Positions 1 through 43,395 of a stretch of 43,395 bases of DNA are shown here, one piece after another. The notes below the pieces were generated by a model. The model ran no database searches, had not been told where the DNA came from, and saw only the letters and a program-made list of their open reading frames with translations. The stretch is taken from IMG/VR virus record IMGVR_UViG_3300009081_000021, positions 1-43,395 of that record. The stretch is one strand, 5' to 3'. This DNA is from a virus. The position numbers and the translations under genes were made by a program. Numbering within the stretch: position 1 is the first letter of the stretch; every line of letters begins with the position of its first letter.

Positions 1-123
1 ATAGTCCTTTAAACTCCTCAAATTTAGACTTGACAGTATCAATAAATCCAAACACTTTTGACTTGACGGTATCTGCTGTGGTACCTATGGTCTGCATTGC
101 TGTGTCAAAAATGTCCCAAATAT
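1..123. repeat. Terminal overlap, left copy
   Basis: These 123 bases are identical to 43273-43395. Both copies lie inside the tape-measure reading frame. Removing one copy leaves 43,272 bp and joins the two gene fragments in frame, so this is best read as an assembly overlap of a circular or circularly permuted molecule rather than a biological terminal repeat. Confidence 0.95.
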
Positions 124-1609
124 TTATGACATCATGAATTTCGACCATTTTATCGCCTAAACCAGCTAGAAAATCTAAAACTCCAGTTCCAGCAGGTAAT
201 AAGCTTTTAACTAAATCCCATACGCCAGTAGCTAAAGCTACAACAATATCTTTTGCGATGTCAAAACCAGCAAATAAACCCTTAAATATTCTTTTAATTT
301 TATCTGCGGTTTCACCACTGATAATCAGTCCTTCCGTAAAGTTTCTAAAGATTTTCGTTAATCTTAATAGATCCTGTCCGCGCAAACTAGGAAAAATATC
401 TGTAAAAGCTTCTTTAATAGGTGCCGCAATTGCAAGTAGTGCCTCAAAACTATTCCTTAAAGCATCTATAAATATCTCTCTGCCGCCTATATCTTTCCAT
501 GTCTGTAATATTTTATTACGAGCAGCTGAAGAAGATTGAATCATTGGACCAATTGTGTCACCTATTTCAGTGAAAAAAGCTTTCGCTTCTTCAAAATCGC
601 CAATAACAATTCGCCAACTCTCAGCCCATCCAGATACCAAAGATTCCTGGATGGTTTCTTTAAGTTGGGTAAGAGTCTTAATTTTTGTAGCTGCATCGCT
701 CGCAACCACACCAAGTTTCATGATTTCTGTAATCTGAGATTCTGTATATCCAATACTTCGAAGTTGTTCTGCGCTCAAGTCCCCAGTAAATTTAGCTAAA
801 GTTTCTGTAAGAACTTGTGTAGTGAGCCACCCCTCTTGTAAAGACTCTCTGAAAGAGCCATTATCAGTGATCATTTCATCAACAGCAATACCATGAACTC
901 TGGCTGTTTCTTTTAGAGCATTTTGGAAAACTTCGCCACCCATACCAGCATTAACAACTGAGTTCCAGTCCATTAATCTTACAGTACCACTAGATATGGC
1001 TTGAGACAATTGATACATAGCTGTGGCGGCTTGTTGTGAGTTAGATCCAGATACAGCAGCTAAGTTAGCAATACCTTTGATTGACTCTACTGACTGATCC
1101 AGACCAACACCAGCAGCAGTAAAGGTACCAATATTTCTTGCCATCTCTGTGAAATTATAGATGGTTTTATCAGAATATGTATTTAACTCATCTAATGCAG
1201 CGTTTACGTCCTTTAAGGTTGTTCCTTTTGATGCAGTATTCGCCATGATGGTTTGGACTGCATTCATTTGGGTCTCATATTCCTTCAAACCCTCGTTCAT
1301 CGGTTTTAGAAGACCATCTACTATTTTCTTACCATATTGCATAGCTGCCGTAGTAAGATTTTGTAGGACGGTCATACCAATTATACCAAGAGCAGAAAAT
1401 CGACTAGAAACATGCTGGACACCGTCCGCAATATTGGATAAATTAAAACCTTTTGCCGCTGAATTTAGATTCAATAAGCTTTTTGATGTCTGATCGAAAT
1501 TCAAACTCTTCTTAAGAGCATCTAACGATGAGGTACTTTGTTTCACACCACTCTCGAATTGCTTGTTATCGAAACCAAGTTCGACAGCTCGATTATCGAC
1601 AGTCGTCAT
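1..1609 (-). CDS. Tape measure protein, N-terminal part (gene continues across the window ends)
   Basis: This is the start of the phage tail tape measure, which sets tail length and is threaded inside the tail tube. The protein begins MTTVDNRAVELGFDNKQF and continues with the usual N-terminal tape-measure domain: a heptad-like region, then a conserved alpha-helical core around residues 90-260. The ATG overlaps the stop of the upstream neck gene (ATGA). The frame is open to base 1 and resumes at the other end of the window. Joined over the 123-bp overlap, the gene is 4,506 nt and encodes 1,501 aa, running 1609 to 1 and then to 40376. Identity rests on size, position before Dit and composition. 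Confidence 0.93.
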   Translation of the reverse strand, partial: MTTVDNRAVELGFDNKQFESGVKQSTSSLDALKKSLNFDQTSKSLLNLNSAAKGFNLSNIADGVQHVSSRFSALGIIGMTVLQNLTTAAMQYGKKIVDGLLKPMNEGLKEYETQMNAVQTIMANTASKGTTLKDVNAALDELNTYSDKTIYNFTEMARNIGTFTAAGVGLDQSVESIKGIANLAAVSGSNSQQAATAMYQLSQAISSGTVRLMDWNSVVNAGMGGEVFQNALKETARVHGIAVDEMITDNGSFRESLQEGWLTTQVLTETLAKFTGDLSAEQLRSIGYTESQITEIMKLGVVASDAATKIKTLTQLKETIQESLVSGWAESWRIVIGDFEEAKAFFTEIGDTIGPMIQSSSAARNKILQTWKDIGGREIFIDALRNSFEALLAIAAPIKEAFTDIFPSLRGQDLLRLTKIFRNFTEGLIISGETADKIKRIFKGLFAGFDIAKDIVVALATGVWDLVKSLLPAGTGVLDFLAGLGDKMVEIHDVINIWDIFDTAMQTIGTTADTVKSKVFGFIDTVKSKFEEFKGL

Positions 1610-1983
1610 AGACTGGTTACCTCCTTCCACAATTCATCGGCTATGGAATCAAATATGGATTTCATAGATGGATTAATGTAATCATAAGCTTGAACATATC
1701 CTCCGGTTCCAGTTCCGTGACCATACTGTATAAGTATCGCAATTGCTATTCCATTGCTAACGTTTTTGTTGAACCATGAGATATTGTATCCGGAAGTGTC
1801 TCTAGTAATTCTATAATCCCAGGAAGAAGCTGTTTTACCACTGTCTTTGGGCGTTGCAGCAGACAAAGCAGATATGCCTTTAGCCCCATATTTTTCTAAA
1901 ATAGGAACGACTTTCATATTTTTCGAACGCGTAAAAAACGTCTCGATATTTTTGAAACTTCCTTTATGTTTTATGGTAATCAT
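1606..1983 (-). CDS. Neck / tail-completion protein (HK97 gp10-like)
   Basis: A 125-aa protein lying between the second tail chaperone and the tape measure. The C-terminal element 'YGHGTGTGGYVQAYDYINP' followed by 'FDSIADELWKEVT' is the signature I associate with HK97 gp10-like neck or tail-completion proteins of Firmicutes phages, which help join the head-to-tail interface. The start at 1983 follows AGAGGATG, and the stop overlaps the tape-measure start. In many phages the gp10-like gene sits nearer the head genes, so this position is slightly displaced. The family assignment is by pattern only. Confidence 0.7.
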   Translation of the reverse strand: MITIKHKGSFKNIETFFTRSKNMKVVPILEKYGAKGISALSAATPKDSGKTASSWDYRITRDTSGYNISWFNKNVSNGIAIAILIQYGHGTGTGGYVQAYDYINPSMKSIFDSIADELWKEVTSL

Positions 1984-1987
1984 GATG

Positions 1988-2527
1988 TCATCCTCTTGTA
2001 CTTAATGTACTTCTTCTTGCAGAATTTAAAGAATGATTATAATGTGCTAGCTCCTTTTTAGTCATTTTCTTAGAAGGAGTATTTTTGATATTGCAAACAT
2101 TAATAAGAGTTAATAATCTATTAAGATGCCACTTCTGACATTCCATAGGTATATTAAAAGTTACCATCCAATAATATATAATTTCTGCTGTAATAACTTC
2201 TCTTGATTTTTTCTTTTCTAAATTGCTAAAAGTTGTCGCCGTCATTGGATCTTCAATATATTTATTGACTTTATTAATATCACCCTGATCAATATAATTG
2301 TATGTCTCAGGATCTACATTTTGAGTAATCGTCATACAACGAACATAATCCGTAATTTCCTCAAAAGTTTTCTCTTTATCAGATAAAAACGGCTTTCGCC
2401 ATTTGGATTCCCATTTTGATAGGGAGACTAGGGAGTGCTCTAGCTGCAAAAATTGCTCTTTTATAGTGAAGAACTCTTCTTTTTCTTCATCATATACTTC
2501 TTTAGCTGGTAATGTAATTTGCAACAT
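1988..2527 (-). CDS. Tail assembly chaperone 2
   Basis: 179 aa. The stretch 'LEHSLVSLSKWESKW' and the later 'CMTITQNVDPETYNYI' and 'DPMTATTF' belong to a recognisable pre-tape-measure protein of Firmicutes siphophages, the counterpart of lambda gpT-type chaperones that keep the tape measure soluble during tail assembly. It follows chaperone 1 with a 17-bp gap. The two are separate genes: I see no overlap or slippery site forcing a frameshift fusion as in lambda G/GT. Ends with a basic Ser/Arg tail. Confidence 0.75.
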   Translation of the reverse strand: MLQITLPAKEVYDEEKEEFFTIKEQFLQLEHSLVSLSKWESKWRKPFLSDKEKTFEEITDYVRCMTITQNVDPETYNYIDQGDINKVNKYIEDPMTATTFSNLEKKKSREVITAEIIYYWMVTFNIPMECQKWHLNRLLTLINVCNIKNTPSKKMTKKELAHYNHSLNSARRSTLSTRG

Positions 2528-2544
2528 ACCTAGTCTCCCTGAAA

Positions 2545-2922
2545 TTAATTTTCTACTTCTTTAGGCATTTGGGGAGTAATCCCATTGATAAAAGCAATAG
2601 CAGCGTTCGCATCAGTTGCCATTTCCATAAAAAGCTCACTATAGGCTTCGGTTTGTGAAAAACCATCTCGGAGTTCTTGACTCTTTACAAATCGCCTTCC
2701 ATCAGGGGACTTTTCGCCATAGGAAAGTAAAATAATCTTCTTAAACATTTCAATAGTTCGTTTAATATCTTTCTCTTCAACTATCTTTTCAAGCATTTTT
2801 GACAATCCACCATCAACAGAAGTCTCTAATTCTGTGACTTCGGCCTTTGTCAAATTGAAATAAAAAGTTTCTTCTCGTTCAATACCATCATAATCAACGT
2901 ACTTTATTGTCTTTTTCAGCAT
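2545..2922 (-). CDS. Tail assembly chaperone 1
   Basis: 125 aa, beginning MLKKTIKYVDYDGIEREETF. It has a short beta-rich N-terminus ('REETFYFNLTKAEVTELE') followed by a helical, charged remainder ending in 'NGITPQMPKEVEN'. This is the common first tail chaperone (lambda gpG analogue) of Gram-positive siphophages. It carries a strong GAAAGGAGA ribosome-binding site at a good distance from the ATG. Its place directly before chaperone 2 and upstream of the tape measure fits. Role by family and position, not by residue-level proof. Confidence 0.75.
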   Translation of the reverse strand: MLKKTIKYVDYDGIEREETFYFNLTKAEVTELETSVDGGLSKMLEKIVEEKDIKRTIEMFKKIILLSYGEKSPDGRRFVKSQELRDGFSQTEAYSELFMEMATDANAAIAFINGITPQMPKEVEN

Positions 2923-2939
2923 ACTTTTCTCCTTTCAAG

Positions 2940-3218
2940 TTATCTTTCCCTAATTTCAAATCTAACAGATCTATCGTCCGTTTTTGGAGGAGTTCCATTT
3001 GTAGTTATTCTACATGTAATAATTGGATTTGCTCCTCCAGTCCCACCAGATATTACAGCTAAAACTTTACTTCCAGCAATTGTATAAGAATCAACAACTA
3101 AATCTTCAGAACTAGATTCAAATGTAGCCTCATCAATTGCTTCACCTTCTGACAACCAATCAGTCCAATCCCAATAATAATCTAGGACTGCATCCGGATC
3201 TTTTTCGAACGTCTTCAT
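2940..3218 (-). CDS. Small Ig-like virion protein
   Basis: 92 aa. The N-terminus 'KDPDAVLDYYWDWTDWL' and the C-terminus 'CRITTNGTPPKTDDRSVRFEIRER' match a small beta-sandwich protein found beside fibre and tail genes in many phages. The DPDAVLDY..DW start, the Gly-rich 'SGGTGG' turn and the TDDRS motif are the visible landmarks. It sits 7 bp after the giant repeat protein, with which it may interact as an adaptor (inference from position). Start ATG at 3218 follows 'AGGAGGATT'. Confidence 0.6.
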   Translation of the reverse strand: MKTFEKDPDAVLDYYWDWTDWLSEGEAIDEATFESSSEDLVVDSYTIAGSKVLAVISGGTGGANPIITCRITTNGTPPKTDDRSVRFEIRER

Positions 3219-3225
3219 AATCCTC

Positions 3226-6200
3226 CTATTCTATGGGAATGGTACGTTCTTCATTATAAATTTTGACATTTCGATCTTCATACTCTATAATATATTCTCT
3301 ATCCTCAAAGTATACATAATATGTACGCCCAATAGGTGTTAATAACTCTTCCATAAATAAAAATGGTGAAGTAATATACGGAATACCAAGTGAAATATCC
3401 TCAGAAATTAAAGCATGAAATTGTCCTATCGTAGGACTATCAAATATAACAGATTGAGTAGAAATATCCTCTGCTACAAGATCATGAGTTAATTCACTTA
3501 CTAAAATTGGAGTGCCAATTAGAATAGGTTGAGTGAAAATATCTTCAGATGATAATATATGACTTTGACCTATAGAAGGATTACCAATTGCAATAGGTTG
3601 AGTACTAATATCTTCTGAACTAAGAATATGAGTTTGACTTAAAGTCGGACTACTAAATATGACAGGTTCAGTATTAATACTTACAGCTGATAGAGCATGT
3701 CTCTGTCCAATGGATGGACTACCAAATATAACAGCTTCAGTACTAATATCTTCTGACTCTATTTGGTATGTTTGTCCTAAGGAAGGAGTAGCAAGTATAG
3801 CAGACTGAGTAGTAATATCTTCTGCTTCTAACTCATGTATAAGTCCACTACTTAATACTGGTTCTGTGAAAATAGCAGGTTCCGTAACTATCTCTTCTGA
3901 AGTTAAAGCATGTGTCTGAGTTAAAGAAGGACTTCCAACTACTACACTCTCAGTATTAATATCTTCTGATGATAAAGCATGTGTTTGATTTAAAGAAGGA
4001 CTTCCAACTACTACACTCTCAGTACTAATATCCTCAGAAACAAAAATATGAGTTTGGGCTAATGCAGGATTTCCAAGTACAGCATTCCCAGTATTAATAT
4101 CCTCGGAAGATAATACATGAGTCTGAGAAATGGAAGGACTTCCAAGTACAGCGTTCTCAGTATAAATATCTTCTGAGGTTAAATCATGAGTAAGACCAGT
4201 ATATAAGTTCGGTGCTTCTAATACCGCGTTCTCAGTATTAATATCTTCTGATGATAAAGCATGAGTCTGAGCAATAGAAGGAGTTCCAAGTATAGTACTC
4301 TCGCTACTTATATCTTCTGATGATAAAGCATGAGTCTGAGCAATAGAAGGAGTTCCAAGTATAGTACTCTCGCTACTTATATCTTCTGATGATAAAGCAT
4401 GTGTTTGACTTAAAGAAGGAGTTCCAACTACTACACTCTCAGTATTAATATCTTCTGACGATAAAGCATGAGTCTGAGCAATAGAAGGAGTTCCAAGTAC
4501 AGAATTCTCAGTAACTATCTCTTCAGAAGTTAGAATATGACTTTGACCTATCGTAGGACCCTCAAGAACTGCCGGAGGTGTTAGAATATCCTCACCAGTT
4601 AAGTCATATGTAGTCCCACTACTAAGTGTTGGGGCTTCCAAAACCGCAGTGGATGTTAGAATATCCTCTGAAGATATAACGTGTGTCTGAGCTATTGTTG
4701 GAGTATCGAGAACTGCTGCAGATGTTATAATATCCTCAGCAGTTAAATCATCGCCACTTACACCACCTACACCTTTAATTGATAAAGCTATAGTTGCAGG
4801 ATAGTTACCATAAAACTGCATTGTTGTAGTACCAGATACTCCAGCTTTATAACCAATACATACTTCGCATTGCAAAGCATAATCACTAGATATTTCAGTT
4901 TGTCCAGCACCAGATGGAGCTGGATTTCCATTACCAGTTTGGTAACTGTAACCAAATACAAGACAAAGATCATTTGTATCAGAAGAAAAAGACCCACTAG
5001 TTAATGTTTGCAAACCACCAGCACTTGTTGCCATTGCGACATCAACATCGCGGATCGGATCACTGCTCGTATCAACATCTTTTAACCATAAAAAGGCAAA
5101 GTTAAAACCCTCATCTGGAGTTTCTGTAGTCGTATAATCCCAAGCAAATGTCTGAGAACCAGCAGTAGGATTGTCAAGACGCCAAACTCCTATCCAACCA
5201 TGATTTCCGCTAGTCTCATAACTATCAATCACACGAACAAGTGTAAATGAATTTCCTCCAAGTGTTAAGGTATCAAAATTAGCATCTTGAATATTCTCCC
5301 ACCAGGCGCATACAAGTAAAACACAATCTGTATCAGTAGGAACCGTTATTGATTGAGAACCACTATTCAGAGCCGACGATATAAGACCGCGAGTTCCAGA
5401 CTGAGATGGAGGAGTACCACCACCTTGAGATGAAAGTGTTGGTGCATCCAAAACCGCAGGAGATGTAACAATATCCTCAGAAGATATAACATGTGTTTGA
5501 GTTAATGTTGGTGTTTCTAATACTGCAGCCTCAGTATAGATATCCTCAGAAGATATAACATGTGTTTGAGCTATCGTTGCTGCTTCTAATACTGCATTCT
5601 CAGTATAGATGTCTTCTGCTGTTAATGCATCAGACCCAGAACTTGTAAGAGTTGGCGCATTGAGAACTGCTACTGGTGTTACAATATCTTCGCTAGATAT
5701 AACATGTGTTTGTCCTATGGTTGGTGCATCAAGAACTGCCGCAGGTGTAACAATATCTTCGCTAGATATAACATGTGTTTGGGCTAAAGTAGGACTGCCA
5801 AGAACTGCTGCTGGTGTTACGATATCTTCACCAGTAAGATCATCATGTACTGGCGCATCTGGTAACTCAAATTCGAACCAACTTATACCAATAGCTCTTC
5901 TAGTTGAAGCACTACCACCAGATGGTGGGGAATCTAATCTCATTATGAGATTAGTAGGATCTGTTATAGTATTGGCTTCTGATTCAGATAAAGTCAAACT
6001 ATATGCAGTCCAAGTTCCAGTACAAGTTTTTTGAGTATCACTTTTAATCAAAGTGGTATTTTGATATAAAGAAACTGTACCATAAACTGCATTCCCAGCA
6101 CCATCTGGTGTTGTATTATTCAATTTTACTAGACGATAGCGAAATGTATGACCAGTTTTGGTAGTCGGTAGTTCGACATCTGATAAACCAGTTCTATAAA

Positions 6201-6330
6201 GAACAGTAGCATTTTCATTACCATAAACAAAGTCAGTATCACTAGCTGTGACTTCATCTATAGACGCATAAGTACCTCCTCCAATACCAGTACGTTCGAT
6301 GTCACTATCAGGTCTAGCATATTGAGCCAT
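3226..6330 (-). CDS. Giant repeat fibre-like virion protein
   Basis: 1,034 aa. Residues about 1-155 look like a beta-sandwich binding domain. About 26 units of roughly 23 residues follow, with the pattern (L/I)SSEDI.T..AVL..P(T/S)..QTH. They are interrupted around residues 310-530 by a second beta-rich domain ('SQSITVPTDTDCVLLVCAWW', 'GNHGWIGVWRL', 'ATIALSIKGVGG'). A short charged tail (FEDREYIIEYEDRNVKIY) ends the protein. Repeats of this kind usually form extended shafts carrying binding heads. The position between a decoration-type protein and the tail chaperones suggests an extended fibre on head or tail; which one cannot be told. Two adjacent repeats are identical at the DNA level. Confidence 0.7.
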   Translation of the reverse strand: MAQYARPDSDIERTGIGGGTYASIDEVTASDTDFVYGNENATVLYRTGLSDVELPTTKTGHTFRYRLVKLNNTTPDGAGNAVYGTVSLYQNTTLIKSDTQKTCTGTWTAYSLTLSESEANTITDPTNLIMRLDSPPSGGSASTRRAIGISWFEFELPDAPVHDDLTGEDIVTPAAVLGSPTLAQTHVISSEDIVTPAAVLDAPTIGQTHVISSEDIVTPVAVLNAPTLTSSGSDALTAEDIYTENAVLEAATIAQTHVISSEDIYTEAAVLETPTLTQTHVISSEDIVTSPAVLDAPTLSSQGGGTPPSQSGTRGLISSALNSGSQSITVPTDTDCVLLVCAWWENIQDANFDTLTLGGNSFTLVRVIDSYETSGNHGWIGVWRLDNPTAGSQTFAWDYTTTETPDEGFNFAFLWLKDVDTSSDPIRDVDVAMATSAGGLQTLTSGSFSSDTNDLCLVFGYSYQTGNGNPAPSGAGQTEISSDYALQCEVCIGYKAGVSGTTTMQFYGNYPATIALSIKGVGGVSGDDLTAEDIITSAAVLDTPTIAQTHVISSEDILTSTAVLEAPTLSSGTTYDLTGEDILTPPAVLEGPTIGQSHILTSEEIVTENSVLGTPSIAQTHALSSEDINTESVVVGTPSLSQTHALSSEDISSESTILGTPSIAQTHALSSEDISSESTILGTPSIAQTHALSSEDINTENAVLEAPNLYTGLTHDLTSEDIYTENAVLGSPSISQTHVLSSEDINTGNAVLGNPALAQTHIFVSEDISTESVVVGSPSLNQTHALSSEDINTESVVVGSPSLTQTHALTSEEIVTEPAIFTEPVLSSGLIHELEAEDITTQSAILATPSLGQTYQIESEDISTEAVIFGSPSIGQRHALSAVSINTEPVIFSSPTLSQTHILSSEDISTQPIAIGNPSIGQSHILSSEDIFTQPILIGTPILVSELTHDLVAEDISTQSVIFDSPTIGQFHALISEDISLGIPYITSPFLFMEELLTPIGRTYYVYFEDREYIIEYEDRNVKIYNEERTIPIE
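4243..4380 (-). repeat. Perfect 69-bp tandem duplication inside the fibre gene
   Basis: Bases 4243-4311 and 4312-4380 are identical 69-bp copies, each encoding one 23-residue unit (…SEDISSESTILG…). All other units have diverged. The identity suggests a recent unit gain by slippage or unequal recombination, a way to change shaft length in frame. Confidence 0.9.
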
Positions 6331-6339
6331 GATTTACTC

Positions 6340-6717
6340 CTAAGTAGTAGGAGCAGGAATACCGATCTTGAAGCTCGTCAAGGTAAAAGGATTCCCATTC
6401 GTCACAGCCTGAGTAGCTGCTAGATCTCCTGCTGCCAATAATTTAGATGCGCTATTATCGCACAATGCAAAATGACTAGCAGTACCAGTTGCCTGAACTG
6501 CACCATCACTGATTGCACTAACAGTAACCTCACGACCACCACCAGCTTTGTCAGTGGGACCAGTGATAGTTGGAGTAGCCTTCGTTCCTAGTTTATATGT
6601 CGCACTTGCTTCTGCAAAAGTCGCTGGCTGTTGAGAACAAATATAAAGATTCTCAACAATAGTAGTTAGTTGAGAAAGTCCTGTATCATACACATCATTA
6701 TGCAAATAATCTGCCAT
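6340..6717 (-). CDS. Small virion decoration-type protein
   Basis: 125 aa, starting MADYLHNDVYDTGL. It contains 'LYICSQQPATFAEA', 'AISDGAVQATGTASHFALCD' and 'TQAVTNGNPFTLTSFKIGI', a pattern I know from small beta-sandwich proteins encoded next to fibre or tail genes in many phages. No catalytic motif, membrane segment or signal peptide is visible. It lies 9 bp upstream of the giant repeat protein with a good GGAGA ribosome-binding site, so it is probably co-assembled with it. The exact role is unknown. Confidence 0.55.
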   Translation of the reverse strand: MADYLHNDVYDTGLSQLTTIVENLYICSQQPATFAEASATYKLGTKATPTITGPTDKAGGGREVTVSAISDGAVQATGTASHFALCDNSASKLLAAGDLAATQAVTNGNPFTLTSFKIGIPAPTT

Positions 6718-6729
6718 TTCAATTCTCCT

Positions 6730-6903
6730 TTATAGGGCTAACATACCGATTTTATCAAGCAAAAATAAAACTACAACAATTGCTGTGATAACCAAAATGA
6801 CCACTCCCCAAGGACGAGGAAGGGCGGGAACAACATACTTGGTAAGGATATAGAATACAAACGCTACAACTAAAAAAATAATCAATAGTTCAATAAGTCC
6901 CAT
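6730..6903 (-). CDS. 57-aa two-helix membrane protein
   Basis: A short gene: ATG at 6903 after GGAGATGCAAG, stop TAA at 6730. The product is 57 aa with two clear hydrophobic helices, 'LIELLIIFLVVAFVFYIL' and 'GVVILVITAIVVVLFLL', joined by a 'TKYVVPALPRPW' hairpin. It is the first gene after the terminator that closes the major tail gene and reads into the fibre module. Holin-like size and topology are evident. A second, clearer holin lies at 36.2 kb, so the function is open. Confidence 0.75.
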   Translation of the reverse strand: MGLIELLIIFLVVAFVFYILTKYVVPALPRPWGVVILVITAIVVVLFLLDKIGMLAL

Positions 6904-6921
6904 CTTGCATCTCCTTAAAAC

Positions 6922-6953
6922 AAAAAAAGAGCCCCAACAAATGTCAGGGCTCT
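6922..6953 (-). terminator. Intrinsic terminator after the major tail gene
   Basis: On the minus strand AGAGCCC, a 12-nt loop and GGGCTCT are followed directly by seven T. A clean rho-independent terminator 15 bp after the major tail stop. It should make the major tail protein the last highly expressed gene of the head operon. Confidence 0.9.
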
Positions 6954-6967
6954 AATAAATATAAAAC

Positions 6968-7627
6968 TTACGCAGGAGTCATCAAGGTGATGACTTCGTT
7001 AGGCAGAGGAAGTTCAGGATCTACAGCAGTTGCGCCGTAAAGAATCACTTCCAACGCTGTAAGTTTAGCAGCATCTGCTGTCCTAGAATCAATGATGATC
7101 AACGAAGTTGGCTTATAGCCACCAGTAATGGATGGAGGCGTTGTACTAACTTCCCAGCTAAAAGTAATTGCCTCTGGTGATTCGTTAATGGACTGATAAG
7201 CTTTCTCAGAAGGAGAAGCCAAACAACCATAAACAAGATGCAATTTATATCCATGGTCTTCTCCATCAACATCATTACCTACTTTGGTCCGAAAGCACAA
7301 ACCAAATTGTTTACGGCTTTGCTGAGACAAATAAGTACCAAGAACGGCAGCTTCACTTCCGTCACATTCTTCAAATTCTGGAGGATAGGTGTATGCCTCA
7401 ATAGTAAGTCCGAGTTCTTCTGCTGACAGAAGAGTCAAATACTTAATATTATCAGCATATAGGGCAGTAGGTTCAGCACCACTTGGAGACTCAGTAACAC
7501 TAACAAGTCCGTTCCAAGCAACACCGAGTGGATATGCCCCATTGGTGTCGATGGGATATAGGACACCATGATCAATACCAGTTTCATAAAAACGATTTCC
7601 AGCATCATCCCAAACTAATGCAGTCAT
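6968..7627 (-). CDS. Major tail protein
   Basis: 219 aa tail-tube protein. It begins MTALVWDDAGNRFYETGIDHGVLYP, with the typical 'PSGAEPTALYADNIKYL' and 'LGLTIEAYTYPPEF' elements. Later elements are 'SRKQFGLCFRTKVGND', 'YKLHLVYGC' and 'FSWEVSTTPP', all characteristic of the phi13/SPP1-type major tail proteins of Firmicutes siphophages. Residues in this family form the stacked hexamer rings of the tail tube. Position after the tail terminator gene and before a strong transcription terminator suits a highly expressed structural gene. Confidence 0.88.
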   Translation of the reverse strand: MTALVWDDAGNRFYETGIDHGVLYPIDTNGAYPLGVAWNGLVSVTESPSGAEPTALYADNIKYLTLLSAEELGLTIEAYTYPPEFEECDGSEAAVLGTYLSQQSRKQFGLCFRTKVGNDVDGEDHGYKLHLVYGCLASPSEKAYQSINESPEAITFSWEVSTTPPSITGGYKPTSLIIIDSRTADAAKLTALEVILYGATAVDPELPLPNEVITLMTPA

Positions 7628-7642
7628 TGTATATATACTCCT

Positions 7643-7948
7643 TTAAAAATATATAGTAAAGACATCATGATATAAATTATCAACAACATAACGCCTATCA
7701 AAGCTTGCACTTTCTAATAATCCAACATAATCTGGAATAACTGTATCGGGATTTTTATCTATCACCGTTACAGTATATTGCTTTTTATGAGAATATGGAT
7801 TATTATTAGCATGTCTAATTCTTATAAGACTTCTTTGATAGACAATACATGGATAAACCATACTTACTGTTGAAGGGGGTTGAAAATATACGGCAGAAAC
7901 ACCAGGTATATCTCCAAGAATAGTATGAAGATCTAATCTATCACCCAT
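7643..7948 (-). CDS. Tail terminator protein
   Basis: 101 aa if translation starts at the ATG (MGDRLDLHTIL) preceded by GGAGGGG; an upstream in-frame ATG seven... residues short of the ribosome site is less likely. The pattern 'LHTILGDIPGVSAVYFQPP', 'YPCIVYQRS', 'HKKQYTVTVIDKNPD' and 'VVDNLYHDVFTIYF' is that of tail-terminator proteins (SPP1 gp17 / lambda gpU role), which cap the tail tube and set the joint with the head. It overlaps the end of the head-closure gene by 8 bp, implying coupled translation. Confidence 0.75.
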   Translation of the reverse strand: MGDRLDLHTILGDIPGVSAVYFQPPSTVSMVYPCIVYQRSLIRIRHANNNPYSHKKQYTVTVIDKNPDTVIPDYVGLLESASFDRRYVVDNLYHDVFTIYF

Positions 7949-8255
7949 TATACACCCCTCCAACAGTCAAGATTAAACGAGGTCTCTGAATATCGATAGA
8001 TTTTATCTTCCACTTGGCGTTCATCCAGAAAATATAACGCATATATGAAAGATTATCATAAGCAAACTGATCAGCAACAATACTTAAACGATTAGAAATA
8101 TCAATATTATCGTTTAAATATTCTCCTCGTTCCCAACTTTGGCTATTACGTAAAATATCACCTTTATAGTTTCTTTCTGTAATAACCTCAGAATGCACAC
8201 CTGGCGCAGTTTCTTGGCTATTAACGAAACCTATTTTTCCCTGAAACTTTGCCAT
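7941..8255 (-). CDS. Head closure / stopper protein
   Basis: 104 aa. 'GKIGFVNSQETAPGVHSEVITERNY' and 'NIDISNRLSIVADQFAYDN' with the end 'IQRPRLILTVGGVYNG' form a small beta-barrel family that sits between capsid and tail-terminator genes in Firmicutes phages. It is taken to be the head-closure component (SPP1 gp16 role) that plugs the connector after packaging. Good ribosome-binding site (TAGGAGTTTATC). The role is from family context and gene order. Confidence 0.7.
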   Translation of the reverse strand: MAKFQGKIGFVNSQETAPGVHSEVITERNYKGDILRNSQSWERGEYLNDNIDISNRLSIVADQFAYDNLSYMRYIFWMNAKWKIKSIDIQRPRLILTVGGVYNG

Positions 8256-8267
8256 GATAAACTCCTA

Positions 8268-9353
8268 TTAGGCCTGATCGCGCTCGATCACGAGTGCAGA
8301 CTTAGGCAGAACCAACGCTCCCGACATCCGACCTTCCAGTAAATACTTATACTGGTTGTAATCGATATCGAAGTCGTCGAAGAACGACACCTGACCACCT
8401 TTGTCAGCGCCCATAGTGTAATCGCGCATGTTGACAATGATAGCAAGCAAATCATGACCAGCCGGAGTTCCACCACCATCAGGAAACAGCGGGTCAATAT
8501 CACGCTCAAGACCATCCATCAGAGGAACTTCTACAATACTAGAAACACGCATTGCAGCAGCAAGTTCAGACATCGTAGAATAAAGACGATGCTCGTCTGC
8601 GTCCTTTAAAAGAAGCCATTCGGTTAAAATCGTAGGACCAACAAACATTGTGGGAGATCCAGAACCACGATATGCAATTCGAGCTCGAACAACTTCATCG
8701 ATAGCTTCTTCATCTGTTACAGTATTCGCTAAGAAAACATGATGCGAATACATATTTGCATCTTTCCAAATTGGGCGGATGGATGTTTCGTCAATCTTAT
8801 CATCTGCTTCAGTAACTGGATCACGACCATCACCAAACAAAACAGCACGAGCAATTTCCTCGTCCAGCATCAGCCGCATCTCACGCTTCAGCCAGGATAC
8901 AACATCTAAATCGGTGATATCGATAATATCATCACGATCGAGCTTCTGTTTCTTATAGATGGTTGTTGGAGTAGTAATTCGACGCAGAAGACCAAACACT
9001 TCCTCTTTCTTAAGTGCTCCAGTCACATAGCCAAGAGCACGAGCGGTTTCAACAGTAATATCAGCATGCAAAGACTTAATACGAGAAAATGGAGTATGAC
9101 GAGAGCCATTGATAACACCAGCCACCCATTCCATATCACGCTTAATGAGGGTCGGCTCAGAAGTTACAGCCTGCGCATCGGGAAAGAGGTAATCTATATT
9201 ATCGATACCGTAAGTTCCTGCATGGGCCAAGAAAGAAGCTCGGAATGAACCCATTTTCTTTGCGTCCTCAAGAATTTCAGCAAACTGCGCATGAGTCAAC
9301 TGAGGACGATCATCATTTTTAACAACAGAAGCATCAAAAACGTTCTTTTTCAT
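8268..9353 (-). CDS. Major capsid protein from an internal start
   Basis: Within the fused frame, ATG 9353 (MKKNVFDASVVKNDDRPQL) is preceded by AAGGAG 11 bases upstream. It would yield a 361-aa capsid protein of normal length without the protease. The HK97-fold landmarks are 'FSRIKSLHADITVETARALGY', 'VSWLKREMRLMLDEEIARA' and 'AIIVNMRDYTMGADKGGQVSFFDDFDID'. This would allow many capsid subunits per protease, unless ratio is set by processing. Both routes are compatible with the sequence. Confidence 0.7.
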   Translation of the reverse strand: MKKNVFDASVVKNDDRPQLTHAQFAEILEDAKKMGSFRASFLAHAGTYGIDNIDYLFPDAQAVTSEPTLIKRDMEWVAGVINGSRHTPFSRIKSLHADITVETARALGYVTGALKKEEVFGLLRRITTPTTIYKKQKLDRDDIIDITDLDVVSWLKREMRLMLDEEIARAVLFGDGRDPVTEADDKIDETSIRPIWKDANMYSHHVFLANTVTDEEAIDEVVRARIAYRGSGSPTMFVGPTILTEWLLLKDADEHRLYSTMSELAAAMRVSSIVEVPLMDGLERDIDPLFPDGGGTPAGHDLLAIIVNMRDYTMGADKGGQVSFFDDFDIDYNQYKYLLEGRMSGALVLPKSALVIERDQA

Positions 9354-10022
9354 AATATTGGAATCTCCTTCATCTTGAATATTTGATTGCTCTACTTCTT
9401 CTTCTCCTTCATCCTCAAGCAGAGCGCCTACAATAGCATAAACAGCAGTTTTTTGTTCCTCGGAGAGAGTGTTAAAAACATCCTGAATAGTTTTATCGTC
9501 ATCGCCACCGTCAGCATGCTTAACTTCTTTAACTTCTTCAATCTCTTCGGTTTCTTGATCGATGTTCAAACCAGTAAAAATAATTGCCTCGTCGTCAAGC
9601 TCTGTAATAGAGCCATCGGAATGAGCGATTGCAATATTATCAATCAGCGCTCCAGGATTAGCACCAGCTAAAACAAGACTTGTTTCGCGGATAAAACCAT
9701 GGATAACATTCTTAGATTTTTCAACGAGGTTATTAGCATAAATAGACAAAGCTGTGACATCACCATGAGCAACAAGAAGTTTAGCATTGCTACCAGCTTC
9801 ACTATTATTGAACTTGCAATGCGCATAGACACCATCCTCTCGACTTTCAAGCAAAGCGTGTCCAAGAACGTTACTTGGATCATTATGCTGATGCTGCCAG
9901 ACCAATGGGACAACCTTTTCGTGATTGTCTTTAAATGCGTCTTTAAGAATGGTTCTACCATCAGTGCATTTGACACCGTATTTTGTTACGTAACCACCAA
10001 AGTCGTAGTTATTCTTTAACAT
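8268..10022 (-). CDS. Prohead protease fused to HK97-type major capsid protein
   Basis: 584 aa. The start chosen is ATG at 10022 (MLKNNYDFGGYVTKYGV) after GGAAGGAGTAA; it overlaps the portal end. Residues about 1-150 are an HK97-type prohead protease: His in 'PLVWQHQHNDP' and Ser in 'TALSIYANN' are the likely catalytic pair, and 'FIRETSLVLAGANPGA' is typical. A charged acidic linker (residues 155-223) follows, replacing a separate scaffold. From MKKNVFDASVV on, the HK97-fold capsid protein runs to 'LPKSALVIERDQA'. Protease, scaffold and capsid are in one frame, with an internal start for the capsid part. Confidence 0.88.
   Translation of the reverse strand: MLKNNYDFGGYVTKYGVKCTDGRTILKDAFKDNHEKVVPLVWQHQHNDPSNVLGHALLESREDGVYAHCKFNNSEAGSNAKLLVAHGDVTALSIYANNLVEKSKNVIHGFIRETSLVLAGANPGALIDNIAIAHSDGSITELDDEAIIFTGLNIDQETEEIEEVKEVKHADGGDDDKTIQDVFNTLSEEQKTAVYAIVGALLEDEGEEEVEQSNIQDEGDSNIMKKNVFDASVVKNDDRPQLTHAQFAEILEDAKKMGSFRASFLAHAGTYGIDNIDYLFPDAQAVTSEPTLIKRDMEWVAGVINGSRHTPFSRIKSLHADITVETARALGYVTGALKKEEVFGLLRRITTPTTIYKKQKLDRDDIIDITDLDVVSWLKREMRLMLDEEIARAVLFGDGRDPVTEADDKIDETSIRPIWKDANMYSHHVFLANTVTDEEAIDEVVRARIAYRGSGSPTMFVGPTILTEWLLLKDADEHRLYSTMSELAAAMRVSSIVEVPLMDGLERDIDPLFPDGGGTPAGHDLLAIIVNMRDYTMGADKGGQVSFFDDFDIDYNQYKYLLEGRMSGALVLPKSALVIERDQA
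9365..9370 (-). promoter_or_regulatory. Internal ribosome-binding site for the capsid protein
   Basis: AAGGAG on the minus strand, 11 bases before the in-frame ATG at 9353 and inside the protease-capsid gene. It decides a second start at the protease/capsid junction. The spacing is slightly long but usable. Confidence 0.65.
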
Positions 10023-11271
10023 TATTTGACTTACTCCTTCCATTTTGATTGTTTATTGGGACTTTCTTATCTTCAACCTTTGGCTCAGCTTCGTTTAGAT
10101 TTTTGTTTCTTAATTCATCAGCTGTCGGATCAGAACTTGGCTTGAAGCCAATGATCCCACGCATCTCATTACCGGTAACAATTTCGTTCCTAGTAAATTT
10201 GTCTGCGATCTCTGCGAGTTGTTCAACTGGAACTAATCTAAACGGATCTCTAGTGGCTAAGATAGATTGACCTTGAGACCTAGCAGTTTTCGTTAAGAAA
10301 ACTCTCTTCATCCCATCAGTTATAGTAGACAAGATAGGCTCAATAGTACGATTGTAGTAATTTAGCATAGCCTTTTCATCAGCAGTACCCTCAAAGATTT
10401 CTCGAGTTAGACCCAACTGGCTGTAAAGCATACTCGTTAAGAACTCAATCTGTCCCATCAGGCTGTTTTCGACTGGCCGATTCAGCTGTGTAATTCTTTC
10501 AGTTCCATCGGCATAGGCTATACCATACTTAGAATCTTTCAATTGATCTTCTAGTTCTTGCCGTCTCTTCTCTGCTTGTTCTCTTTTTGCTTCAGACTTA
10601 ATAACATAAGGTAATTGAATAATTACATCCAATCGACCGGAGCCACTTTGATTATCTATTGCGTCCAACAAATTCAACTTATCAATTAGTCTTTTCAAAG
10701 TTGAATTGGGCTCGTTCATTACTGCATAAAGCGGATTCTCAAGAATTGCAACCATGGTTTTCGAAAGTGTTAAATCTTCCTTTTGACCTGTTGCCTGATT
10801 ATAGACATTAACACGAACATGTTCTGGAAACCACTGAACAACTTTCGCCGTTCGCATAGTTAGGATATCATATGCGCTAGATGTCGTCGGATTGAGCGTC
10901 GTATCGACAGGAACAATAGCTACGACTCCTTCATCGCACATACTCATTACTACATCTTGAATAAAAGCACGACCGGTCTGATCAATATTGGCTTCCAACG
11001 AAAGGCAATTGTTTAGTCCAGATTGAATAATCTCAAGAAATCTTCCATTTTGATCCAAACGTACATGGTTAATAGGTATTGCTGCTACATCTATTCCTAT
11101 ACGTGTATAGATAGATGAAATGATAGATCTTTCTGTTCCAAGATACATCCTTAATCTATCAGGCCTTATGCTATAACCAGTACCATAATTCACATAAGGT
11201 TCGAAATAACTTTCGCCATATCGAAAAATGTTCCATGCTGATCTTAATCTAGTAAGTATTGAATCTGGCAC
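10009..11271 (-). CDS. Portal protein
   Basis: 420 aa HK97-type portal, the dodecameric ring through which DNA is packaged and ejected. Typical elements: 'YSIRPDRLRMYLGTERSIISS' region near the start, 'LSLEANIDQTGRAFIQDVVMSM', 'RIT QLNRPVEN' (clip/stem) and 'MLYSQLGLTREIFEGTADEKAM' followed by 'YYNRTIEPIL', the C-terminal helices common to this family. It lies directly after the large terminase (26 bp) and overlaps the capsid gene start, the canonical terminase-portal-protease-capsid order. Confidence 0.92.
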   Translation of the reverse strand: MPDSILTRLRSAWNIFRYGESYFEPYVNYGTGYSIRPDRLRMYLGTERSIISSIYTRIGIDVAAIPINHVRLDQNGRFLEIIQSGLNNCLSLEANIDQTGRAFIQDVVMSMCDEGVVAIVPVDTTLNPTTSSAYDILTMRTAKVVQWFPEHVRVNVYNQATGQKEDLTLSKTMVAILENPLYAVMNEPNSTLKRLIDKLNLLDAIDNQSGSGRLDVIIQLPYVIKSEAKREQAEKRRQELEDQLKDSKYGIAYADGTERITQLNRPVENSLMGQIEFLTSMLYSQLGLTREIFEGTADEKAMLNYYNRTIEPILSTITDGMKRVFLTKTARSQGQSILATRDPFRLVPVEQLAEIADKFTRNEIVTGNEMRGIIGFKPSSDPTADELRNKNLNEAEPKVEDKKVPINNQNGRSKSNNVKE

Positions 11272-11297
11272 TATGCATCGCCTCCTTCTTATAAAAT

Positions 11298-13043
11298 CTA
11301 TTCAAAAGCTTCTTTATTAGCTTTAAATGCTACGTAGGCATCCATCATTGCTGCGACAGGATCGATCTTTTGCTCATAGCGCTTTTTCAAGAGTTTACGA
11401 TTCCCATTAGTATCTTCAATGGTAATCGCATTACCCATGGCAAAACTCATAAGTTCTTGGTCAAAGATGAGCATTCGTTCCTCAGCTAACGTCTTCAATT
11501 CCCCAAGAGGAACCGATTCAGTTTTAGATCCTTGGATGACTTTCTCAATACCAAATGGGCCATTCTCTTTTTCCCATCGCTCAACAAATTCTTTAGCATT
11601 GTATGGGTCAAAACCTAAACAACGAACATCATAACCTAATTCTATTATGAAATTGTCTAAATCTTCATATACCTCCATCATGTCAAGAACTGGAGCTTCT
11701 AATACTTGTAAACTGGTCTCATCTAGAAACTGTTCATACTTCTGTCTCATAGCTCCAGGTAATTTCTTAAGAGTCAACGAAGATATATAGCATCTAGTTT
11801 TAACTCCAAACGAATTATCTGAAAGTGGGAATAAAAATGTAAAGGCGCAGAAATCATCACCTTGTGAAAGATCTGCTCCAAGAGCACATGGAAGTTGCCA
11901 AAAATCTCTACGTCTATGCGGAAGGGTTTCTTCGTAGGTGAAGAAATAAGTATAACCCTCCATAGGAATACCAAACCTTTTTGCTAAGATGTCGTTCCTT
12001 GCTGCTGGAACTTGTTCGGCTCGTTCAACATCTAATTGATAGGTTTCGTAAGTAACAGTTCGTCCAAGATTCGGATTTGCTTTCAACCATAGAGAAGGAT
12101 CTGCTACTTCTTTCAACTCGTCAAGGCGATAATACCAAATTGAAACATGAGGATTCAAATACTTTCCCTTAAGAATGTCCATAAGTTCCATTTTGATTGT
12201 ATCCCCTGAAGAATTGCGTATGGTTCCCTCTGAGCTCATAGCAACTATAAGATAGTCATCCATCTTGGATGCGCCTTGCTCAATTGCACCTACAACATCC
12301 TCACGAATGTCTCCTGACAACCACTCGTCAATCGTCGATACCATCGGACGAAGTCCTTGTAGCTTGTCAATGGACATAGGTCTAATCTCAACTATAGAAC
12401 CAGTAAGAAAATTCTCAACTCCCTTTTTGGTCGAGGCTAACTTAACTCTATTTGCTCTAGAGCCAGTAGTATTCTGAAGAGAACCTTCTGTGAGAAACTT
12501 GAATAGAGGTCCTCTAGAACGTATAATAGCTGTCCTCATTGGCGACATTACTTCTTCAGCTTGCTTCATCGTAGGAGCCGTTGTAATCTGATGAGTCGTA
12601 GCAGTCTCTACATTCAGAAAGTAATTCTGAATGCAGGAAGCGTACATAGACTTCGCGGCACCTCGAGCAACAATAAGATACTGCTTATTAACTAATCGCT
12701 TCTTAATTCTTTTACGAACATAACGTCCACCTTTATTATTTGGCAAAGGAACATAGACACTTCTTTCAATAAAATAATACCAACCAAATATTTGTTCTGC
12801 CCAAAGTTTGAAAGAATCAAGAAGATGCAAATCGGATCCGTCAGTTAGTGTGAGCTCGTTTTCACAGAATCTAACAAAGCCTTCTATGGCTTCGTCATCG
12901 TAATAGATCCCAGGATTCTCTATTAATTTATCAATCCTGTTCATCTCAAGTGAAATTTCCCGACACACAGGGATCTCACCTCTAATGACTTTATCACGAA
13001 ATTCGCCATAATATATTGGAGTGGCTTTATTAGATAATGTCAT
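11298..13043 (-). CDS. terL: Terminase large subunit
   Basis: 581 aa DNA-packaging motor. The ATPase half has a variant Walker A, 'VARGAAKS' (residues about 125-132), a Walker B ending in 'MVSTIDEW' (Asp239-Glu240) and the coupling region 'IVAMSSEGT'. The nuclease half shows 'CALGADLSQGDDFCAF' (first metal-binding Asp), 'CLGFDPYNAKEF' and a C-terminal 'KIDPVAAMMDAYVAF' as in HK97/P27-type enzymes. The ribosome-binding site before ATG 13043 is weak (a GGCGGGAC run about 25 bases upstream), so its translation may depend on the upstream 67-aa gene. Confidence 0.93.
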   Translation of the reverse strand: MTLSNKATPIYYGEFRDKVIRGEIPVCREISLEMNRIDKLIENPGIYYDDEAIEGFVRFCENELTLTDGSDLHLLDSFKLWAEQIFGWYYFIERSVYVPLPNNKGGRYVRKRIKKRLVNKQYLIVARGAAKSMYASCIQNYFLNVETATTHQITTAPTMKQAEEVMSPMRTAIIRSRGPLFKFLTEGSLQNTTGSRANRVKLASTKKGVENFLTGSIVEIRPMSIDKLQGLRPMVSTIDEWLSGDIREDVVGAIEQGASKMDDYLIVAMSSEGTIRNSSGDTIKMELMDILKGKYLNPHVSIWYYRLDELKEVADPSLWLKANPNLGRTVTYETYQLDVERAEQVPAARNDILAKRFGIPMEGYTYFFTYEETLPHRRRDFWQLPCALGADLSQGDDFCAFTFLFPLSDNSFGVKTRCYISSLTLKKLPGAMRQKYEQFLDETSLQVLEAPVLDMMEVYEDLDNFIIELGYDVRCLGFDPYNAKEFVERWEKENGPFGIEKVIQGSKTESVPLGELKTLAEERMLIFDQELMSFAMGNAITIEDTNGNRKLLKKRYEQKIDPVAAMMDAYVAFKANKEAFE

Positions 13044-13058
13044 AATTATTTAGCTTAA

Positions 13059-13262
13059 TTAAGTCCCGCCGTCTACAACACCTTCGTCGTAAACAGCTTC
13101 CAAAGCTGTTGCTACAGCCTGTGCCAAAAGCTCTTCGCCTTCGTTCTCATGCTGAGTATATTGAACAGCTCGACGAAGTGTTAGTTTCCATCTACCCCTT
13201 GCAGAATTCTTTATGGTAGTTTCTGCCAGTGCCAAATATTGTGCTGCAGTTCTTGCTGTCAT
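13059..13262 (-). CDS. 67-aa protein before the large terminase
   Basis: Short predicted helical protein, MTARTAAQYLALAETTIK..., with a basic centre (RGRWKLTLRRAVQ) and an acidic, Ala-rich C-terminus (LLAQAVATALEAVYDEGVVDGGT). ATG 13262 follows AAGGAGATTCACA. I do not recognise the family. It is placed between the HYG-motif proteins and the large terminase, so a head or packaging accessory role is possible. No membrane segment or cysteine cluster. Confidence 0.75.
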   Translation of the reverse strand: MTARTAAQYLALAETTIKNSARGRWKLTLRRAVQYTQHENEGEELLAQAVATALEAVYDEGVVDGGT

Positions 13263-13307
13263 TGTGAATCTCCTTTTTCAATTTAATTAAGTTAAGAATA
13301 TAAACCT

Positions 13308-13760
13308 TTAACCATATAAATAATCTAACTCTTCTTGAAGACCTTTTGCCTCTTTAATTTTACCTTGACTTTTTAATCTTTGAATATCGGCTGTTGCTTC
13401 CTTAAATTGTTTAGCTTCGAACTTCTTGATCCTTGACTTTATAAAATTTTTACCAGATTTAATCAATGGATCATTAGCCATATCCTTTTTCCAATTTTTA
13501 TTATAAAGAAGCTTTTTTACTTTTTCACGATTTCTCTTACCTAATAATTTATTAACTTTTCTTCCGTCGGCACCTTTCGCAATGCTGGTTTTTCTAGAGT
13601 CAATATTTTTCTGATGAGCAGATCTAAAAGTTTTTCCAGAGTCAATATTTTTTTGTCTTTTTGATCTAAAAGTTTTTCCAGAGTCAATACTTTGTTGCCT
13701 TCTAGATCGTCCCCAACGCATTCCTAAAACACCGTAATGAGTTAAAACATTATCATTCAT
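13308..13760 (-). CDS. HYG-motif protein with internal repeats
   Basis: 150 aa and strongly basic. The N-terminus carries the element 'LTHYGVLGMRWGRS', known from many small phage proteins encoded among head genes. Residues about 22-58 are three tandem copies of a 14-residue unit (IDSGKTFRSKRQKN and variants), matched by DNA repeats at about 13590-13690. The rest is Lys-rich helix ending in 'KEAKGLQEELDYLYG'. A basic, repeat-bearing head-region protein could be packaged with DNA; that is inference. It lies 2 bp downstream of a second HYG protein. Confidence 0.75.
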   Translation of the reverse strand: MNDNVLTHYGVLGMRWGRSRRQQSIDSGKTFRSKRQKNIDSGKTFRSAHQKNIDSRKTSIAKGADGRKVNKLLGKRNREKVKKLLYNKNWKKDMANDPLIKSGKNFIKSRIKKFEAKQFKEATADIQRLKSQGKIKEAKGLQEELDYLYG

Positions 13761-13762
13761 AG

Positions 13763-14083
13763 TTATCCTTTTGCCTTAACTATTTTTTGTCCTAGTGCTA
13801 TTAGAGTTCCTAGAGAAGCAGCGAATCCAGTAACAGCACCAACCCCTTTCATTACTCCAGTTACCGCGTTTTTACCTTTTGTAACTCTAGAAGGATTTAA
13901 AGAACTATAATTTTTCTCTAAATTCAAACGTTTATTTAAGGTTGTTAACTCGTCATCCGAAAGCTCGCTAATATGCTTTTTCTTTAACGATCTTGCTCTA
14001 GAATGATCAGAAGAAACGCTCCTAGCTTTTCTTTTGCCCCAGCGCATCCCTAAAACGCCATAATGCTTTAAAAATTCATTCAT
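13763..14083 (-). CDS. HYG-motif protein with C-terminal membrane helix
   Basis: 106 aa. N-terminal 'LKHYGVLGMRWGKRKARS', then a basic helical stretch, and a glycine-rich hydrophobic C-terminus (about residues 72-103, 'GVGAVTGFAASLGTLIALGQ') that looks able to enter a membrane. The HYG element is shared with the next gene and, in divergent form, with the RNA-polymerase-like protein at 20348. A motif of this kind at the N-terminus of otherwise unrelated proteins suggests a targeting or packaging tag (inference). AAGGAG ribosome site. Confidence 0.75.
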   Translation of the reverse strand: MNEFLKHYGVLGMRWGKRKARSVSSDHSRARSLKKKHISELSDDELTTLNKRLNLEKNYSSLNPSRVTKGKNAVTGVMKGVGAVTGFAASLGTLIALGQKIVKAKG

Positions 14084-14092
14084 AGAATCTCC

Positions 14093-14434
14093 TTATTCTG
14101 CAACTGTATCAGCTTGAACATTGAGACGCCATTCTAGCTCAGTAATCTGTTTTGTTATAGCATCTACTAAAAATGAATTAGATGGTGGATCGAATAAGAG
14201 ACGAGTTTTAAGATAAACATAACTCTTTACACCTTCTAAATTTGTATCTGCTACTAAAAAATCAGCCCATTCATCATCAATAGTGGTAATACCATAACCA
14301 ATTTCTGGCCCAACTCCAAGTTGATTAAGTGACATAAATGCAGAATTAATCCCAACAATAATATCAACGTCAAAGCCGTCGTAATCTGTTTCAATTCCAA
14401 GCATTTTCTTTATAGTTAGTAATATACTATCCAT
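14093..14434 (-). CDS. Head-tail connector / adaptor (gp6-like)
   Basis: 113 aa. The pattern 'LLTIKKMLGIETDYDGFDVDI', 'GINSAFMSLNQLGVGP' and 'VKSYVYLKTRLLFDPP' with the end 'ITELEWRLNVQAD' is the well-known HK97 gp6-type connector of Firmicutes phages. It forms the ring below the portal to which the head-closure protein binds. The gene sits unusually early, ahead of the large terminase rather than after the capsid, an order I have seen in related gut phages. AAAGGAG ribosome site directly upstream. Confidence 0.8.
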   Translation of the reverse strand: MDSILLTIKKMLGIETDYDGFDVDIIVGINSAFMSLNQLGVGPEIGYGITTIDDEWADFLVADTNLEGVKSYVYLKTRLLFDPPSNSFLVDAITKQITELEWRLNVQADTVAE

Positions 14435-14444
14435 AAAAACTCCT

Positions 14445-14873
14445 TTATCGCCATGGAACTGTATCGCCAGGGCGACGTTCTACTAATGGTTTATATAGTA
14501 AAGACTCATCGCCATAATGAATAGCCATATGAGTCCTATGACTTGTACAAATAAGATAATCCATATCGAAAACTATGTCTGTAGCATCTTCAATGTCTTC
14601 TGGCTTTAAAGGATTCATATGATGGATAACTATATGACTAAAAATATCGTATCCAGCTATACCAAGGTCGGAAGCTTCATCTCTAACTATAACACGATCT
14701 CTAATTTGTTTCCATTCTTGAGATCTGTATAGACTCTGATTCAGATATCGATCGAAACCAAAAGTTGCAACACCTATAGAACTTTTCAATCGCAAATAAT
14801 CATAACGTTCTTTAAATGTATGCAACCTTCTCAACTCTCTATAGGACCTAATCATTGGAGTCATCAATTTCAT
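14445..14873 (-). CDS. HNH endonuclease
   Basis: About 142 aa. The catalytic HNH region is 'HIVIHHMNPLKPEDI' (His pair and Asn) with 'LICTSHRTHMAIHYG' supplying the last His. The upstream 'FGFDRYLNQSLYRSQEWKQIRD' is typical of terminase-associated phage HNH proteins. In cos phages such nucleases act with the terminase in cleaving packaged DNA. The start is uncertain: ATG 14873 or 14864, both just after GGAGGAGA. The frame overlaps the small terminase end, so the two are translationally coupled. Confidence 0.85.
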   Translation of the reverse strand: MKLMTPMIRSYRELRRLHTFKERYDYLRLKSSIGVATFGFDRYLNQSLYRSQEWKQIRDRVIVRDEASDLGIAGYDIFSHIVIHHMNPLKPEDIEDATDIVFDMDYLICTSHRTHMAIHYGDESLLYKPLVERRPGDTVPWR

Positions 14874-15195
14874 TCTCCTCCGATCCACTATAAGAACGCA
14901 TAGCAGCCAAAGCATTAGCATAAAGCTCTTCAACCTTTTCTGCTGATTGAAGAGCTTTAGTTCGAGCTTCTAATAGCTTATTTTCTTGGGTTAACTTTTC
15001 TTTCTCTAAGCGCTCTCTAGTTGTTCCAAGTCTCAAATAATGGGTTATGACTTGTGCCGATGCTGTTCCTTCAGAAAGTTGCTTTGACGCCAAATCGACA
15101 GCTAGAGAAATTAGTTGATTCTCTCTTGCTTCTACAGATGTAGCTGGAGCACCTCGCCGATTAGACTTTCTAGTAGCTTTCTTTGGCGCACCCAT
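14848..15195 (-). CDS. terS: Terminase small subunit
   Basis: 115 aa DNA-recognition subunit of the packaging motor. The N-terminus is basic (MGAPKKATRKSNRRGAPATS) and reads on into 'ARENQLISLAVDLASKQLSEG', 'SAQVITHYLRLGTTRERLE' and 'LEARTKALQSAEKVEELY', with the ending 'AAMRSYSG' seen in many Firmicutes phages. The middle is predicted coiled coil, the oligomerisation part. Ordering TerS - HNH - connector - HYG proteins - TerL is compact, with a 26-bp overlap into the HNH gene. Confidence 0.82.
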   Translation of the reverse strand: MGAPKKATRKSNRRGAPATSVEARENQLISLAVDLASKQLSEGTASAQVITHYLRLGTTRERLEKEKLTQENKLLEARTKALQSAEKVEELYANALAAMRSYSGSEENEIDDSND

Positions 15196-15213
15196 TTTGA
15201 CAGTTCCTCCTTA

Positions 15214-16206
15214 CTAATCTAAGTAGTCACCATGCATCCAGCATTTGATTTTATCAAGTCCAACAAATTGCCACTGTCCGTTCTGAGTTTTAAGATTCTT
15301 AACTTCCAAACCTGCTTTCACAGTAACAAGAATGTTATTAGGATCAATCTTAATCTCAGATCGTCCATTCAAATACTTGCAATTAACAATAGTGAAATAA
15401 TCTTTCTCTGGAGGAGGTTGCACAGGAGGAGTGTCATCAGAGTAACCAGTAGCAGCTTCAATCATGTCGAAACGTTTACGAGCAAGAGTCCAATCTAGTG
15501 ACCAAGCATACATTCTACCAACATTTAAGAGTTCACAATATGCACGACCATCTTCAATCTCTTTGATGGATGGCTCCCAATAAACTGGTTTACCATCGAC
15601 ACTAAAACTAGCACCAAAAGTAGAGATAAGAGGATAAACTGGCTTACCCCATTTTGAATACTCCCCTAAACACTTTTCAATCTGATCAACTGGATCATGA
15701 GATAGTGCCCAATAAACCTGAGGAGATGCTCCATCAGTAGTTTGATGATTCATCATTGCATCAAAAGGAAAAGGAGCGTGTTTACTTGGATACCTGTAAG
15801 TACATCCAAGGATTTCAAAACCATTCACCTTTGGTTTGTCGAGTAAGGTCTTCATTGCTGCTGGCATACCCCATGGCTGTTTCCATTCACCTTCACAATT
15901 GACATGGTAAGTATCTAACTTAAGCTTCTGACGTCTTTCTTCTATTTTTTCGCCTTGAGGGCCTGGCTTATCAGGATAGTGATAGCCCCAACCTTCGACA
16001 ATTACATTATAAACGTCATTCTCCCTTAAAACATCAATGTAATCCATCAAAGGTTTGTCTCCGTTTAGTGCATTATAGTTGTAAAGATACTCTGCAACCT
16101 TGATAGCGACTCTTTTGATCTTATACTTCTTGCAAATTGCAACCAAATCCATAGGATCTGATGGCATCGATGATAGTTTCCAAATAAAGAAACCAACTTC
16201 TAACAT
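15214..16206 (-). CDS. TIM-barrel glycosidase-like endolysin candidate with SH3-like tail
   Basis: 330 aa from ATG 16206, preceded by AAAGGAGAAAAAACT; an in-frame ATG at 16311 lies beyond a long hairpin and is rejected. Residues about 1-265 look like a (beta/alpha)8 hydrolase: 'LEVGFFIWKLSSMPSDP', 'IKRVAIKVAEYLYNY', 'VIVEGWGYHYPDKPGPQG', 'VNCEGEWKQPWGM' and 'SPQVYWALSHDP' are strand-end segments with acidic and aromatic residues. A Pro-rich linker (DDTPPVQPPPEKD) leads to a C-terminal SH3-like domain, the normal cell-wall-binding module. A cell-wall lytic enzyme is likely; the precise bond is unknown. There is no signal peptide, consistent with holin-dependent release. Confidence 0.7.
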   Translation of the reverse strand: MLEVGFFIWKLSSMPSDPMDLVAICKKYKIKRVAIKVAEYLYNYNALNGDKPLMDYIDVLRENDVYNVIVEGWGYHYPDKPGPQGEKIEERRQKLKLDTYHVNCEGEWKQPWGMPAAMKTLLDKPKVNGFEILGCTYRYPSKHAPFPFDAMMNHQTTDGASPQVYWALSHDPVDQIEKCLGEYSKWGKPVYPLISTFGASFSVDGKPVYWEPSIKEIEDGRAYCELLNVGRMYAWSLDWTLARKRFDMIEAATGYSDDTPPVQPPPEKDYFTIVNCKYLNGRSEIKIDPNNILVTVKAGLEVKNLKTQNGQWQFVGLDKIKCWMHGDYLD

Positions 16207-16230
16207 AGTTTTTTCTCCTTTTCTTTTAAG

Positions 16231-16353
16231 TTTCCAAGTACTTTTCTTAGAGATACCAATACTTTTTGAATACCGATAAAGGCTCTTGAAAGGAGAAATG
16301 GAATAAACCATAATTTTTATAGTATTGGTATCTCTTAGAAAAGTACTTGGAAA
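16231..16353 (-). repeat. 33-bp inverted repeat forming a long hairpin upstream of the endolysin start
   Basis: Arms 16231-16263 and 16321-16353 are complementary in 32 of 33 positions, with a 57-nt loop. In the mRNA the hairpin begins 8 nt after the LamG stop and ends 24 nt before the endolysin ATG, just before its ribosome site. No T-run follows, so it is unlike a terminator. It could be an RNase III cleavage site, a stability element or a translation switch. Confidence 0.9.
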
Positions 16354-16361
16354 TCATTTAA

Positions 16362-17207
16362 TTAAAACATAAACATTGGTTTAGTTATTGCATAAAGATG
16401 CTCTATTTGAAGACTTGTTAGAGCAGAGGCTGTTAAAAAATAAAGCGCTCCATTATGAGTCCAAGTAGTACTAGTTAAACCGTTATTAAAAGAACCAATT
16501 TCTAATCTCGCAGTCGAAACAAAAATACTCGAAGGAATACTCGTAGTATTTTTATACCAATATCCATTATGAAAAATTGATACTTCAGTTATTGGGTCAA
16601 ATTTCCCGACAATAAAAGACCAACCACCTGTTTCAGAAAGAGTAAGACTTGATTCGATTTGGACTCCAGTAGTTCCATCGTTAGAAATTACAAAATTATA
16701 TTTATTAGTACTGTACCTTCTATATAATAAATAGGATTTTTGATTTCCAGTAGTATAATATTTGCCAATGATGCCGGTATCAGCAGCAGGAGCAGTTGAA
16801 GGAATTCTAACCCAGCATCCTATAGTTAATCCTCTCATACTAGAATGAACCGAAGTTTCAGTTCCAGTAATATCTAAACCGGCTTCATCATTTCTATATA
16901 AAAATTGGCTAGCATAAAAATTACTATAAGGAATAAACTTTGCAACATTGTCATCATAAGATACACTAGCACCTGCTCCTGCTTTAGTTAGGTTTCTAGA
17001 ATTCGACGAGATATCCAAAGTCAATGGAGTTTCATTCATTGGACCCATCGGCCAAAAACCTCTTAAACCTATTAAACTTAAAAATTCGCTAATAGCAGTG
17101 CCAGAATTTATAGAAAGAGTATCTATTAAATCTACATATTCTGCCCCATTTGGAACATCCCCGTCATCAAAGTAACCTTTTAAAGTATCTAATGAAACAA
17201 TAGGCAT
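16362..17207 (-). CDS. LamG-type (concanavalin-like) virion protein
   Basis: 281 aa. The N-terminus 'LKGYFDDGDVPNGAEYVDLI' resembles the short attachment motif (F..GD.P....F.DLID) at the start of many phage tail fibres. Residues about 45-275 form a laminin-G-like jelly roll: 'GLRGFWPMGP', 'LTIGCWVRIP', 'WSFIVGKFDP', 'VSIFHNGYWYKN', 'ARLEIGSFN' and 'GALYFLTASALTSLQIEHLY'. Such domains bind carbohydrate or decorate capsids. The gene heads the late block, away from the tail fibres, next to the endolysin. GAAAGGAGATT ribosome site. Confidence 0.75.
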   Translation of the reverse strand: MPIVSLDTLKGYFDDGDVPNGAEYVDLIDTLSINSGTAISEFLSLIGLRGFWPMGPMNETPLTLDISSNSRNLTKAGAGASVSYDDNVAKFIPYSNFYASQFLYRNDEAGLDITGTETSVHSSMRGLTIGCWVRIPSTAPAADTGIIGKYYTTGNQKSYLLYRRYSTNKYNFVISNDGTTGVQIESSLTLSETGGWSFIVGKFDPITEVSIFHNGYWYKNTTSIPSSIFVSTARLEIGSFNNGLTSTTWTHNGALYFLTASALTSLQIEHLYAITKPMFMF

Positions 17208-17332
17208 AAATTTTTAATCTCCTTTCTAGGATTGTTCTCAGAATATAACCCCCCGGAGAATTTTTTGGGAGCCACGCGATGCAGAGGGGGGGTATATTAT
17301 GCGAGACCCCCCCCTCCTATAAGAATAAATAG
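17208..17332. other. GC-rich dyad region, possible packaging (cos) site
   Basis: A 125-bp gene-free gap at the head of the late block. Two inverted arms (17242-17254 and 17286-17298; 12 of 13 positions) of AATATA plus a C-run flank a 31-bp core containing CCACGCGATGC. A second dyad of G7 (17286-17292) and C8 (17307-17314) overlaps it. G/C runs are rare in this genome. The position upstream of the terminase genes and the presence of an HNH nuclease fit a cos site. No direct proof of cleavage. Confidence 0.45.
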
Positions 17333-17662
17333 TCAGGTAGATATATTAATTTCTTTTGATCGATCTTTAAAAGTTGATGGGGTTACTTTTACATAGATGC
17401 CTAATATATTTAATTCAATTATTTCATCTATTCCCATTTCAAGGGCCAGTAACTGATCAACTTCAGACAATTCATGTGAATCTTTTACAATTCTTGCTAA
17501 ATAGTTTAATGAATTGTAATTGTGTGCGGTATCAAACTCATACCACTCACTGAATTGTGTAAACGGTGAGTAAGGATTATCTAATGTTGATAGCATTAGA
17601 TCACCATTACTATTAGTACTACTAAGATTACTATCTTCATCATCTTCTATATTATTAAACAT
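17333..17662 (-). CDS. Conserved hypothetical protein after the RNA-polymerase-like gene
   Basis: 109 aa. A Ser/Asn/Asp-rich N-terminus is followed by a compact region: 'SPFTQFSEWYEFDTAHNYN', 'LNYLARIVKDSHELSE', 'ALEMGIDEIIELNILGIYVKV'. I know this protein only as an unnamed companion of the RNA-polymerase-like gene in gut phages. It is 13 bp downstream of that gene with an AGAGGTG ribosome site, so a partner role is possible. No catalytic motif. Confidence 0.75.
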   Translation of the reverse strand: MFNNIEDDEDSNLSSTNSNGDLMLSTLDNPYSPFTQFSEWYEFDTAHNYNSLNYLARIVKDSHELSEVDQLLALEMGIDEIIELNILGIYVKVTPSTFKDRSKEINIST

Positions 17663-17675
17663 AGCTACACACCTC

Positions 17676-20348
17676 TTATTCTATAGCATTATATAGGGAG
17701 GATACTGAAATCCCTAAGGCATCACTTACTTCTGCTGGAGTGTAGCCATTTGCTAATAAAGCTTTAGCTCTACTAATTCTTGCAGGAGACAAACCTCTTT
17801 TATAGTTTGGCATAGCTCTTTGCTTAAGAGCTTTTAGGTCGGAGTTCTTTAGTATTTGTGATAGGGTATTATTACTAATAGCACCGGCTTGTATAGCTTG
17901 CCACTCCCTATCTGTAATGTCTATTATAGTCTTCTTAGCTTGGAATCTAGCACGTGCTGTTTCTAATGCTTGACCTTTAATCTTCTTAAGATCATCTGGT
18001 GTTAGATCCGGGTTAGCTTTCCTCTTAGCTGCCACTATCTTATTAGCTAAGAGCTGACTTTGTCTTTCAAGGGGTTTGTTTCTGATCGCAAGGGCTAGCT
18101 TATTATTAAGTACTTCTACTTCTTTCCTATAAGTTTCCTTTGCTGTGCGTGAATACTTTATAGCTGGGGTATTTAAATAGGAAAGACGAGCCTTATTAGC
18201 TAAGTTCTTTAAAGCATTGCCATGATCTGCATACACTGTCTCTATAGCCGTGCCAGATGAAAGTTTATGTAGATCATCTATCTCAGCTGATTTCTTACTC
18301 TTAGTAGTTCTCTTAACAACATTACCATTCTTATCTATATAGGTTTCGCCAGTTTCTTCATAAAGCCTTTTACCACTCTTTGGATCTATATAGACTCTTT
18401 TAGTTTTCCCTGTTTTAGGGTCCGTTATAAAACGACCTTCTTTTCTGAGGGGAACCCTAATATCAGAACCTGATTTAGATATCAAAGTTGATGCGCCAGC
18501 AGTTGGAGATCCTTGATATTTCTTTTTCAGATCCCCAATATTATTATCAAGATAAGACTGCTTCCAATTTAAATTATGCTTTTCGCTGTCGATCACGACC
18601 ATAGAATGTCTTACAGCTCTAGCAATTTCATCAAAGTTAGCCCCTTTGATAGTCATATCTGTAATAAGGTTACTTACATCACCCATTTTTAAATTCTTCT
18701 GGCCAACGCTTATCCTTTTCATTCCTTCGTGTGCAGGATAAGTCGTTTTTGGATCAAAGTCCTTTAAAGCCTTTAAAGATGGAGCAGTTTTTATATCACG
18801 ATTTTTATTTGGAATAACAATCACGGTGTCACCGTCAAAGTCTGCTCCAGATAAACGTTGAGCGACCTTTGGGTGAATTCCAATTGCATCTTTTGCATTT
18901 CCGATTAAACTTTTAGCTTCTTGGTTTCTATTGTTTACTTTTACTTCTGGAATTTCAAATATTCCACCATGCGGGTGACGAAGTAATACAACATTTTCTC
19001 CATCTTTATAATTTGGTGCATAAACTTCCCCTTCTTTTAAAGAAGTTATAGGAAGAATAACATGTGTGCTTTGACGTGGCATTGCAGCCGCTTTCAAATG
19101 AACAGCAGCTGAATCAGCACTATCAGCATAAGGTTCTAATAATGCTTTTCGAACGGCAGGATTAGTAAGAGACATAATCTCATCATATTCTTCTTCTTTT
19201 AATTTTAGTACTAATCCTAATTGTTTTTTCGCTAAGGCTGGAGTCTGTTTTGAGAGAATCTGAGAAGATAAGTTTCGTGACCATGTATCCCAAGATCCTT
19301 CTTCTCCACCACCTTCTTTATAACCAACCATATTCAAAACTGATAAATGTTCTTTGCCATCTTTTCCAATATAGTATTTTTGTCTTATTGTACTACCAAA
19401 TGGATTAGAAGGATCATCTTCCATTGTTTTAAATACTTTTTCTGGAGGGGTGCCTTTTGGTTTATTAACGTTATATACTATATCAACACCTTTTGGCATG
19501 TTATCATTATACATAGCCATGCCTTTCATATAATATTTTCCGTCAACAGCCACTCTAACTTGAGCATATTTCGCTTCGCCTAAGGAAATATCATCTACAT
19601 TCCTTCGCAATTCTAATACACCATCTTTATCCGAACCTCCATCTTCTTTATAACGTATCATTACTCTTTCACTATTAATACTTTTAGGAGGCAGAATTTC
19701 TTTAAATGTTTTACCACCATCTTCAGAAAAATTATTCGTTAAGCTTATTTGATCTCTATTCTTATAAACTTCTGAATATGGAGTTCCAGGAGGAGCCAGA
19801 ACTTTAATGGTGGTATATTTTCCTGTTCCGACTTGTTCAACTTGAATGTAATGAGTTGTATATCCTTGTTCTTCTAACATAGAAACAGCAGTATTCAATT
19901 TAGTTCTAGACACGCCAAGGTGTTGTTCTACTCCTGCTCCGATATCTATAAGCTTTTTATTATCTACAGCATCTTTCAAAACCATTGATGTGGTGGCTGT
20001 TTGATTGGCTTTTTCTCGCAAAGCAGGATCTAACAAAGATCTTACAGAAGACTCATTCTTTCCCATTCTTTTAGCAATGGCTGATGTTGAATATCCTTTT
20101 TCTTTTAATCTTAAAGCAAGAGTTACATCAGCTTCTCTATTCTCTGCTAATGCTATAGAACGTCTAGCTTGTAATTGATTTCTTGATATGCCAAGACCTT
20201 TTGCTATCTCCGTATCATTTAATCCTTGTTTTCTTAAATCACCAACATATCCAAGAAAACTTTTATTATCTTGATAAGGATCTTTACCGCTACCCCATGG
20301 ATAGCGGCCAGATCTTCTAGGAATGCCATAATGCTTTATCTCATCCAT
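17676..20348 (-). CDS. RNA-polymerase-like protein (double-psi barrel, DFDGD) with helix-turn-helix ends
   Basis: 890 aa. Residues 455-513 read '..VVLLRHPHGG' then, after about 35 residues, 'IHPKVAQRLSGADFDGDTV'. This parallels the RNA polymerase beta-prime core, where R.P, IHP and NADFDGD occur in the same order; DFDGD (503-507) would hold the catalytic metal. Similar single-chain enzymes exist in SP-beta (YonO) and crAss-like phages. N-terminal HYGIPRRSGRYPWGSG (6-21) is followed by two helix-turn-helix motifs (about 45-62, 88-106). A third lies at the C-terminus (about 868-888). I could not place a beta-type barrel with its lysines, so activity is inferred. Ribosome site AAGGAAGAG; overlaps the upstream nuclease. 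Confidence 0.75.
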   Translation of the reverse strand: MDEIKHYGIPRRSGRYPWGSGKDPYQDNKSFLGYVGDLRKQGLNDTEIAKGLGISRNQLQARRSIALAENREADVTLALRLKEKGYSTSAIAKRMGKNESSVRSLLDPALREKANQTATTSMVLKDAVDNKKLIDIGAGVEQHLGVSRTKLNTAVSMLEEQGYTTHYIQVEQVGTGKYTTIKVLAPPGTPYSEVYKNRDQISLTNNFSEDGGKTFKEILPPKSINSERVMIRYKEDGGSDKDGVLELRRNVDDISLGEAKYAQVRVAVDGKYYMKGMAMYNDNMPKGVDIVYNVNKPKGTPPEKVFKTMEDDPSNPFGSTIRQKYYIGKDGKEHLSVLNMVGYKEGGGEEGSWDTWSRNLSSQILSKQTPALAKKQLGLVLKLKEEEYDEIMSLTNPAVRKALLEPYADSADSAAVHLKAAAMPRQSTHVILPITSLKEGEVYAPNYKDGENVVLLRHPHGGIFEIPEVKVNNRNQEAKSLIGNAKDAIGIHPKVAQRLSGADFDGDTVIVIPNKNRDIKTAPSLKALKDFDPKTTYPAHEGMKRISVGQKNLKMGDVSNLITDMTIKGANFDEIARAVRHSMVVIDSEKHNLNWKQSYLDNNIGDLKKKYQGSPTAGASTLISKSGSDIRVPLRKEGRFITDPKTGKTKRVYIDPKSGKRLYEETGETYIDKNGNVVKRTTKSKKSAEIDDLHKLSSGTAIETVYADHGNALKNLANKARLSYLNTPAIKYSRTAKETYRKEVEVLNNKLALAIRNKPLERQSQLLANKIVAAKRKANPDLTPDDLKKIKGQALETARARFQAKKTIIDITDREWQAIQAGAISNNTLSQILKNSDLKALKQRAMPNYKRGLSPARISRAKALLANGYTPAEVSDALGISVSSLYNAIE

Positions 20349-20905
20349 AGCTCTTCCTTTACTTTTATATTTTCAATTATTTTGTCAAAGGAAATAATTT
20401 TGTCCATGATATATTCAATAAAGTCATCTTCTGGAATATGAACTAAGATTTCATCAAATTGATAAATTCTTAATTCCATTTCTATAGACTTAGGACTATA
20501 ATTATATTCTAAACAAAATAAAGCGGCGTAGACTTCTAGCTGATGAGGAGTAACAGGAGTTACACCTGTTTTGAGATCGTGAATACGTAGCAAATTCTTT
20601 TTAAAAGAAATTGCGTCTGCTGTTCCATAAGCATTGTCACTATAATATAGAACTTGTTCAGGGAACATCCTAAAACCAATAGCGTCATTGACGTACTGGT
20701 TAAGAGACTTTTTGCTTTTGGGTAACTTTATTCCTAATTCAATAGACCTTTTTGCAAAATCGTGTAACTCTGTTCCTTTTTGAACAGCTAAAAATTTAGT
20801 ATAGACACTACTTAACTTTATTTCTGAATAGTTGATCCAATGATATTTGGAACCACTAAGAAAAGCGTGCTGGCCTATTAGCGATGAATGCTTGTTGAAT
20901 TCCAT
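20336..20905 (-). CDS. Cas4/RecB-like PD-(D/E)XK nuclease
   Basis: 189 aa. The core 'YGTADAISFKKNLLRIHDLKTG' (about residues 93-114) gives the Asp of GTADAI and the D.K of HDLKTG, the PD-(D/E)XK signature. 'TPHQLEVYAALFCLEY' downstream supplies the Q...Y motif of RecB-like exonucleases, and 'KGTELHDFAKRSIELG' upstream supplies the motif-I His. Probable DNA end processing or recombination exonuclease. No Cas4-type four-cysteine cluster is visible. Overlaps the VRR-NUC gene by 50 bp and the RNA-polymerase-like gene by 13 bp, so the three form a coupled operon. Confidence 0.8.
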   Translation of the reverse strand: MEFNKHSSLIGQHAFLSGSKYHWINYSEIKLSSVYTKFLAVQKGTELHDFAKRSIELGIKLPKSKKSLNQYVNDAIGFRMFPEQVLYYSDNAYGTADAISFKKNLLRIHDLKTGVTPVTPHQLEVYAALFCLEYNYSPKSIEMELRIYQFDEILVHIPEDDFIEYIMDKIISFDKIIENIKVKEELWMR

Positions 20906-21170
20906 CCAACACCTCTTTCATATTTTCAGGATATACAAAACTTGCAAAAGACATATCATCTAAATAATCAACCCAATATTTTTGATTCGGCTGTCTTGGT
21001 GCATTGATCGATCTTTTAACTTCTAATGCTGCCCAGAAATATTTTTCAAAAAAAATTAAATCTGGGAATCCCTGAATGTAGTTCGGGTCGGTTTTTATTA
21101 CAACAGCACCAGGATATTTTCTTTCCAATTCTTTTATTACTCTGTGTTGAATGATTGATTCTCTTGACAT
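20856..21170 (-). CDS. VRR-NUC nuclease
   Basis: 104 aa from ATG 21170, which has TTGAAAGGAATCGG in front; an upstream in-frame ATG at 21224 lacks a site and would lie at the promoter. 'RESIIQHRVIKELERKYP', 'GFPDLIFF' (Asp), 'AALEVKRS' (Glu, Lys) and 'RQPNQKYWVDYL' (Gln) are the full VRR-NUC catalytic set. Stand-alone VRR-NUC proteins of phages resolve branched DNA or act as nickases. First gene after promoter P4 and upstream of a second nuclease. Confidence 0.85.
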   Translation of the reverse strand: MSRESIIQHRVIKELERKYPGAVVIKTDPNYIQGFPDLIFFEKYFWAALEVKRSINAPRQPNQKYWVDYLDDMSFASFVYPENMKEVLDGIQQAFIANRPARFS

Positions 21171-21222
21171 CCGATTCCTTTCAAAAAAGAAAGAAGATGA
21201 CCTTTTAGTCATTCTCCTCTCC

Positions 21223-21250
21223 ATTATAGCATATGTTTAGAGCGCGACTA
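21223..21250 (-). promoter_or_regulatory. Promoter P4 of the TCGC-CATA-TATAAT class
   Basis: Minus strand: TAGTCG (21250-21245), a 16-nt spacer CGCTCTAAACATATGC, then TATAAT (21228-21223). CATA starts at spacer position 10, as in four other copies. The -10 is also a perfect extended type (TATGCTATAAT). It starts inside the metalloprotease end and serves the nuclease and RNA-polymerase-like genes. Confidence 0.8.
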
Positions 21251-21824
21251 TGTCTTTTATACGAAATATCATCCACTCTTTGAGAGCGAAACCAGCATCA
21301 TTATCTGCTATGTTCGCTGCTATTAAAGAAGTAAACATATCGCAAACATCTTCTGTCGGATCCTTTCCACTACCATCCTTTGTATGTTCTGGATGTTGAT
21401 GGTCTGGATAATTGATAGAAATATATCCAGTATATTTAGTAACTTTGTAACCCATATTGCGACAATTACCAGATGTCACAGGCTTTCCATTTATAGTTCT
21501 AATAACACTATGAGATAGAATTTCTGCTGGGTTCAATTCTTTAGGAGTATTAAGACAAATAAAATGCATCAGCTCATGGTACATTAGAAGTTGATCGACA
21601 CATCCGGTCTGAAGCTGAATCCTTTTTGGATCGAATTTATTAGTATAACCATAATAAGGACCAGCTAATTCTTCTTTCCCCTCTAATATAATTCCTGAAA
21701 ATAGCTTTTCTAAAATATCAGGACAATCTATATAAAGTAATAATTTAGCTTTTATATTTATAAAAGCCAAATCGATATTAAGCTTATCAGCTTCTGTAAA
21801 AACTCCTTCATACTTTATCTTCAT
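21237..21824 (-). CDS. Zincin-type metalloprotease
   Basis: 195 aa. 'YHELMHFIC' (His83-Glu84...His87) is the HExxH zinc motif, and 'DPTEDVCDMF' (Glu158...Asp162, ExxxD) fits the gluzincin third ligand about 70 residues later. No signal peptide or membrane segment, so it should act in the cytoplasm. It is the last gene of the replication operon, overlapping the SF2 helicase by 17 bp. Substrate unknown: a host repressor, a defence protein or a phage polyprotein are possibilities. AAAAGGAGAG ribosome site. Confidence 0.75.
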   Translation of the reverse strand: MKIKYEGVFTEADKLNIDLAFINIKAKLLLYIDCPDILEKLFSGIILEGKEELAGPYYGYTNKFDPKRIQLQTGCVDQLLMYHELMHFICLNTPKELNPAEILSHSVIRTINGKPVTSGNCRNMGYKVTKYTGYISINYPDHQHPEHTKDGSGKDPTEDVCDMFTSLIAANIADNDAGFALKEWMIFRIKDIVAL

Positions 21825-23004
21825 TGAACTCTCCTTTTAAGAATTTTTTTTCATTAAAATTCTTTTTATTATTCAAAGCCTCTTTTATAGCTTTATCAAT
21901 AAATGAATTTGAAGTTATAGTATAATAATATAGCTTTGTGTATGGCGTATTCAATCTATCAATACGTCCGCCTGCTTGTGTCATTATTCTATAAGAATAA
22001 TTTAAAGAATAGAAAATAATAACATTAGTAGTAATACAATTCCATCCCTCAGCCCCAGATAAATATTGAACAAGATAGGCCCAATATTCTCCATCGGGTA
22101 TCTTATCATGAACATGACCATTGTATTCTCGGAAGTCCAAATTTTTAATGTTTTTTAATCCGTTCTTTAATAAGTCTAATTCATAATTGAAATTGTAAAA
22201 TATAATAACTTTTCTATGTTTTTCTATTATGTTCTTTATAATAGAAAGTCTAGAGGGATCACTATTGACAACCTTTCTAGAAACAAAACAGAATTGAGAA
22301 ATGTCTTTTATTGGAAGTTTCTTATATGGATCCCATCTCTTTTTAAAAACCAGATTCAGTAAATCATTATCAAAAGATGATAGACTTTCTATATAGATAC
22401 TTTCAGTTGGCTTTATGTAATCCATGTTTACTAAAATATATCTTTTCAATTTCTCAAGCTTAGAAGTTTCAATATAATGATCTATCTTTGGAAATTTTGT
22501 AAAATTATTATATACCACATGACTTCGAATAAACTCTGTCCTATTTTTATAAAACCCATTAGCAATAAAGACTGGTACATAATCAAGCCAAGTATCGCCA
22601 GGGGTTGCGCTTAATAGAATCCAAGCATTCTTTTTGGTTATTTTCAAAAAACTTTTAACCCATGAGCCAGACCCAATTACTCTTTGTTCATCAAATATAA
22701 AGAAAGCGTTTTCTACTTCAGTATACTTCTTTATATTATTCCAAGAATCTACAATAACTTCAACATGTTTTATGCTTGCTGTTTTATCCCTAGATAATCC
22801 AAACATAGCACACTCGCGTTCCCAATCGAGCGTGTCACGTTTTGCTGCGGTTGTTATTATATATAAATCTTTCCCTAATTCTTTTTTATAATAATACATA
22901 ATCGCAGTTCTAGTTTTACCAGAACCGACTCCACCACATAAGATGGAGCCGGTCTTTAACTGGTCTACCGCATCTTCCTGATATTTAGAAAGGAGGTTCT
23001 TCAT
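21808..23004 (-). CDS. SF2 DNA helicase (SNF2-like)
   Basis: 398 aa. Motif I 'LCGGVGSGKTRTA' (about residues 22-34), motif II 'FFIFDEQRVIGSGSW' (DEQR in place of DEAH), motif III 'ILLSATPGDTW' and C-terminal 'VQYLSGAEGWNCITT' with motif VI 'QAGGRIDRLNT'. This is the phage SNF2/SF2 translocase type used in replication or recombination. The N-terminus overlaps the SSB-like gene end by 20 bp with no clear ribosome site, so coupled translation is likely. It lies between SSB and metalloprotease. Confidence 0.88.
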   Translation of the reverse strand: MKNLLSKYQEDAVDQLKTGSILCGGVGSGKTRTAIMYYYKKELGKDLYIITTAAKRDTLDWERECAMFGLSRDKTASIKHVEVIVDSWNNIKKYTEVENAFFIFDEQRVIGSGSWVKSFLKITKKNAWILLSATPGDTWLDYVPVFIANGFYKNRTEFIRSHVVYNNFTKFPKIDHYIETSKLEKLKRYILVNMDYIKPTESIYIESLSSFDNDLLNLVFKKRWDPYKKLPIKDISQFCFVSRKVVNSDPSRLSIIKNIIEKHRKVIIFYNFNYELDLLKNGLKNIKNLDFREYNGHVHDKIPDGEYWAYLVQYLSGAEGWNCITTNVIIFYSLNYSYRIMTQAGGRIDRLNTPYTKLYYYTITSNSFIDKAIKEALNNKKNFNEKKFLKGEFNEDKV

Positions 23005-23488
23005 CTATAGAAGACCGCGCACTATCGGGAACATCACGATATTTCTTTGCAAACTCGTCTTCAATTAGAGTCACATAAATAGATTTAAGATAGGCCTTAA
23101 CTCCGGATTTTTCATTCATTTCCCAATTATATGGCCTAATAATTAAATCTACATTTTCAATTTCAGCCCAGTCTAGAATACTGATATTCTCTTCTTCTAG
23201 AACAGATTTTCCAGTACCAGAAATAACCACAACTTTTGGAGGAAAATTAGTATATTTAACAGCTACTTGAAGATAGGCTTGACGAGCATCTTCTGGATCC
23301 TTTGGAGTTAAATATCTTACATTCCATCCATCAGCTTCTAGCTCACTTGCAATGACTTCATCTAAAAGAACACTGAAGTTCCTATAGCCATCTGGATTGT
23401 ATCTTCCTGGTTTTCCACTAAAGTTTCGGAAAACGATTTTTGCATTCTCGATGCTAATAATTCTAGTAATTTCTTTATTCTTTTTCAC
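22985..23488 (-). CDS. Single-stranded DNA-binding-like protein
   Basis: 167 aa from GTG 23488, which has AAGGAGAAAAGAAA before it. A basic N-terminus (KKNKEITRIISIE) and a beta-rich body ('AKIVFRNFSGKPGRYNPDG', 'RNFSVLLDE', 'WNVRYLTPKDP') resemble the phage OB-fold replication proteins encoded next to polymerases. The C-terminus 'SSIDEEPPF' is an acidic tail ending in Pro-Pro-Phe, like the partner-docking tail DDDIPF of bacterial SSB. It follows the polymerase by 14 bp and overlaps the helicase. Role is inference from tail and position. Confidence 0.7.
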   Translation of the reverse strand: MKKNKEITRIISIENAKIVFRNFSGKPGRYNPDGYRNFSVLLDEVIASELEADGWNVRYLTPKDPEDARQAYLQVAVKYTNFPPKVVVISGTGKSVLEEENISILDWAEIENVDLIIRPYNWEMNEKSGVKAYLKSIYVTLIEDEFAKKYRDVPDSARSSIDEEPPF

Positions 23489-23502
23489 TTTCTTTTCTCC
23501 TT

Positions 23503-26500
23503 TCAAAGTCTGAATTCCTCGAAATTGACATATTCATTAATATGATCAATAGCCTTATCTGCTAATTCTCTATAATAATCCTGATCGATATTATCCTCCA
23601 TTCCTAAGGCTCTAACTGTTTCGGATTCCATCCAACGATATCCTTTAGTTCCTGAAACAGCATGATATTTTCCATCTTTTTCTCTTAATAGAATTCCTCC
23701 ACCAGTTTTAACAGGAACAAAAGAACCACTCTTCCCAATGAATATATAATTTGGTTTCTCATCATTACTATCCATATCAAGATAAAGAGCTGTTGTGACA
23801 GATTTGACTTCGCACAGATCAGCAAATTCAATTGGCTCTTTACTAAAAAGAGTTTTGAAAATATATGGATGCTGAAATTCTGCTCCCACGGCAATCCATT
23901 TACCAGATATATCTTTTGCTATGTAGACAGAATCATTTACAAGAAGAAATTTCTCATAGGTTGTTTCATGCTCAAATGTATACCCGTATTTTTTTCCAAA
24001 ATTGATAACAAAGTCAATTATCTCTTTTGTTGGGTTTGGGATCTTAATAGAATCTGTTTTAATATGAACAACTTGATAACCCTCTTCTTGCACCGCAATC
24101 TTTAAATCGATCATAAATAAGGAGCCTCTTTTTGCAACTATATTATCAACATTGCGAGGATCCCTAAATCTATTATCGAAAGAAGCAGATGTCAAACCAT
24201 AAACAATATTAATAATTATTTTCAATGCATATGCCAAATCAGCAGCATCTTCTGGAGAATTCAGATACTTTTCAAGTAATCCATTAAAACCTTTTCTTGC
24301 TTTGCTGAAGTCTTTATGCTTAATAGCAAGACGGACGTCGATAAGCTCCCGATATTTATCTGTATATTCCCCAAATAAATTAAGCAAAGATATAGAGCTC
24401 GGGTGCATAGATGCCACATCCAAAAGTGCAACGTTCTTGTAAAACCCACTTTCTGCATAGACGTACCCTCCTTCTCCAGTTTCCTCTCTTTGATAAAAGC
24501 TTTTTCCAGAGTCATAAGTATATCCTGGAAACATCTCACTAAGATCTGTATAGACGAACTTATCTTGAGGATGCTTGTCATTGCCAAATATAATTTTTGC
24601 AGTGTGCATTTGAGTTGTATCATTCACAGTCAAACCGCTAAGATCAGCAAGAATTTGACGAGCAACGAAATCTTGTTTACGATAATTAAAAACTGCTTCA
24701 GTACTAACAACATCATTATCGCAATAATCAATAACTGCTGGCCATTTATCTTCTGATACTTCCTTGTCAAAGGGGATTCCTAACTCATTATGATGGATGC
24801 CCAGCTCCAATTGAAACTTCTTCAAGCTCTGCTTAACTGATGAAAAGTCATAGACATCAGCATAAGATATATTATAAGCCTCATTAAAGAATGCTTTTTT
24901 ACGGTCTAGAATAATATCCGAACTCAACTTATATATCTCAGAATTACTATATCCAAGATATCTTGCATAAAGCATATGATTGTCATATCGACGACAATTA
25001 AAGCCTATTAATTTAAATTTTAATAGCTCTTCAATATCTTGGGGCGGGGGATTAATCATATGAATACATTTCTTATCTTCGCCTTCGTATTTCCAGCAAA
25101 CAAGAAATAGATTAGGAAATACCTCGACATCGAAAAAGACAACTCTATCATCTAAATAATTATTCTGGTTAACACTCGGCTCTTCTGAACTGAAATGCAT
25201 TTTGCTAACCAATTTAAGACAATAATCGGCATTGTTACTGCTTCTCATTGCAAATGTTAAAACCTTGTTCCGCATATCTCGGACATCATATGCTAGATCA
25301 GATTTATAAGCTTCCTCAAGTATAGTATAAATAAAGTCGATGCTTGGCTTTGTATATGGATGAATCTCTTTATTTAAGTTTCTTTGTATAAGCTCTCTAA
25401 GTCCTTTTTCACTTTTAACGGTTTCGAAATTTATCATTTTCGTTTTTTCTTTCTTAAGTGGTAAACCTGTAGAAATAGATGCTATAGGTATATTATTGCA
25501 TTTGGACAGTTTCCTTCTTAAAGAAGCCCCTCCACTAAAGATCTTAACTTCTATACCTTCTGCATAAATATTACTAAGCTTTCTAACATCCCCATCGTAA
25601 ATGTAATGAAGATGCAGACCCGCTTGGCTTTTACTATATTCTACATAAGTAGGAGGCCATTTAGTAGCTGCTTCCAAATTTAACTCAGAAGATTTGTTTC
25701 CCTCTTCATCTTTAATGTCAAAATCTATGACAATATGATCACCAGGAAGCTGGACATAATGAACTTTTGATGTGTCCAAATCTTTAAGAGTGGTTTGGAC
25801 GTCTTTCCACTTATCAGTAGGGATGCCTGATTCACCTGCATATTGTGCTGGGCAATCGGCTGCGTTCTCCTCAAAAATAGAAGGTACTTCTTCCAAAACT
25901 ATCCAACTAGAATTGACTTCTGGAATGGCTTTTTCGCTAACGGTAAACTTTTCCATCTTTAAATCAGAATAATAATTCCTAACTAATTTACCATCTAGCC
26001 TCTTCATCTCAGAAAAATTGTTAAAATAATTCTTCAACTCATCTCTAAACTTATATTTAGGAAGTTTATTAGCTATGGTTGCGTCATCACAATATTCTTT
26101 ATACAGAGTATAAGCTTGAGCTAAAGATACGCCACCCTGTTCGAGAAAAATATAATAGTAGTTTTCGACATAGTTGAAGAAAACATCAGTCTCAAATATC
26201 ATTCCCAAAGGTCTATAAGTAGCATAATAATTCTTCCCCATGGATCTATAGACTTTAAGACACTTCGAGGCTATAGCACCTAACTCAAAATCAATTCGCG
26301 ACATTAAGGAAAAATATTTAACAGTCGGCAACTTCTTTCCAGATGGTTTAACATCAATAAGTCTTCGAATTATTCCAGATTTTGCGTCCCCAATTTTAAC
26401 TGGTTTGTTTGTGGCAAGGAAGAGAAAACAATTAGCTCGAGCAGTATAGCTCGGCTTGTATTTCTCATTCATCACCATCTCTTCGTGAGATATGATTGAG

Positions 26501-27231
26501 TTGAGTTTTGTATTGTCTTCTATTCTAGAAAGATCACCATCATGCTGGAGAGCGACCAAAGGATTCGATCGGAAAACCTCAGTAGAAAAAGTATTGCTAG
26601 AACTAGTAAGAGCTTTAGCCTCAAAGGTCGTATAATATCCAGCAAACAACTTTTGAACTATATTTAGGAATGTGGACTTACCACTACCGCCCTCGCCATA
26701 TAGCACTATGAACTTCTGAATATCCTTTGCCTCGCCAGCAACGATAGACCCGAGAGCCCATTCTAGTTTAGTTCTCTCCTCAGGAGAATATAAAGTACTC
26801 ATCAATTGATCATAAGCATCACACTTATCATCGCTCAAAGAATACGGCAAACGTCTACTAACATAATCACTTTTCTTTACTTCTGTATTCTGAAAAGTTA
26901 AATGCTCATCTAGTTGGTGGGCGTTATCTGATATTCTTGATAAATAGTTTCTGTATTGCGTCCAAGCATTTGTACTGAAATCGCTCATAAATTTTACATG
27001 AATAACTTCATTCTTCTTCTCAATGAGTTTATTTCTATAATTCATTAAGTCAGCATCCATCAAACGTTGGACATCATATTCATCGGTTGACCATAACCCT
27101 TTCTCTTCATCCCAAATGGCATAAAAACTTTTAGCTCGAACCATAAGGTCCTTAGATCTTGTTACTTTGAAATCGGGATATATTTCTATAATCCCTTTAT
27201 TCGATCTTTCTTTTATTTGATAAAAATCCAC
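23503..27231 (-). CDS. Helicase - primase - family B DNA polymerase in one polypeptide
   Basis: 1,242 aa from GTG 27231 (AAAGGAGG 8 bases upstream). Residues about 130-330 form an SF3/D5-like helicase: Walker A 'GEGGSGKST' (179-187), 'LVALQHDGD' (225-233), sensor 'FLFLATNKP' (269-277), then 'GIIRRLIDVKPSGK'. Residues about 490-595 look like an archaeo-eukaryotic primase: 'VIDFDI' (Asp503, Asp505), 'SQAGLHLHY' (His540, His542), 'IEVKIFSGG'. Residues 697-850 are a 3'-5' exonuclease: 'FFDVEVFPN' (Asp701, Glu703), 'GFNCRRYDNHML', 'YCDNDVVSTEAVF'. Polymerase motifs A 'LLDVASMHPSSI' (Asp938), B 'KIIINIVYG' (1004-1012) and C 'HIKTDS' (Asp1060) follow. Motif C keeps one of the two family-B aspartates. 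Confidence 0.88.
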   Translation of the reverse strand: MDFYQIKERSNKGIIEIYPDFKVTRSKDLMVRAKSFYAIWDEEKGLWSTDEYDVQRLMDADLMNYRNKLIEKKNEVIHVKFMSDFSTNAWTQYRNYLSRISDNAHQLDEHLTFQNTEVKKSDYVSRRLPYSLSDDKCDAYDQLMSTLYSPEERTKLEWALGSIVAGEAKDIQKFIVLYGEGGSGKSTFLNIVQKLFAGYYTTFEAKALTSSSNTFSTEVFRSNPLVALQHDGDLSRIEDNTKLNSIISHEEMVMNEKYKPSYTARANCFLFLATNKPVKIGDAKSGIIRRLIDVKPSGKKLPTVKYFSLMSRIDFELGAIASKCLKVYRSMGKNYYATYRPLGMIFETDVFFNYVENYYYIFLEQGGVSLAQAYTLYKEYCDDATIANKLPKYKFRDELKNYFNNFSEMKRLDGKLVRNYYSDLKMEKFTVSEKAIPEVNSSWIVLEEVPSIFEENAADCPAQYAGESGIPTDKWKDVQTTLKDLDTSKVHYVQLPGDHIVIDFDIKDEEGNKSSELNLEAATKWPPTYVEYSKSQAGLHLHYIYDGDVRKLSNIYAEGIEVKIFSGGASLRRKLSKCNNIPIASISTGLPLKKEKTKMINFETVKSEKGLRELIQRNLNKEIHPYTKPSIDFIYTILEEAYKSDLAYDVRDMRNKVLTFAMRSSNNADYCLKLVSKMHFSSEEPSVNQNNYLDDRVVFFDVEVFPNLFLVCWKYEGEDKKCIHMINPPPQDIEELLKFKLIGFNCRRYDNHMLYARYLGYSNSEIYKLSSDIILDRKKAFFNEAYNISYADVYDFSSVKQSLKKFQLELGIHHNELGIPFDKEVSEDKWPAVIDYCDNDVVSTEAVFNYRKQDFVARQILADLSGLTVNDTTQMHTAKIIFGNDKHPQDKFVYTDLSEMFPGYTYDSGKSFYQREETGEGGYVYAESGFYKNVALLDVASMHPSSISLLNLFGEYTDKYRELIDVRLAIKHKDFSKARKGFNGLLEKYLNSPEDAADLAYALKIIINIVYGLTSASFDNRFRDPRNVDNIVAKRGSLFMIDLKIAVQEEGYQVVHIKTDSIKIPNPTKEIIDFVINFGKKYGYTFEHETTYEKFLLVNDSVYIAKDISGKWIAVGAEFQHPYIFKTLFSKEPIEFADLCEVKSVTTALYLDMDSNDEKPNYIFIGKSGSFVPVKTGGGILLREKDGKYHAVSGTKGYRWMESETVRALGMEDNIDQDYYRELADKAIDHINEYVNFEEFRL

Positions 27232-27252
27232 CGAAAAAGCCTCCTTTCAATG

Positions 27253-27572
27253 CTTTTGTTACGGAGTTACACCTTTTTGTAAAGAAAAACTCTATTTATA
27301 TTTTTTTCTTTTTTAAAGTTCTTAGGGTTCAAAAACGTAACTCCGTATACTTTTTGCCTTTTTTCACCATTTTTTTGAAATTTTACGCCTAAAAAGTCAA
27401 AAAAATAATGAAAAAACAGTATACACCTTTTTTTCAAGAACGTAACAAGAACGTAACTCCGTATACTTTTTTGTCAAAAAATGACACTTTTTCGAGAAAA
27501 AATTTTCATTTTTTTCTCGATTTTTTACAAAAAAAGTATACACTCTTCGAAGTCCGTAACAAAAGTGTATAC
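27253..27572. repeat. Iteron-like cluster, candidate origin
   Basis: GTATAC occurs at 27345, 27419, 27461, 27536 and 27567. GTAAC, in either orientation, occurs at 27258, 27266, 27337, 27442, 27453 and 27556. Larger units read GTATACGGAGTTAC (minus) at about 27350 and 27466, with GTTACGGAGTTAC at 27258. At 27435 an 11-bp unit (CAAGAACGTAA) is in tandem. A perfect 10-bp hairpin (27493-27502 with 27510-27519, CGAGAAAAAA) sits inside. Iterons, A/T tracts and a hairpin beside the replication protein fit an origin; some boxes could equally be operators of the operon promoter. Confidence 0.65.
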
Positions 27573-27585
27573 TATTTTGTAAACA

Positions 27586-27733
27586 TTTTCAGAGGGTAGA
27601 AAAGGGGATTCATCGTTTACAGTGTAAGCTGATTATCTTCTATATAAATTTTTTTGGGATTTTTGCAAATCACCCCAATAGAACAATCAATCTGCTCGAT
27701 ATTGGCACACGATATATTTCTACCCTCTGAAAA
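27586..27733. repeat. 17-bp perfect inverted repeat around 114 bases
   Basis: Arms 27586-27602 (TTTTCAGAGGGTAGAAA) and 27717-27733 are exact complements. Inside are small dyads: TTACAGTGTAA at about 27617-27627 (operator-like) and GATTT...AAATC around 27658-27671. On the minus strand it follows the last accessory gene. Could be a structured RNA, a transcript end or part of the origin. Confidence 0.8.
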
Positions 27734-27775
27734 CGGCAGTTTTGAGAACTCTGCCAAACTCCTTAGGCTGGTTTC

Positions 27776-28105
27776 TCAACGGTCAGTTTTCGCATCCCCT
27801 GAATCGGCGGGTCTGGTCTCCCGAAATAGTTCAAAGCCTTTCTCTTTCATAAGGGCATTGAAAGTCTCAACAAACTCATCTTCCATCAGCAATGGATTAT
27901 GCATACGCATTAGTGTGTAATAAGACCACTTTCTCTCAAAGCGTAGCAGTTCATTGTTGACGCTTCGTCCTTCCCATCTTAGAAAGAATTCGGCCTTATC
28001 ATCCTCGAAATGCGACATGATCTTCCCAGTGCCTATTCTTTCTCTGATTTTCTGCATGATCGTATCTAACAACGGACTACCTTCTTTAATTATAACACTA
28101 TTCAT
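27776..28105 (-). CDS. Hypothetical protein, last gene of the accessory block
   Basis: 109 aa from ATG 28105 (MNSVIIKEGSPLLDTIMQKI), preceded by GGAGGG. Charged, mostly helical, with 'FFLRWEGRSVNNELLRFERKWSYY' rich in aromatic and basic residues in the middle. No recognisable motif or membrane segment. Its ATG overlaps the stop of the 54-aa gene before it (ATGA). A small hairpin (GGCAG...CTGCC then GTTTT, about 27734-27760) follows the stop and may end transcription weakly. Confidence 0.75.
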   Translation of the reverse strand: MNSVIIKEGSPLLDTIMQKIRERIGTGKIMSHFEDDKAEFFLRWEGRSVNNELLRFERKWSYYTLMRMHNPLLMEDEFVETFNALMKEKGFELFRETRPADSGDAKTDR

Positions 28106-28266
28106 ATTTTCCCTCCAAGCATCCAAATAAGCCTAGCATACACGACTTCGAAATTTACATATGTTATCTCAGAAAAAGACACCAAATAGATTTGCTCAAA
28201 CCAAGGTGTCTTCCTTCCAAAATCTAGAGCATATGATTTCTTTCTAAACGTGAAAAGAATACTCAT
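28102..28266 (-). CDS. 54-aa hypothetical protein
   Basis: Short gene: ATG 28266 after CAGGAGCC, stop TGA at 28102. It is linked at both ends by ATGA overlaps to its neighbours, which supports real translation. The sequence MSILFTFRKKSYALDFGRK... is basic and aromatic at the start, with a moderately hydrophobic C-terminal half (VNFEVVYARLIWMLGGKI). Family unknown. Confidence 0.7.
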   Translation of the reverse strand: MSILFTFRKKSYALDFGRKTPWFEQIYLVSFSEITYVNFEVVYARLIWMLGGKI

Positions 28267-28499
28267 GGCTCCTGCGCCTCCGAAACATCACAAAAATCTT
28301 CGAACGTATAAGCCGTCGCAACAGCAGCAGTTAAATCCAAGTTGTTCAGGAAGTAGTGAGTTGCGAACTGATTGTTATTATCCTTTTCAGATATTTCGAA
28401 CGGAAGGGTGAATTTCCGAAAATACCAACCCTCTCGTCTAAGGCGACGACAAGGGATTATATATGTACGACTTGGTGAGACCGACGCTTCGCCAGACAT
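28263..28499 (-). CDS. Hypothetical protein, 78 aa
   Basis: MSGEASVSPSRTYIIPCRRL start, basic middle (RRLRREGWYFRKF) and an acidic C-terminus ending 'FEDFCDVSEAQEP'. Two cysteines only, no zinc motif. ATG 28499 lies 1 bp after the stop of the basic 75-aa protein with a GGAAG ribosome site. Not recognised. Tight coupling with both neighbours argues it is translated. Confidence 0.65.
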   Translation of the reverse strand: MSGEASVSPSRTYIIPCRRLRREGWYFRKFTLPFEISEKDNNNQFATHYFLNNLDLTAAVATAYTFEDFCDVSEAQEP

Positions 28500-28500
28500 C

Positions 28501-28728
28501 TTAATACTTCCATTTCTTGATGCGGTCGCGATTGATCTTATTGCTATCCGCAGCCATTTTCCGCCGCTTATCGCTCTGCCCTTTGCTGTGGTTGTTCGAC
28601 CCGGTGGATCCTAAGCGTTTTCGGCGAGCTTTCTTAAGCTCGATTCGATCGCGTTTAGGCAAGGATTTGCTTTTCCCTTTACTGATCCGCAGAGCTTCCA
28701 TCAGACCCAATAGAAAGTTATTACGCAT
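28501..28728 (-). CDS. Small highly basic protein
   Basis: 75 aa with about one third Lys and Arg (ISKGKSKSLPKRDRIELKKARRKRLG...), following a short hydrophobic start (MRNNFLLGLMEAL). Ends KINRDRIKKWKY. Good AAGGAGATT ribosome site and an 8-bp overlap with the 167-aa gene. The composition suggests nucleic-acid binding; no fold is evident. Function unknown. Confidence 0.7.
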   Translation of the reverse strand: MRNNFLLGLMEALRISKGKSKSLPKRDRIELKKARRKRLGSTGSNNHSKGQSDKRRKMAADSNKINRDRIKKWKY

Positions 28729-29224
28729 TATTAATCTCCTTCATTTTTGCATATAAGTATTCGAGATTAGTTAATTCCAAACCCCAGTCTTTTCGAAGCG
28801 TACGCGCACCGTAATCGATTAACATATTTCCAGATTCATCTTTAAGAGACGTATGGAGAGTAACCCAATCTCCATTTAAATTAGTAACTTTCGTAACTAA
28901 GGTTGTTTTCGAATTTCCAATAGCATCCATTATCTCCTTTGGAGTTAATGCTATCTTTCCTCCCCATGGATTAATTCTAGGAAATTTTGCTTTGGAAATG
29001 GTTTCGACGACCCTGATGTCACCGGTTATAGAATCTTTCATACATGTTACTTCTTCACCATTATCAAGATTTTTTACTGTATAAGTTTCAGTATACTCAC
29101 CTACAAAAGATGGTTTTCCTCCCATTTTTTCTAAACGAATAAAGGTTTCAATTGCTTCTGACATACTATCATCAGTAATGAGTCTTTTTCTGAAAAATTG
29201 GCAAGTTATAAAATAGGTATTCAT
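28721..29224 (-). CDS. Hypothetical protein, 167 aa
   Basis: The start MNTYFITCQFFRKRLITDD is followed by a mixed alpha/beta sequence ('SEAIETFIRLEKMGGKP', 'YTVKNLDNGEEVTCMKDSITGDIRV', 'DWVTLHTSLKDESGNML'). No signal peptide, membrane helix or catalytic motif. ATG 29224 has GGAGAAATGG in front within the recurrent TTGAAAGGAGA leader. Function unknown. It is the first of four genes that read on with little or no gap into the small genes at 28.1-28.7 kb. Confidence 0.75.
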   Translation of the reverse strand: MNTYFITCQFFRKRLITDDSMSEAIETFIRLEKMGGKPSFVGEYTETYTVKNLDNGEEVTCMKDSITGDIRVVETISKAKFPRINPWGGKIALTPKEIMDAIGNSKTTLVTKVTNLNGDWVTLHTSLKDESGNMLIDYGARTLRKDWGLELTNLEYLYAKMKEINNA

Positions 29225-29253
29225 TCCATTTCTCCTTTCAAGAGTCTATAAAA

Positions 29254-29763
29254 CTAAAGATTTTCTTGAGAGATATAGTCCATCATCTGGTACCATATCT
29301 CTACTTTACGCTGATCCTTGAGCCCACGCTTTAAAGGAAATAATCCTCCTCGTCCGCTAGTATTATATCTACGCTCAAGGAAACGCTGAACGATAACTTG
29401 ATTTCTGGTGTGGGACCTTGGCTCGTTAACATCGACCGGATCAAGACCAAGATTGTCAACTAACATCCAGAACCACTTACCGATCCTGTTGATGTATCTA
29501 GGATCGTGTAGGATATAATCCATCCGCATGGCCAGAGCAATCAAGAACTCCAGCATACTGCAATCCAAATCTAACTGGATGCCGAATTGGGTTCGCAGTT
29601 GCAAGCCATCCTCTGCACGATTATCATCGTTGGGAAGGATCGAATAGAATTTTTGATGATAGAGCCAATAGCATAGATCACCATATTCTTCCTCATTCGA
29701 TCCTTTGCTTCCGAGTTGCTCGTACAGCCAATGCATGTACGCAAGTTCGTTACTCGGTCCCAT
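29254..29763 (-). CDS. Conserved gut-phage protein (NDDNRAEDG motif)
   Basis: 169 aa from ATG 29763 (MGPSNELAYMHWLYEQLG); upstream codons lack a ribosome site. 'LCYWLYHQKFYSILPNDDNRA', 'DCSMLEFLIALAMRMDYI' and 'GLFPLKRGLKDQRKVEIWYQM' are strongly patterned elements I know from many gut phage genomes, always unnamed. The NDDNRAEDG stretch is the most conserved looking part. Predicted soluble and helical. Its start overlaps the membrane protein before it by 14 bp. Confidence 0.8.
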   Translation of the reverse strand: MGPSNELAYMHWLYEQLGSKGSNEEEYGDLCYWLYHQKFYSILPNDDNRAEDGLQLRTQFGIQLDLDCSMLEFLIALAMRMDYILHDPRYINRIGKWFWMLVDNLGLDPVDVNEPRSHTRNQVIVQRFLERRYNTSGRGGLFPLKRGLKDQRKVEIWYQMMDYISQENL

Positions 29764-30355
29764 TATTGGTTTTCCTCTTTCTCTTTGGTTTTTGCTCTGC
29801 CTCCTCCTCAGACAGGCCAAGAACCAAGGTCGAATATTTGCCGTGGACACGAATTACTTCGTAGTCCGCTTCGAGATCGTTGTTACGAATATAAACGACG
29901 TCTGGGTCTTCCGATAGTTCACCGAAGTGCAAACCTTCGCGCGGCCCGATAAGATCTGACGGGCTTGCGATTAACTCATCCTCTAGGGTATAAGCGTTAT
30001 CACCTTCGTAATACATGATTTCGAACTGATCTCGATTTGTTAGATTTACCCACTCGTTATGGCTAATAATCTCGAACAAAGGAACGCTTAAATCCTCAGT
30101 CTCCTGGCCAATCCCAAGATATGGCGCTACAAGCTCGTTCAGGTTAGCTTTTGGCTTGGTCATCCTAGTATAATCCACAGGAGCTTCTGGGTTTGAAGGC
30201 TTATATTCCTCTACCCGTTTCTCGAATTCTTCCATGATATCTTCCGAGATCTGCTTTTCTTGGAATTTATAGATTAGCATATCTGCGAGAAGATATCCAA
30301 CAACACCTCCGCAAACACCGCTTGCTGCAACGATTACTACTTTCCTAACGTTCAT
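29750..30355 (-). CDS. Membrane-anchored conserved phage protein
   Basis: 201 aa. One N-terminal membrane helix with Gly-rich face (about residues 8-28, 'VVIVAASGVCGGVVGYLLADML'-like), then a soluble domain with 'IISHNEWVNLTNRDQFEIMYY' and 'GDNAYTLEDELIASPSDLIG', 'DPDVVYIRNNDLEADYEVIRV', and a basic tail (QKPKRKRKTNNGTE). The same architecture recurs in gut phages beside the 170-aa NDDNRAEDG protein and DUF6353-like proteins. Function unknown. Ribosome site GAAAGGAGGG, part of the recurring long leader. Confidence 0.78.
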   Translation of the reverse strand: MNVRKVVIVAASGVCGGVVGYLLADMLIYKFQEKQISEDIMEEFEKRVEEYKPSNPEAPVDYTRMTKPKANLNELVAPYLGIGQETEDLSVPLFEIISHNEWVNLTNRDQFEIMYYEGDNAYTLEDELIASPSDLIGPREGLHFGELSEDPDVVYIRNNDLEADYEVIRVHGKYSTLVLGLSEEEAEQKPKRKRKTNNGTE

Positions 30356-30470
30356 AATTTAACCCTCCTTTCAAGGGCTTTTCCATAATATAACAATTGT
30401 CGTACGTATAGTTATCTGGATGTTTGCATTCTTCTAGGACTTGATCTTTCCCGAAGATTACTGCGTCCAG

Positions 30471-31361
30471 TCAAATTATATCCCAAATTACACCGTCAAC
30501 ATTAAAGTCGAGACGAACATACTCGCTATAACCATTGACAAAGTCACGATGCAAACCGTTATCTGGATTTTCAAGATCGAAGGAGATATAGTTATCGCCA
30601 TGGTCCTTGACCCATCCAACAACTGAGCCAGCTCTACTACGAGGAATCCCCAAACAATCATAGATCTCATTCAAAAATACATGTCCCTGGGTTTGTAGAA
30701 GCTGGTTAGCATATGTCTGCTGAGATTGCAGGAAATGAAGATTCATCTCGTTATTCCGTTTGAATTGCAAAGAACTCTCGTCGAAATAACGGGCATAGAT
30801 ACTTTCCTCTTCCCAAGGAGGAACGCCATTATCTGCTTCCGGTTCAGCGACTACATCTTTCTTTTTCTTTTTTCCTTCGACTAGCTGATACTTCCGTTCC
30901 TCTCCACCAAATCGGAAATATCGATCTGCTGCCTCGTCAATGGAGTCTACAACACGACTTCGATACTTTTTGAAGCCCTCATCAAGCAGTTTATAGGCAG
31001 CAATAAGAGCCATATTTCGCCTTGAGAGGATTTCATGAGACGCTGCGATTGAGACCAAGGACAGCACGCCAAGACCAATAATCGGCGCATAAAGCTTTCC
31101 AGCATTAAGAATATAATTAACTTTAGCTAGACGCTTATCGTAATTATAATTCTCTTCAGAATATTCAATTCTTTCATCATCATAATAGAGCTCGATGGTT
31201 TCATTAACATCTTCATAGATTTCTTTTATATTCTGAAATTTATATGCTGCTCTATGAATTCCGACCGCCGTCCCAACCATTCCAGTAATCCCGAAACCGA
31301 TTAAGATTTCTGGAGCATATTTTTTAGCAATCAAACTTGCCCTACTCAGCTGGAGTTTCAT
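30471..31361 (-). CDS. DUF6353-like two-helix membrane protein, copy A
   Basis: 296 aa. Two membrane segments: about residues 13-33 ('APEILIGFGITGMVGTAVGI') and 85-108 ('YAPIIGLGVLSLVSIAASHEI'), separated by an acidic loop. 'LSRRNMALIAAYKLLDEGFKKYR' follows, then a cytoplasmic-type tail. The C-terminal module 'EIYDCLGIPRSRAGSVVGW' with 'DHGDNYISFDL' matches a piece of two other proteins here. Family known from many gut phages, function unknown. Overlaps the upstream 74-aa gene by 20 bp. Confidence 0.8.
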   Translation of the reverse strand: MKLQLSRASLIAKKYAPEILIGFGITGMVGTAVGIHRAAYKFQNIKEIYEDVNETIELYYDDERIEYSEENYNYDKRLAKVNYILNAGKLYAPIIGLGVLSLVSIAASHEILSRRNMALIAAYKLLDEGFKKYRSRVVDSIDEAADRYFRFGGEERKYQLVEGKKKKKDVVAEPEADNGVPPWEEESIYARYFDESSLQFKRNNEMNLHFLQSQQTYANQLLQTQGHVFLNEIYDCLGIPRSRAGSVVGWVKDHGDNYISFDLENPDNGLHRDFVNGYSEYVRLDFNVDGVIWDII

Positions 31362-31566
31362 CTTTTCGAGTCTCCTTTTTCTTAGCTTTATTGAAGGTTT
31401 GGAATGCGTCGGTATAGGTATCTTCCATAGCTTTCGCTACCAGATTTATAAATTCGACATCACCATATACCAAGTTATCCAAATATTGCATTGCTTTAAC
31501 AACACTGCGCTGGCCCGTCTGAGCCAATATAAAAGCTTTAGCTTTATCTTTCCAATTAATACCCAT
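31342..31566 (-). CDS. Small helical protein, 74 aa
   Basis: ATG 31566 is chosen (MGINWKDKAKAFILAQTGQR) because AGGAGA lies 8 bases upstream; two ATGs further upstream are too close or lack a site. Charged helical protein with 'KAMQYLDNLVYGDVEFINL' in the middle and a Lys/Glu-rich tail (KAKKKETRKDETPAE). Not recognised. Overlaps DUF6353-like copy A, suggesting translational coupling to that membrane protein. Confidence 0.7.
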   Translation of the reverse strand: MGINWKDKAKAFILAQTGQRSVVKAMQYLDNLVYGDVEFINLVAKAMEDTYTDAFQTFNKAKKKETRKDETPAE

Positions 31567-31577
31567 TTTCATTTCTC

Positions 31578-31820
31578 CTAGCAAAATACATAACAGATTA
31601 AAATAACACCGAAAGAGACTCCTGCTGCGATCAACCACTTAACGATCGAGCAAGCCAGCCCCTTACCGATAGGACGCATTGGGACAGTTTGGTAACCACG
31701 TCCTGCTGGACCGTAAATCTTGGCGTGGTCACCTTTCCCCATTTCAACTTTCAAACCTGCTTTTTCAGCCTTTTTAATAAGGTTTCGTCCATCTAAGTCT
31801 TGAGAACTAATCCTCGGCAT
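31578..31820 (-). CDS. HicA-like protein with C-terminal membrane helix
   Basis: 80 aa from ATG 31820 (MPRISSQDLDGRNLIKKAEK). 'GRNLIKKAEKAGLKVEMGKGDHAKIYGP' spans the HicA/YcfA double-stranded-RNA-binding-like fold, with the conserved His in GDH. 'QTVPMRPIGKGLACSIVKWLIAAGV' gives the usual last strand and helix. Instead of ending there it continues as a hydrophobic helix (SFGVILICYVFC). HicA proteins are mRNA-cleaving toxins; no HicB-like antitoxin follows. The membrane tail argues for a different or tethered role. Overlaps a 55-aa acidic gene. Confidence 0.65.
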   Translation of the reverse strand: MPRISSQDLDGRNLIKKAEKAGLKVEMGKGDHAKIYGPAGRGYQTVPMRPIGKGLACSIVKWLIAAGVSFGVILICYVFC

Positions 31821-31974
31821 AGATAACCCCCGTTTCGAAGTCTTCTTCTGATCGTTTAAGTTGGACGACGAGCTGCCAATCAAATATAAGTTTTTCAACC
31901 ACCTCAACAAAGTCTTCTATCGCCGGAATGCTCGTATCATCATCGAAAACTATTGTTAGAACTTGATTACCCAT
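31807..31974 (-). CDS. 55-aa acidic protein upstream of the HicA-like gene
   Basis: ATG 31974 after AGGAGAAATCG, stop TAG at 31807. Sequence MGNQVLTIVFDDDTSIPAIE... is strongly acidic with one beta-like start and a helix (DFVEVVEKLIFDW), ending ETGVIYAED. It overlaps the HicA-like gene by 14 bp. Small acidic gene directly before a toxin-like gene is the usual antitoxin layout, but the sequence does not resemble HicB. Function unknown. Confidence 0.65.
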   Translation of the reverse strand: MGNQVLTIVFDDDTSIPAIEDFVEVVEKLIFDWQLVVQLKRSEEDFETGVIYAED

Positions 31975-31983
31975 CGATTTCTC

Positions 31984-32574
31984 CTATTCAATAACTAGAG
32001 GTTTAGGCATCTCCAAAATATAACCATCTCGTACTCGCTTTACGCTCGAGCGGGATAGATTATCCCATCCGTACTTATTATCTGCCCACTCCCCGCTGAG
32101 CCCGACTAAATCGTAGAAGTCTGCGACTGTGGCGACCCCATAGTCCTCTACTAAGTCCACAAGATTACTCAGAACTTCTTCAGCATCGCTTCGACTTTCC
32201 AGCACAACGTCCTCAAAACGATGCCTGTTTTTTCCGATTTCTAACCTTCGACTATCAGGTTCTCGGTCGCGATCTTTATAATAGCTGTTGTAGGAAACAT
32301 ACGAACGTCCTCTATCGCGACGGACATTGCTTCTTGGCTCACCGTAAAGGAGCATTTCTATACCATTACTAATCATCTCAGTGATGGTGTTTTTGCCAGC
32401 TGGGATAAGTACATCCCAAAGGATATAATTCCCAACACTCTTTGTGTTCTCGCCAAATATGCGCATTAGCAAAGGCTTTTTCCGTTCAACGATATTGCCT
32501 TTGATAACTTTAAGTTTTCTTTGGGGCTCCTCATCAGAGCCCCGTTTTGACCGTCTAGAATTGCTTGGGTACAA
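31984..32574 (-). CDS. Conserved gut-phage protein with YDLVGL module
   Basis: 196 aa from TTG 32574, which has AGGAGG seven bases upstream; an ATG at 32616 would lie inside the previous gene without a site. The N-terminal part is basic and disordered (SRRSKRGSDEEPQRKL). 'NYILWDVLIPAGKNTITEMI' and 'NGIEMLLYGEP' follow, then an Arg/Ser/Tyr-rich linker. The C-terminal module is 'VADFYDLVGLSGEWADNKYGW' split as YDLVGL...GW, ending 'RVRDGYILEMPKP'. A widespread unnamed gut-phage family. Confidence 0.78.
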   Translation of the reverse strand: MYPSNSRRSKRGSDEEPQRKLKVIKGNIVERKKPLLMRIFGENTKSVGNYILWDVLIPAGKNTITEMISNGIEMLLYGEPRSNVRRDRGRSYVSYNSYYKDRDREPDSRRLEIGKNRHRFEDVVLESRSDAEEVLSNLVDLVEDYGVATVADFYDLVGLSGEWADNKYGWDNLSRSSVKRVRDGYILEMPKPLVIE

Positions 32575-32576
32575 AT

Positions 32577-32978
32577 TTATACCTCCTGACATCTGATTTC
32601 TGCATTTGGATACCATTTTACATGCGTGATAATATCGGCAAGCATGTGTATAGCTGTATGATAATCCGCCACAGTTGCTAGAAAAGCATTCTCAACATAG
32701 ATCTCAGGATTATCACAAATATGAAGGAGAGCCTCCATTAAGGCTTTTTCATATACTCCAATAGGTGTGGGAGTCTCCTTTGTCAATATCCCTTTAATCC
32801 CGGCGCAGTCATATATCTCCATGCAGAACTCTGGCAGATATATAACATACAACGTTACGCTGTATGGAAGATTACCCGTATCAATACTCATACGCAAAGA
32901 GATTTTGAACTTCCCCTTTCCAAAATCATCCTTCATGAGACCTTCTGTTTTTTTAAACATATCCATTGACATTTGCAA
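32577..32978 (-). CDS. Hypothetical protein, 133 aa (TTG start)
   Basis: TTG 32978 follows AAGGAGAACACG at ideal distance; ATG codons two and four codons later are alternatives. 'GNLPYSVTLYVIYLPEFCMEIYDCAGIKG' is a beta-rich middle, then helices ('EKALMEALLHICDNPEIYVENA'-like and 'HTAIHMLADIITHVKW'). Soluble and without a known motif. Overlaps the 86-aa gene upstream by 26 bp. The recurrent leader TTGAAAGGAGA is present here too. Confidence 0.7.
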   Translation of the reverse strand: MQMSMDMFKKTEGLMKDDFGKGKFKISLRMSIDTGNLPYSVTLYVIYLPEFCMEIYDCAGIKGILTKETPTPIGVYEKALMEALLHICDNPEIYVENAFLATVADYHTAIHMLADIITHVKWYPNAEIRCQEV

Positions 32979-33213
32979 CGTGTTCTCCTTTCAAGATTAT
33001 TCGTCCCTTCCGAGTAAAACCATTCATTGGCTCGATCCGCTTGAGCTGAATCTTTCCGAAATATGATTGGTATACGTATACTCGCTGGTGGGCTCCAAAA
33101 ACCCCTTCCCAACCAGATGGATACTCTAAATATATATCAATGTCGGTTTCAGGCTTAATACCGTTCTCGCTGAGATAGCTCAGTAGTGCCTCTTGCAGAT
33201 GATTTAGCCGCAT
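32953..33213 (-). CDS. Hypothetical protein, 86 aa
   Basis: MRLNHLQEALLSYLSENGIK start, then beta-rich 'DIDIYLEYPSGWEGVFGAHQ' and 'VYVYQSYFGKIQLKRIEP'. Ribosome site GGAGGTGATT before ATG 33213 is a near-perfect match to the 16S 3' end, so expression may be strong. Function unknown. Overlaps neighbours on both sides (59 bp with the 67-aa gene, 26 bp with the 133-aa gene), which is unusually dense packing. Confidence 0.7.
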   Translation of the reverse strand: MRLNHLQEALLSYLSENGIKPETDIDIYLEYPSGWEGVFGAHQRVYVYQSYFGKIQLKRIEPMNGFTRKGRIILKGEHVANVNGYV

Positions 33214-33358
33214 TAATCACCTCCATAACTTTCTTTATTTCTGCTGGCTTGTTGGTGAAATTTGATATATAATTATACATGGCTTCTTGAGTCATATCGT
33301 ACACCTTAGGTTCCAGTTTCCCAATTATCATCGTCACTCTTGAGTAGAATGATATCAT
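33155..33358 (-). CDS. Hypothetical protein, 67 aa
   Basis: ATG 33358 has AGGAGG six bases ahead inside the preceding zinc-ribbon gene; an internal ATG at 33331 is the alternative. MIIGKLEPKVYDMTQEAMYNY... is helical and polar, ending KSSARGTTELSQRERY. Overlaps the zinc-ribbon gene by 53 bp in another frame. Not recognised. Two genes share these bases, so codon choice here is constrained. Confidence 0.6.
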   Translation of the reverse strand: MISFYSRVTMIIGKLEPKVYDMTQEAMYNYISNFTNKPAEIKKVMEVINAAKSSARGTTELSQRERY

Positions 33359-33503
33359 TCATTTCCTCCTCTATATATTCTTGAAGTAGCCTTACAAAAG
33401 GATTAGATTGCTTGCATGTATGACAGATCCACTTGCCGTTTATCAAATCGTGATCTTCTCTAGAACCACAATGTGGACACCACGTCCATATAAGATTGTC
33501 CAT
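33306..33503 (-). CDS. Zinc-ribbon protein
   Basis: 65 aa from ATG 33503. 'WCPHCGSREDHDLINGKWICHTCK' (split: CPHC at 9-12, CHTC at 27-30) is a two-knuckle zinc ribbon, a fold used for nucleic-acid or protein contacts. The rest is helical and acidic (VRLLQEYIEEEMNDI). The start lacks a nearby ribosome site; AAAGGAGG is 37 bases upstream, separated by a terminator-type hairpin. A longer frame through the hairpin (start about 33563 or 33617) cannot be excluded. Confidence 0.65.
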   Translation of the reverse strand: MDNLIWTWCPHCGSREDHDLINGKWICHTCKQSNPFVRLLQEYIEEEMNDIILLKSDDDNWETGT

Positions 33504-33506
33504 TGA

Positions 33507-33536
33507 GAAAAATAAGAGTGCTAGATTAGCACTCTT
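33507..33536 (-). terminator. Terminator Tb, upstream of the zinc-ribbon gene
   Basis: AAGAGTGCTA, loop of three, TAGCACTCTT (33514-33536), followed on the minus strand by ATTTTTC. It ends the cassette of the 93-aa membrane gene. The opposite strand also has a T-run, so it may work both ways. Near-identical to Ta at 35775. Confidence 0.85.
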
Positions 33537-33546
33537 TTTACCTCCT

Positions 33547-33828
33547 TTATGAAATATCAACAACATCAATCGTCGAAAAGAACTTATTTTCAACTGCCGA
33601 TTTTGCGGCTCCTGCAATTATGGAAGTAATAACAGCTACTGCAATAGTCATTCCAAGCGTCTGTATCAACCAAATCATTTGATCTTTTAATTCATTTGAT
33701 TCGTTTGGTTCAAGAAGCTTCGGCGTAACTTTTTTTACTAGCGCCATCACTCCAAAATAAGCAACAAAGCCCACAATATTTTCGGTAGTTGCTAACGCAA
33801 CTTTCTTAACAATCATATTTGTGTTCAT
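33547..33828 (-). CDS. Two-helix membrane protein, 93 aa
   Basis: MNTNMIVKKVALATTENIVG start, first helix about residues 16-33 ('ENIVGFVAYFGVMALVKKV'), a polar loop (PKLLEPNESNELKDQ), second helix about 52-73 ('MIWLIQTLGMTIAVAVITSI'), then 'AAKSAVENKFFSTIDVVDIS'. Sole gene of the cassette between promoter P3 and terminator Tb. Ribosome site AAAAGGAGAT. No family recognised; membrane placement is clear. Confidence 0.78.
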   Translation of the reverse strand: MNTNMIVKKVALATTENIVGFVAYFGVMALVKKVTPKLLEPNESNELKDQMIWLIQTLGMTIAVAVITSIIAGAAKSAVENKFFSTIDVVDIS

Positions 33829-33858
33829 CTTTATCTCCTTTTCATAGGTTAGTATTCT

Positions 33859-33886
33859 ATTATAGCCTATGATTTTGCCGCGAAAA
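33859..33886 (-). promoter_or_regulatory. Promoter P3 of the TCGC-CATA-TATAAT class
   Basis: TTTTCG (33886-33881), spacer CGGCAAAATCATAGGC (16 nt), TATAAT (33864-33859), then AGAA. Begins at the last codons of the upstream 63-aa gene. Drives the 93-aa membrane gene. Confidence 0.82.
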
Positions 33887-34078
33887 CTAATACCTGCGGC
33901 TGAGAATAAGAGTAAACTTCATCTTCTTAGCTAGTAGTATCTCTCCTAATGCAACAATAGCAACGGTCGTCAGAACAGTCTTTCCCAATGGAACTGGAGT
34001 TGACGCTAACGACTTTCCTGCTGCTTTCACCTTAGTTGTAAAATCTTCAAGACCGGTAATACGAATATTAAATGGCAT
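33887..34078 (-). CDS. Small membrane protein, 63 aa
   Basis: ATG 34078 (MPFNIRITGLEDFTTKVK), with AGGAG nine bases upstream; a GTG one codon before is an alternative. One hydrophobic segment (about residues 30-52, 'VLTTVAIVALGEILLA') and a basic tail (KKMKFTLILSRRY). Overlaps the stop of the signal-peptide gene by one base (TGATG). The last codons abut promoter P3. Function unknown. Confidence 0.7.
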   Translation of the reverse strand: MPFNIRITGLEDFTTKVKAAGKSLASTPVPLGKTVLTTVAIVALGEILLAKKMKFTLILSRRY

Positions 34079-34332
34079 CACTTTATACTCCTAAATCCTT
34101 CTCCGCATACGATTAATACACGTTGCTGATCTAATCGTTGAACAGACATTGAATCAGCTTTGCAATTAACTTCCAAAGCCTGGTTCTCATAGAGTTGATA
34201 GAATCGCCAGGGAATTGATACAGTTGCAGCCTCTGCTGATATTACCCATACGCTCAGAATAAGCATAACGATAAAAATTACGAAAAGAATAGGAATACAA
34301 ATATTTAATGTCCTCATCAAATTGTCATACAT
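34078..34332 (-). CDS. Small exported protein with signal peptide
   Basis: 84 aa. 'IPILFVIFIVMLILSVWVISAEAA' (positions 13-36, seen as one hydrophobic run ending in AEA-A) looks like a cleavable signal peptide or membrane anchor. The mature part (about 48 aa, 'VSIPWRFYQLYENQALEVNC') has two cysteines (CKAD, VCGEGF). An envelope-facing product; possible roles include superinfection exclusion, but nothing specific is shown. First gene after terminator Tc. AAAAGGAGA ribosome site. Confidence 0.7.
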   Translation of the reverse strand: MYDNLMRTLNICIPILFVIFIVMLILSVWVISAEAATVSIPWRFYQLYENQALEVNCKADSMSVQRLDQQRVLIVCGEGFRSIK

Positions 34333-34349
34333 TTCATTTTCTCCTTTTA

Positions 34350-34382
34350 AGAAAAATAAGGTGCTATATTTCTATAGCACCT
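34350..34382 (-). terminator. Terminator Tc after the 57-aa membrane gene
   Basis: AGGTGCTATA, loop of four, TATAGCACCT (34359-34382) followed by TATTTTTC on the minus strand. 10 bp after the stop of the 57-aa gene. Same outline as Ta and Tb. Confidence 0.88.
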
Positions 34383-34391
34383 CTTCGCCAT

Positions 34392-34565
34392 CTACTCTTC
34401 AGAAGCGGGTTGATCGTCCTCGATCACGTCGACCAGATCTTCATTGTCGTTCATATTGCTCAGTACCATGGCAGCAGCTCCAATAGCTACCAGGGCACCA
34501 ACAGCAACACCAGCGACTTTCAAGACTTTCGGGTCCTTAACAGTGGTCATCAGTTTCTCAAACAT
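34392..34565 (-). CDS. 57-aa membrane protein in a P2-Tc cassette
   Basis: ATG 34565 after AAAAGGAGAAAAAA, stop TAG 34392. MFEKLMTTVKDPKVLKV, then a Gly/Ala-rich helix (about residues 17-36, 'AGVAVGALVAIGAAAMVL'), then an acidic tail (MNDNEDLVDVIEDDQPASEE). Single gene flanked by promoter P2 and terminator Tc, a self-contained expression cassette. No plus-strand gene there is convincing. Function unknown. Confidence 0.8.
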   Translation of the reverse strand: MFEKLMTTVKDPKVLKVAGVAVGALVAIGAAAMVLSNMNDNEDLVDVIEDDQPASEE

Positions 34566-34598
34566 TTTTTTCTCCTTTTAAGAATATAGTTGGTTTCT

Positions 34599-34626
34599 AT
34601 TATACGATATGATTTTGCCGCGAACT
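34599..34626 (-). promoter_or_regulatory. Promoter P2 of the TCGC-CATA-TATAAT class
   Basis: AGTTCG (34626-34621), spacer CGGCAAAATCATATCG (16 nt), TATAAT (34604-34599), then AGAA. Lies immediately after the DUF6353-like copy B stop and drives the 57-aa membrane gene. Confidence 0.82.
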
Positions 34627-35394
34627 CTATAAGTCCTTCGGGCCATTCTTATACTCAATGACAACGCATGGCTGCTTTTTGTTTGATATCTCGGCTATCT
34701 TAGCGCTATAATATAGCTCTAGTAGCCCGTTATTGGCCTCCCAACCTACCTTTTTGCCCATTTCGACCGGCTCAAGACCAATAAGATCATACCAATCATT
34801 CAGTGTTTGATAGTATTCCCCAAACAATGATGCGTTATAATCATTAACATTTTTACGAATGCTTTCCCAATCAGTTTTGAAATATCGGCCTGAGAGGGAG
34901 TCATAAAATAGGCAGTCACCAAAACCAGTAATAATAATCTGATCTTCTTTAACTGGATTCTTATCCAATTTATCTTGAGCAATCTCTCCTCGGATTTTCT
35001 CGTCCTTACCATCTCCTAAGAGGGTCCTCACCTTCTCTTGATAATCCTTCAAACTTGCCTCGCTTAAAGCATACAGGCCTAGCAAAGCAGCATTACGCTG
35101 AAGACTAATCTTGTTCGAGGAAACGACACAGACAATTGTTAAAGCGCCAGACGCTAATGGTGGTAAATATAGCGTCCAGGTCATTTTGCCTATATCTGTC
35201 CCTTTTAATGGCGGTAGAAACGCCTCAAATCGCTTCTTATTTTCCTCATCGATCATGCGTACAGCTTTTATTGTGGGCTTTATCGTCAAGAGAGCCGTCG
35301 TTACAACTCCGACCGCACCAGAAAAGGTCAATATAGTTGGTGAGTTCTTTATGACGCCTAGCTTGATCATCCTTAGTGATCTTTTAATATTCAT
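34627..35394 (-). CDS. DUF6353-like two-helix membrane protein, copy B
   Basis: 255 aa. Membrane segments at about residues 18-37 ('SPTILTFSGAVGVVTTALLT') and 77-93 ('ASGALTIVCVVSSNKI'). 'LQRNAALLGLYALSEASLKDYQ' parallels the RRNMALIAAYKLLDEGFKKY of copy A at the same place. C-terminal module 'LNDWYDLIGLEPVEMGKKVGW' (YDLIGL...GW) then 'LLELYYSAKI' and 'CVVIEYKNGPKDL'. Paralogue of the 296-aa protein at 30471 by layout. GGAAGGAGAA ribosome site. Confidence 0.78.
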   Translation of the reverse strand: MNIKRSLRMIKLGVIKNSPTILTFSGAVGVVTTALLTIKPTIKAVRMIDEENKKRFEAFLPPLKGTDIGKMTWTLYLPPLASGALTIVCVVSSNKISLQRNAALLGLYALSEASLKDYQEKVRTLLGDGKDEKIRGEIAQDKLDKNPVKEDQIIITGFGDCLFYDSLSGRYFKTDWESIRKNVNDYNASLFGEYYQTLNDWYDLIGLEPVEMGKKVGWEANNGLLELYYSAKIAEISNKKQPCVVIEYKNGPKDL

Positions 35395-35511
35395 TTATTC
35401 TCCTTCCAAGAATTTAAAGATTACTTCCAATACAAGTAATCCCCATACTATGATAATAGGAATAACAATTAATCCAAGACAGCAGGCGAGTATCATCTGT
35501 AGAAATGTCAT
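35395..35511 (-). CDS. 38-aa single-helix membrane peptide
   Basis: ATG 35511 preceded by GGGAGG six bases upstream; stop TAA directly before the next ATG. MTFLQMILACCLGLIVIPII... is one long hydrophobic helix with a short acidic tail (FKFLEGE). The strong ribosome site and tight fit between neighbours support it as a real gene. Its stop region provides the ribosome site of DUF6353-like copy B. Confidence 0.68.
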   Translation of the reverse strand: MTFLQMILACCLGLIVIPIIIVWGLLVLEVIFKFLEGE

Positions 35512-35513
35512 AT

Positions 35514-35717
35514 TTAACCTCCCTTCTTTCCGAATCCGACCAAAAAGGCGAATCCTATAAATATACCACCAACTGCAAATAAAAGAAAACCAGGCAATCG
35601 ATGAATATTCATAGCGACTTCATAGCCATAGGTTATTGCGAAGATACCTATGGTTGCCAAGCAGAGCATAACAAAGATCTTGAGAACTGCATTAACAATC
35701 TTACTAAGTGTGTTCAT
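35514..35717 (-). CDS. Two-helix membrane protein, 67 aa
   Basis: ATG 35717 (MNTLSKIVNAVLKIFVML) with TTGAAAGGAGAAAAA ahead. Helices about residues 12-31 and 42-60 ('LLFAVGGIFIGFAFLVGFG'), ending KKGG. First gene after terminator Ta, followed within 2 bp by the 38-aa peptide. Not recognised; could form a complex with the following membrane proteins (inference from linkage). Confidence 0.75.
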   Translation of the reverse strand: MNTLSKIVNAVLKIFVMLCLATIGIFAITYGYEVAMNIHRLPGFLLFAVGGIFIGFAFLVGFGKKGG

Positions 35718-35766
35718 TTTTTCTCCTTTCAAGAATATATTTTGGTTCCCCAGAGTTTACCCCCGG

Positions 35767-35797
35767 GGAAAAATAAGAGTGCTAAGTTAGCACTCTT
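35767..35797 (-). terminator. Terminator Ta, about 40 bases after promoter P1
   Basis: AAGAGTGCTAA, one base, TTAGCACTCTT (35775-35797), then ATTTTTCC on the minus strand. There is no full gene between P1 and this hairpin, only AGGAGG followed by GTG CTA ACT TAG, the frame entering the stem. Confidence 0.88.
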
Positions 35798-35834
35798 TAT
35801 CCTCCTATTGTTTTAAAATAGGGTTAGTATTTCT

Positions 35835-35862
35835 ATTATATCATATGTTTTTCACGCGAAAA
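35835..35862 (-). promoter_or_regulatory. Promoter P1 of the TCGC-CATA-TATAAT class
   Basis: TTTTCG (35862-35857), spacer CGTGAAAAACATATGA (16 nt), TATAAT (35840-35835), then AGAAA. Its upstream box overlaps the T-run of the terminator at 35859. Extended -10 (TATGATATAAT). Confidence 0.82.
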
Positions 35863-35887
35863 AAAGAGAAGCCATGTTTCCATGACT
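35859..35887 (-). terminator. Terminator after the 85-aa gene
   Basis: AGTCATG, GAAA loop, CATGGCT (35870-35887), then TCTCTTTTTTT on the minus strand. It closes the P5 cassette. AAGGAGGAGTC-ATG sits at the stem, opening a 15-codon frame that runs through it and ends at promoter P1. Confidence 0.82.
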
Positions 35888-35898
35888 CCTCCTTCGGA

Positions 35899-36156
35899 TC
35901 AAATCTTTCTCCAAAACGTTCCGATTCTCGACGTTATTACGTTTAGGTGTTCGTGATTTAGTACCATCCCCGTAACGAATATCTGCCCAATTATTGGCAG
36001 AATAATATTCCACTCTATATGAGACTCTTTACTTTTAGCTTCATATAAAGTTTTCAGATTATTCGCCATTATTGAGTATTCTTCATCACTTGGATGAGAC
36101 TCTCTCATGACACCTAAAAGTCTTTCGATCTCTATATCGATAGTTTTGGGTTTCAT
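35899..36156 (-). CDS. Small membrane-associated protein, 85 aa
   Basis: MKPKTIDIEIERLLGVMRES, then 'SDEEYSIMANNLKTLYEAKS', then a hydrophobic segment (about residues 49-66, 'WNIILPIIGQIFVTGMVL') and 'NHEHLNVITSRIGTFWRKI'. This helix-membrane-amphipathic layout is common among small gut-phage proteins without assigned function. Single gene between P5 and a terminator. GAAAGGAGAAAATT ribosome site. Confidence 0.75.
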   Translation of the reverse strand: MKPKTIDIEIERLLGVMRESHPSDEEYSIMANNLKTLYEAKSKESHIEWNIILPIIGQIFVTGMVLNHEHLNVITSRIGTFWRKI

Positions 36157-36170
36157 AATTTTCTCCTTTC

Positions 36171-36198
36171 ATTATATGCTATGTATATAATGCGAGGA
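36171..36198 (-). promoter_or_regulatory. Promoter P5 of the TCGC-CATA-TATAAT class
   Basis: TCCTCG (36198-36193), spacer CATTATATACATAGCA (16 nt), TATAAT (36176-36171), then GAAAGG. Most divergent copy in the spacer but with CATA at the same place. Directly after the holin stop; drives the 85-aa gene with a very short leader. Confidence 0.75.
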
Positions 36199-36205
36199 GA
36201 AGGGT

Positions 36206-36433
36206 TTATCCAATATTCTCGTCTTCAGCAGTCATTCTCTTATTATACTGCAGAGTACTCAATCCAAGCAAAGAGCCAAGAAAAGTGATCGATGCAATGA
36301 TAGTTGCAGTGATTTGCTCTCCATAAGGAAGACCCCAAATGCCAGACAAAGCAAAATATAAAGTACCAAATGCAGGCAAAGCAATTAGAGTAAACCATTT
36401 CAATATATCATAAACTTTATTATTTAGAATCAT
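36206..36433 (-). CDS. Phage holin (r1t / phi LC3-like)
   Basis: 75 aa from ATG 36433 (AGGAG eight bases upstream). 'NNKVYDILKWFTLIALPAF', 'GTLYFALSGIWGLPYGEQI', 'TATIIASITFLGSLLGLS' and a charged tail (TLQYNKRMTAEDENIG) are the hallmark of small two-helix class II holins of Firmicutes phages. It would permeabilise the membrane and release the endolysin, which lies far away at 15.2-16.2 kb. Its start overlaps the 135-aa membrane protein by 14 bp. The lysis genes are thus split. Confidence 0.85.
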   Translation of the reverse strand: MILNNKVYDILKWFTLIALPAFGTLYFALSGIWGLPYGEQITATIIASITFLGSLLGLSTLQYNKRMTAEDENIG

Positions 36434-36827
36434 TTCCATTACTCCTATTTTTAATGAATTCTTCAAAAGATAATGTTGCGCATGGAACTTCAATAGACAT
36501 AGATACTAATTTAGCAGTTAAAATCCTTAAACACCTTATAAGATGCTCCTCATACTCGCGATGACAAATAATACTTTCTTGATTTTGTCTAAGTTCTTTA
36601 ATTTCAGCATAAGAGGCTTTTAATTCATCATGCAGCATTCTATAAGTTTCTATATAATGTCTATCGGTATCTGCATCTAGATTTTCCCCCTCGGCTGTCA
36701 GTTTTTTATACTCTGCTAATAATTTTCTATTTTCATTCCGTACCTTTAGCAAAAGGACAAGAACAGATATCAAAGCAGATAGACTCATAAGTAACGAAAT
36801 AAAATTGGCTACATTGAAATTACTCAT
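36420..36827 (-). CDS. Membrane protein with coiled coil, lysis-linked
   Basis: 135 aa from ATG 36827 (MSNFNVANFISLLMSLSAL). One N-terminal membrane helix (about residues 8-28, 'FISLLMSLSALISVLVLLL') and a long coiled coil ('NENRKLLAEYKKLTAEGENL' and on). N-in/C-out or reverse cannot be told. Lies between a three-helix protein and the holin with overlaps on both sides, so an accessory lysis role is plausible. A ribosome site AAGGATAG is present. Confidence 0.65.
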   Translation of the reverse strand: MSNFNVANFISLLMSLSALISVLVLLLKVRNENRKLLAEYKKLTAEGENLDADTDRHYIETYRMLHDELKASYAEIKELRQNQESIICHREYEEHLIRCLRILTAKLVSMSIEVPCATLSFEEFIKNRSNGNDSK

Positions 36828-37161
36828 CTGTTCTATCCTTTTCAAATAATTCTTCATATCGTCTATATCTAAACAGCGTTTCAAAACCAGCTGCCGCTAA
36901 TAGTCCAAATAAGAAGAAATTTGCAGGTCTAATAAAGATTTGACCAAAAGTAGTTTGATTCATTGTTGGAAGAATGCTCAAATCTGCTAATATAACATAT
37001 ACATATATTAAAGCCCAAAATATAGACATAAAACCGATTAAATTTCTAATCCTTCTATGCTCTTTTTCTAAGGTATATTTATGTAGTTTTAAAATAGAGA
37101 ATTGAGTATAGGCTACCATTATGCAAAGAATTACATTTCCTGCAGCCATTATAGTAGACAT
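36820..37161 (-). CDS. Three-helix membrane protein, lysis-linked
   Basis: 113 aa. Helices about residues 6-22 ('AGNVILCIMVAYTQFSIL'), 42-60 ('GFMSIFWALIYVYVILADL') and 77-94 ('PANFFLFGLLAAAGFETL'), with a basic loop (KHYTLEKEHRRIRN-type) and a charged end. Comes 12 bp after the receptor-binding-type protein and before the holin. Holin-like topology, but no known family. AATAGGAGAATACT ribosome site. Confidence 0.65.
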   Translation of the reverse strand: MSTIMAAGNVILCIMVAYTQFSILKLHKYTLEKEHRRIRNLIGFMSIFWALIYVYVILADLSILPTMNQTTFGQIFIRPANFFLFGLLAAAGFETLFRYRRYEELFEKDRTDE

Positions 37162-37173
37162 AGTATTCTCCTA

Positions 37174-38361
37174 TTAACTATCGGCTGTATATTCAACATA
37201 CCAACCCATTAAATAAATATAATTTTGAATAGTATCTAAAGTTGGATAACTACCACCCAATCTAGTAAGACGAATACTTACATGATCCCCAATAGCTGCA
37301 TTAGTAAGACTAATTGAATATGCATGAGTTGTTATGCCAACAAAAAGTCCAACTGCAGTATTTGCGATGCTATTACTATGGGGGCTTCCTTGGCCATCAG
37401 CTAGATAACTCGCATAGGCATTTCCATACATATTCCCACCAGCATTAGCTCTGAGAATGGCTTTTACAGTCATACCAGAAACAAAATCAGATGGTACTTG
37501 AAAAAAACCATAAGCATCCACATCTTCAGTATAAGGAAGATCAGTACCATAAGCTCCAAATATATGACTTCCCCAGAGATTATAACTAACAGGAACTAAA
37601 AAAGATCGTGTACGATTTAGTATTTTAGAAGGAGTTACAGAATTATCTGCTAAACCATTTGAGGAGATTGGATCTCCAATACCAGAAGTATGTGTATGAG
37701 TTTTTAATGCTAATATGGTAGTAAGCGGAGGATTATTATCTCCACGAATCGCAGTAATCTGATTTTGCAAATTGCCAGCTACTTCAGTATCTAATTCTCC
37801 TATAATATAATTGAACCAGGCTTCCCATTCGGCTTCCCATTGGTCAACCCAAGAATCTATACTAATGACCTCTAATGGTCCAGTAACAAGCGGACAATCA
37901 TCCGTTCCAACTTTATATGTAATATCTTGTTGTCTTATTACTGTTACACCGAGACCTATATAAACATCAGCAAGTCTATATTGATTAAGTGTACTTGTCT
38001 TGGTTAATGTCGGAGGTACTGGAGTACTAGCTGCGCTTCCAGCAAGTCTTTTTATTACATTAGTTCTTGTAGAAGAATCTACCTCTAATATAATAGAATC
38101 AATTCTATTTAATGTCGGATGACCCGCAGGTATTGCAATAGATAGAGCTGAATCATTAAGATTCCAAGTATGATCGAACCATGCTCTCCCGGTTAATACG
38201 GATACATTTAAATCTGTTCCAGTAGCCGTTACTCCAAAAGCATCACCTATTTTTTGATAAACCCCATCATTAATAACCCCATCAAATATCTGAGATATTT
38301 GAACAGCATCATATACTCTATCGCCACTTGATGAGTTGTAAAAACCATAAGTAAAAGCCAT
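37174..38361 (-). CDS. Receptor-binding / baseplate upper-type protein
   Basis: 395 aa from ATG 38361 (AAAGGAGAAAAT; an upstream ATG at 38385 lies in the previous gene). The N-terminus 'YGFYNSSSGDRVYDAVQIS', 'FDGVINDGVYQKIGDAF' and 'SVLTGRAWFDHTWNLND' is a structural domain common to Firmicutes baseplate or tail-tip proteins. 'HPTLNRIDSIILEVD' follows. The middle has a coiled stretch (WVDQWEAEWEAWF). The C-terminal third (from about 265) is a beta-rich, presumably receptor-binding domain unlike others I know. Probably contacts the host surface. Confidence 0.75.
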   Translation of the reverse strand: MAFTYGFYNSSSGDRVYDAVQISQIFDGVINDGVYQKIGDAFGVTATGTDLNVSVLTGRAWFDHTWNLNDSALSIAIPAGHPTLNRIDSIILEVDSSTRTNVIKRLAGSAASTPVPPTLTKTSTLNQYRLADVYIGLGVTVIRQQDITYKVGTDDCPLVTGPLEVISIDSWVDQWEAEWEAWFNYIIGELDTEVAGNLQNQITAIRGDNNPPLTTILALKTHTHTSGIGDPISSNGLADNSVTPSKILNRTRSFLVPVSYNLWGSHIFGAYGTDLPYTEDVDAYGFFQVPSDFVSGMTVKAILRANAGGNMYGNAYASYLADGQGSPHSNSIANTAVGLFVGITTHAYSISLTNAAIGDHVSIRLTRLGGSYPTLDTIQNYIYLMGWYVEYTADS

Positions 38362-38371
38362 ATTTTCTCCT

Positions 38372-39433
38372 TTAAACAGCTGCAAATATTGGAATCATCT
38401 TAGAACCAGAAGTATCTTTAGAATAAATAACCTCTACAACCCTTGATCCGGCAGAATTACCATATTCATCTTCAACTTGCAAAATGTCACCCATACCAAA
38501 ATCTACTCCATAATAAAAAGTAGAATCGTCTATTTCACCTTCAAAAGCTTCTATAGTCTTATGCTTTGCTAATTCAATTTCACCAGCTCTTTCTAATCTT
38601 AAAAGATAATCAGCATCTGAAAGTGGTGTTCCTGGATCTCGTCTTTTAACGTCATTATTTTTTATACATATTTCTCGTCTATCAAGATCTGTAGCATCTT
38701 CGTTAGTTGTCGCAGTTGTCGTAAGTTCGACATTACCTACGCCTTTTTCGCCAACGACCAAAGCAAAATTTTTTAAAAATCTATCAGTTTTAATATACTC
38801 TCCACTCTTTAAGTTATCAAAATTTGGAGAAAACACAACATATGGATTAGTTGTTTGATTAAAGGAACGATCTACTCCATTATATAATTCGAATATAAAT
38901 TGAGTTCCAGGTCGAGTAATTTTAAAACCGAAGCCTTTATCGAAACATAATTCTGAAATTATTTTATAGAGATCTTCTCCCCAAAATTGATCTCCAATTG
39001 TAGCAGCCATTATGTCAGGATCAGTACTCTCACTGTAAATAAAATTTGCTATTATTCTATCAAAACCTGAATTAGTTATATTATTATAAAGCAATTCAAA
39101 AATTCCAGCAGTTTGAAAATCACCATATAAATCAGAAATGTCCCATGCGATTCGTCTATCAAGCATTGATTCTAACGATCGTCCTTTTACTATTAATTCA
39201 TTTCCTTTTTCAGAATCTGTACGAATATTAACATCTTCTATAAACATTAAATGTTCTGATTCTTCCAATTTAAGATATTTAGAAGCTGACAAGATAGAAA
39301 AAATCTTTTCTACAGGACTTACAGAAAATTCAAAATCTCCACAGAAATTATATCTATCTGTCCAAATAAAAGAGTTATAAACGTCTAATACATCTACCTC
39401 TTTAAAATTGGAATCTAAAAATAATGGAATCAT
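38372..39433 (-). CDS. Tail-associated (Tal / ReqiPepy6 gp37-like) protein
   Basis: 353 aa. 'IPLFLDSNFKEVDVLDVYNS', 'FIWTDRYNFCGDFEFSV' and 'LMFIEDVNIRTDSEKGNEL' with 'VKGRSLESMLDRRI' mark the N-terminal hub domain of tail-tip proteins of the ReqiPepy6 gp37 type. 'GEKGVGNVELTT' and 'FYYGVDFGMGDILQV' follow. In this family the protein closes the tail tip below Dit. No peptidase extension is present, so it is the short form. Overlaps none but lies 1 bp after the Dit stop. Confidence 0.82.
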   Translation of the reverse strand: MIPLFLDSNFKEVDVLDVYNSFIWTDRYNFCGDFEFSVSPVEKIFSILSASKYLKLEESEHLMFIEDVNIRTDSEKGNELIVKGRSLESMLDRRIAWDISDLYGDFQTAGIFELLYNNITNSGFDRIIANFIYSESTDPDIMAATIGDQFWGEDLYKIISELCFDKGFGFKITRPGTQFIFELYNGVDRSFNQTTNPYVVFSPNFDNLKSGEYIKTDRFLKNFALVVGEKGVGNVELTTTATTNEDATDLDRREICIKNNDVKRRDPGTPLSDADYLLRLERAGEIELAKHKTIEAFEGEIDDSTFYYGVDFGMGDILQVEDEYGNSAGSRVVEVIYSKDTSGSKMIPIFAAV

Positions 39434-39434
39434 C

Positions 39435-40379
39435 CTAGACTCCTTGATAAAGAACGTCGTGAATTATTGAAAATTGAATATTTGTAAGCCCACTACTAGC
39501 AGTATAGGTAAACTCATTATCTCCATTCTCCAACTCGAACCATTCTATATCTGTTATAACCGCGTTTAGAATATTATATATACTGGTTCCTCTGATGAAT
39601 ATAGCATATTTATCACCTTTAATGGTTGATATTATAATATCATCTCCGGTTTGAATAGCCGAACCAACTATTGCTGTTACTTTAGTTGTATCTATATAAA
39701 TGGAACCTAACGTTCTATTATTTGTAATCTCAATATTCGTAGCTAGTCCAATAGCATGAATTAGAATAACAAAACCTGTTGGAGTTTCACCTTCATAAAT
39801 AATATTTTTTGTAGTTTCTTGGATGATCGTTCCAAAACTAATAAGTTTAGATACTAATGATTCATTAGAAAACGGAAATTGGAAAGTTGGCGTAACAGAA
39901 CCAAATGATACATTATTTTGAAAAATATCTTTGAAATAGGACTCTGGACAAATTACAGAAATAATAGTATCTTCTTCTTTACTGAATATATTTGGTTCAT
40001 TAGATTCAACATAACCAGTGGTATAAAGAGTACGTTCGTCGGTTTCAATTTTTATATTGATATTCCTTTTTAATGGAAAATATTTATATGTTAATCGACG
40101 AATTTTTTCTATAGTCATATCAATTTCAGGACTTCGTCCACCTAAATATGTATAAAAACTAAAAAAACCAATATTAAAAACAATATTTCTACTATCAGCT
40201 CTAGCAGAATTGTAGAAACCTCCGTCAATTCCTGCCATTTCTCTTAGATTAATATCCGCTTTTACTGGTCCAAGTCCCTCTATAGATTTAATGAAAAACC
40301 CGAAGGAAATCTCCGGGTTTCTCAAATCGACAGTAATAGACTCAGATAAGTGATTAGTTATAGTTATAGAATTTATCAT
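39435..40379 (-). CDS. Distal tail protein (Dit)
   Basis: 314 aa. The N-terminal domain has 'ESITVDLRNPEISFGFFIKS', 'IEGLGPVKADINLREMAGIDG' and 'RNIVFNIGFFSFY', the typical siphophage tail-component signature, followed by 'DMTIEKIRRLTYKYFP' and 'LYTTGYVESNEPNIFS', where the galectin-like second domain begins. Dit forms the hexameric hub linking tail tube, tape measure and tip. Start codon overlaps the tape-measure stop (ATGA). Confidence 0.85.
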   Translation of the reverse strand: MINSITITNHLSESITVDLRNPEISFGFFIKSIEGLGPVKADINLREMAGIDGGFYNSARADSRNIVFNIGFFSFYTYLGGRSPEIDMTIEKIRRLTYKYFPLKRNINIKIETDERTLYTTGYVESNEPNIFSKEEDTIISVICPESYFKDIFQNNVSFGSVTPTFQFPFSNESLVSKLISFGTIIQETTKNIIYEGETPTGFVILIHAIGLATNIEITNNRTLGSIYIDTTKVTAIVGSAIQTGDDIIISTIKGDKYAIFIRGTSIYNILNAVITDIEWFELENGDNEFTYTASSGLTNIQFSIIHDVLYQGV

Positions 40380-43300
40380 ACCAATCCTTTCAGAGCCATA
40401 AGTTGGTTTCTCGTTTGTCTATAAATTTCTAATCTCGATAAAGATTTTGGTGAATAGTTATTTTGAGTGTAATTAACTACATTACCAGCAGCTGCTAACT
40501 TCTCAGGAGAAATATCAATAGGTCTCAAACCAGTAGATATATTTCTGCTAATATCTACAGGAGAAGCCAAATTTATATAATTTCCAGAAATTAATTCTTC
40601 TATTGATTTCTTTCCAGAAATAACGTCAGTTAAATCTACTACTGGTCGAATTACTGGATTGGAATCGATATTGCCAGATAAAGCCTCAGTAATAGTTGCT
40701 ATAGCCGGTCCCATGGCATCTACAGCTCTTTTTTCTAGTTTATGAACAGCTTCCGTAACTCTATTTTTGAGATGTAGAATGCCCTTAGCAAAACCTTCAG
40801 GAATGGACTCGCCAATTTCCATAAATACTTTGGATGGAGAGTTAATTCCTAATTGTTCTTTAATAGCATTAATAGCAGCTGTAACAATACTACTAAGAGC
40901 AGTCAAGACGGCTTTAGCTCCATTTGAGATGGCTGTAACTAGTGCAGTAATAATAGATTCACCTAGTCGTCCTAGGGCCGCTAGTAATGGTTCGGTATTG
41001 TTGTCAATTGCATCTGCCATCCCATTAATAAAATCAATAATTAAATCTACACCAGCTTGTATAACGTCCCCAACATTATCACTAATACCACCTAGAAATT
41101 CAGTAATAATTTCTGTTGCAACAGTTACAACTTCATAAATATTATCTCGAATTCCTTCCAAAAATCCTATCAGAATATCGAACCCTGCTTGAACAAAAGC
41201 TGGGATATTAGCTGCTATTTCTTCCAATAATGTTGTAAGTAATGTTATTACAGCTGAAACAAAGTCCGGAACGACATCAACAATAAGTTGAATCAGGCCC
41301 TTTAATAGTATAGTAAGAGCTTGCAAAAGCTTCGGAGTAACTTTAATGATAATATCAAGAACGCCCATGAGCAAAGCAGTAATTGCAGCTGCTACAACTG
41401 GTGCAGCAGCAACTATACCTTCCCCAAATATAATTATTGTATCTATAAGCGTCTTAATAACCAATGGAATGATACCCAATATAGTAGATATCATTGCAAC
41501 AATAGCAACTGCTGCAGCTGCGCCAGATACAGCAATAGCTGCCAAGCCCATAGAAAATGCAAGTAAACCAGCACCAACCAGCATCGCAGCAACACCTATC
41601 AACATCATAGAGACACCAAGACCAAGTAGTGTCGGTATAACTGGTGTTAATAAATATCCGGCAATTGCTAGAAGTGCAAAGACACCGGCAAGTGCTAATA
41701 AAGCTATTCCTATCTCAGCTATACCCATAGCTCCTAAAGTTGATAAAACCGGAGCTAGTACAGCAAGAGCACCTGCTGCAATCAATAAAGCTGCACTACC
41801 TGCCAAAGTACCACTCATTGCATATAAAGCAACCGTTAATATAAGTAATGATCCAGCAAGAGCCGCAAGACCTTTTCCAATCTCTTCCCATGTCATACCG
41901 CCCATACTAGCTAAAGAATCAGAAAGAAGTAATATAGCCCCTGCAACAGCCACTAAACCCAAACTAGTAATAATCATATTCTTAGGCATAAGATTCATAG
42001 CAGCTACAATGATTAATAATGCAGCTCCCATAGTAAATAAACCTCTACCTATTTGAGTAGGATCTAATGCGCCAAGTTTAGTTATAGAATCTACTAATAG
42101 CATGATGGCGCCAGCTATGATAACCATGGCTATACCAGTGGCTATTAGTCCAGCACCGCCACTACTTAATTGAGTAAATAGAGCCAATTCTAGTAAGACA
42201 GCACCAAGAGCTATAAGACCTTGCTGTAATTTTGCCTGGTCCATCTCAGCAAATTTTCCAACTGATTCGGACATAAGCATAATTGATCCAGCAAGCAAAG
42301 CTAACCCAATGCCTTTAGTTATACCCATCTTGTCAAGATCTACTAACTTCATAAATGCTGCTATCTCAGCAAGCATTACGCCAACACCAATTAACCCGTT
42401 AGTTAACTCAGCAGGATCTAAGGCGCCTAATTTTGCTACTGATGACGTCAGTACAAGCAAAGCAAGACCAAAAGCTATTAACCCTACAGAACCTTTAAGA
42501 ATGGATCCTGTATTCTGAGACATTACTCTGCTAAGTATCACCATCCCAATAGACAAAGCTGTAATAGCACCTAGACCTCTGTTTAATTCTTCAGCATCTA
42601 ATTTTCCTAGCTTTGATAGAGCAGCCGACATTATCATAATAGATACAGACAAAGCAACTAAACCCGCTGATGCAGATAAGGCCCCAAGACCAGTTCCTGA
42701 TACTTTACTAAATACAGCCATAGAGCCCATTAATTGGAGCATCATAGCTGTAACAGCGCCAAGAGAAACCGTTAGTTTAGCCGAATCAATCCCAGATAAA
42801 ACTAGCAAAGACAAGGTTAATACACCAATAGCTCCAGCAATAGTCAATAAAGTATTAGCTTTTAGATTTTGCTGCCAAGCTTGTAAACTGCCTCTAACAC
42901 CATCCAAAATACCAGAAATATCTCCAAATACTCCCCCTGCTTGGTCAATAAAACCAGATCCGGATGTGATAAAGTTTCGAATTGCTAGTAATATACCAGC
43001 AATAAGTCCACTATTGATCAAATCAAATATCTTTGAGAAATCTGCTTTAACAATGGAATCAATGATGGAAGAGCCAAGATTCAAAAAGAAAGTCCCGATA
43101 GCGCTAGCCAATTTAAAGAATGTTGGAGCTATTTTCTTAGCCAGATTAGCGAAACCTCCTAGTACTTTACCTACCCCAGTAAACAAAGCAGTTAAAGGTT
43201 TGAAACGGAAGTTCATCTTATCGAAAAGACCATCTATTGCACTTGTATCGACATTATCAAAAATACCAGAAAATAGTCCTTTAAACTCCTCAAATTTAGA

Positions 43301-43395
43301 CTTGACAGTATCAATAAATCCAAACACTTTTGACTTGACGGTATCTGCTGTGGTACCTATGGTCTGCATTGCTGTGTCAAAAATGTCCCAAATAT
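40376..43395 (-). CDS. Tape measure protein, C-terminal part
   Basis: This is the remaining two thirds of the 1,501-aa tape measure. It is dominated by repeated hydrophobic, Ala/Gly/Leu-rich helices of about 35-40 residues. A recurring pattern, 'LGALDPAEL...GL..(I/L)G..', marks repeat boundaries. Such segments are typical of tape measures that later form the membrane channel for DNA entry. The C-terminal part has the common 'GINSPSKVFMEIGESIPEGF' element. The stop codon overlaps the start of the Dit gene (ATGA), so the two are translationally coupled. The bases near 43369 are not a true start; the frame continues from the other window end. Confidence 0.93.
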   Translation of the reverse strand, partial: IWDIFDTAMQTIGTTADTVKSKVFGFIDTVKSKFEEFKGLFSGIFDNVDTSAIDGLFDKMNFRFKPLTALFTGVGKVLGGFANLAKKIAPTFFKLASAIGTFFLNLGSSIIDSIVKADFSKIFDLINSGLIAGILLAIRNFITSGSGFIDQAGGVFGDISGILDGVRGSLQAWQQNLKANTLLTIAGAIGVLTLSLLVLSGIDSAKLTVSLGAVTAMMLQLMGSMAVFSKVSGTGLGALSASAGLVALSVSIMIMSAALSKLGKLDAEELNRGLGAITALSIGMVILSRVMSQNTGSILKGSVGLIAFGLALLVLTSSVAKLGALDPAELTNGLIGVGVMLAEIAAFMKLVDLDKMGITKGIGLALLAGSIMLMSESVGKFAEMDQAKLQQGLIALGAVLLELALFTQLSSGGAGLIATGIAMVIIAGAIMLLVDSITKLGALDPTQIGRGLFTMGAALLIIVAAMNLMPKNMIITSLGLVAVAGAILLLSDSLASMGGMTWEEIGKGLAALAGSLLILTVALYAMSGTLAGSAALLIAAGALAVLAPVLSTLGAMGIAEIGIALLALAGVFALLAIAGYLLTPVIPTLLGLGVSMMLIGVAAMLVGAGLLAFSMGLAAIAVSGAAAAVAIVAMISTILGIIPLVIKTLIDTIIIFGEGIVAAAPVVAAAITALLMGVLDIIIKVTPKLLQALTILLKGLIQLIVDVVPDFVSAVITLLTTLLEEIAANIPAFVQAGFDILIGFLEGIRDNIYEVVTVATEIITEFLGGISDNVGDVIQAGVDLIIDFINGMADAIDNNTEPLLAALGRLGESIITALVTAISNGAKAVLTALSSIVTAAINAIKEQLGINSPSKVFMEIGESIPEGFAKGILHLKNRVTEAVHKLEKRAVDAMGPAIATITEALSGNIDSNPVIRPVVDLTDVISGKKSIEELISGNYINLASPVDISRNISTGLRPIDISPEKLAAAGNVVNYTQNNYSPKSLSRLEIYRQTRNQLMALKGLV
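43273..43395. repeat. Terminal overlap, right copy
   Basis: Exact second copy of bases 1-123. It marks the closure point of the circular genome inside the tape-measure gene. A real direct terminal repeat would not be expected to sit in the middle of a coding frame. Confidence 0.95.

Follow-up and report, generated by a model that had tools for sequence, protein, structure and literature searches.

The window, the whole stretch of 43,395 nucleotides analysed here (IMG/VR record IMGVR_UViG_3300009081_000021), is a complete, terminally redundant viral genome with a 123-bp direct repeat (1-123 = 43273-43395) and a G+C content of 37%. Its minus strand carries an intact reading frame of 890 residues (ATG start, no internal stops) that is matched by the phrog_4291 profile with 1246 bits over residues 2-889 of 890, that is, as a full-length member. 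We refer to the product as the RNA polymerase (RNAP). The gene, its operon and the separate primase-polymerase gene of the window are as follows.

21219..21247, minus strand: promoter-like element (TCGCGCTCTAAACATATGCTATAATGGAG), directly before the nuclease-exonuclease-RNAP operon
21183..21212, minus strand: short hairpin and T-run right after the operon element, candidate leader terminator or attenuator, from the leader sequence
20856..21224, minus strand: VRR-Nuc-like endonuclease, first gene of the RNAP operon (phrog_93; gene order as in HotFries and Mudcat)
20336..20905, minus strand: RecB/Cas4-like exonuclease, overlapping the RNAP start (phrog_3953, 1.6e-75)
17676..20348, minus strand: predicted RNA polymerase gene (phrog_4291), 890 aa, from homologs, profile match, and AlphaFold2 model with Foldseek
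20286..20339, minus strand: N-terminal tag, residues 4-21 (IKHYGIPRRSGRYPWGSG), near-invariant in the family and predicted disordered
20031..20258, minus strand: two N-terminal helix-turn-helix (HTH) domains, residues 31-106, the second matching sigma-70 region 4 models (Pfam, model)
19854..20003, minus strand: winged-HTH-like domain, residues 116-165 (Pfam HTH_24 at 143-163; model helices and strands)
19461..19568, minus strand: candidate beta-type barrel strands with R265, K275 and K296, residues 261-296 (conservation and fold match)
18828..18845, minus strand: predicted catalytic ADFDGD, residues 502-507, of the beta-prime-type barrel, invariant in 95 sequences
17682..17801, minus strand: C-terminal HTH, residues 850-889 (Pfam, model)
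17333..17662, minus strand: small conserved protein directly after the RNAP, counterpart of 1706 orf76 (phrog_4303)
23503-27231: primase-polymerase, separate from the RNAP (phrog_4210)

The order VRR-Nuc endonuclease, RecB/Cas4 exonuclease, RNAP and small phrog_4303 protein, beside the late genes, is kept among relatives. Because the called ATG of the VRR-Nuc gene lies inside the promoter-like element, its true start is probably at 21170 (ATGTCAAGAGAA), after the leader hairpin; the gene calls of relatives may share the same start error (21170-21224, minus strand). Elsewhere in the window, about 500 bp just upstream of the primase-polymerase gene (27250-27735) have no convincing genes and hold repeated GTATAC and ACGGAGTTACG boxes with long inverted repeats, a candidate replication origin. 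A 1034-aa protein (3226-6330, minus strand) contains many copies of a 69-nt (23-aa) repeat, SSEDIVTPAAVLxAPTLxQTHVI, and is possibly a surface-exposed head or tail decoration.

The RNAP belongs to a large family. A tblastn search found relatives in 250 GenBank phage records, 249 of them near full length and about 39-55% identical to the window protein (all below 60%), a homology that is, as judged from sequence, far beyond chance. The hosts of these phages include Arthrobacter, Gordonia, Streptomyces, Lactococcus, Curtobacterium, Microbacterium, Rhodococcus and Faecalibacterium, among others. Beyond GenBank, relatives were found on at least 518 contigs of IMG/VR and on 135 of GTDB. Family records are mostly labelled only "helix-turn-helix protein" or "RdRP", and the PHROG name for phrog_4291 is RNA-dependent RNA polymerase. 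Six RNAP contigs (G006, G024, G034, G035, G040 and G052) show a second partial, or split, RNAP profile match, possibly inserts or decayed copies.

The first-pass annotation had proposed a single-chain RNAP with built-in DNA-reading domains, citing R.P, IHP and ADFDGD in the order of the beta-prime catalytic core. R457-x-P459, I491 and A502-D507 are indeed found at these residues, and R457, P459, H460 and A502-D507 are invariant in an alignment of 95 diverse relatives. IHP, however, is not a conserved motif: only I491 is kept, while H492 and P493 vary. The AlphaFold2 model of the full-length protein (pLDDT 86, pTM 0.76) matched QDE-1 first in the PDB (E 4e-9), followed by the phage RNAPs P32 gp64 and P74 gp62 and by plant RDR2. 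A model of the core (residues 222-640) matched QDE-1 (E 2.6e-11, TM 0.55 over the query) and RNAPs of the P23-45 type (E about 2e-9). The core also aligns with beta-prime chains of cellular RNAPs, including bacterial ones, over about 140 columns at 3.2-3.5 A. Together with the invariance of ADFDGD, these alignments place the DxDGD motif of the two-barrel (DPBB) superfamily in the beta-prime-type barrel. In addition, 37 of 49 family members matched Pfam RdRP (PF05183; best 3.9e-6).

For the beta-type barrel, three conserved residues stand out: R265 and K275, both invariant, and K296, which is kept in at least 90% (invariant in A3). All three lie in or beside predicted strands, within a core that aligns over its length with QDE-1, and they are candidates for the basic substrate-binding residues, named from their position rather than from superposition. 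K286 (MPKG) was rejected as a beta-type lysine, as relatives have D or E there. A PDB sequence search with the RNAP gave no polymerase match above noise; the only exception was a weak match of a tape-measure protein chain (8h2n) to the DFDGD stretch (E 0.53). No match to a T7-type single-subunit RNAP appeared in Pfam, NCBIfam or PDB sequence searches. The model matches and the Pfam RdRP hits support the proposed single-chain, two-barrel enzyme with DNA-reading domains. The fold is well supported by modelling, and the protein very probably catalyses RNA synthesis.

HTH domains do occur at both ends of the protein, as the annotation had claimed from three motifs; their number is four, at residues 31-62, 71-106, about 116-165 (winged) and 855-889. 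Pfam detected HTH_23 (7e-14) and Sigma70_r4_2 at 71-106 in the N-terminal part and HTH_7 (5e-9) at 850-886 in the C-terminal part, and the AlphaFold2 model added the HTH at 31-62 and the winged HTH at about 116-165. Small-terminase models weakly match the C-terminal HTH.

The annotation had also suggested that these domains could recognise a class of promoters in the same DNA. The D9 repeat was the starting point for finding five promoter-like sites in the window, all on the minus strand, with the first C of CGC at 36194, 35858, 34622, 33882 and 21246. Their scores were 24-36, compared with a maximum of 14.5 in shuffled sequence. In addition to the operon element, they comprise the following sites.

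36167..36195, minus strand: promoter-like element, early region (element scan)
35831..35859, minus strand: promoter-like element, early region (repeat and element scan)
34595..34623, minus strand: promoter-like element, early region (repeat and element scan)
33855..33883, minus strand: promoter-like element, early region (repeat and element scan)

These four precede small genes that follow directly on the tail genes, in the presumed early region, and no element was found at the late genes of the window. Across the family the element reads T-CGCR-N6-ACA-N4-CTATAAT-RGA, with both CGCG and CGCA variants, a variable -10 part and no -35 box. The same element occurs in Arthrobacter phage Mudcat and a TATAGT variant of it in Lactococcus phage 1706; similar sites were found in Mudcat, 1706, HotFries and BitterVaud1. 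Among phages of Streptomyces, Arthrobacter, Bifidobacterium, Lactococcus and Faecalibacterium, the spacing of CGC-N-N6-ACA-N4 is constant and the -10 parts diverge (TATAAT, TATAGT, TTTATG), being degenerate in Firmicutes phages (CTTTTATG). Such drift of the -10 part with constant upstream spacing, and the absence of a -35 box, argue against a plain host promoter.

The exact pattern CGCG-N6-ACA-N4-CTATAATRGA was scanned against the whole IMG/VR collection and matched at least 119 stretches, compared with zero matches in the same collection when the spacer was lengthened by 1 nt (N7). Among exact-element contigs of 15 kb or more, 34 of 43 encode the RNAP in full or in part, and six of the nine others carry hallmarks of the lineage (its DNA polymerase or DUF7211). 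The consensus of 82 distinct sites is T-CGCG-NNAAAA-ACA-TANN-CTATAATAGAA; for 67 of these, a ribosome site and an open frame come within the next 230 nt (median gap 44 nt). Only 4 of 23 RNAP viral contigs contain an exact match; with up to 3 mismatches, 70 sites were found in 18 of the 23, and the backwards pattern gave 1. Most telling is the position relative to the RNAP gene: the element lies upstream in 133 of 149 distinct RNAP loci, at a median of 939 nt, which is just before the operon, whereas the reverse strand had it in 1, reversed sequence in 0 and the downstream side in 3 of 67. A hairpin with a T-run comes after the element in 76 of the 133 loci, compared with 19 random windows taken from these regions, which suggests a leader that is attenuated or short. 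Locus L158 has two or more tandem copies of the element with a GATACGC/GCGTATC hairpin ahead of the RNAP operon. The element is absent from 23 YonO-type phages. Searching oengus, Mudcat and BitterVaud1 for motifs without a preset pattern returned mostly terminators or ribosome sites, and the element was seen there only by directed scan.

These results uphold the element as a conserved feature of the RNAP family that precedes the RNAP operon, and they lend indirect support to the suggestion that the RNAP itself could read it. Because the element model was derived from sites picked by the exact pattern and the phages share ancestry, the co-occurrence of RNAP, tag and element is by itself no proof of such reading, and because many copies contain TATAAT, the ordinary bacterial -10, a host enzyme with a phage activator could read them. 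Nevertheless, we consider that the RNAP, rather than another factor, probably reads the element. In the open-licence literature we found no paper on the promoters of this RNAP family.

The N-terminal tag and the evidence for a virion location go beyond the first-pass annotation. The tag, HYG-x4-SGRYPWGSG, is among the most conserved stretches of the RNAP family, and residues 1-28 are predicted to be disordered (pLDDT about 38 for residues 1-20). A tag that is conserved yet disordered bears the mark of a short binding motif. A motif of related form, LxHHGVKGMKWGVRR of DUF7211 (PF23847), heads proteins encoded in the head region of RNAP phages, 1-5 per genome fragment. Two are found in the window.

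13308..13760, minus strand: DUF7211-tagged protein (LTHYGVLGMRWG), head/packaging region (PF23847 4e-8; phrog_35934 virion structural protein 5e-4)
13763..14083, minus strand: DUF7211-tagged protein (LKHYGVLGMRWGKRK), head/packaging region (PF23847 3e-11)

The first of these contains three tandem 42-nt repeats (13588-13704, minus strand). In loci L019-L164 the DUF7211 motif tops otherwise different proteins (within the first 40 residues in 114 of 124), which lie mostly downstream of the RNAP and near packaging genes. When 105 RNAPs were scored with a model of the DUF7211 motif, the best match fell inside the first 60 residues in 100 of them, with a top score of 8.8 bits compared with -1.1 in reversed sequences; for single sequences the resemblance is weak, 8.8 bits being the best. 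Pfam DUF7211 did not match the window RNAP at E up to 1, and accordingly we call the RNAP tag DUF7211-like in form and not a member. Tag residues showed no clear co-variation within genomes.

Host tallies are almost equal for the 245 phage records with the DUF7211 motif and the 250 with the RNAP. Seven DUF7211 contigs exceed 50 kb, and the RNAP is encoded on all of them, truncated by the contig end in one case. In the record of Lactococcus phage 1706 (EU081845), both orf75, the RNAP, and orf7, which has two DUF7211 motifs, are entered as 'structural protein'. The RNAP homolog gp106 of ReqiPoco6 is named after 1706 orf75. The structural protein annotation of 1706 is reportedly based on mass spectrometry. 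Against packaging counts the position of the RNAP gene, which adjoins nuclease genes outside the virion cluster. On balance, we find it fairly likely that the RNAP is packaged in the virion. No paper on DUF7211 was found in the open-licence literature.

An active single-chain RNAP could instead be made after infection, stay unpackaged and act on later genes in the manner of YonO, leaving the early genes to host RNAP. YonO transcribes SPbeta late genes (PMC5467207), yonO likewise lies near late genes as the present gene does between replication and late genes, and the early elements of many phages contain TATAAT. This arrangement is nonetheless unlikely given the structural entry for the 1706 homolog, the clustering of elements at early genes and before the RNAP operon with none at the late genes of the window, and the drift to TATAGT or TTTATG in elements that have no -35 box. 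We are similarly doubtful that host RNAP with sigma and a conserved phage activator reads the element and that the phage polymerase has another job. A perfect TATAAT in many copies and the further small HTH proteins encoded by some of these phages would fit such an activator; the same spacing in phages of five host genera, the degenerate -10 in Firmicutes (CTTTTATG), the element before the RNAP operon in 133 of 149 loci, and the four HTHs of the RNAP, one matching sigma region 4 models, do not. It is very improbable that the protein is an RNA-dependent RNA polymerase or a primer-making enzyme of replication, as its PHROG/RefSeq name would have it: the best structural match, QDE-1, has been solved with RNA and with DNA templates and the gene adjoins nucleases, but the phage has a separate primase-polymerase (23503-27231, phrog_4210), and the fused HTHs and upstream element fit transcription from duplex DNA. 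Least probable of all is a catalytically dead fold serving as a DNA-binding regulator or packaging factor, for which the four HTHs and the weak small-terminase match could speak, since all 95 diverse members aligned retain the catalytic aspartates and the R/K residues.

Taken together, the results are best read, with somewhat better than even confidence, as a virion-carried single-chain RNAP that reads these promoters, promoter recognition and packaging being the inferred parts. We propose that the protein is a single-chain, two-barrel, DNA-dependent RNAP of an ancient type, whose beta-prime-type barrel would hold the Mg-binding DFDGD and whose beta-type barrel would supply the candidate substrate-binding residues R265, K275 and K296. 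The three N-terminal HTH modules and the one C-terminal HTH fused to this core probably stand in for a sigma factor and would bind the CGCR/ACA/TATAAT element before the early genes and before the RNAP's own operon; many copies would then lead into a short terminator-like leader. The disordered tag has a form shared with the DUF7211 proteins, whose genes adjoin TerL and portal, and probably serves to bring the RNAP into the particle. The packaged RNAP would enter the cell with the DNA, start early transcription without host sigma, and also drive its own operon.

For the group as a whole, the chances seem about even that small siphophages, mostly of Gram-positives, package a sigma-independent one-piece RNAP by a tag shared with other injected head proteins, that one promoter code (CGCR-N6-ACA-N4-CTATAAT-RGA, with its variants) has stayed with this RNAP across bacterial phyla, and that the RNAP drives its own operon. 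The polymerase is not a lone curiosity but one of a large family that has been little described and for which a promoter code can be predicted and a packaging tag is probable. Hundreds of sequenced phages, many isolated on Arthrobacter, Gordonia and Streptomyces, have the gene annotated as 'HTH protein'. Should it be a virion RNAP whose promoters are known, these small phages would offer a tractable model of sigma-free promoter finding by a minimal two-barrel polymerase. They would also provide a compact tool for transcription from a predicted promoter, and a DUF7211-like tag whose role in packaging injected proteins can be tested.

Phrog_4291, 1706 orf75 and the 'putative RNA polymerase' of Faecalibacterium FP_oengus all belong to one group, of which the window protein is an ordinary full-length representative. 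In the literature searched, the tag, promoter class and virion role of these proteins were not found; they appear as database names only. YonO of Bacillus phage SPbeta, a demonstrated DNA-dependent RNAP that transcribes SPbeta late genes (PMC5467207), is the proven single-chain relative in kind. It too is a single chain (about 840 aa compared with 890 aa here) in which R-PH precedes DxDGD, and it is encoded near late genes. Direct kinship by sequence, which the first-pass comparison with YonO might suggest, turned out weak: there is no overall sequence match, and the YonO alignment gave hhalign Prob 3.6 and E 0.012, though with R-PH and DxDGD in register, over the catalytic region only. A single-sequence hhalign match to YonO was discarded as a chance stretch. 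Moreover, YonO lacks the HYG tag, SPbeta-type phages lack the promoter element, and YonO is reported for late genes.

QDE-1 and the plant RDRs (PF05183) provide the best structural match over the core, and 37 of 49 RNAP members match their Pfam family, but they are eukaryotic RNAi enzymes with 10-14% identity. HTH ends like those of the phage RNAP are not known from the QDE-1/RDR family. Virion RNAPs comparable to the one proposed here occur in crAss-like phages and in Thermus phage P23-45 (PMC10770324; PMC10172136). The virion RNAP of crAss-like phi14:2 (6vr4) is likewise a one-chain, two-barrel enzyme, but it has 2166 residues in the solved chain, matches weakly in structure (E 3.7e-3) and belongs to another phage group. 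The gp64 nvRNAP of P23-45 and its vRNAP fused to the tape measure protein are compact two-barrel phage RNAPs that match in structure with E 2e-9 and have promoter motifs of their own (PMC10770324). Whereas the virion form of P23-45 is fused to the tape measure, the window RNAP is free-standing and carries HTHs and a tag at its N terminus.

Follow-up and report, generated by a model that had tools for sequence, protein, structure and literature searches.

Five short elements of fixed geometry recur in the viral DNA analysed here (the window, a stretch of 43,395 nucleotides), and they raise the question of whether they are promoters and, if so, which RNA polymerase (RNAP) would read them.

Elements of the window

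The original prediction described five copies of TCGC-N8-CATA-N3-TATAAT with fixed geometry on the minus strand, which is the coding strand, and all were present as claimed. As had also been noted, 5/5 sites lie at or just past the end of a gene. With a PWM trained without the window they score 13.0-27.1 bits, and two of them adjoin a terminator-like hairpin:

36171-36195, minus strand: putative promoter element 1, TCGCATTATATACATAGCATATAAT, then GAAAGGAGAAAATTATG; 27.1 bits
35862-35895, minus strand: terminator-like hairpin with its T-run abutting the TCGC of element 2, GAAGGAGGAGTCATGGAAACATGGCTTCTCTTTT; -20.6 kcal/mol
35835-35859, minus strand: putative promoter element 2, TCGCGTGAAAAACATATGATATAAT; 19.3 bits
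34599-34623, minus strand: putative promoter element 3, TCGCGGCAAAATCATATCGTATAAT; 13.2 bits
33859-33883, minus strand: putative promoter element 4, TCGCGGCAAAATCATAGGCTATAAT; 17.6 bits
21223-21247, minus strand: putative promoter element 5, before the VRR-Nuc/exonuclease/RNAP operon, TCGCGCTCTAAACATATGCTATAAT; 13.0 bits
21183-21222, minus strand: terminator-like leader hairpin and T-run directly 3' of element 5, GGAGAGGAGAATGACTAAAAGGTCATCTTCTTTCTTTTTT; z -3.6

The leader between element 1 and the start codon of ORF 35899-36156 is 14 nt long. The PWM scan of the window gave no further site of at least 9 bits and none on the opposite strand. The original reading placed the main structural operon outside the set. 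No site stands directly before the structural genes in the window, but on a circular map the promoter of the RNAP operon is the last of the class before the terminase, so that this part of the reading is tentative. At spacer position 2, four of the five copies have G and one has A, in agreement with the first description; elsewhere this base is a purine.

The pattern TCGCN{7,9}CATANNNTATAAT matches the window five times and did not occur in any of 100 dinucleotide-preserving shuffles. Allowing one mismatch, CATANNNTATAAT by itself is found 15 times against 10.2 expected, which is near chance, so the information sits in the whole element. The window had no match in Rfam, and no near DNA relative of it was found in the phage collection searched.

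Consensus and spacing

The full element comprises 29 bp, TCGC(A/G)NNAWWACAYRNNNTATAAT(G/A)(A/G)RA, and is slightly longer than first described, as the 3-4 bases after TATAAT are conserved too (purine, purine, R, A). The spacing TCGC-15-TATA(A/G)T is invariant (54/58 and 43 vs scattered others, none at +/-1). Before the RNAP operon, the copy mostly belongs to the AGAAGGAG type, and in many phages a terminator-like hairpin directly follows it.

In place of CATA the box can read CACA, CACG, CATG or CGCA while TCGC and TATAAT stay. A hexamer of the form TANAAT with A at position 2 is found in most lineages, including the window. In Faecalibacterium phage oengus (FP_oengus) and its relatives, whose RNAP is ~43% identical, 15 copies are in register with C/TTTTAT replacing TATAAT, so that A-11 is gone; one relative (L215) has a copy of this type 902 bp before the RNAP gene. 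The Lactococcus phages P092/1706 (RNAP ~39-42%) keep ACA...TATAATRRR and have lost TCGC.

These variants bear on the possibility that the sites are ordinary sigma-70/extended -10 or SigE/SigK promoters requiring no phage factor. The perfect TATAAT, the likeness of CATA-N3-TA to a SigK -10 and the TG preceding the hexamer in two window sites are in keeping with it. Nevertheless, none of the five window sites passes a scan for TTGACA-N16-18-TATAAT at 9 of 12, the sequence ahead of TCGC is uninformative (65 sites), and phages of different phyla keep the TCGC box and the purine start while CATA drifts as far as CACG and CGCA. Neither the proposed likeness to an extended vegetative -10 nor that to sporulation promoters is supported, given the drift of CATA, the lack of a -35, the invariant spacing and the change to C/TTTTAT in one lineage. 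For sporulation promoters a sigma-specific -35 should accompany CATA-N3-TA, and the element also occurs in phages of the non-sporulating Gordonia, Rhodococcus and Arthrobacter. Promoters of this ordinary kind are therefore a very improbable explanation.

The phage RNA polymerase and its neighbours

Downstream of element 5, and further upstream in the case of the primase-polymerase, the following genes are found:

20856-21224, minus strand: VRR-Nuc-type endonuclease, first gene past element 5
20336-20905, minus strand: exonuclease (PHROG 3953) of the RNAP operon
17676-20348, minus strand: two-barrel single-subunit RNA polymerase (PHROG 4291), 890 aa, with the catalytic LSGADFDGD at 499-507
17333-17662, minus strand: small acidic protein (PHROG 4303), whose gene immediately follows that of the RNAP in all panel phages
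23503-27231, minus strand: DNA primase-polymerase (PHROG 4210), always inherited with the RNAP

The protein encoded at 17676-20348 is an RNA polymerase distantly related to QDE-1 and YonO. It has the DxDGD loop of a double-psi beta-barrel, and ADFDGD is invariant in alignments of 10 and 40 sequences. A fold search (Foldseek) retrieved QDE-1 (E 4.7e-10) and P74-26 gp62 (E 1.7e-6); when solved structures were searched by sequence, no RNAP came up. Helix-turn-helix (HTH) motifs lie in tandem near the N-terminus (~38-62, 76-105, 140-160) and at the C-terminus (850-889), and in the searches made no other conserved core protein had a recognisable HTH motif. The PHROG 4303 protein is a candidate partner of the RNAP.

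In many culturable SEA-PHAGES isolates this RNAP is annotated only as 'helix-turn-helix DNA-binding protein' or 'RNA-dependent RNA polymerase'. Among isolated laboratory actinophages, it is encoded for instance by Arthrobacter phage Cheesy (gp100) and Streptomyces phage HotFries (gp56).

Distribution among phages

A motif search in related phages showed that the element recurs 5 to 16 times per genome before accessory genes. The phages that carry it number in the hundreds, and their hosts are widely different Actinobacteria and Firmicutes, among them Streptomyces, Arthrobacter, Gordonia, Rhodococcus and bacteria of saliva or gut. The RNAP-positive phages (Streptomyces, Arthrobacter, Gordonia and Rhodococcus isolates; saliva) each have 6-16 sites on the coding strand and 0 on the opposite one. 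The RNAP-negative phages phiC31, ReqiPine5, sk1 and FP_Mushu have 0 sites (best scores -8 to 4 bits), and as their hosts are the same or related, this too speaks against ordinary sigma promoters. Among these four phages and an IMG/VR sample, the motif is limited to phages that encode the RNAP. The sample consisted of contigs caught only by a 14-base pattern; the RNAP was encoded in 20/23 contigs of at least 40 kb with extended-type flanks vs 2/14 with non-extended ones (Fisher p 1.8e-5), and in 13/13 at score 6 vs 0/9 at scores below 4.

The RNAP gene itself is preceded by the element. In most related phages the counterpart of element 5 lies ~0.9 kb upstream of the RNAP; 57 of 73 RNAP loci had a site of at least 8 bits within 1.8 kb upstream, mostly at 0.89-0.98 kb, vs 2 on the other strand, and a further count by orientation gave 69 same-strand sites vs 1 opposite. 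Earlier reports of the motif were not found in the freely accessible journal papers on Arthrobacter, Gordonia, Microbacterium, Rhodococcus and Faecalibacterium phages searched by term.

As the element is found in hundreds of phages all carrying this unusual one-piece RNAP, it is most likely the promoter of that enzyme. A directional 29-bp element of invariant spacing without a -35, its association with the RNAP, its placement in gene gaps on the coding strand and its copy upstream of the RNAP lead us to regard the five sites as probable promoters of the single-subunit two-barrel RNAP that the phage itself encodes (17676-20348). The original suggestion of a phage-specific promoter class over the nuclease/RNAP operon as well as the accessory block, plausibly acting through the RNA-polymerase-like protein, is supported insofar as the element tracks the RNAP in phages of unrelated hosts.

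The shared core (RNAP, primase-polymerase, helicase, exonuclease and PHROG 4303) is always co-inherited, so co-occurrence cannot single out the RNAP. The RNAP was found in 250 records, the full-length primase-polymerase in 252 and the helicase in 252; these are about the same 250 records, and no phages with the core and without the RNAP could be separated. This leaves room for a co-inherited phage factor acting on the host RNAP, an activator or sigma appropriator which would bind TCGC/CATA and redirect the host enzyme with its vegetative sigma. Further core proteins of unknown function exist, the upstream box stands 15 bp before TATAAT, and most copies conserve TATAAT. The arrangement is rather unlikely, given the invariant spacing, the loss in the oengus lineage of the A-11 needed by sigma-70, the range of hosts from Firmicutes to Streptomyces which differ in sigma and RNAP, and the HTH motifs, which in the searches made were recognised among the conserved core proteins only in the RNAP. 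That host sigma-70 might also read the TATAAT kept in most copies was counted against a promoter of the phage RNAP. Covariation between bases of the RNAP-operon promoter and RNAP residues was weakly enriched around the N-terminal HTH motifs; most groups gave p 0.006-0.07, with no control for phylogeny.

Predicted transcription starts

Up to 32 sites have a Shine-Dalgarno core no more than 6 nt from the hexamer (in the window at 36171), leader hairpins begin at base 1-2 after it, and in oengus a tRNA call begins 2 nt after it. Starts are thus expected 1-6 nt past the hexamer and not at +7. The test first proposed, which placed them 6-8 bases downstream, was probably mis-set, and the position now predicted also argues against the host RNAP.

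The same surroundings bear on whether the element is instead an operator, stoperator or boundary bound by a phage DNA-binding protein. Short repeats in the gene gaps of actinophages are known as stoperators and start-associated sequences (PMC7302621, PMC13313380). However, the orientation of the element strictly follows the downstream gene, its TA-rich hexamer has a purine start, and terminators precede it while leaders or Shine-Dalgarno sequences follow immediately, which makes a binding site the least probable of the explanations considered.

Comparison with known systems

T4 middle promoters (MotA/AsiA) have an activator box near -30 and TATAAT without a -35, and the element likewise combines an upstream box with TATAAT and no -35; its predicted start site, invariant spacing and one-lineage loss of the -10 argue against a host holoenzyme. 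Promoters of T7-type RNAPs are compact (~20-25 bp) and directional, with TATA followed by GGGAGA. The element is also compact and directional, with TATAAT followed by a GAGA purine-rich start, although the phage polymerase belongs to the two-barrel (DPBB) class, unrelated to T7 RNAP. The late promoter of lambda (pR'-tR') has a promoter-proximal terminator and is the last promoter before the structural genes. The RNAP-operon promoter is similarly followed by an early terminator-like hairpin and is the last before the structural genes, whereas its hairpin already starts with leader base 1-2, an antiterminator is not known and read-through is hypothetical.

Among two-barrel enzymes, YonO of Bacillus phage SPbeta transcribes late phage genes, and its start has been mapped (position 2225998 of B. 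subtilis 168), its promoter sequence having been left undetermined (PMC5467207). Both RNAPs are phage-encoded and single-chain with two barrels and a DxDGD active site, but they belong to PHROG 4291 (window) and 8308 (YonO), and the match of PHROG 8308 to the window RNAP is confined to the active-site region (hhalign E 0.035, probability 1.5%), short of full-length homology. The YonO loci (425 kb) contained one weak element match, and together with the SPbeta stretch they were not beyond chance. In Thermus phage P23-45 an AT-rich motif is assigned to the tape-measure-fused gp96 vRNAP and a GC-rich one to the gp64 nvRNAP, by cappable-seq and ChIP-seq (PMC10770324). There too, short conserved motifs before early phage genes are assigned to two-barrel single-subunit RNAPs and are present in relatives with the RNAP and missing from those without. 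The window element differs in having been assigned by comparative genomics, in family, motif and host range, and in that its motif family spans phages of Firmicutes and Actinobacteria.

Proposed mode of action

Contact of the phage RNAP with the TCGC and CA(Y)R boxes would probably be made by the HTH motifs in tandem at its N-terminus, perhaps with the help of the PHROG 4303 protein. The enzyme would melt the TATAAT block and initiate on a purine 1-2 bases past it. With initiation at each element, most accessory genes would get their own transcript. The hairpin after the nuclease-exonuclease-RNAP promoter may be an attenuator, which could set the level of RNAP or gate transcription towards the structural genes. 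Since the RNAP's own operon carries this promoter, a first source of RNAP would be needed (host leakage, read-through or virion-carried RNAP). On the last of these, a GenBank note describes gp75 of phage 1706 as a structural protein. The fuller proposal, to which we give slightly less than even chances on these genome comparisons, is that the N-terminal tandem-HTH RNAP reads a ~29-bp promoter without a sigma factor, that promoter and terminator of its own operon form a self-gated switch with accessory genes on one side and nuclease/RNAP/structural genes on the other, and that this is conserved in phages ranging from those of Faecalibacterium and Lactococcus to those of Streptomyces.

The presumed ancestor of all cellular RNA polymerases is close to the two-barrel single-subunit RNAPs, which poses the question of how such enzymes locate their start sites in the absence of sigma factors. 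To this question the element contributes a defined consensus, with natural copies in the hundreds as well as divergent variants, and linked to an enzyme that at least 250 sequenced phages encode. If the assignment is true, promoter and polymerase would form a pair usable for expression in laboratory hosts, both Gram-positive and actinobacterial, and a large group of phages would have its transcription programme re-annotated.

Putative promoter element and genome context

The window ends in an exact 123-bp terminal repeat (1-123 = 43273-43395) and is therefore probably a complete circular assembly of about 43.3 kb; in a simple end-to-end join the tape-measure gene stays open across the joint for >1500 codons. 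The phage is of the siphovirus type, encoding terminase, portal, capsid protease and tape measure. A pattern scan confirmed the five exact copies of TCGC-N8-CATA-N3-TATAAT claimed in the original prediction, and the pattern was absent from 100 of 100 shuffles of the window. All five share the strand of all the main genes and each follows a gene end:

36171-36195, minus strand, element ahead of ORF 35899-36156
35835-35859, minus strand, element
34599-34623, minus strand, element
33859-33883, minus strand, element
21223-21247, minus strand, element ahead of the operon of VRR-Nuc, exonuclease and RNA polymerase (RNAP) genes
17676-20348, minus strand, PHROG 4291 RNAP

The T-run of an upstream terminator can abut TCGC (e.g. 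35862-35895). Near-identical minus-strand terminator hairpins (AAGAGTGCTAAC/T..AGCACTCTT plus T-run) lie at 35775-35797 and 33514-33536, downstream of promoter-driven units. Two paralogous DUF6353/PHROG 2152 proteins without assigned function (34627-35394 and 30471-31361) recur in every panel phage but the partial locus L217, and 31578-31910 has a weak match to HicA toxin/PHROG 353.

The conserved element is longer than first described, as conservation extends into the three or four purine-rich bases that follow TATAAT, and the consensus over 428 distinct sites is TCGCA.aAAatACAta.ccTATAATGAaA. In the panel, 15 bases separate TCGC from the hexamer TATAAT in 54 of 58 cases, and 43 IMG/VR cases show the same distance. 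A sigma-70 promoter was considered and judged unlikely: none of the five window sites passes a sigma-70 consensus scan, and the fixed distance, with no variants of one base more or less, also argues against it. Sigma promoters accept spacings of 16-18.

Distribution of the element and of the polymerase

Other IMG/VR contigs carry the element as well; it is not confined to this phage. An exact scan with 14 fixed bases, which samples the matches, gave up to six copies per contig among those listed. Among these matches, the sites also share bases outside the query (position 5 is R, 8-11 are rich in A/T, 12 is A, and RR.A follows TATAAT), and most contigs with these features encode a PHROG 4291 protein, whereas chance-match contigs do not. 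For listed contigs of at least 40 kb, PHROG 4291 was present in 20/23 with the extended features vs 2/14 without (Fisher p 1.8e-5), and by feature score in 13/13 at the top score vs 0/9 below score 4, a score set after the extra bases had been seen, most RNAP searches coming later. Contigs with good sites and no RNAP are mostly fragments; the site of one of them (L016) is almost identical to that of a longer contig with RNAP (L046).

By tblastn the RNAP was found in 250 phage records, from Arthrobacter, Gordonia, Streptomyces, Lactococcus (1706-like), Curtobacterium, Microbacterium, Rhodococcus, Faecalibacterium and saliva contigs. The literature searched on Arthrobacter, Gordonia, Microbacterium, Rhodococcus and Faecalibacterium phages gave no description of the element. 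Most actinophage entries in SEA-PHAGES records (e.g. MH155869 gp56, NC_070940 gp100) name the RNAP 'helix-turn-helix DNA-binding domain protein'. In Streptomyces phage HotFries (61% G+C), sites of the type TCGCA-N7-C-N3-N3-TATA(A/G)T-GAGACCCCTAC occupy many accessory-gene gaps. Leave-one-out PWMs gave 7 sites in HotFries, 8 in Cheesy, 9 in Eddiemania, 16 in ReqiPepy6, 10 in CapnMurica, 12 in DrGrey, 6 in contig89 and 5 in the window, always on the coding strand and never on the opposite one. The PWM scan found zero sites in the RNAP-negative phages phiC31, ReqiPine5, sk1 and FP_Mushu (best scores -8 to 4 bits).

Across 73 IMG/VR RNAP loci, the best site in the 1.8 kb upstream of RNAP scores at least 8 bits in 57 on the forward strand vs 2 on the reverse, and it lies mostly 0.89-0.98 kb before RNAP. 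This copy, mostly of the AGAAGGAG-start subtype, adjoins the VRR-Nuc and exonuclease genes on their 5' side. On the circular map the RNAP operon is the last unit with a promoter of this class ahead of terminase.

In Faecalibacterium phage oengus and its relatives the element is (A/G)CGCGAAAAATNCA-N5-CTTTATGGA (15 copies, single strand, same register), T replacing the sigma-critical A of the hexamer in nearly every copy; the RNAP is ~43% identical to that of the window, and in one relative (L215) a copy also lies 902 bp before it. Lactococcus phages P092 and 1706 have lost the TCGC box and retained ACA...TATAATRRR, and the P092 RNAP is ~39-42% identical to that of the window. Element and polymerase thus diverge in step, a pattern that shared ancestry by itself would also give. 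The HTH2 recognition segment, NESSVR elsewhere, is changed in the P092 RNAP, the Lactococcus phages having no TCGC box. Taken from this one contrast, a link between residues and bases is possible.

The RNA polymerase

The 890-aa window protein, labelled 'RNA-dependent RNA polymerase' in PHROGs, is, on its predicted structure, a two-barrel single-subunit RNAP. The AlphaFold2 model (mean pLDDT 78, pTM 0.62) has fold matches to QDE-1, a DNA/RNA-dependent RNAP (E 4.7e-10), and to gp62, the RNAP of phage P74-26 (E 1.7e-6), and the stretch LSGADFDGD is invariant in 10 diverged and 40 closer relatives. HTH-like segments lie N-terminal of the catalytic part (residues ~38-62, 76-105 with HTH_23 and Sigma70_r4 matches, and 140-160) and at 850-889. 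In every panel phage the gene directly 3' of RNAP (the 1706 gp76 position) encodes a small acidic protein, PHROG 4303 (MLTT.DNP..PFTQF..WYAFD...; window 17333-17662), a possible RNAP partner; this small protein has no Pfam match.

For Thermus phage P23-45 the same reasoning had a similar outcome, although that promoter work rests on experimental starts and ChIP (PMC10770324) and the present element comes from sequence comparison. YonO of SPbeta belongs to a separate family (PHROG 8308), aligning to PHROG 4291 at the active-site region only; its authors deferred the promoter sequence to 'further investigation' (PMC5467207).

Probable transcription start and leaders

At 36171 the Shine-Dalgarno of ORF 35899-36156 lies in the bases that follow TATAAT, GAAAGGAGAAAATTATG; it would be truncated by a start at +7, whereas one on the first G leaves it whole. 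A Shine-Dalgarno core lies at most 6 nt after the hexamer at up to 32 sites, some of whose paired start codons are possibly spurious. In oengus the call of a tRNA-like gene, of ambiguous anticodon, begins at the second base past the hexamer. Many RNAP-operon leaders, including that of the window, form a hairpin that begins at base 1-2 and has a T-run behind it, as also in P092, 1706 and oengus; z was <= -2 in 27/67 leaders and >= 2 in 0/67. Together these features point to transcription starting immediately after the hexamer. The promoter-proximal terminator-like hairpin (window 21183-21222) is found in the leaders of L097, L135, L178, L206 and other compared loci; it is conserved across Firmicutes phages and less pronounced in many phages of high G+C. 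tRNA genes or tRNA-like sequences stand directly behind element copies in oengus (L128 2909-3006), ReqiPepy6 (L130 14174-14281) and P092 (L129 19992 and 20380).

Proposed mechanism

The favoured explanation has the phage RNAP itself reading the element, probably via its predicted N-terminal HTH motifs. RNAP, primase-polymerase and helicase are always inherited together, which leaves room for the host RNAP acting at the sites with a phage factor, an explanation we consider unlikely. If the phage RNAP is the reader, most accessory genes would gain their own transcript from the element. The leader of the RNAP operon resembles an attenuator. The initial supply of RNAP may arise by read-through or by leaky transcription from the host, or may be carried in the virion; for the last, the ReqiPepy6 GenBank note that 1706 gp75 is labelled a structural protein is a lead only.
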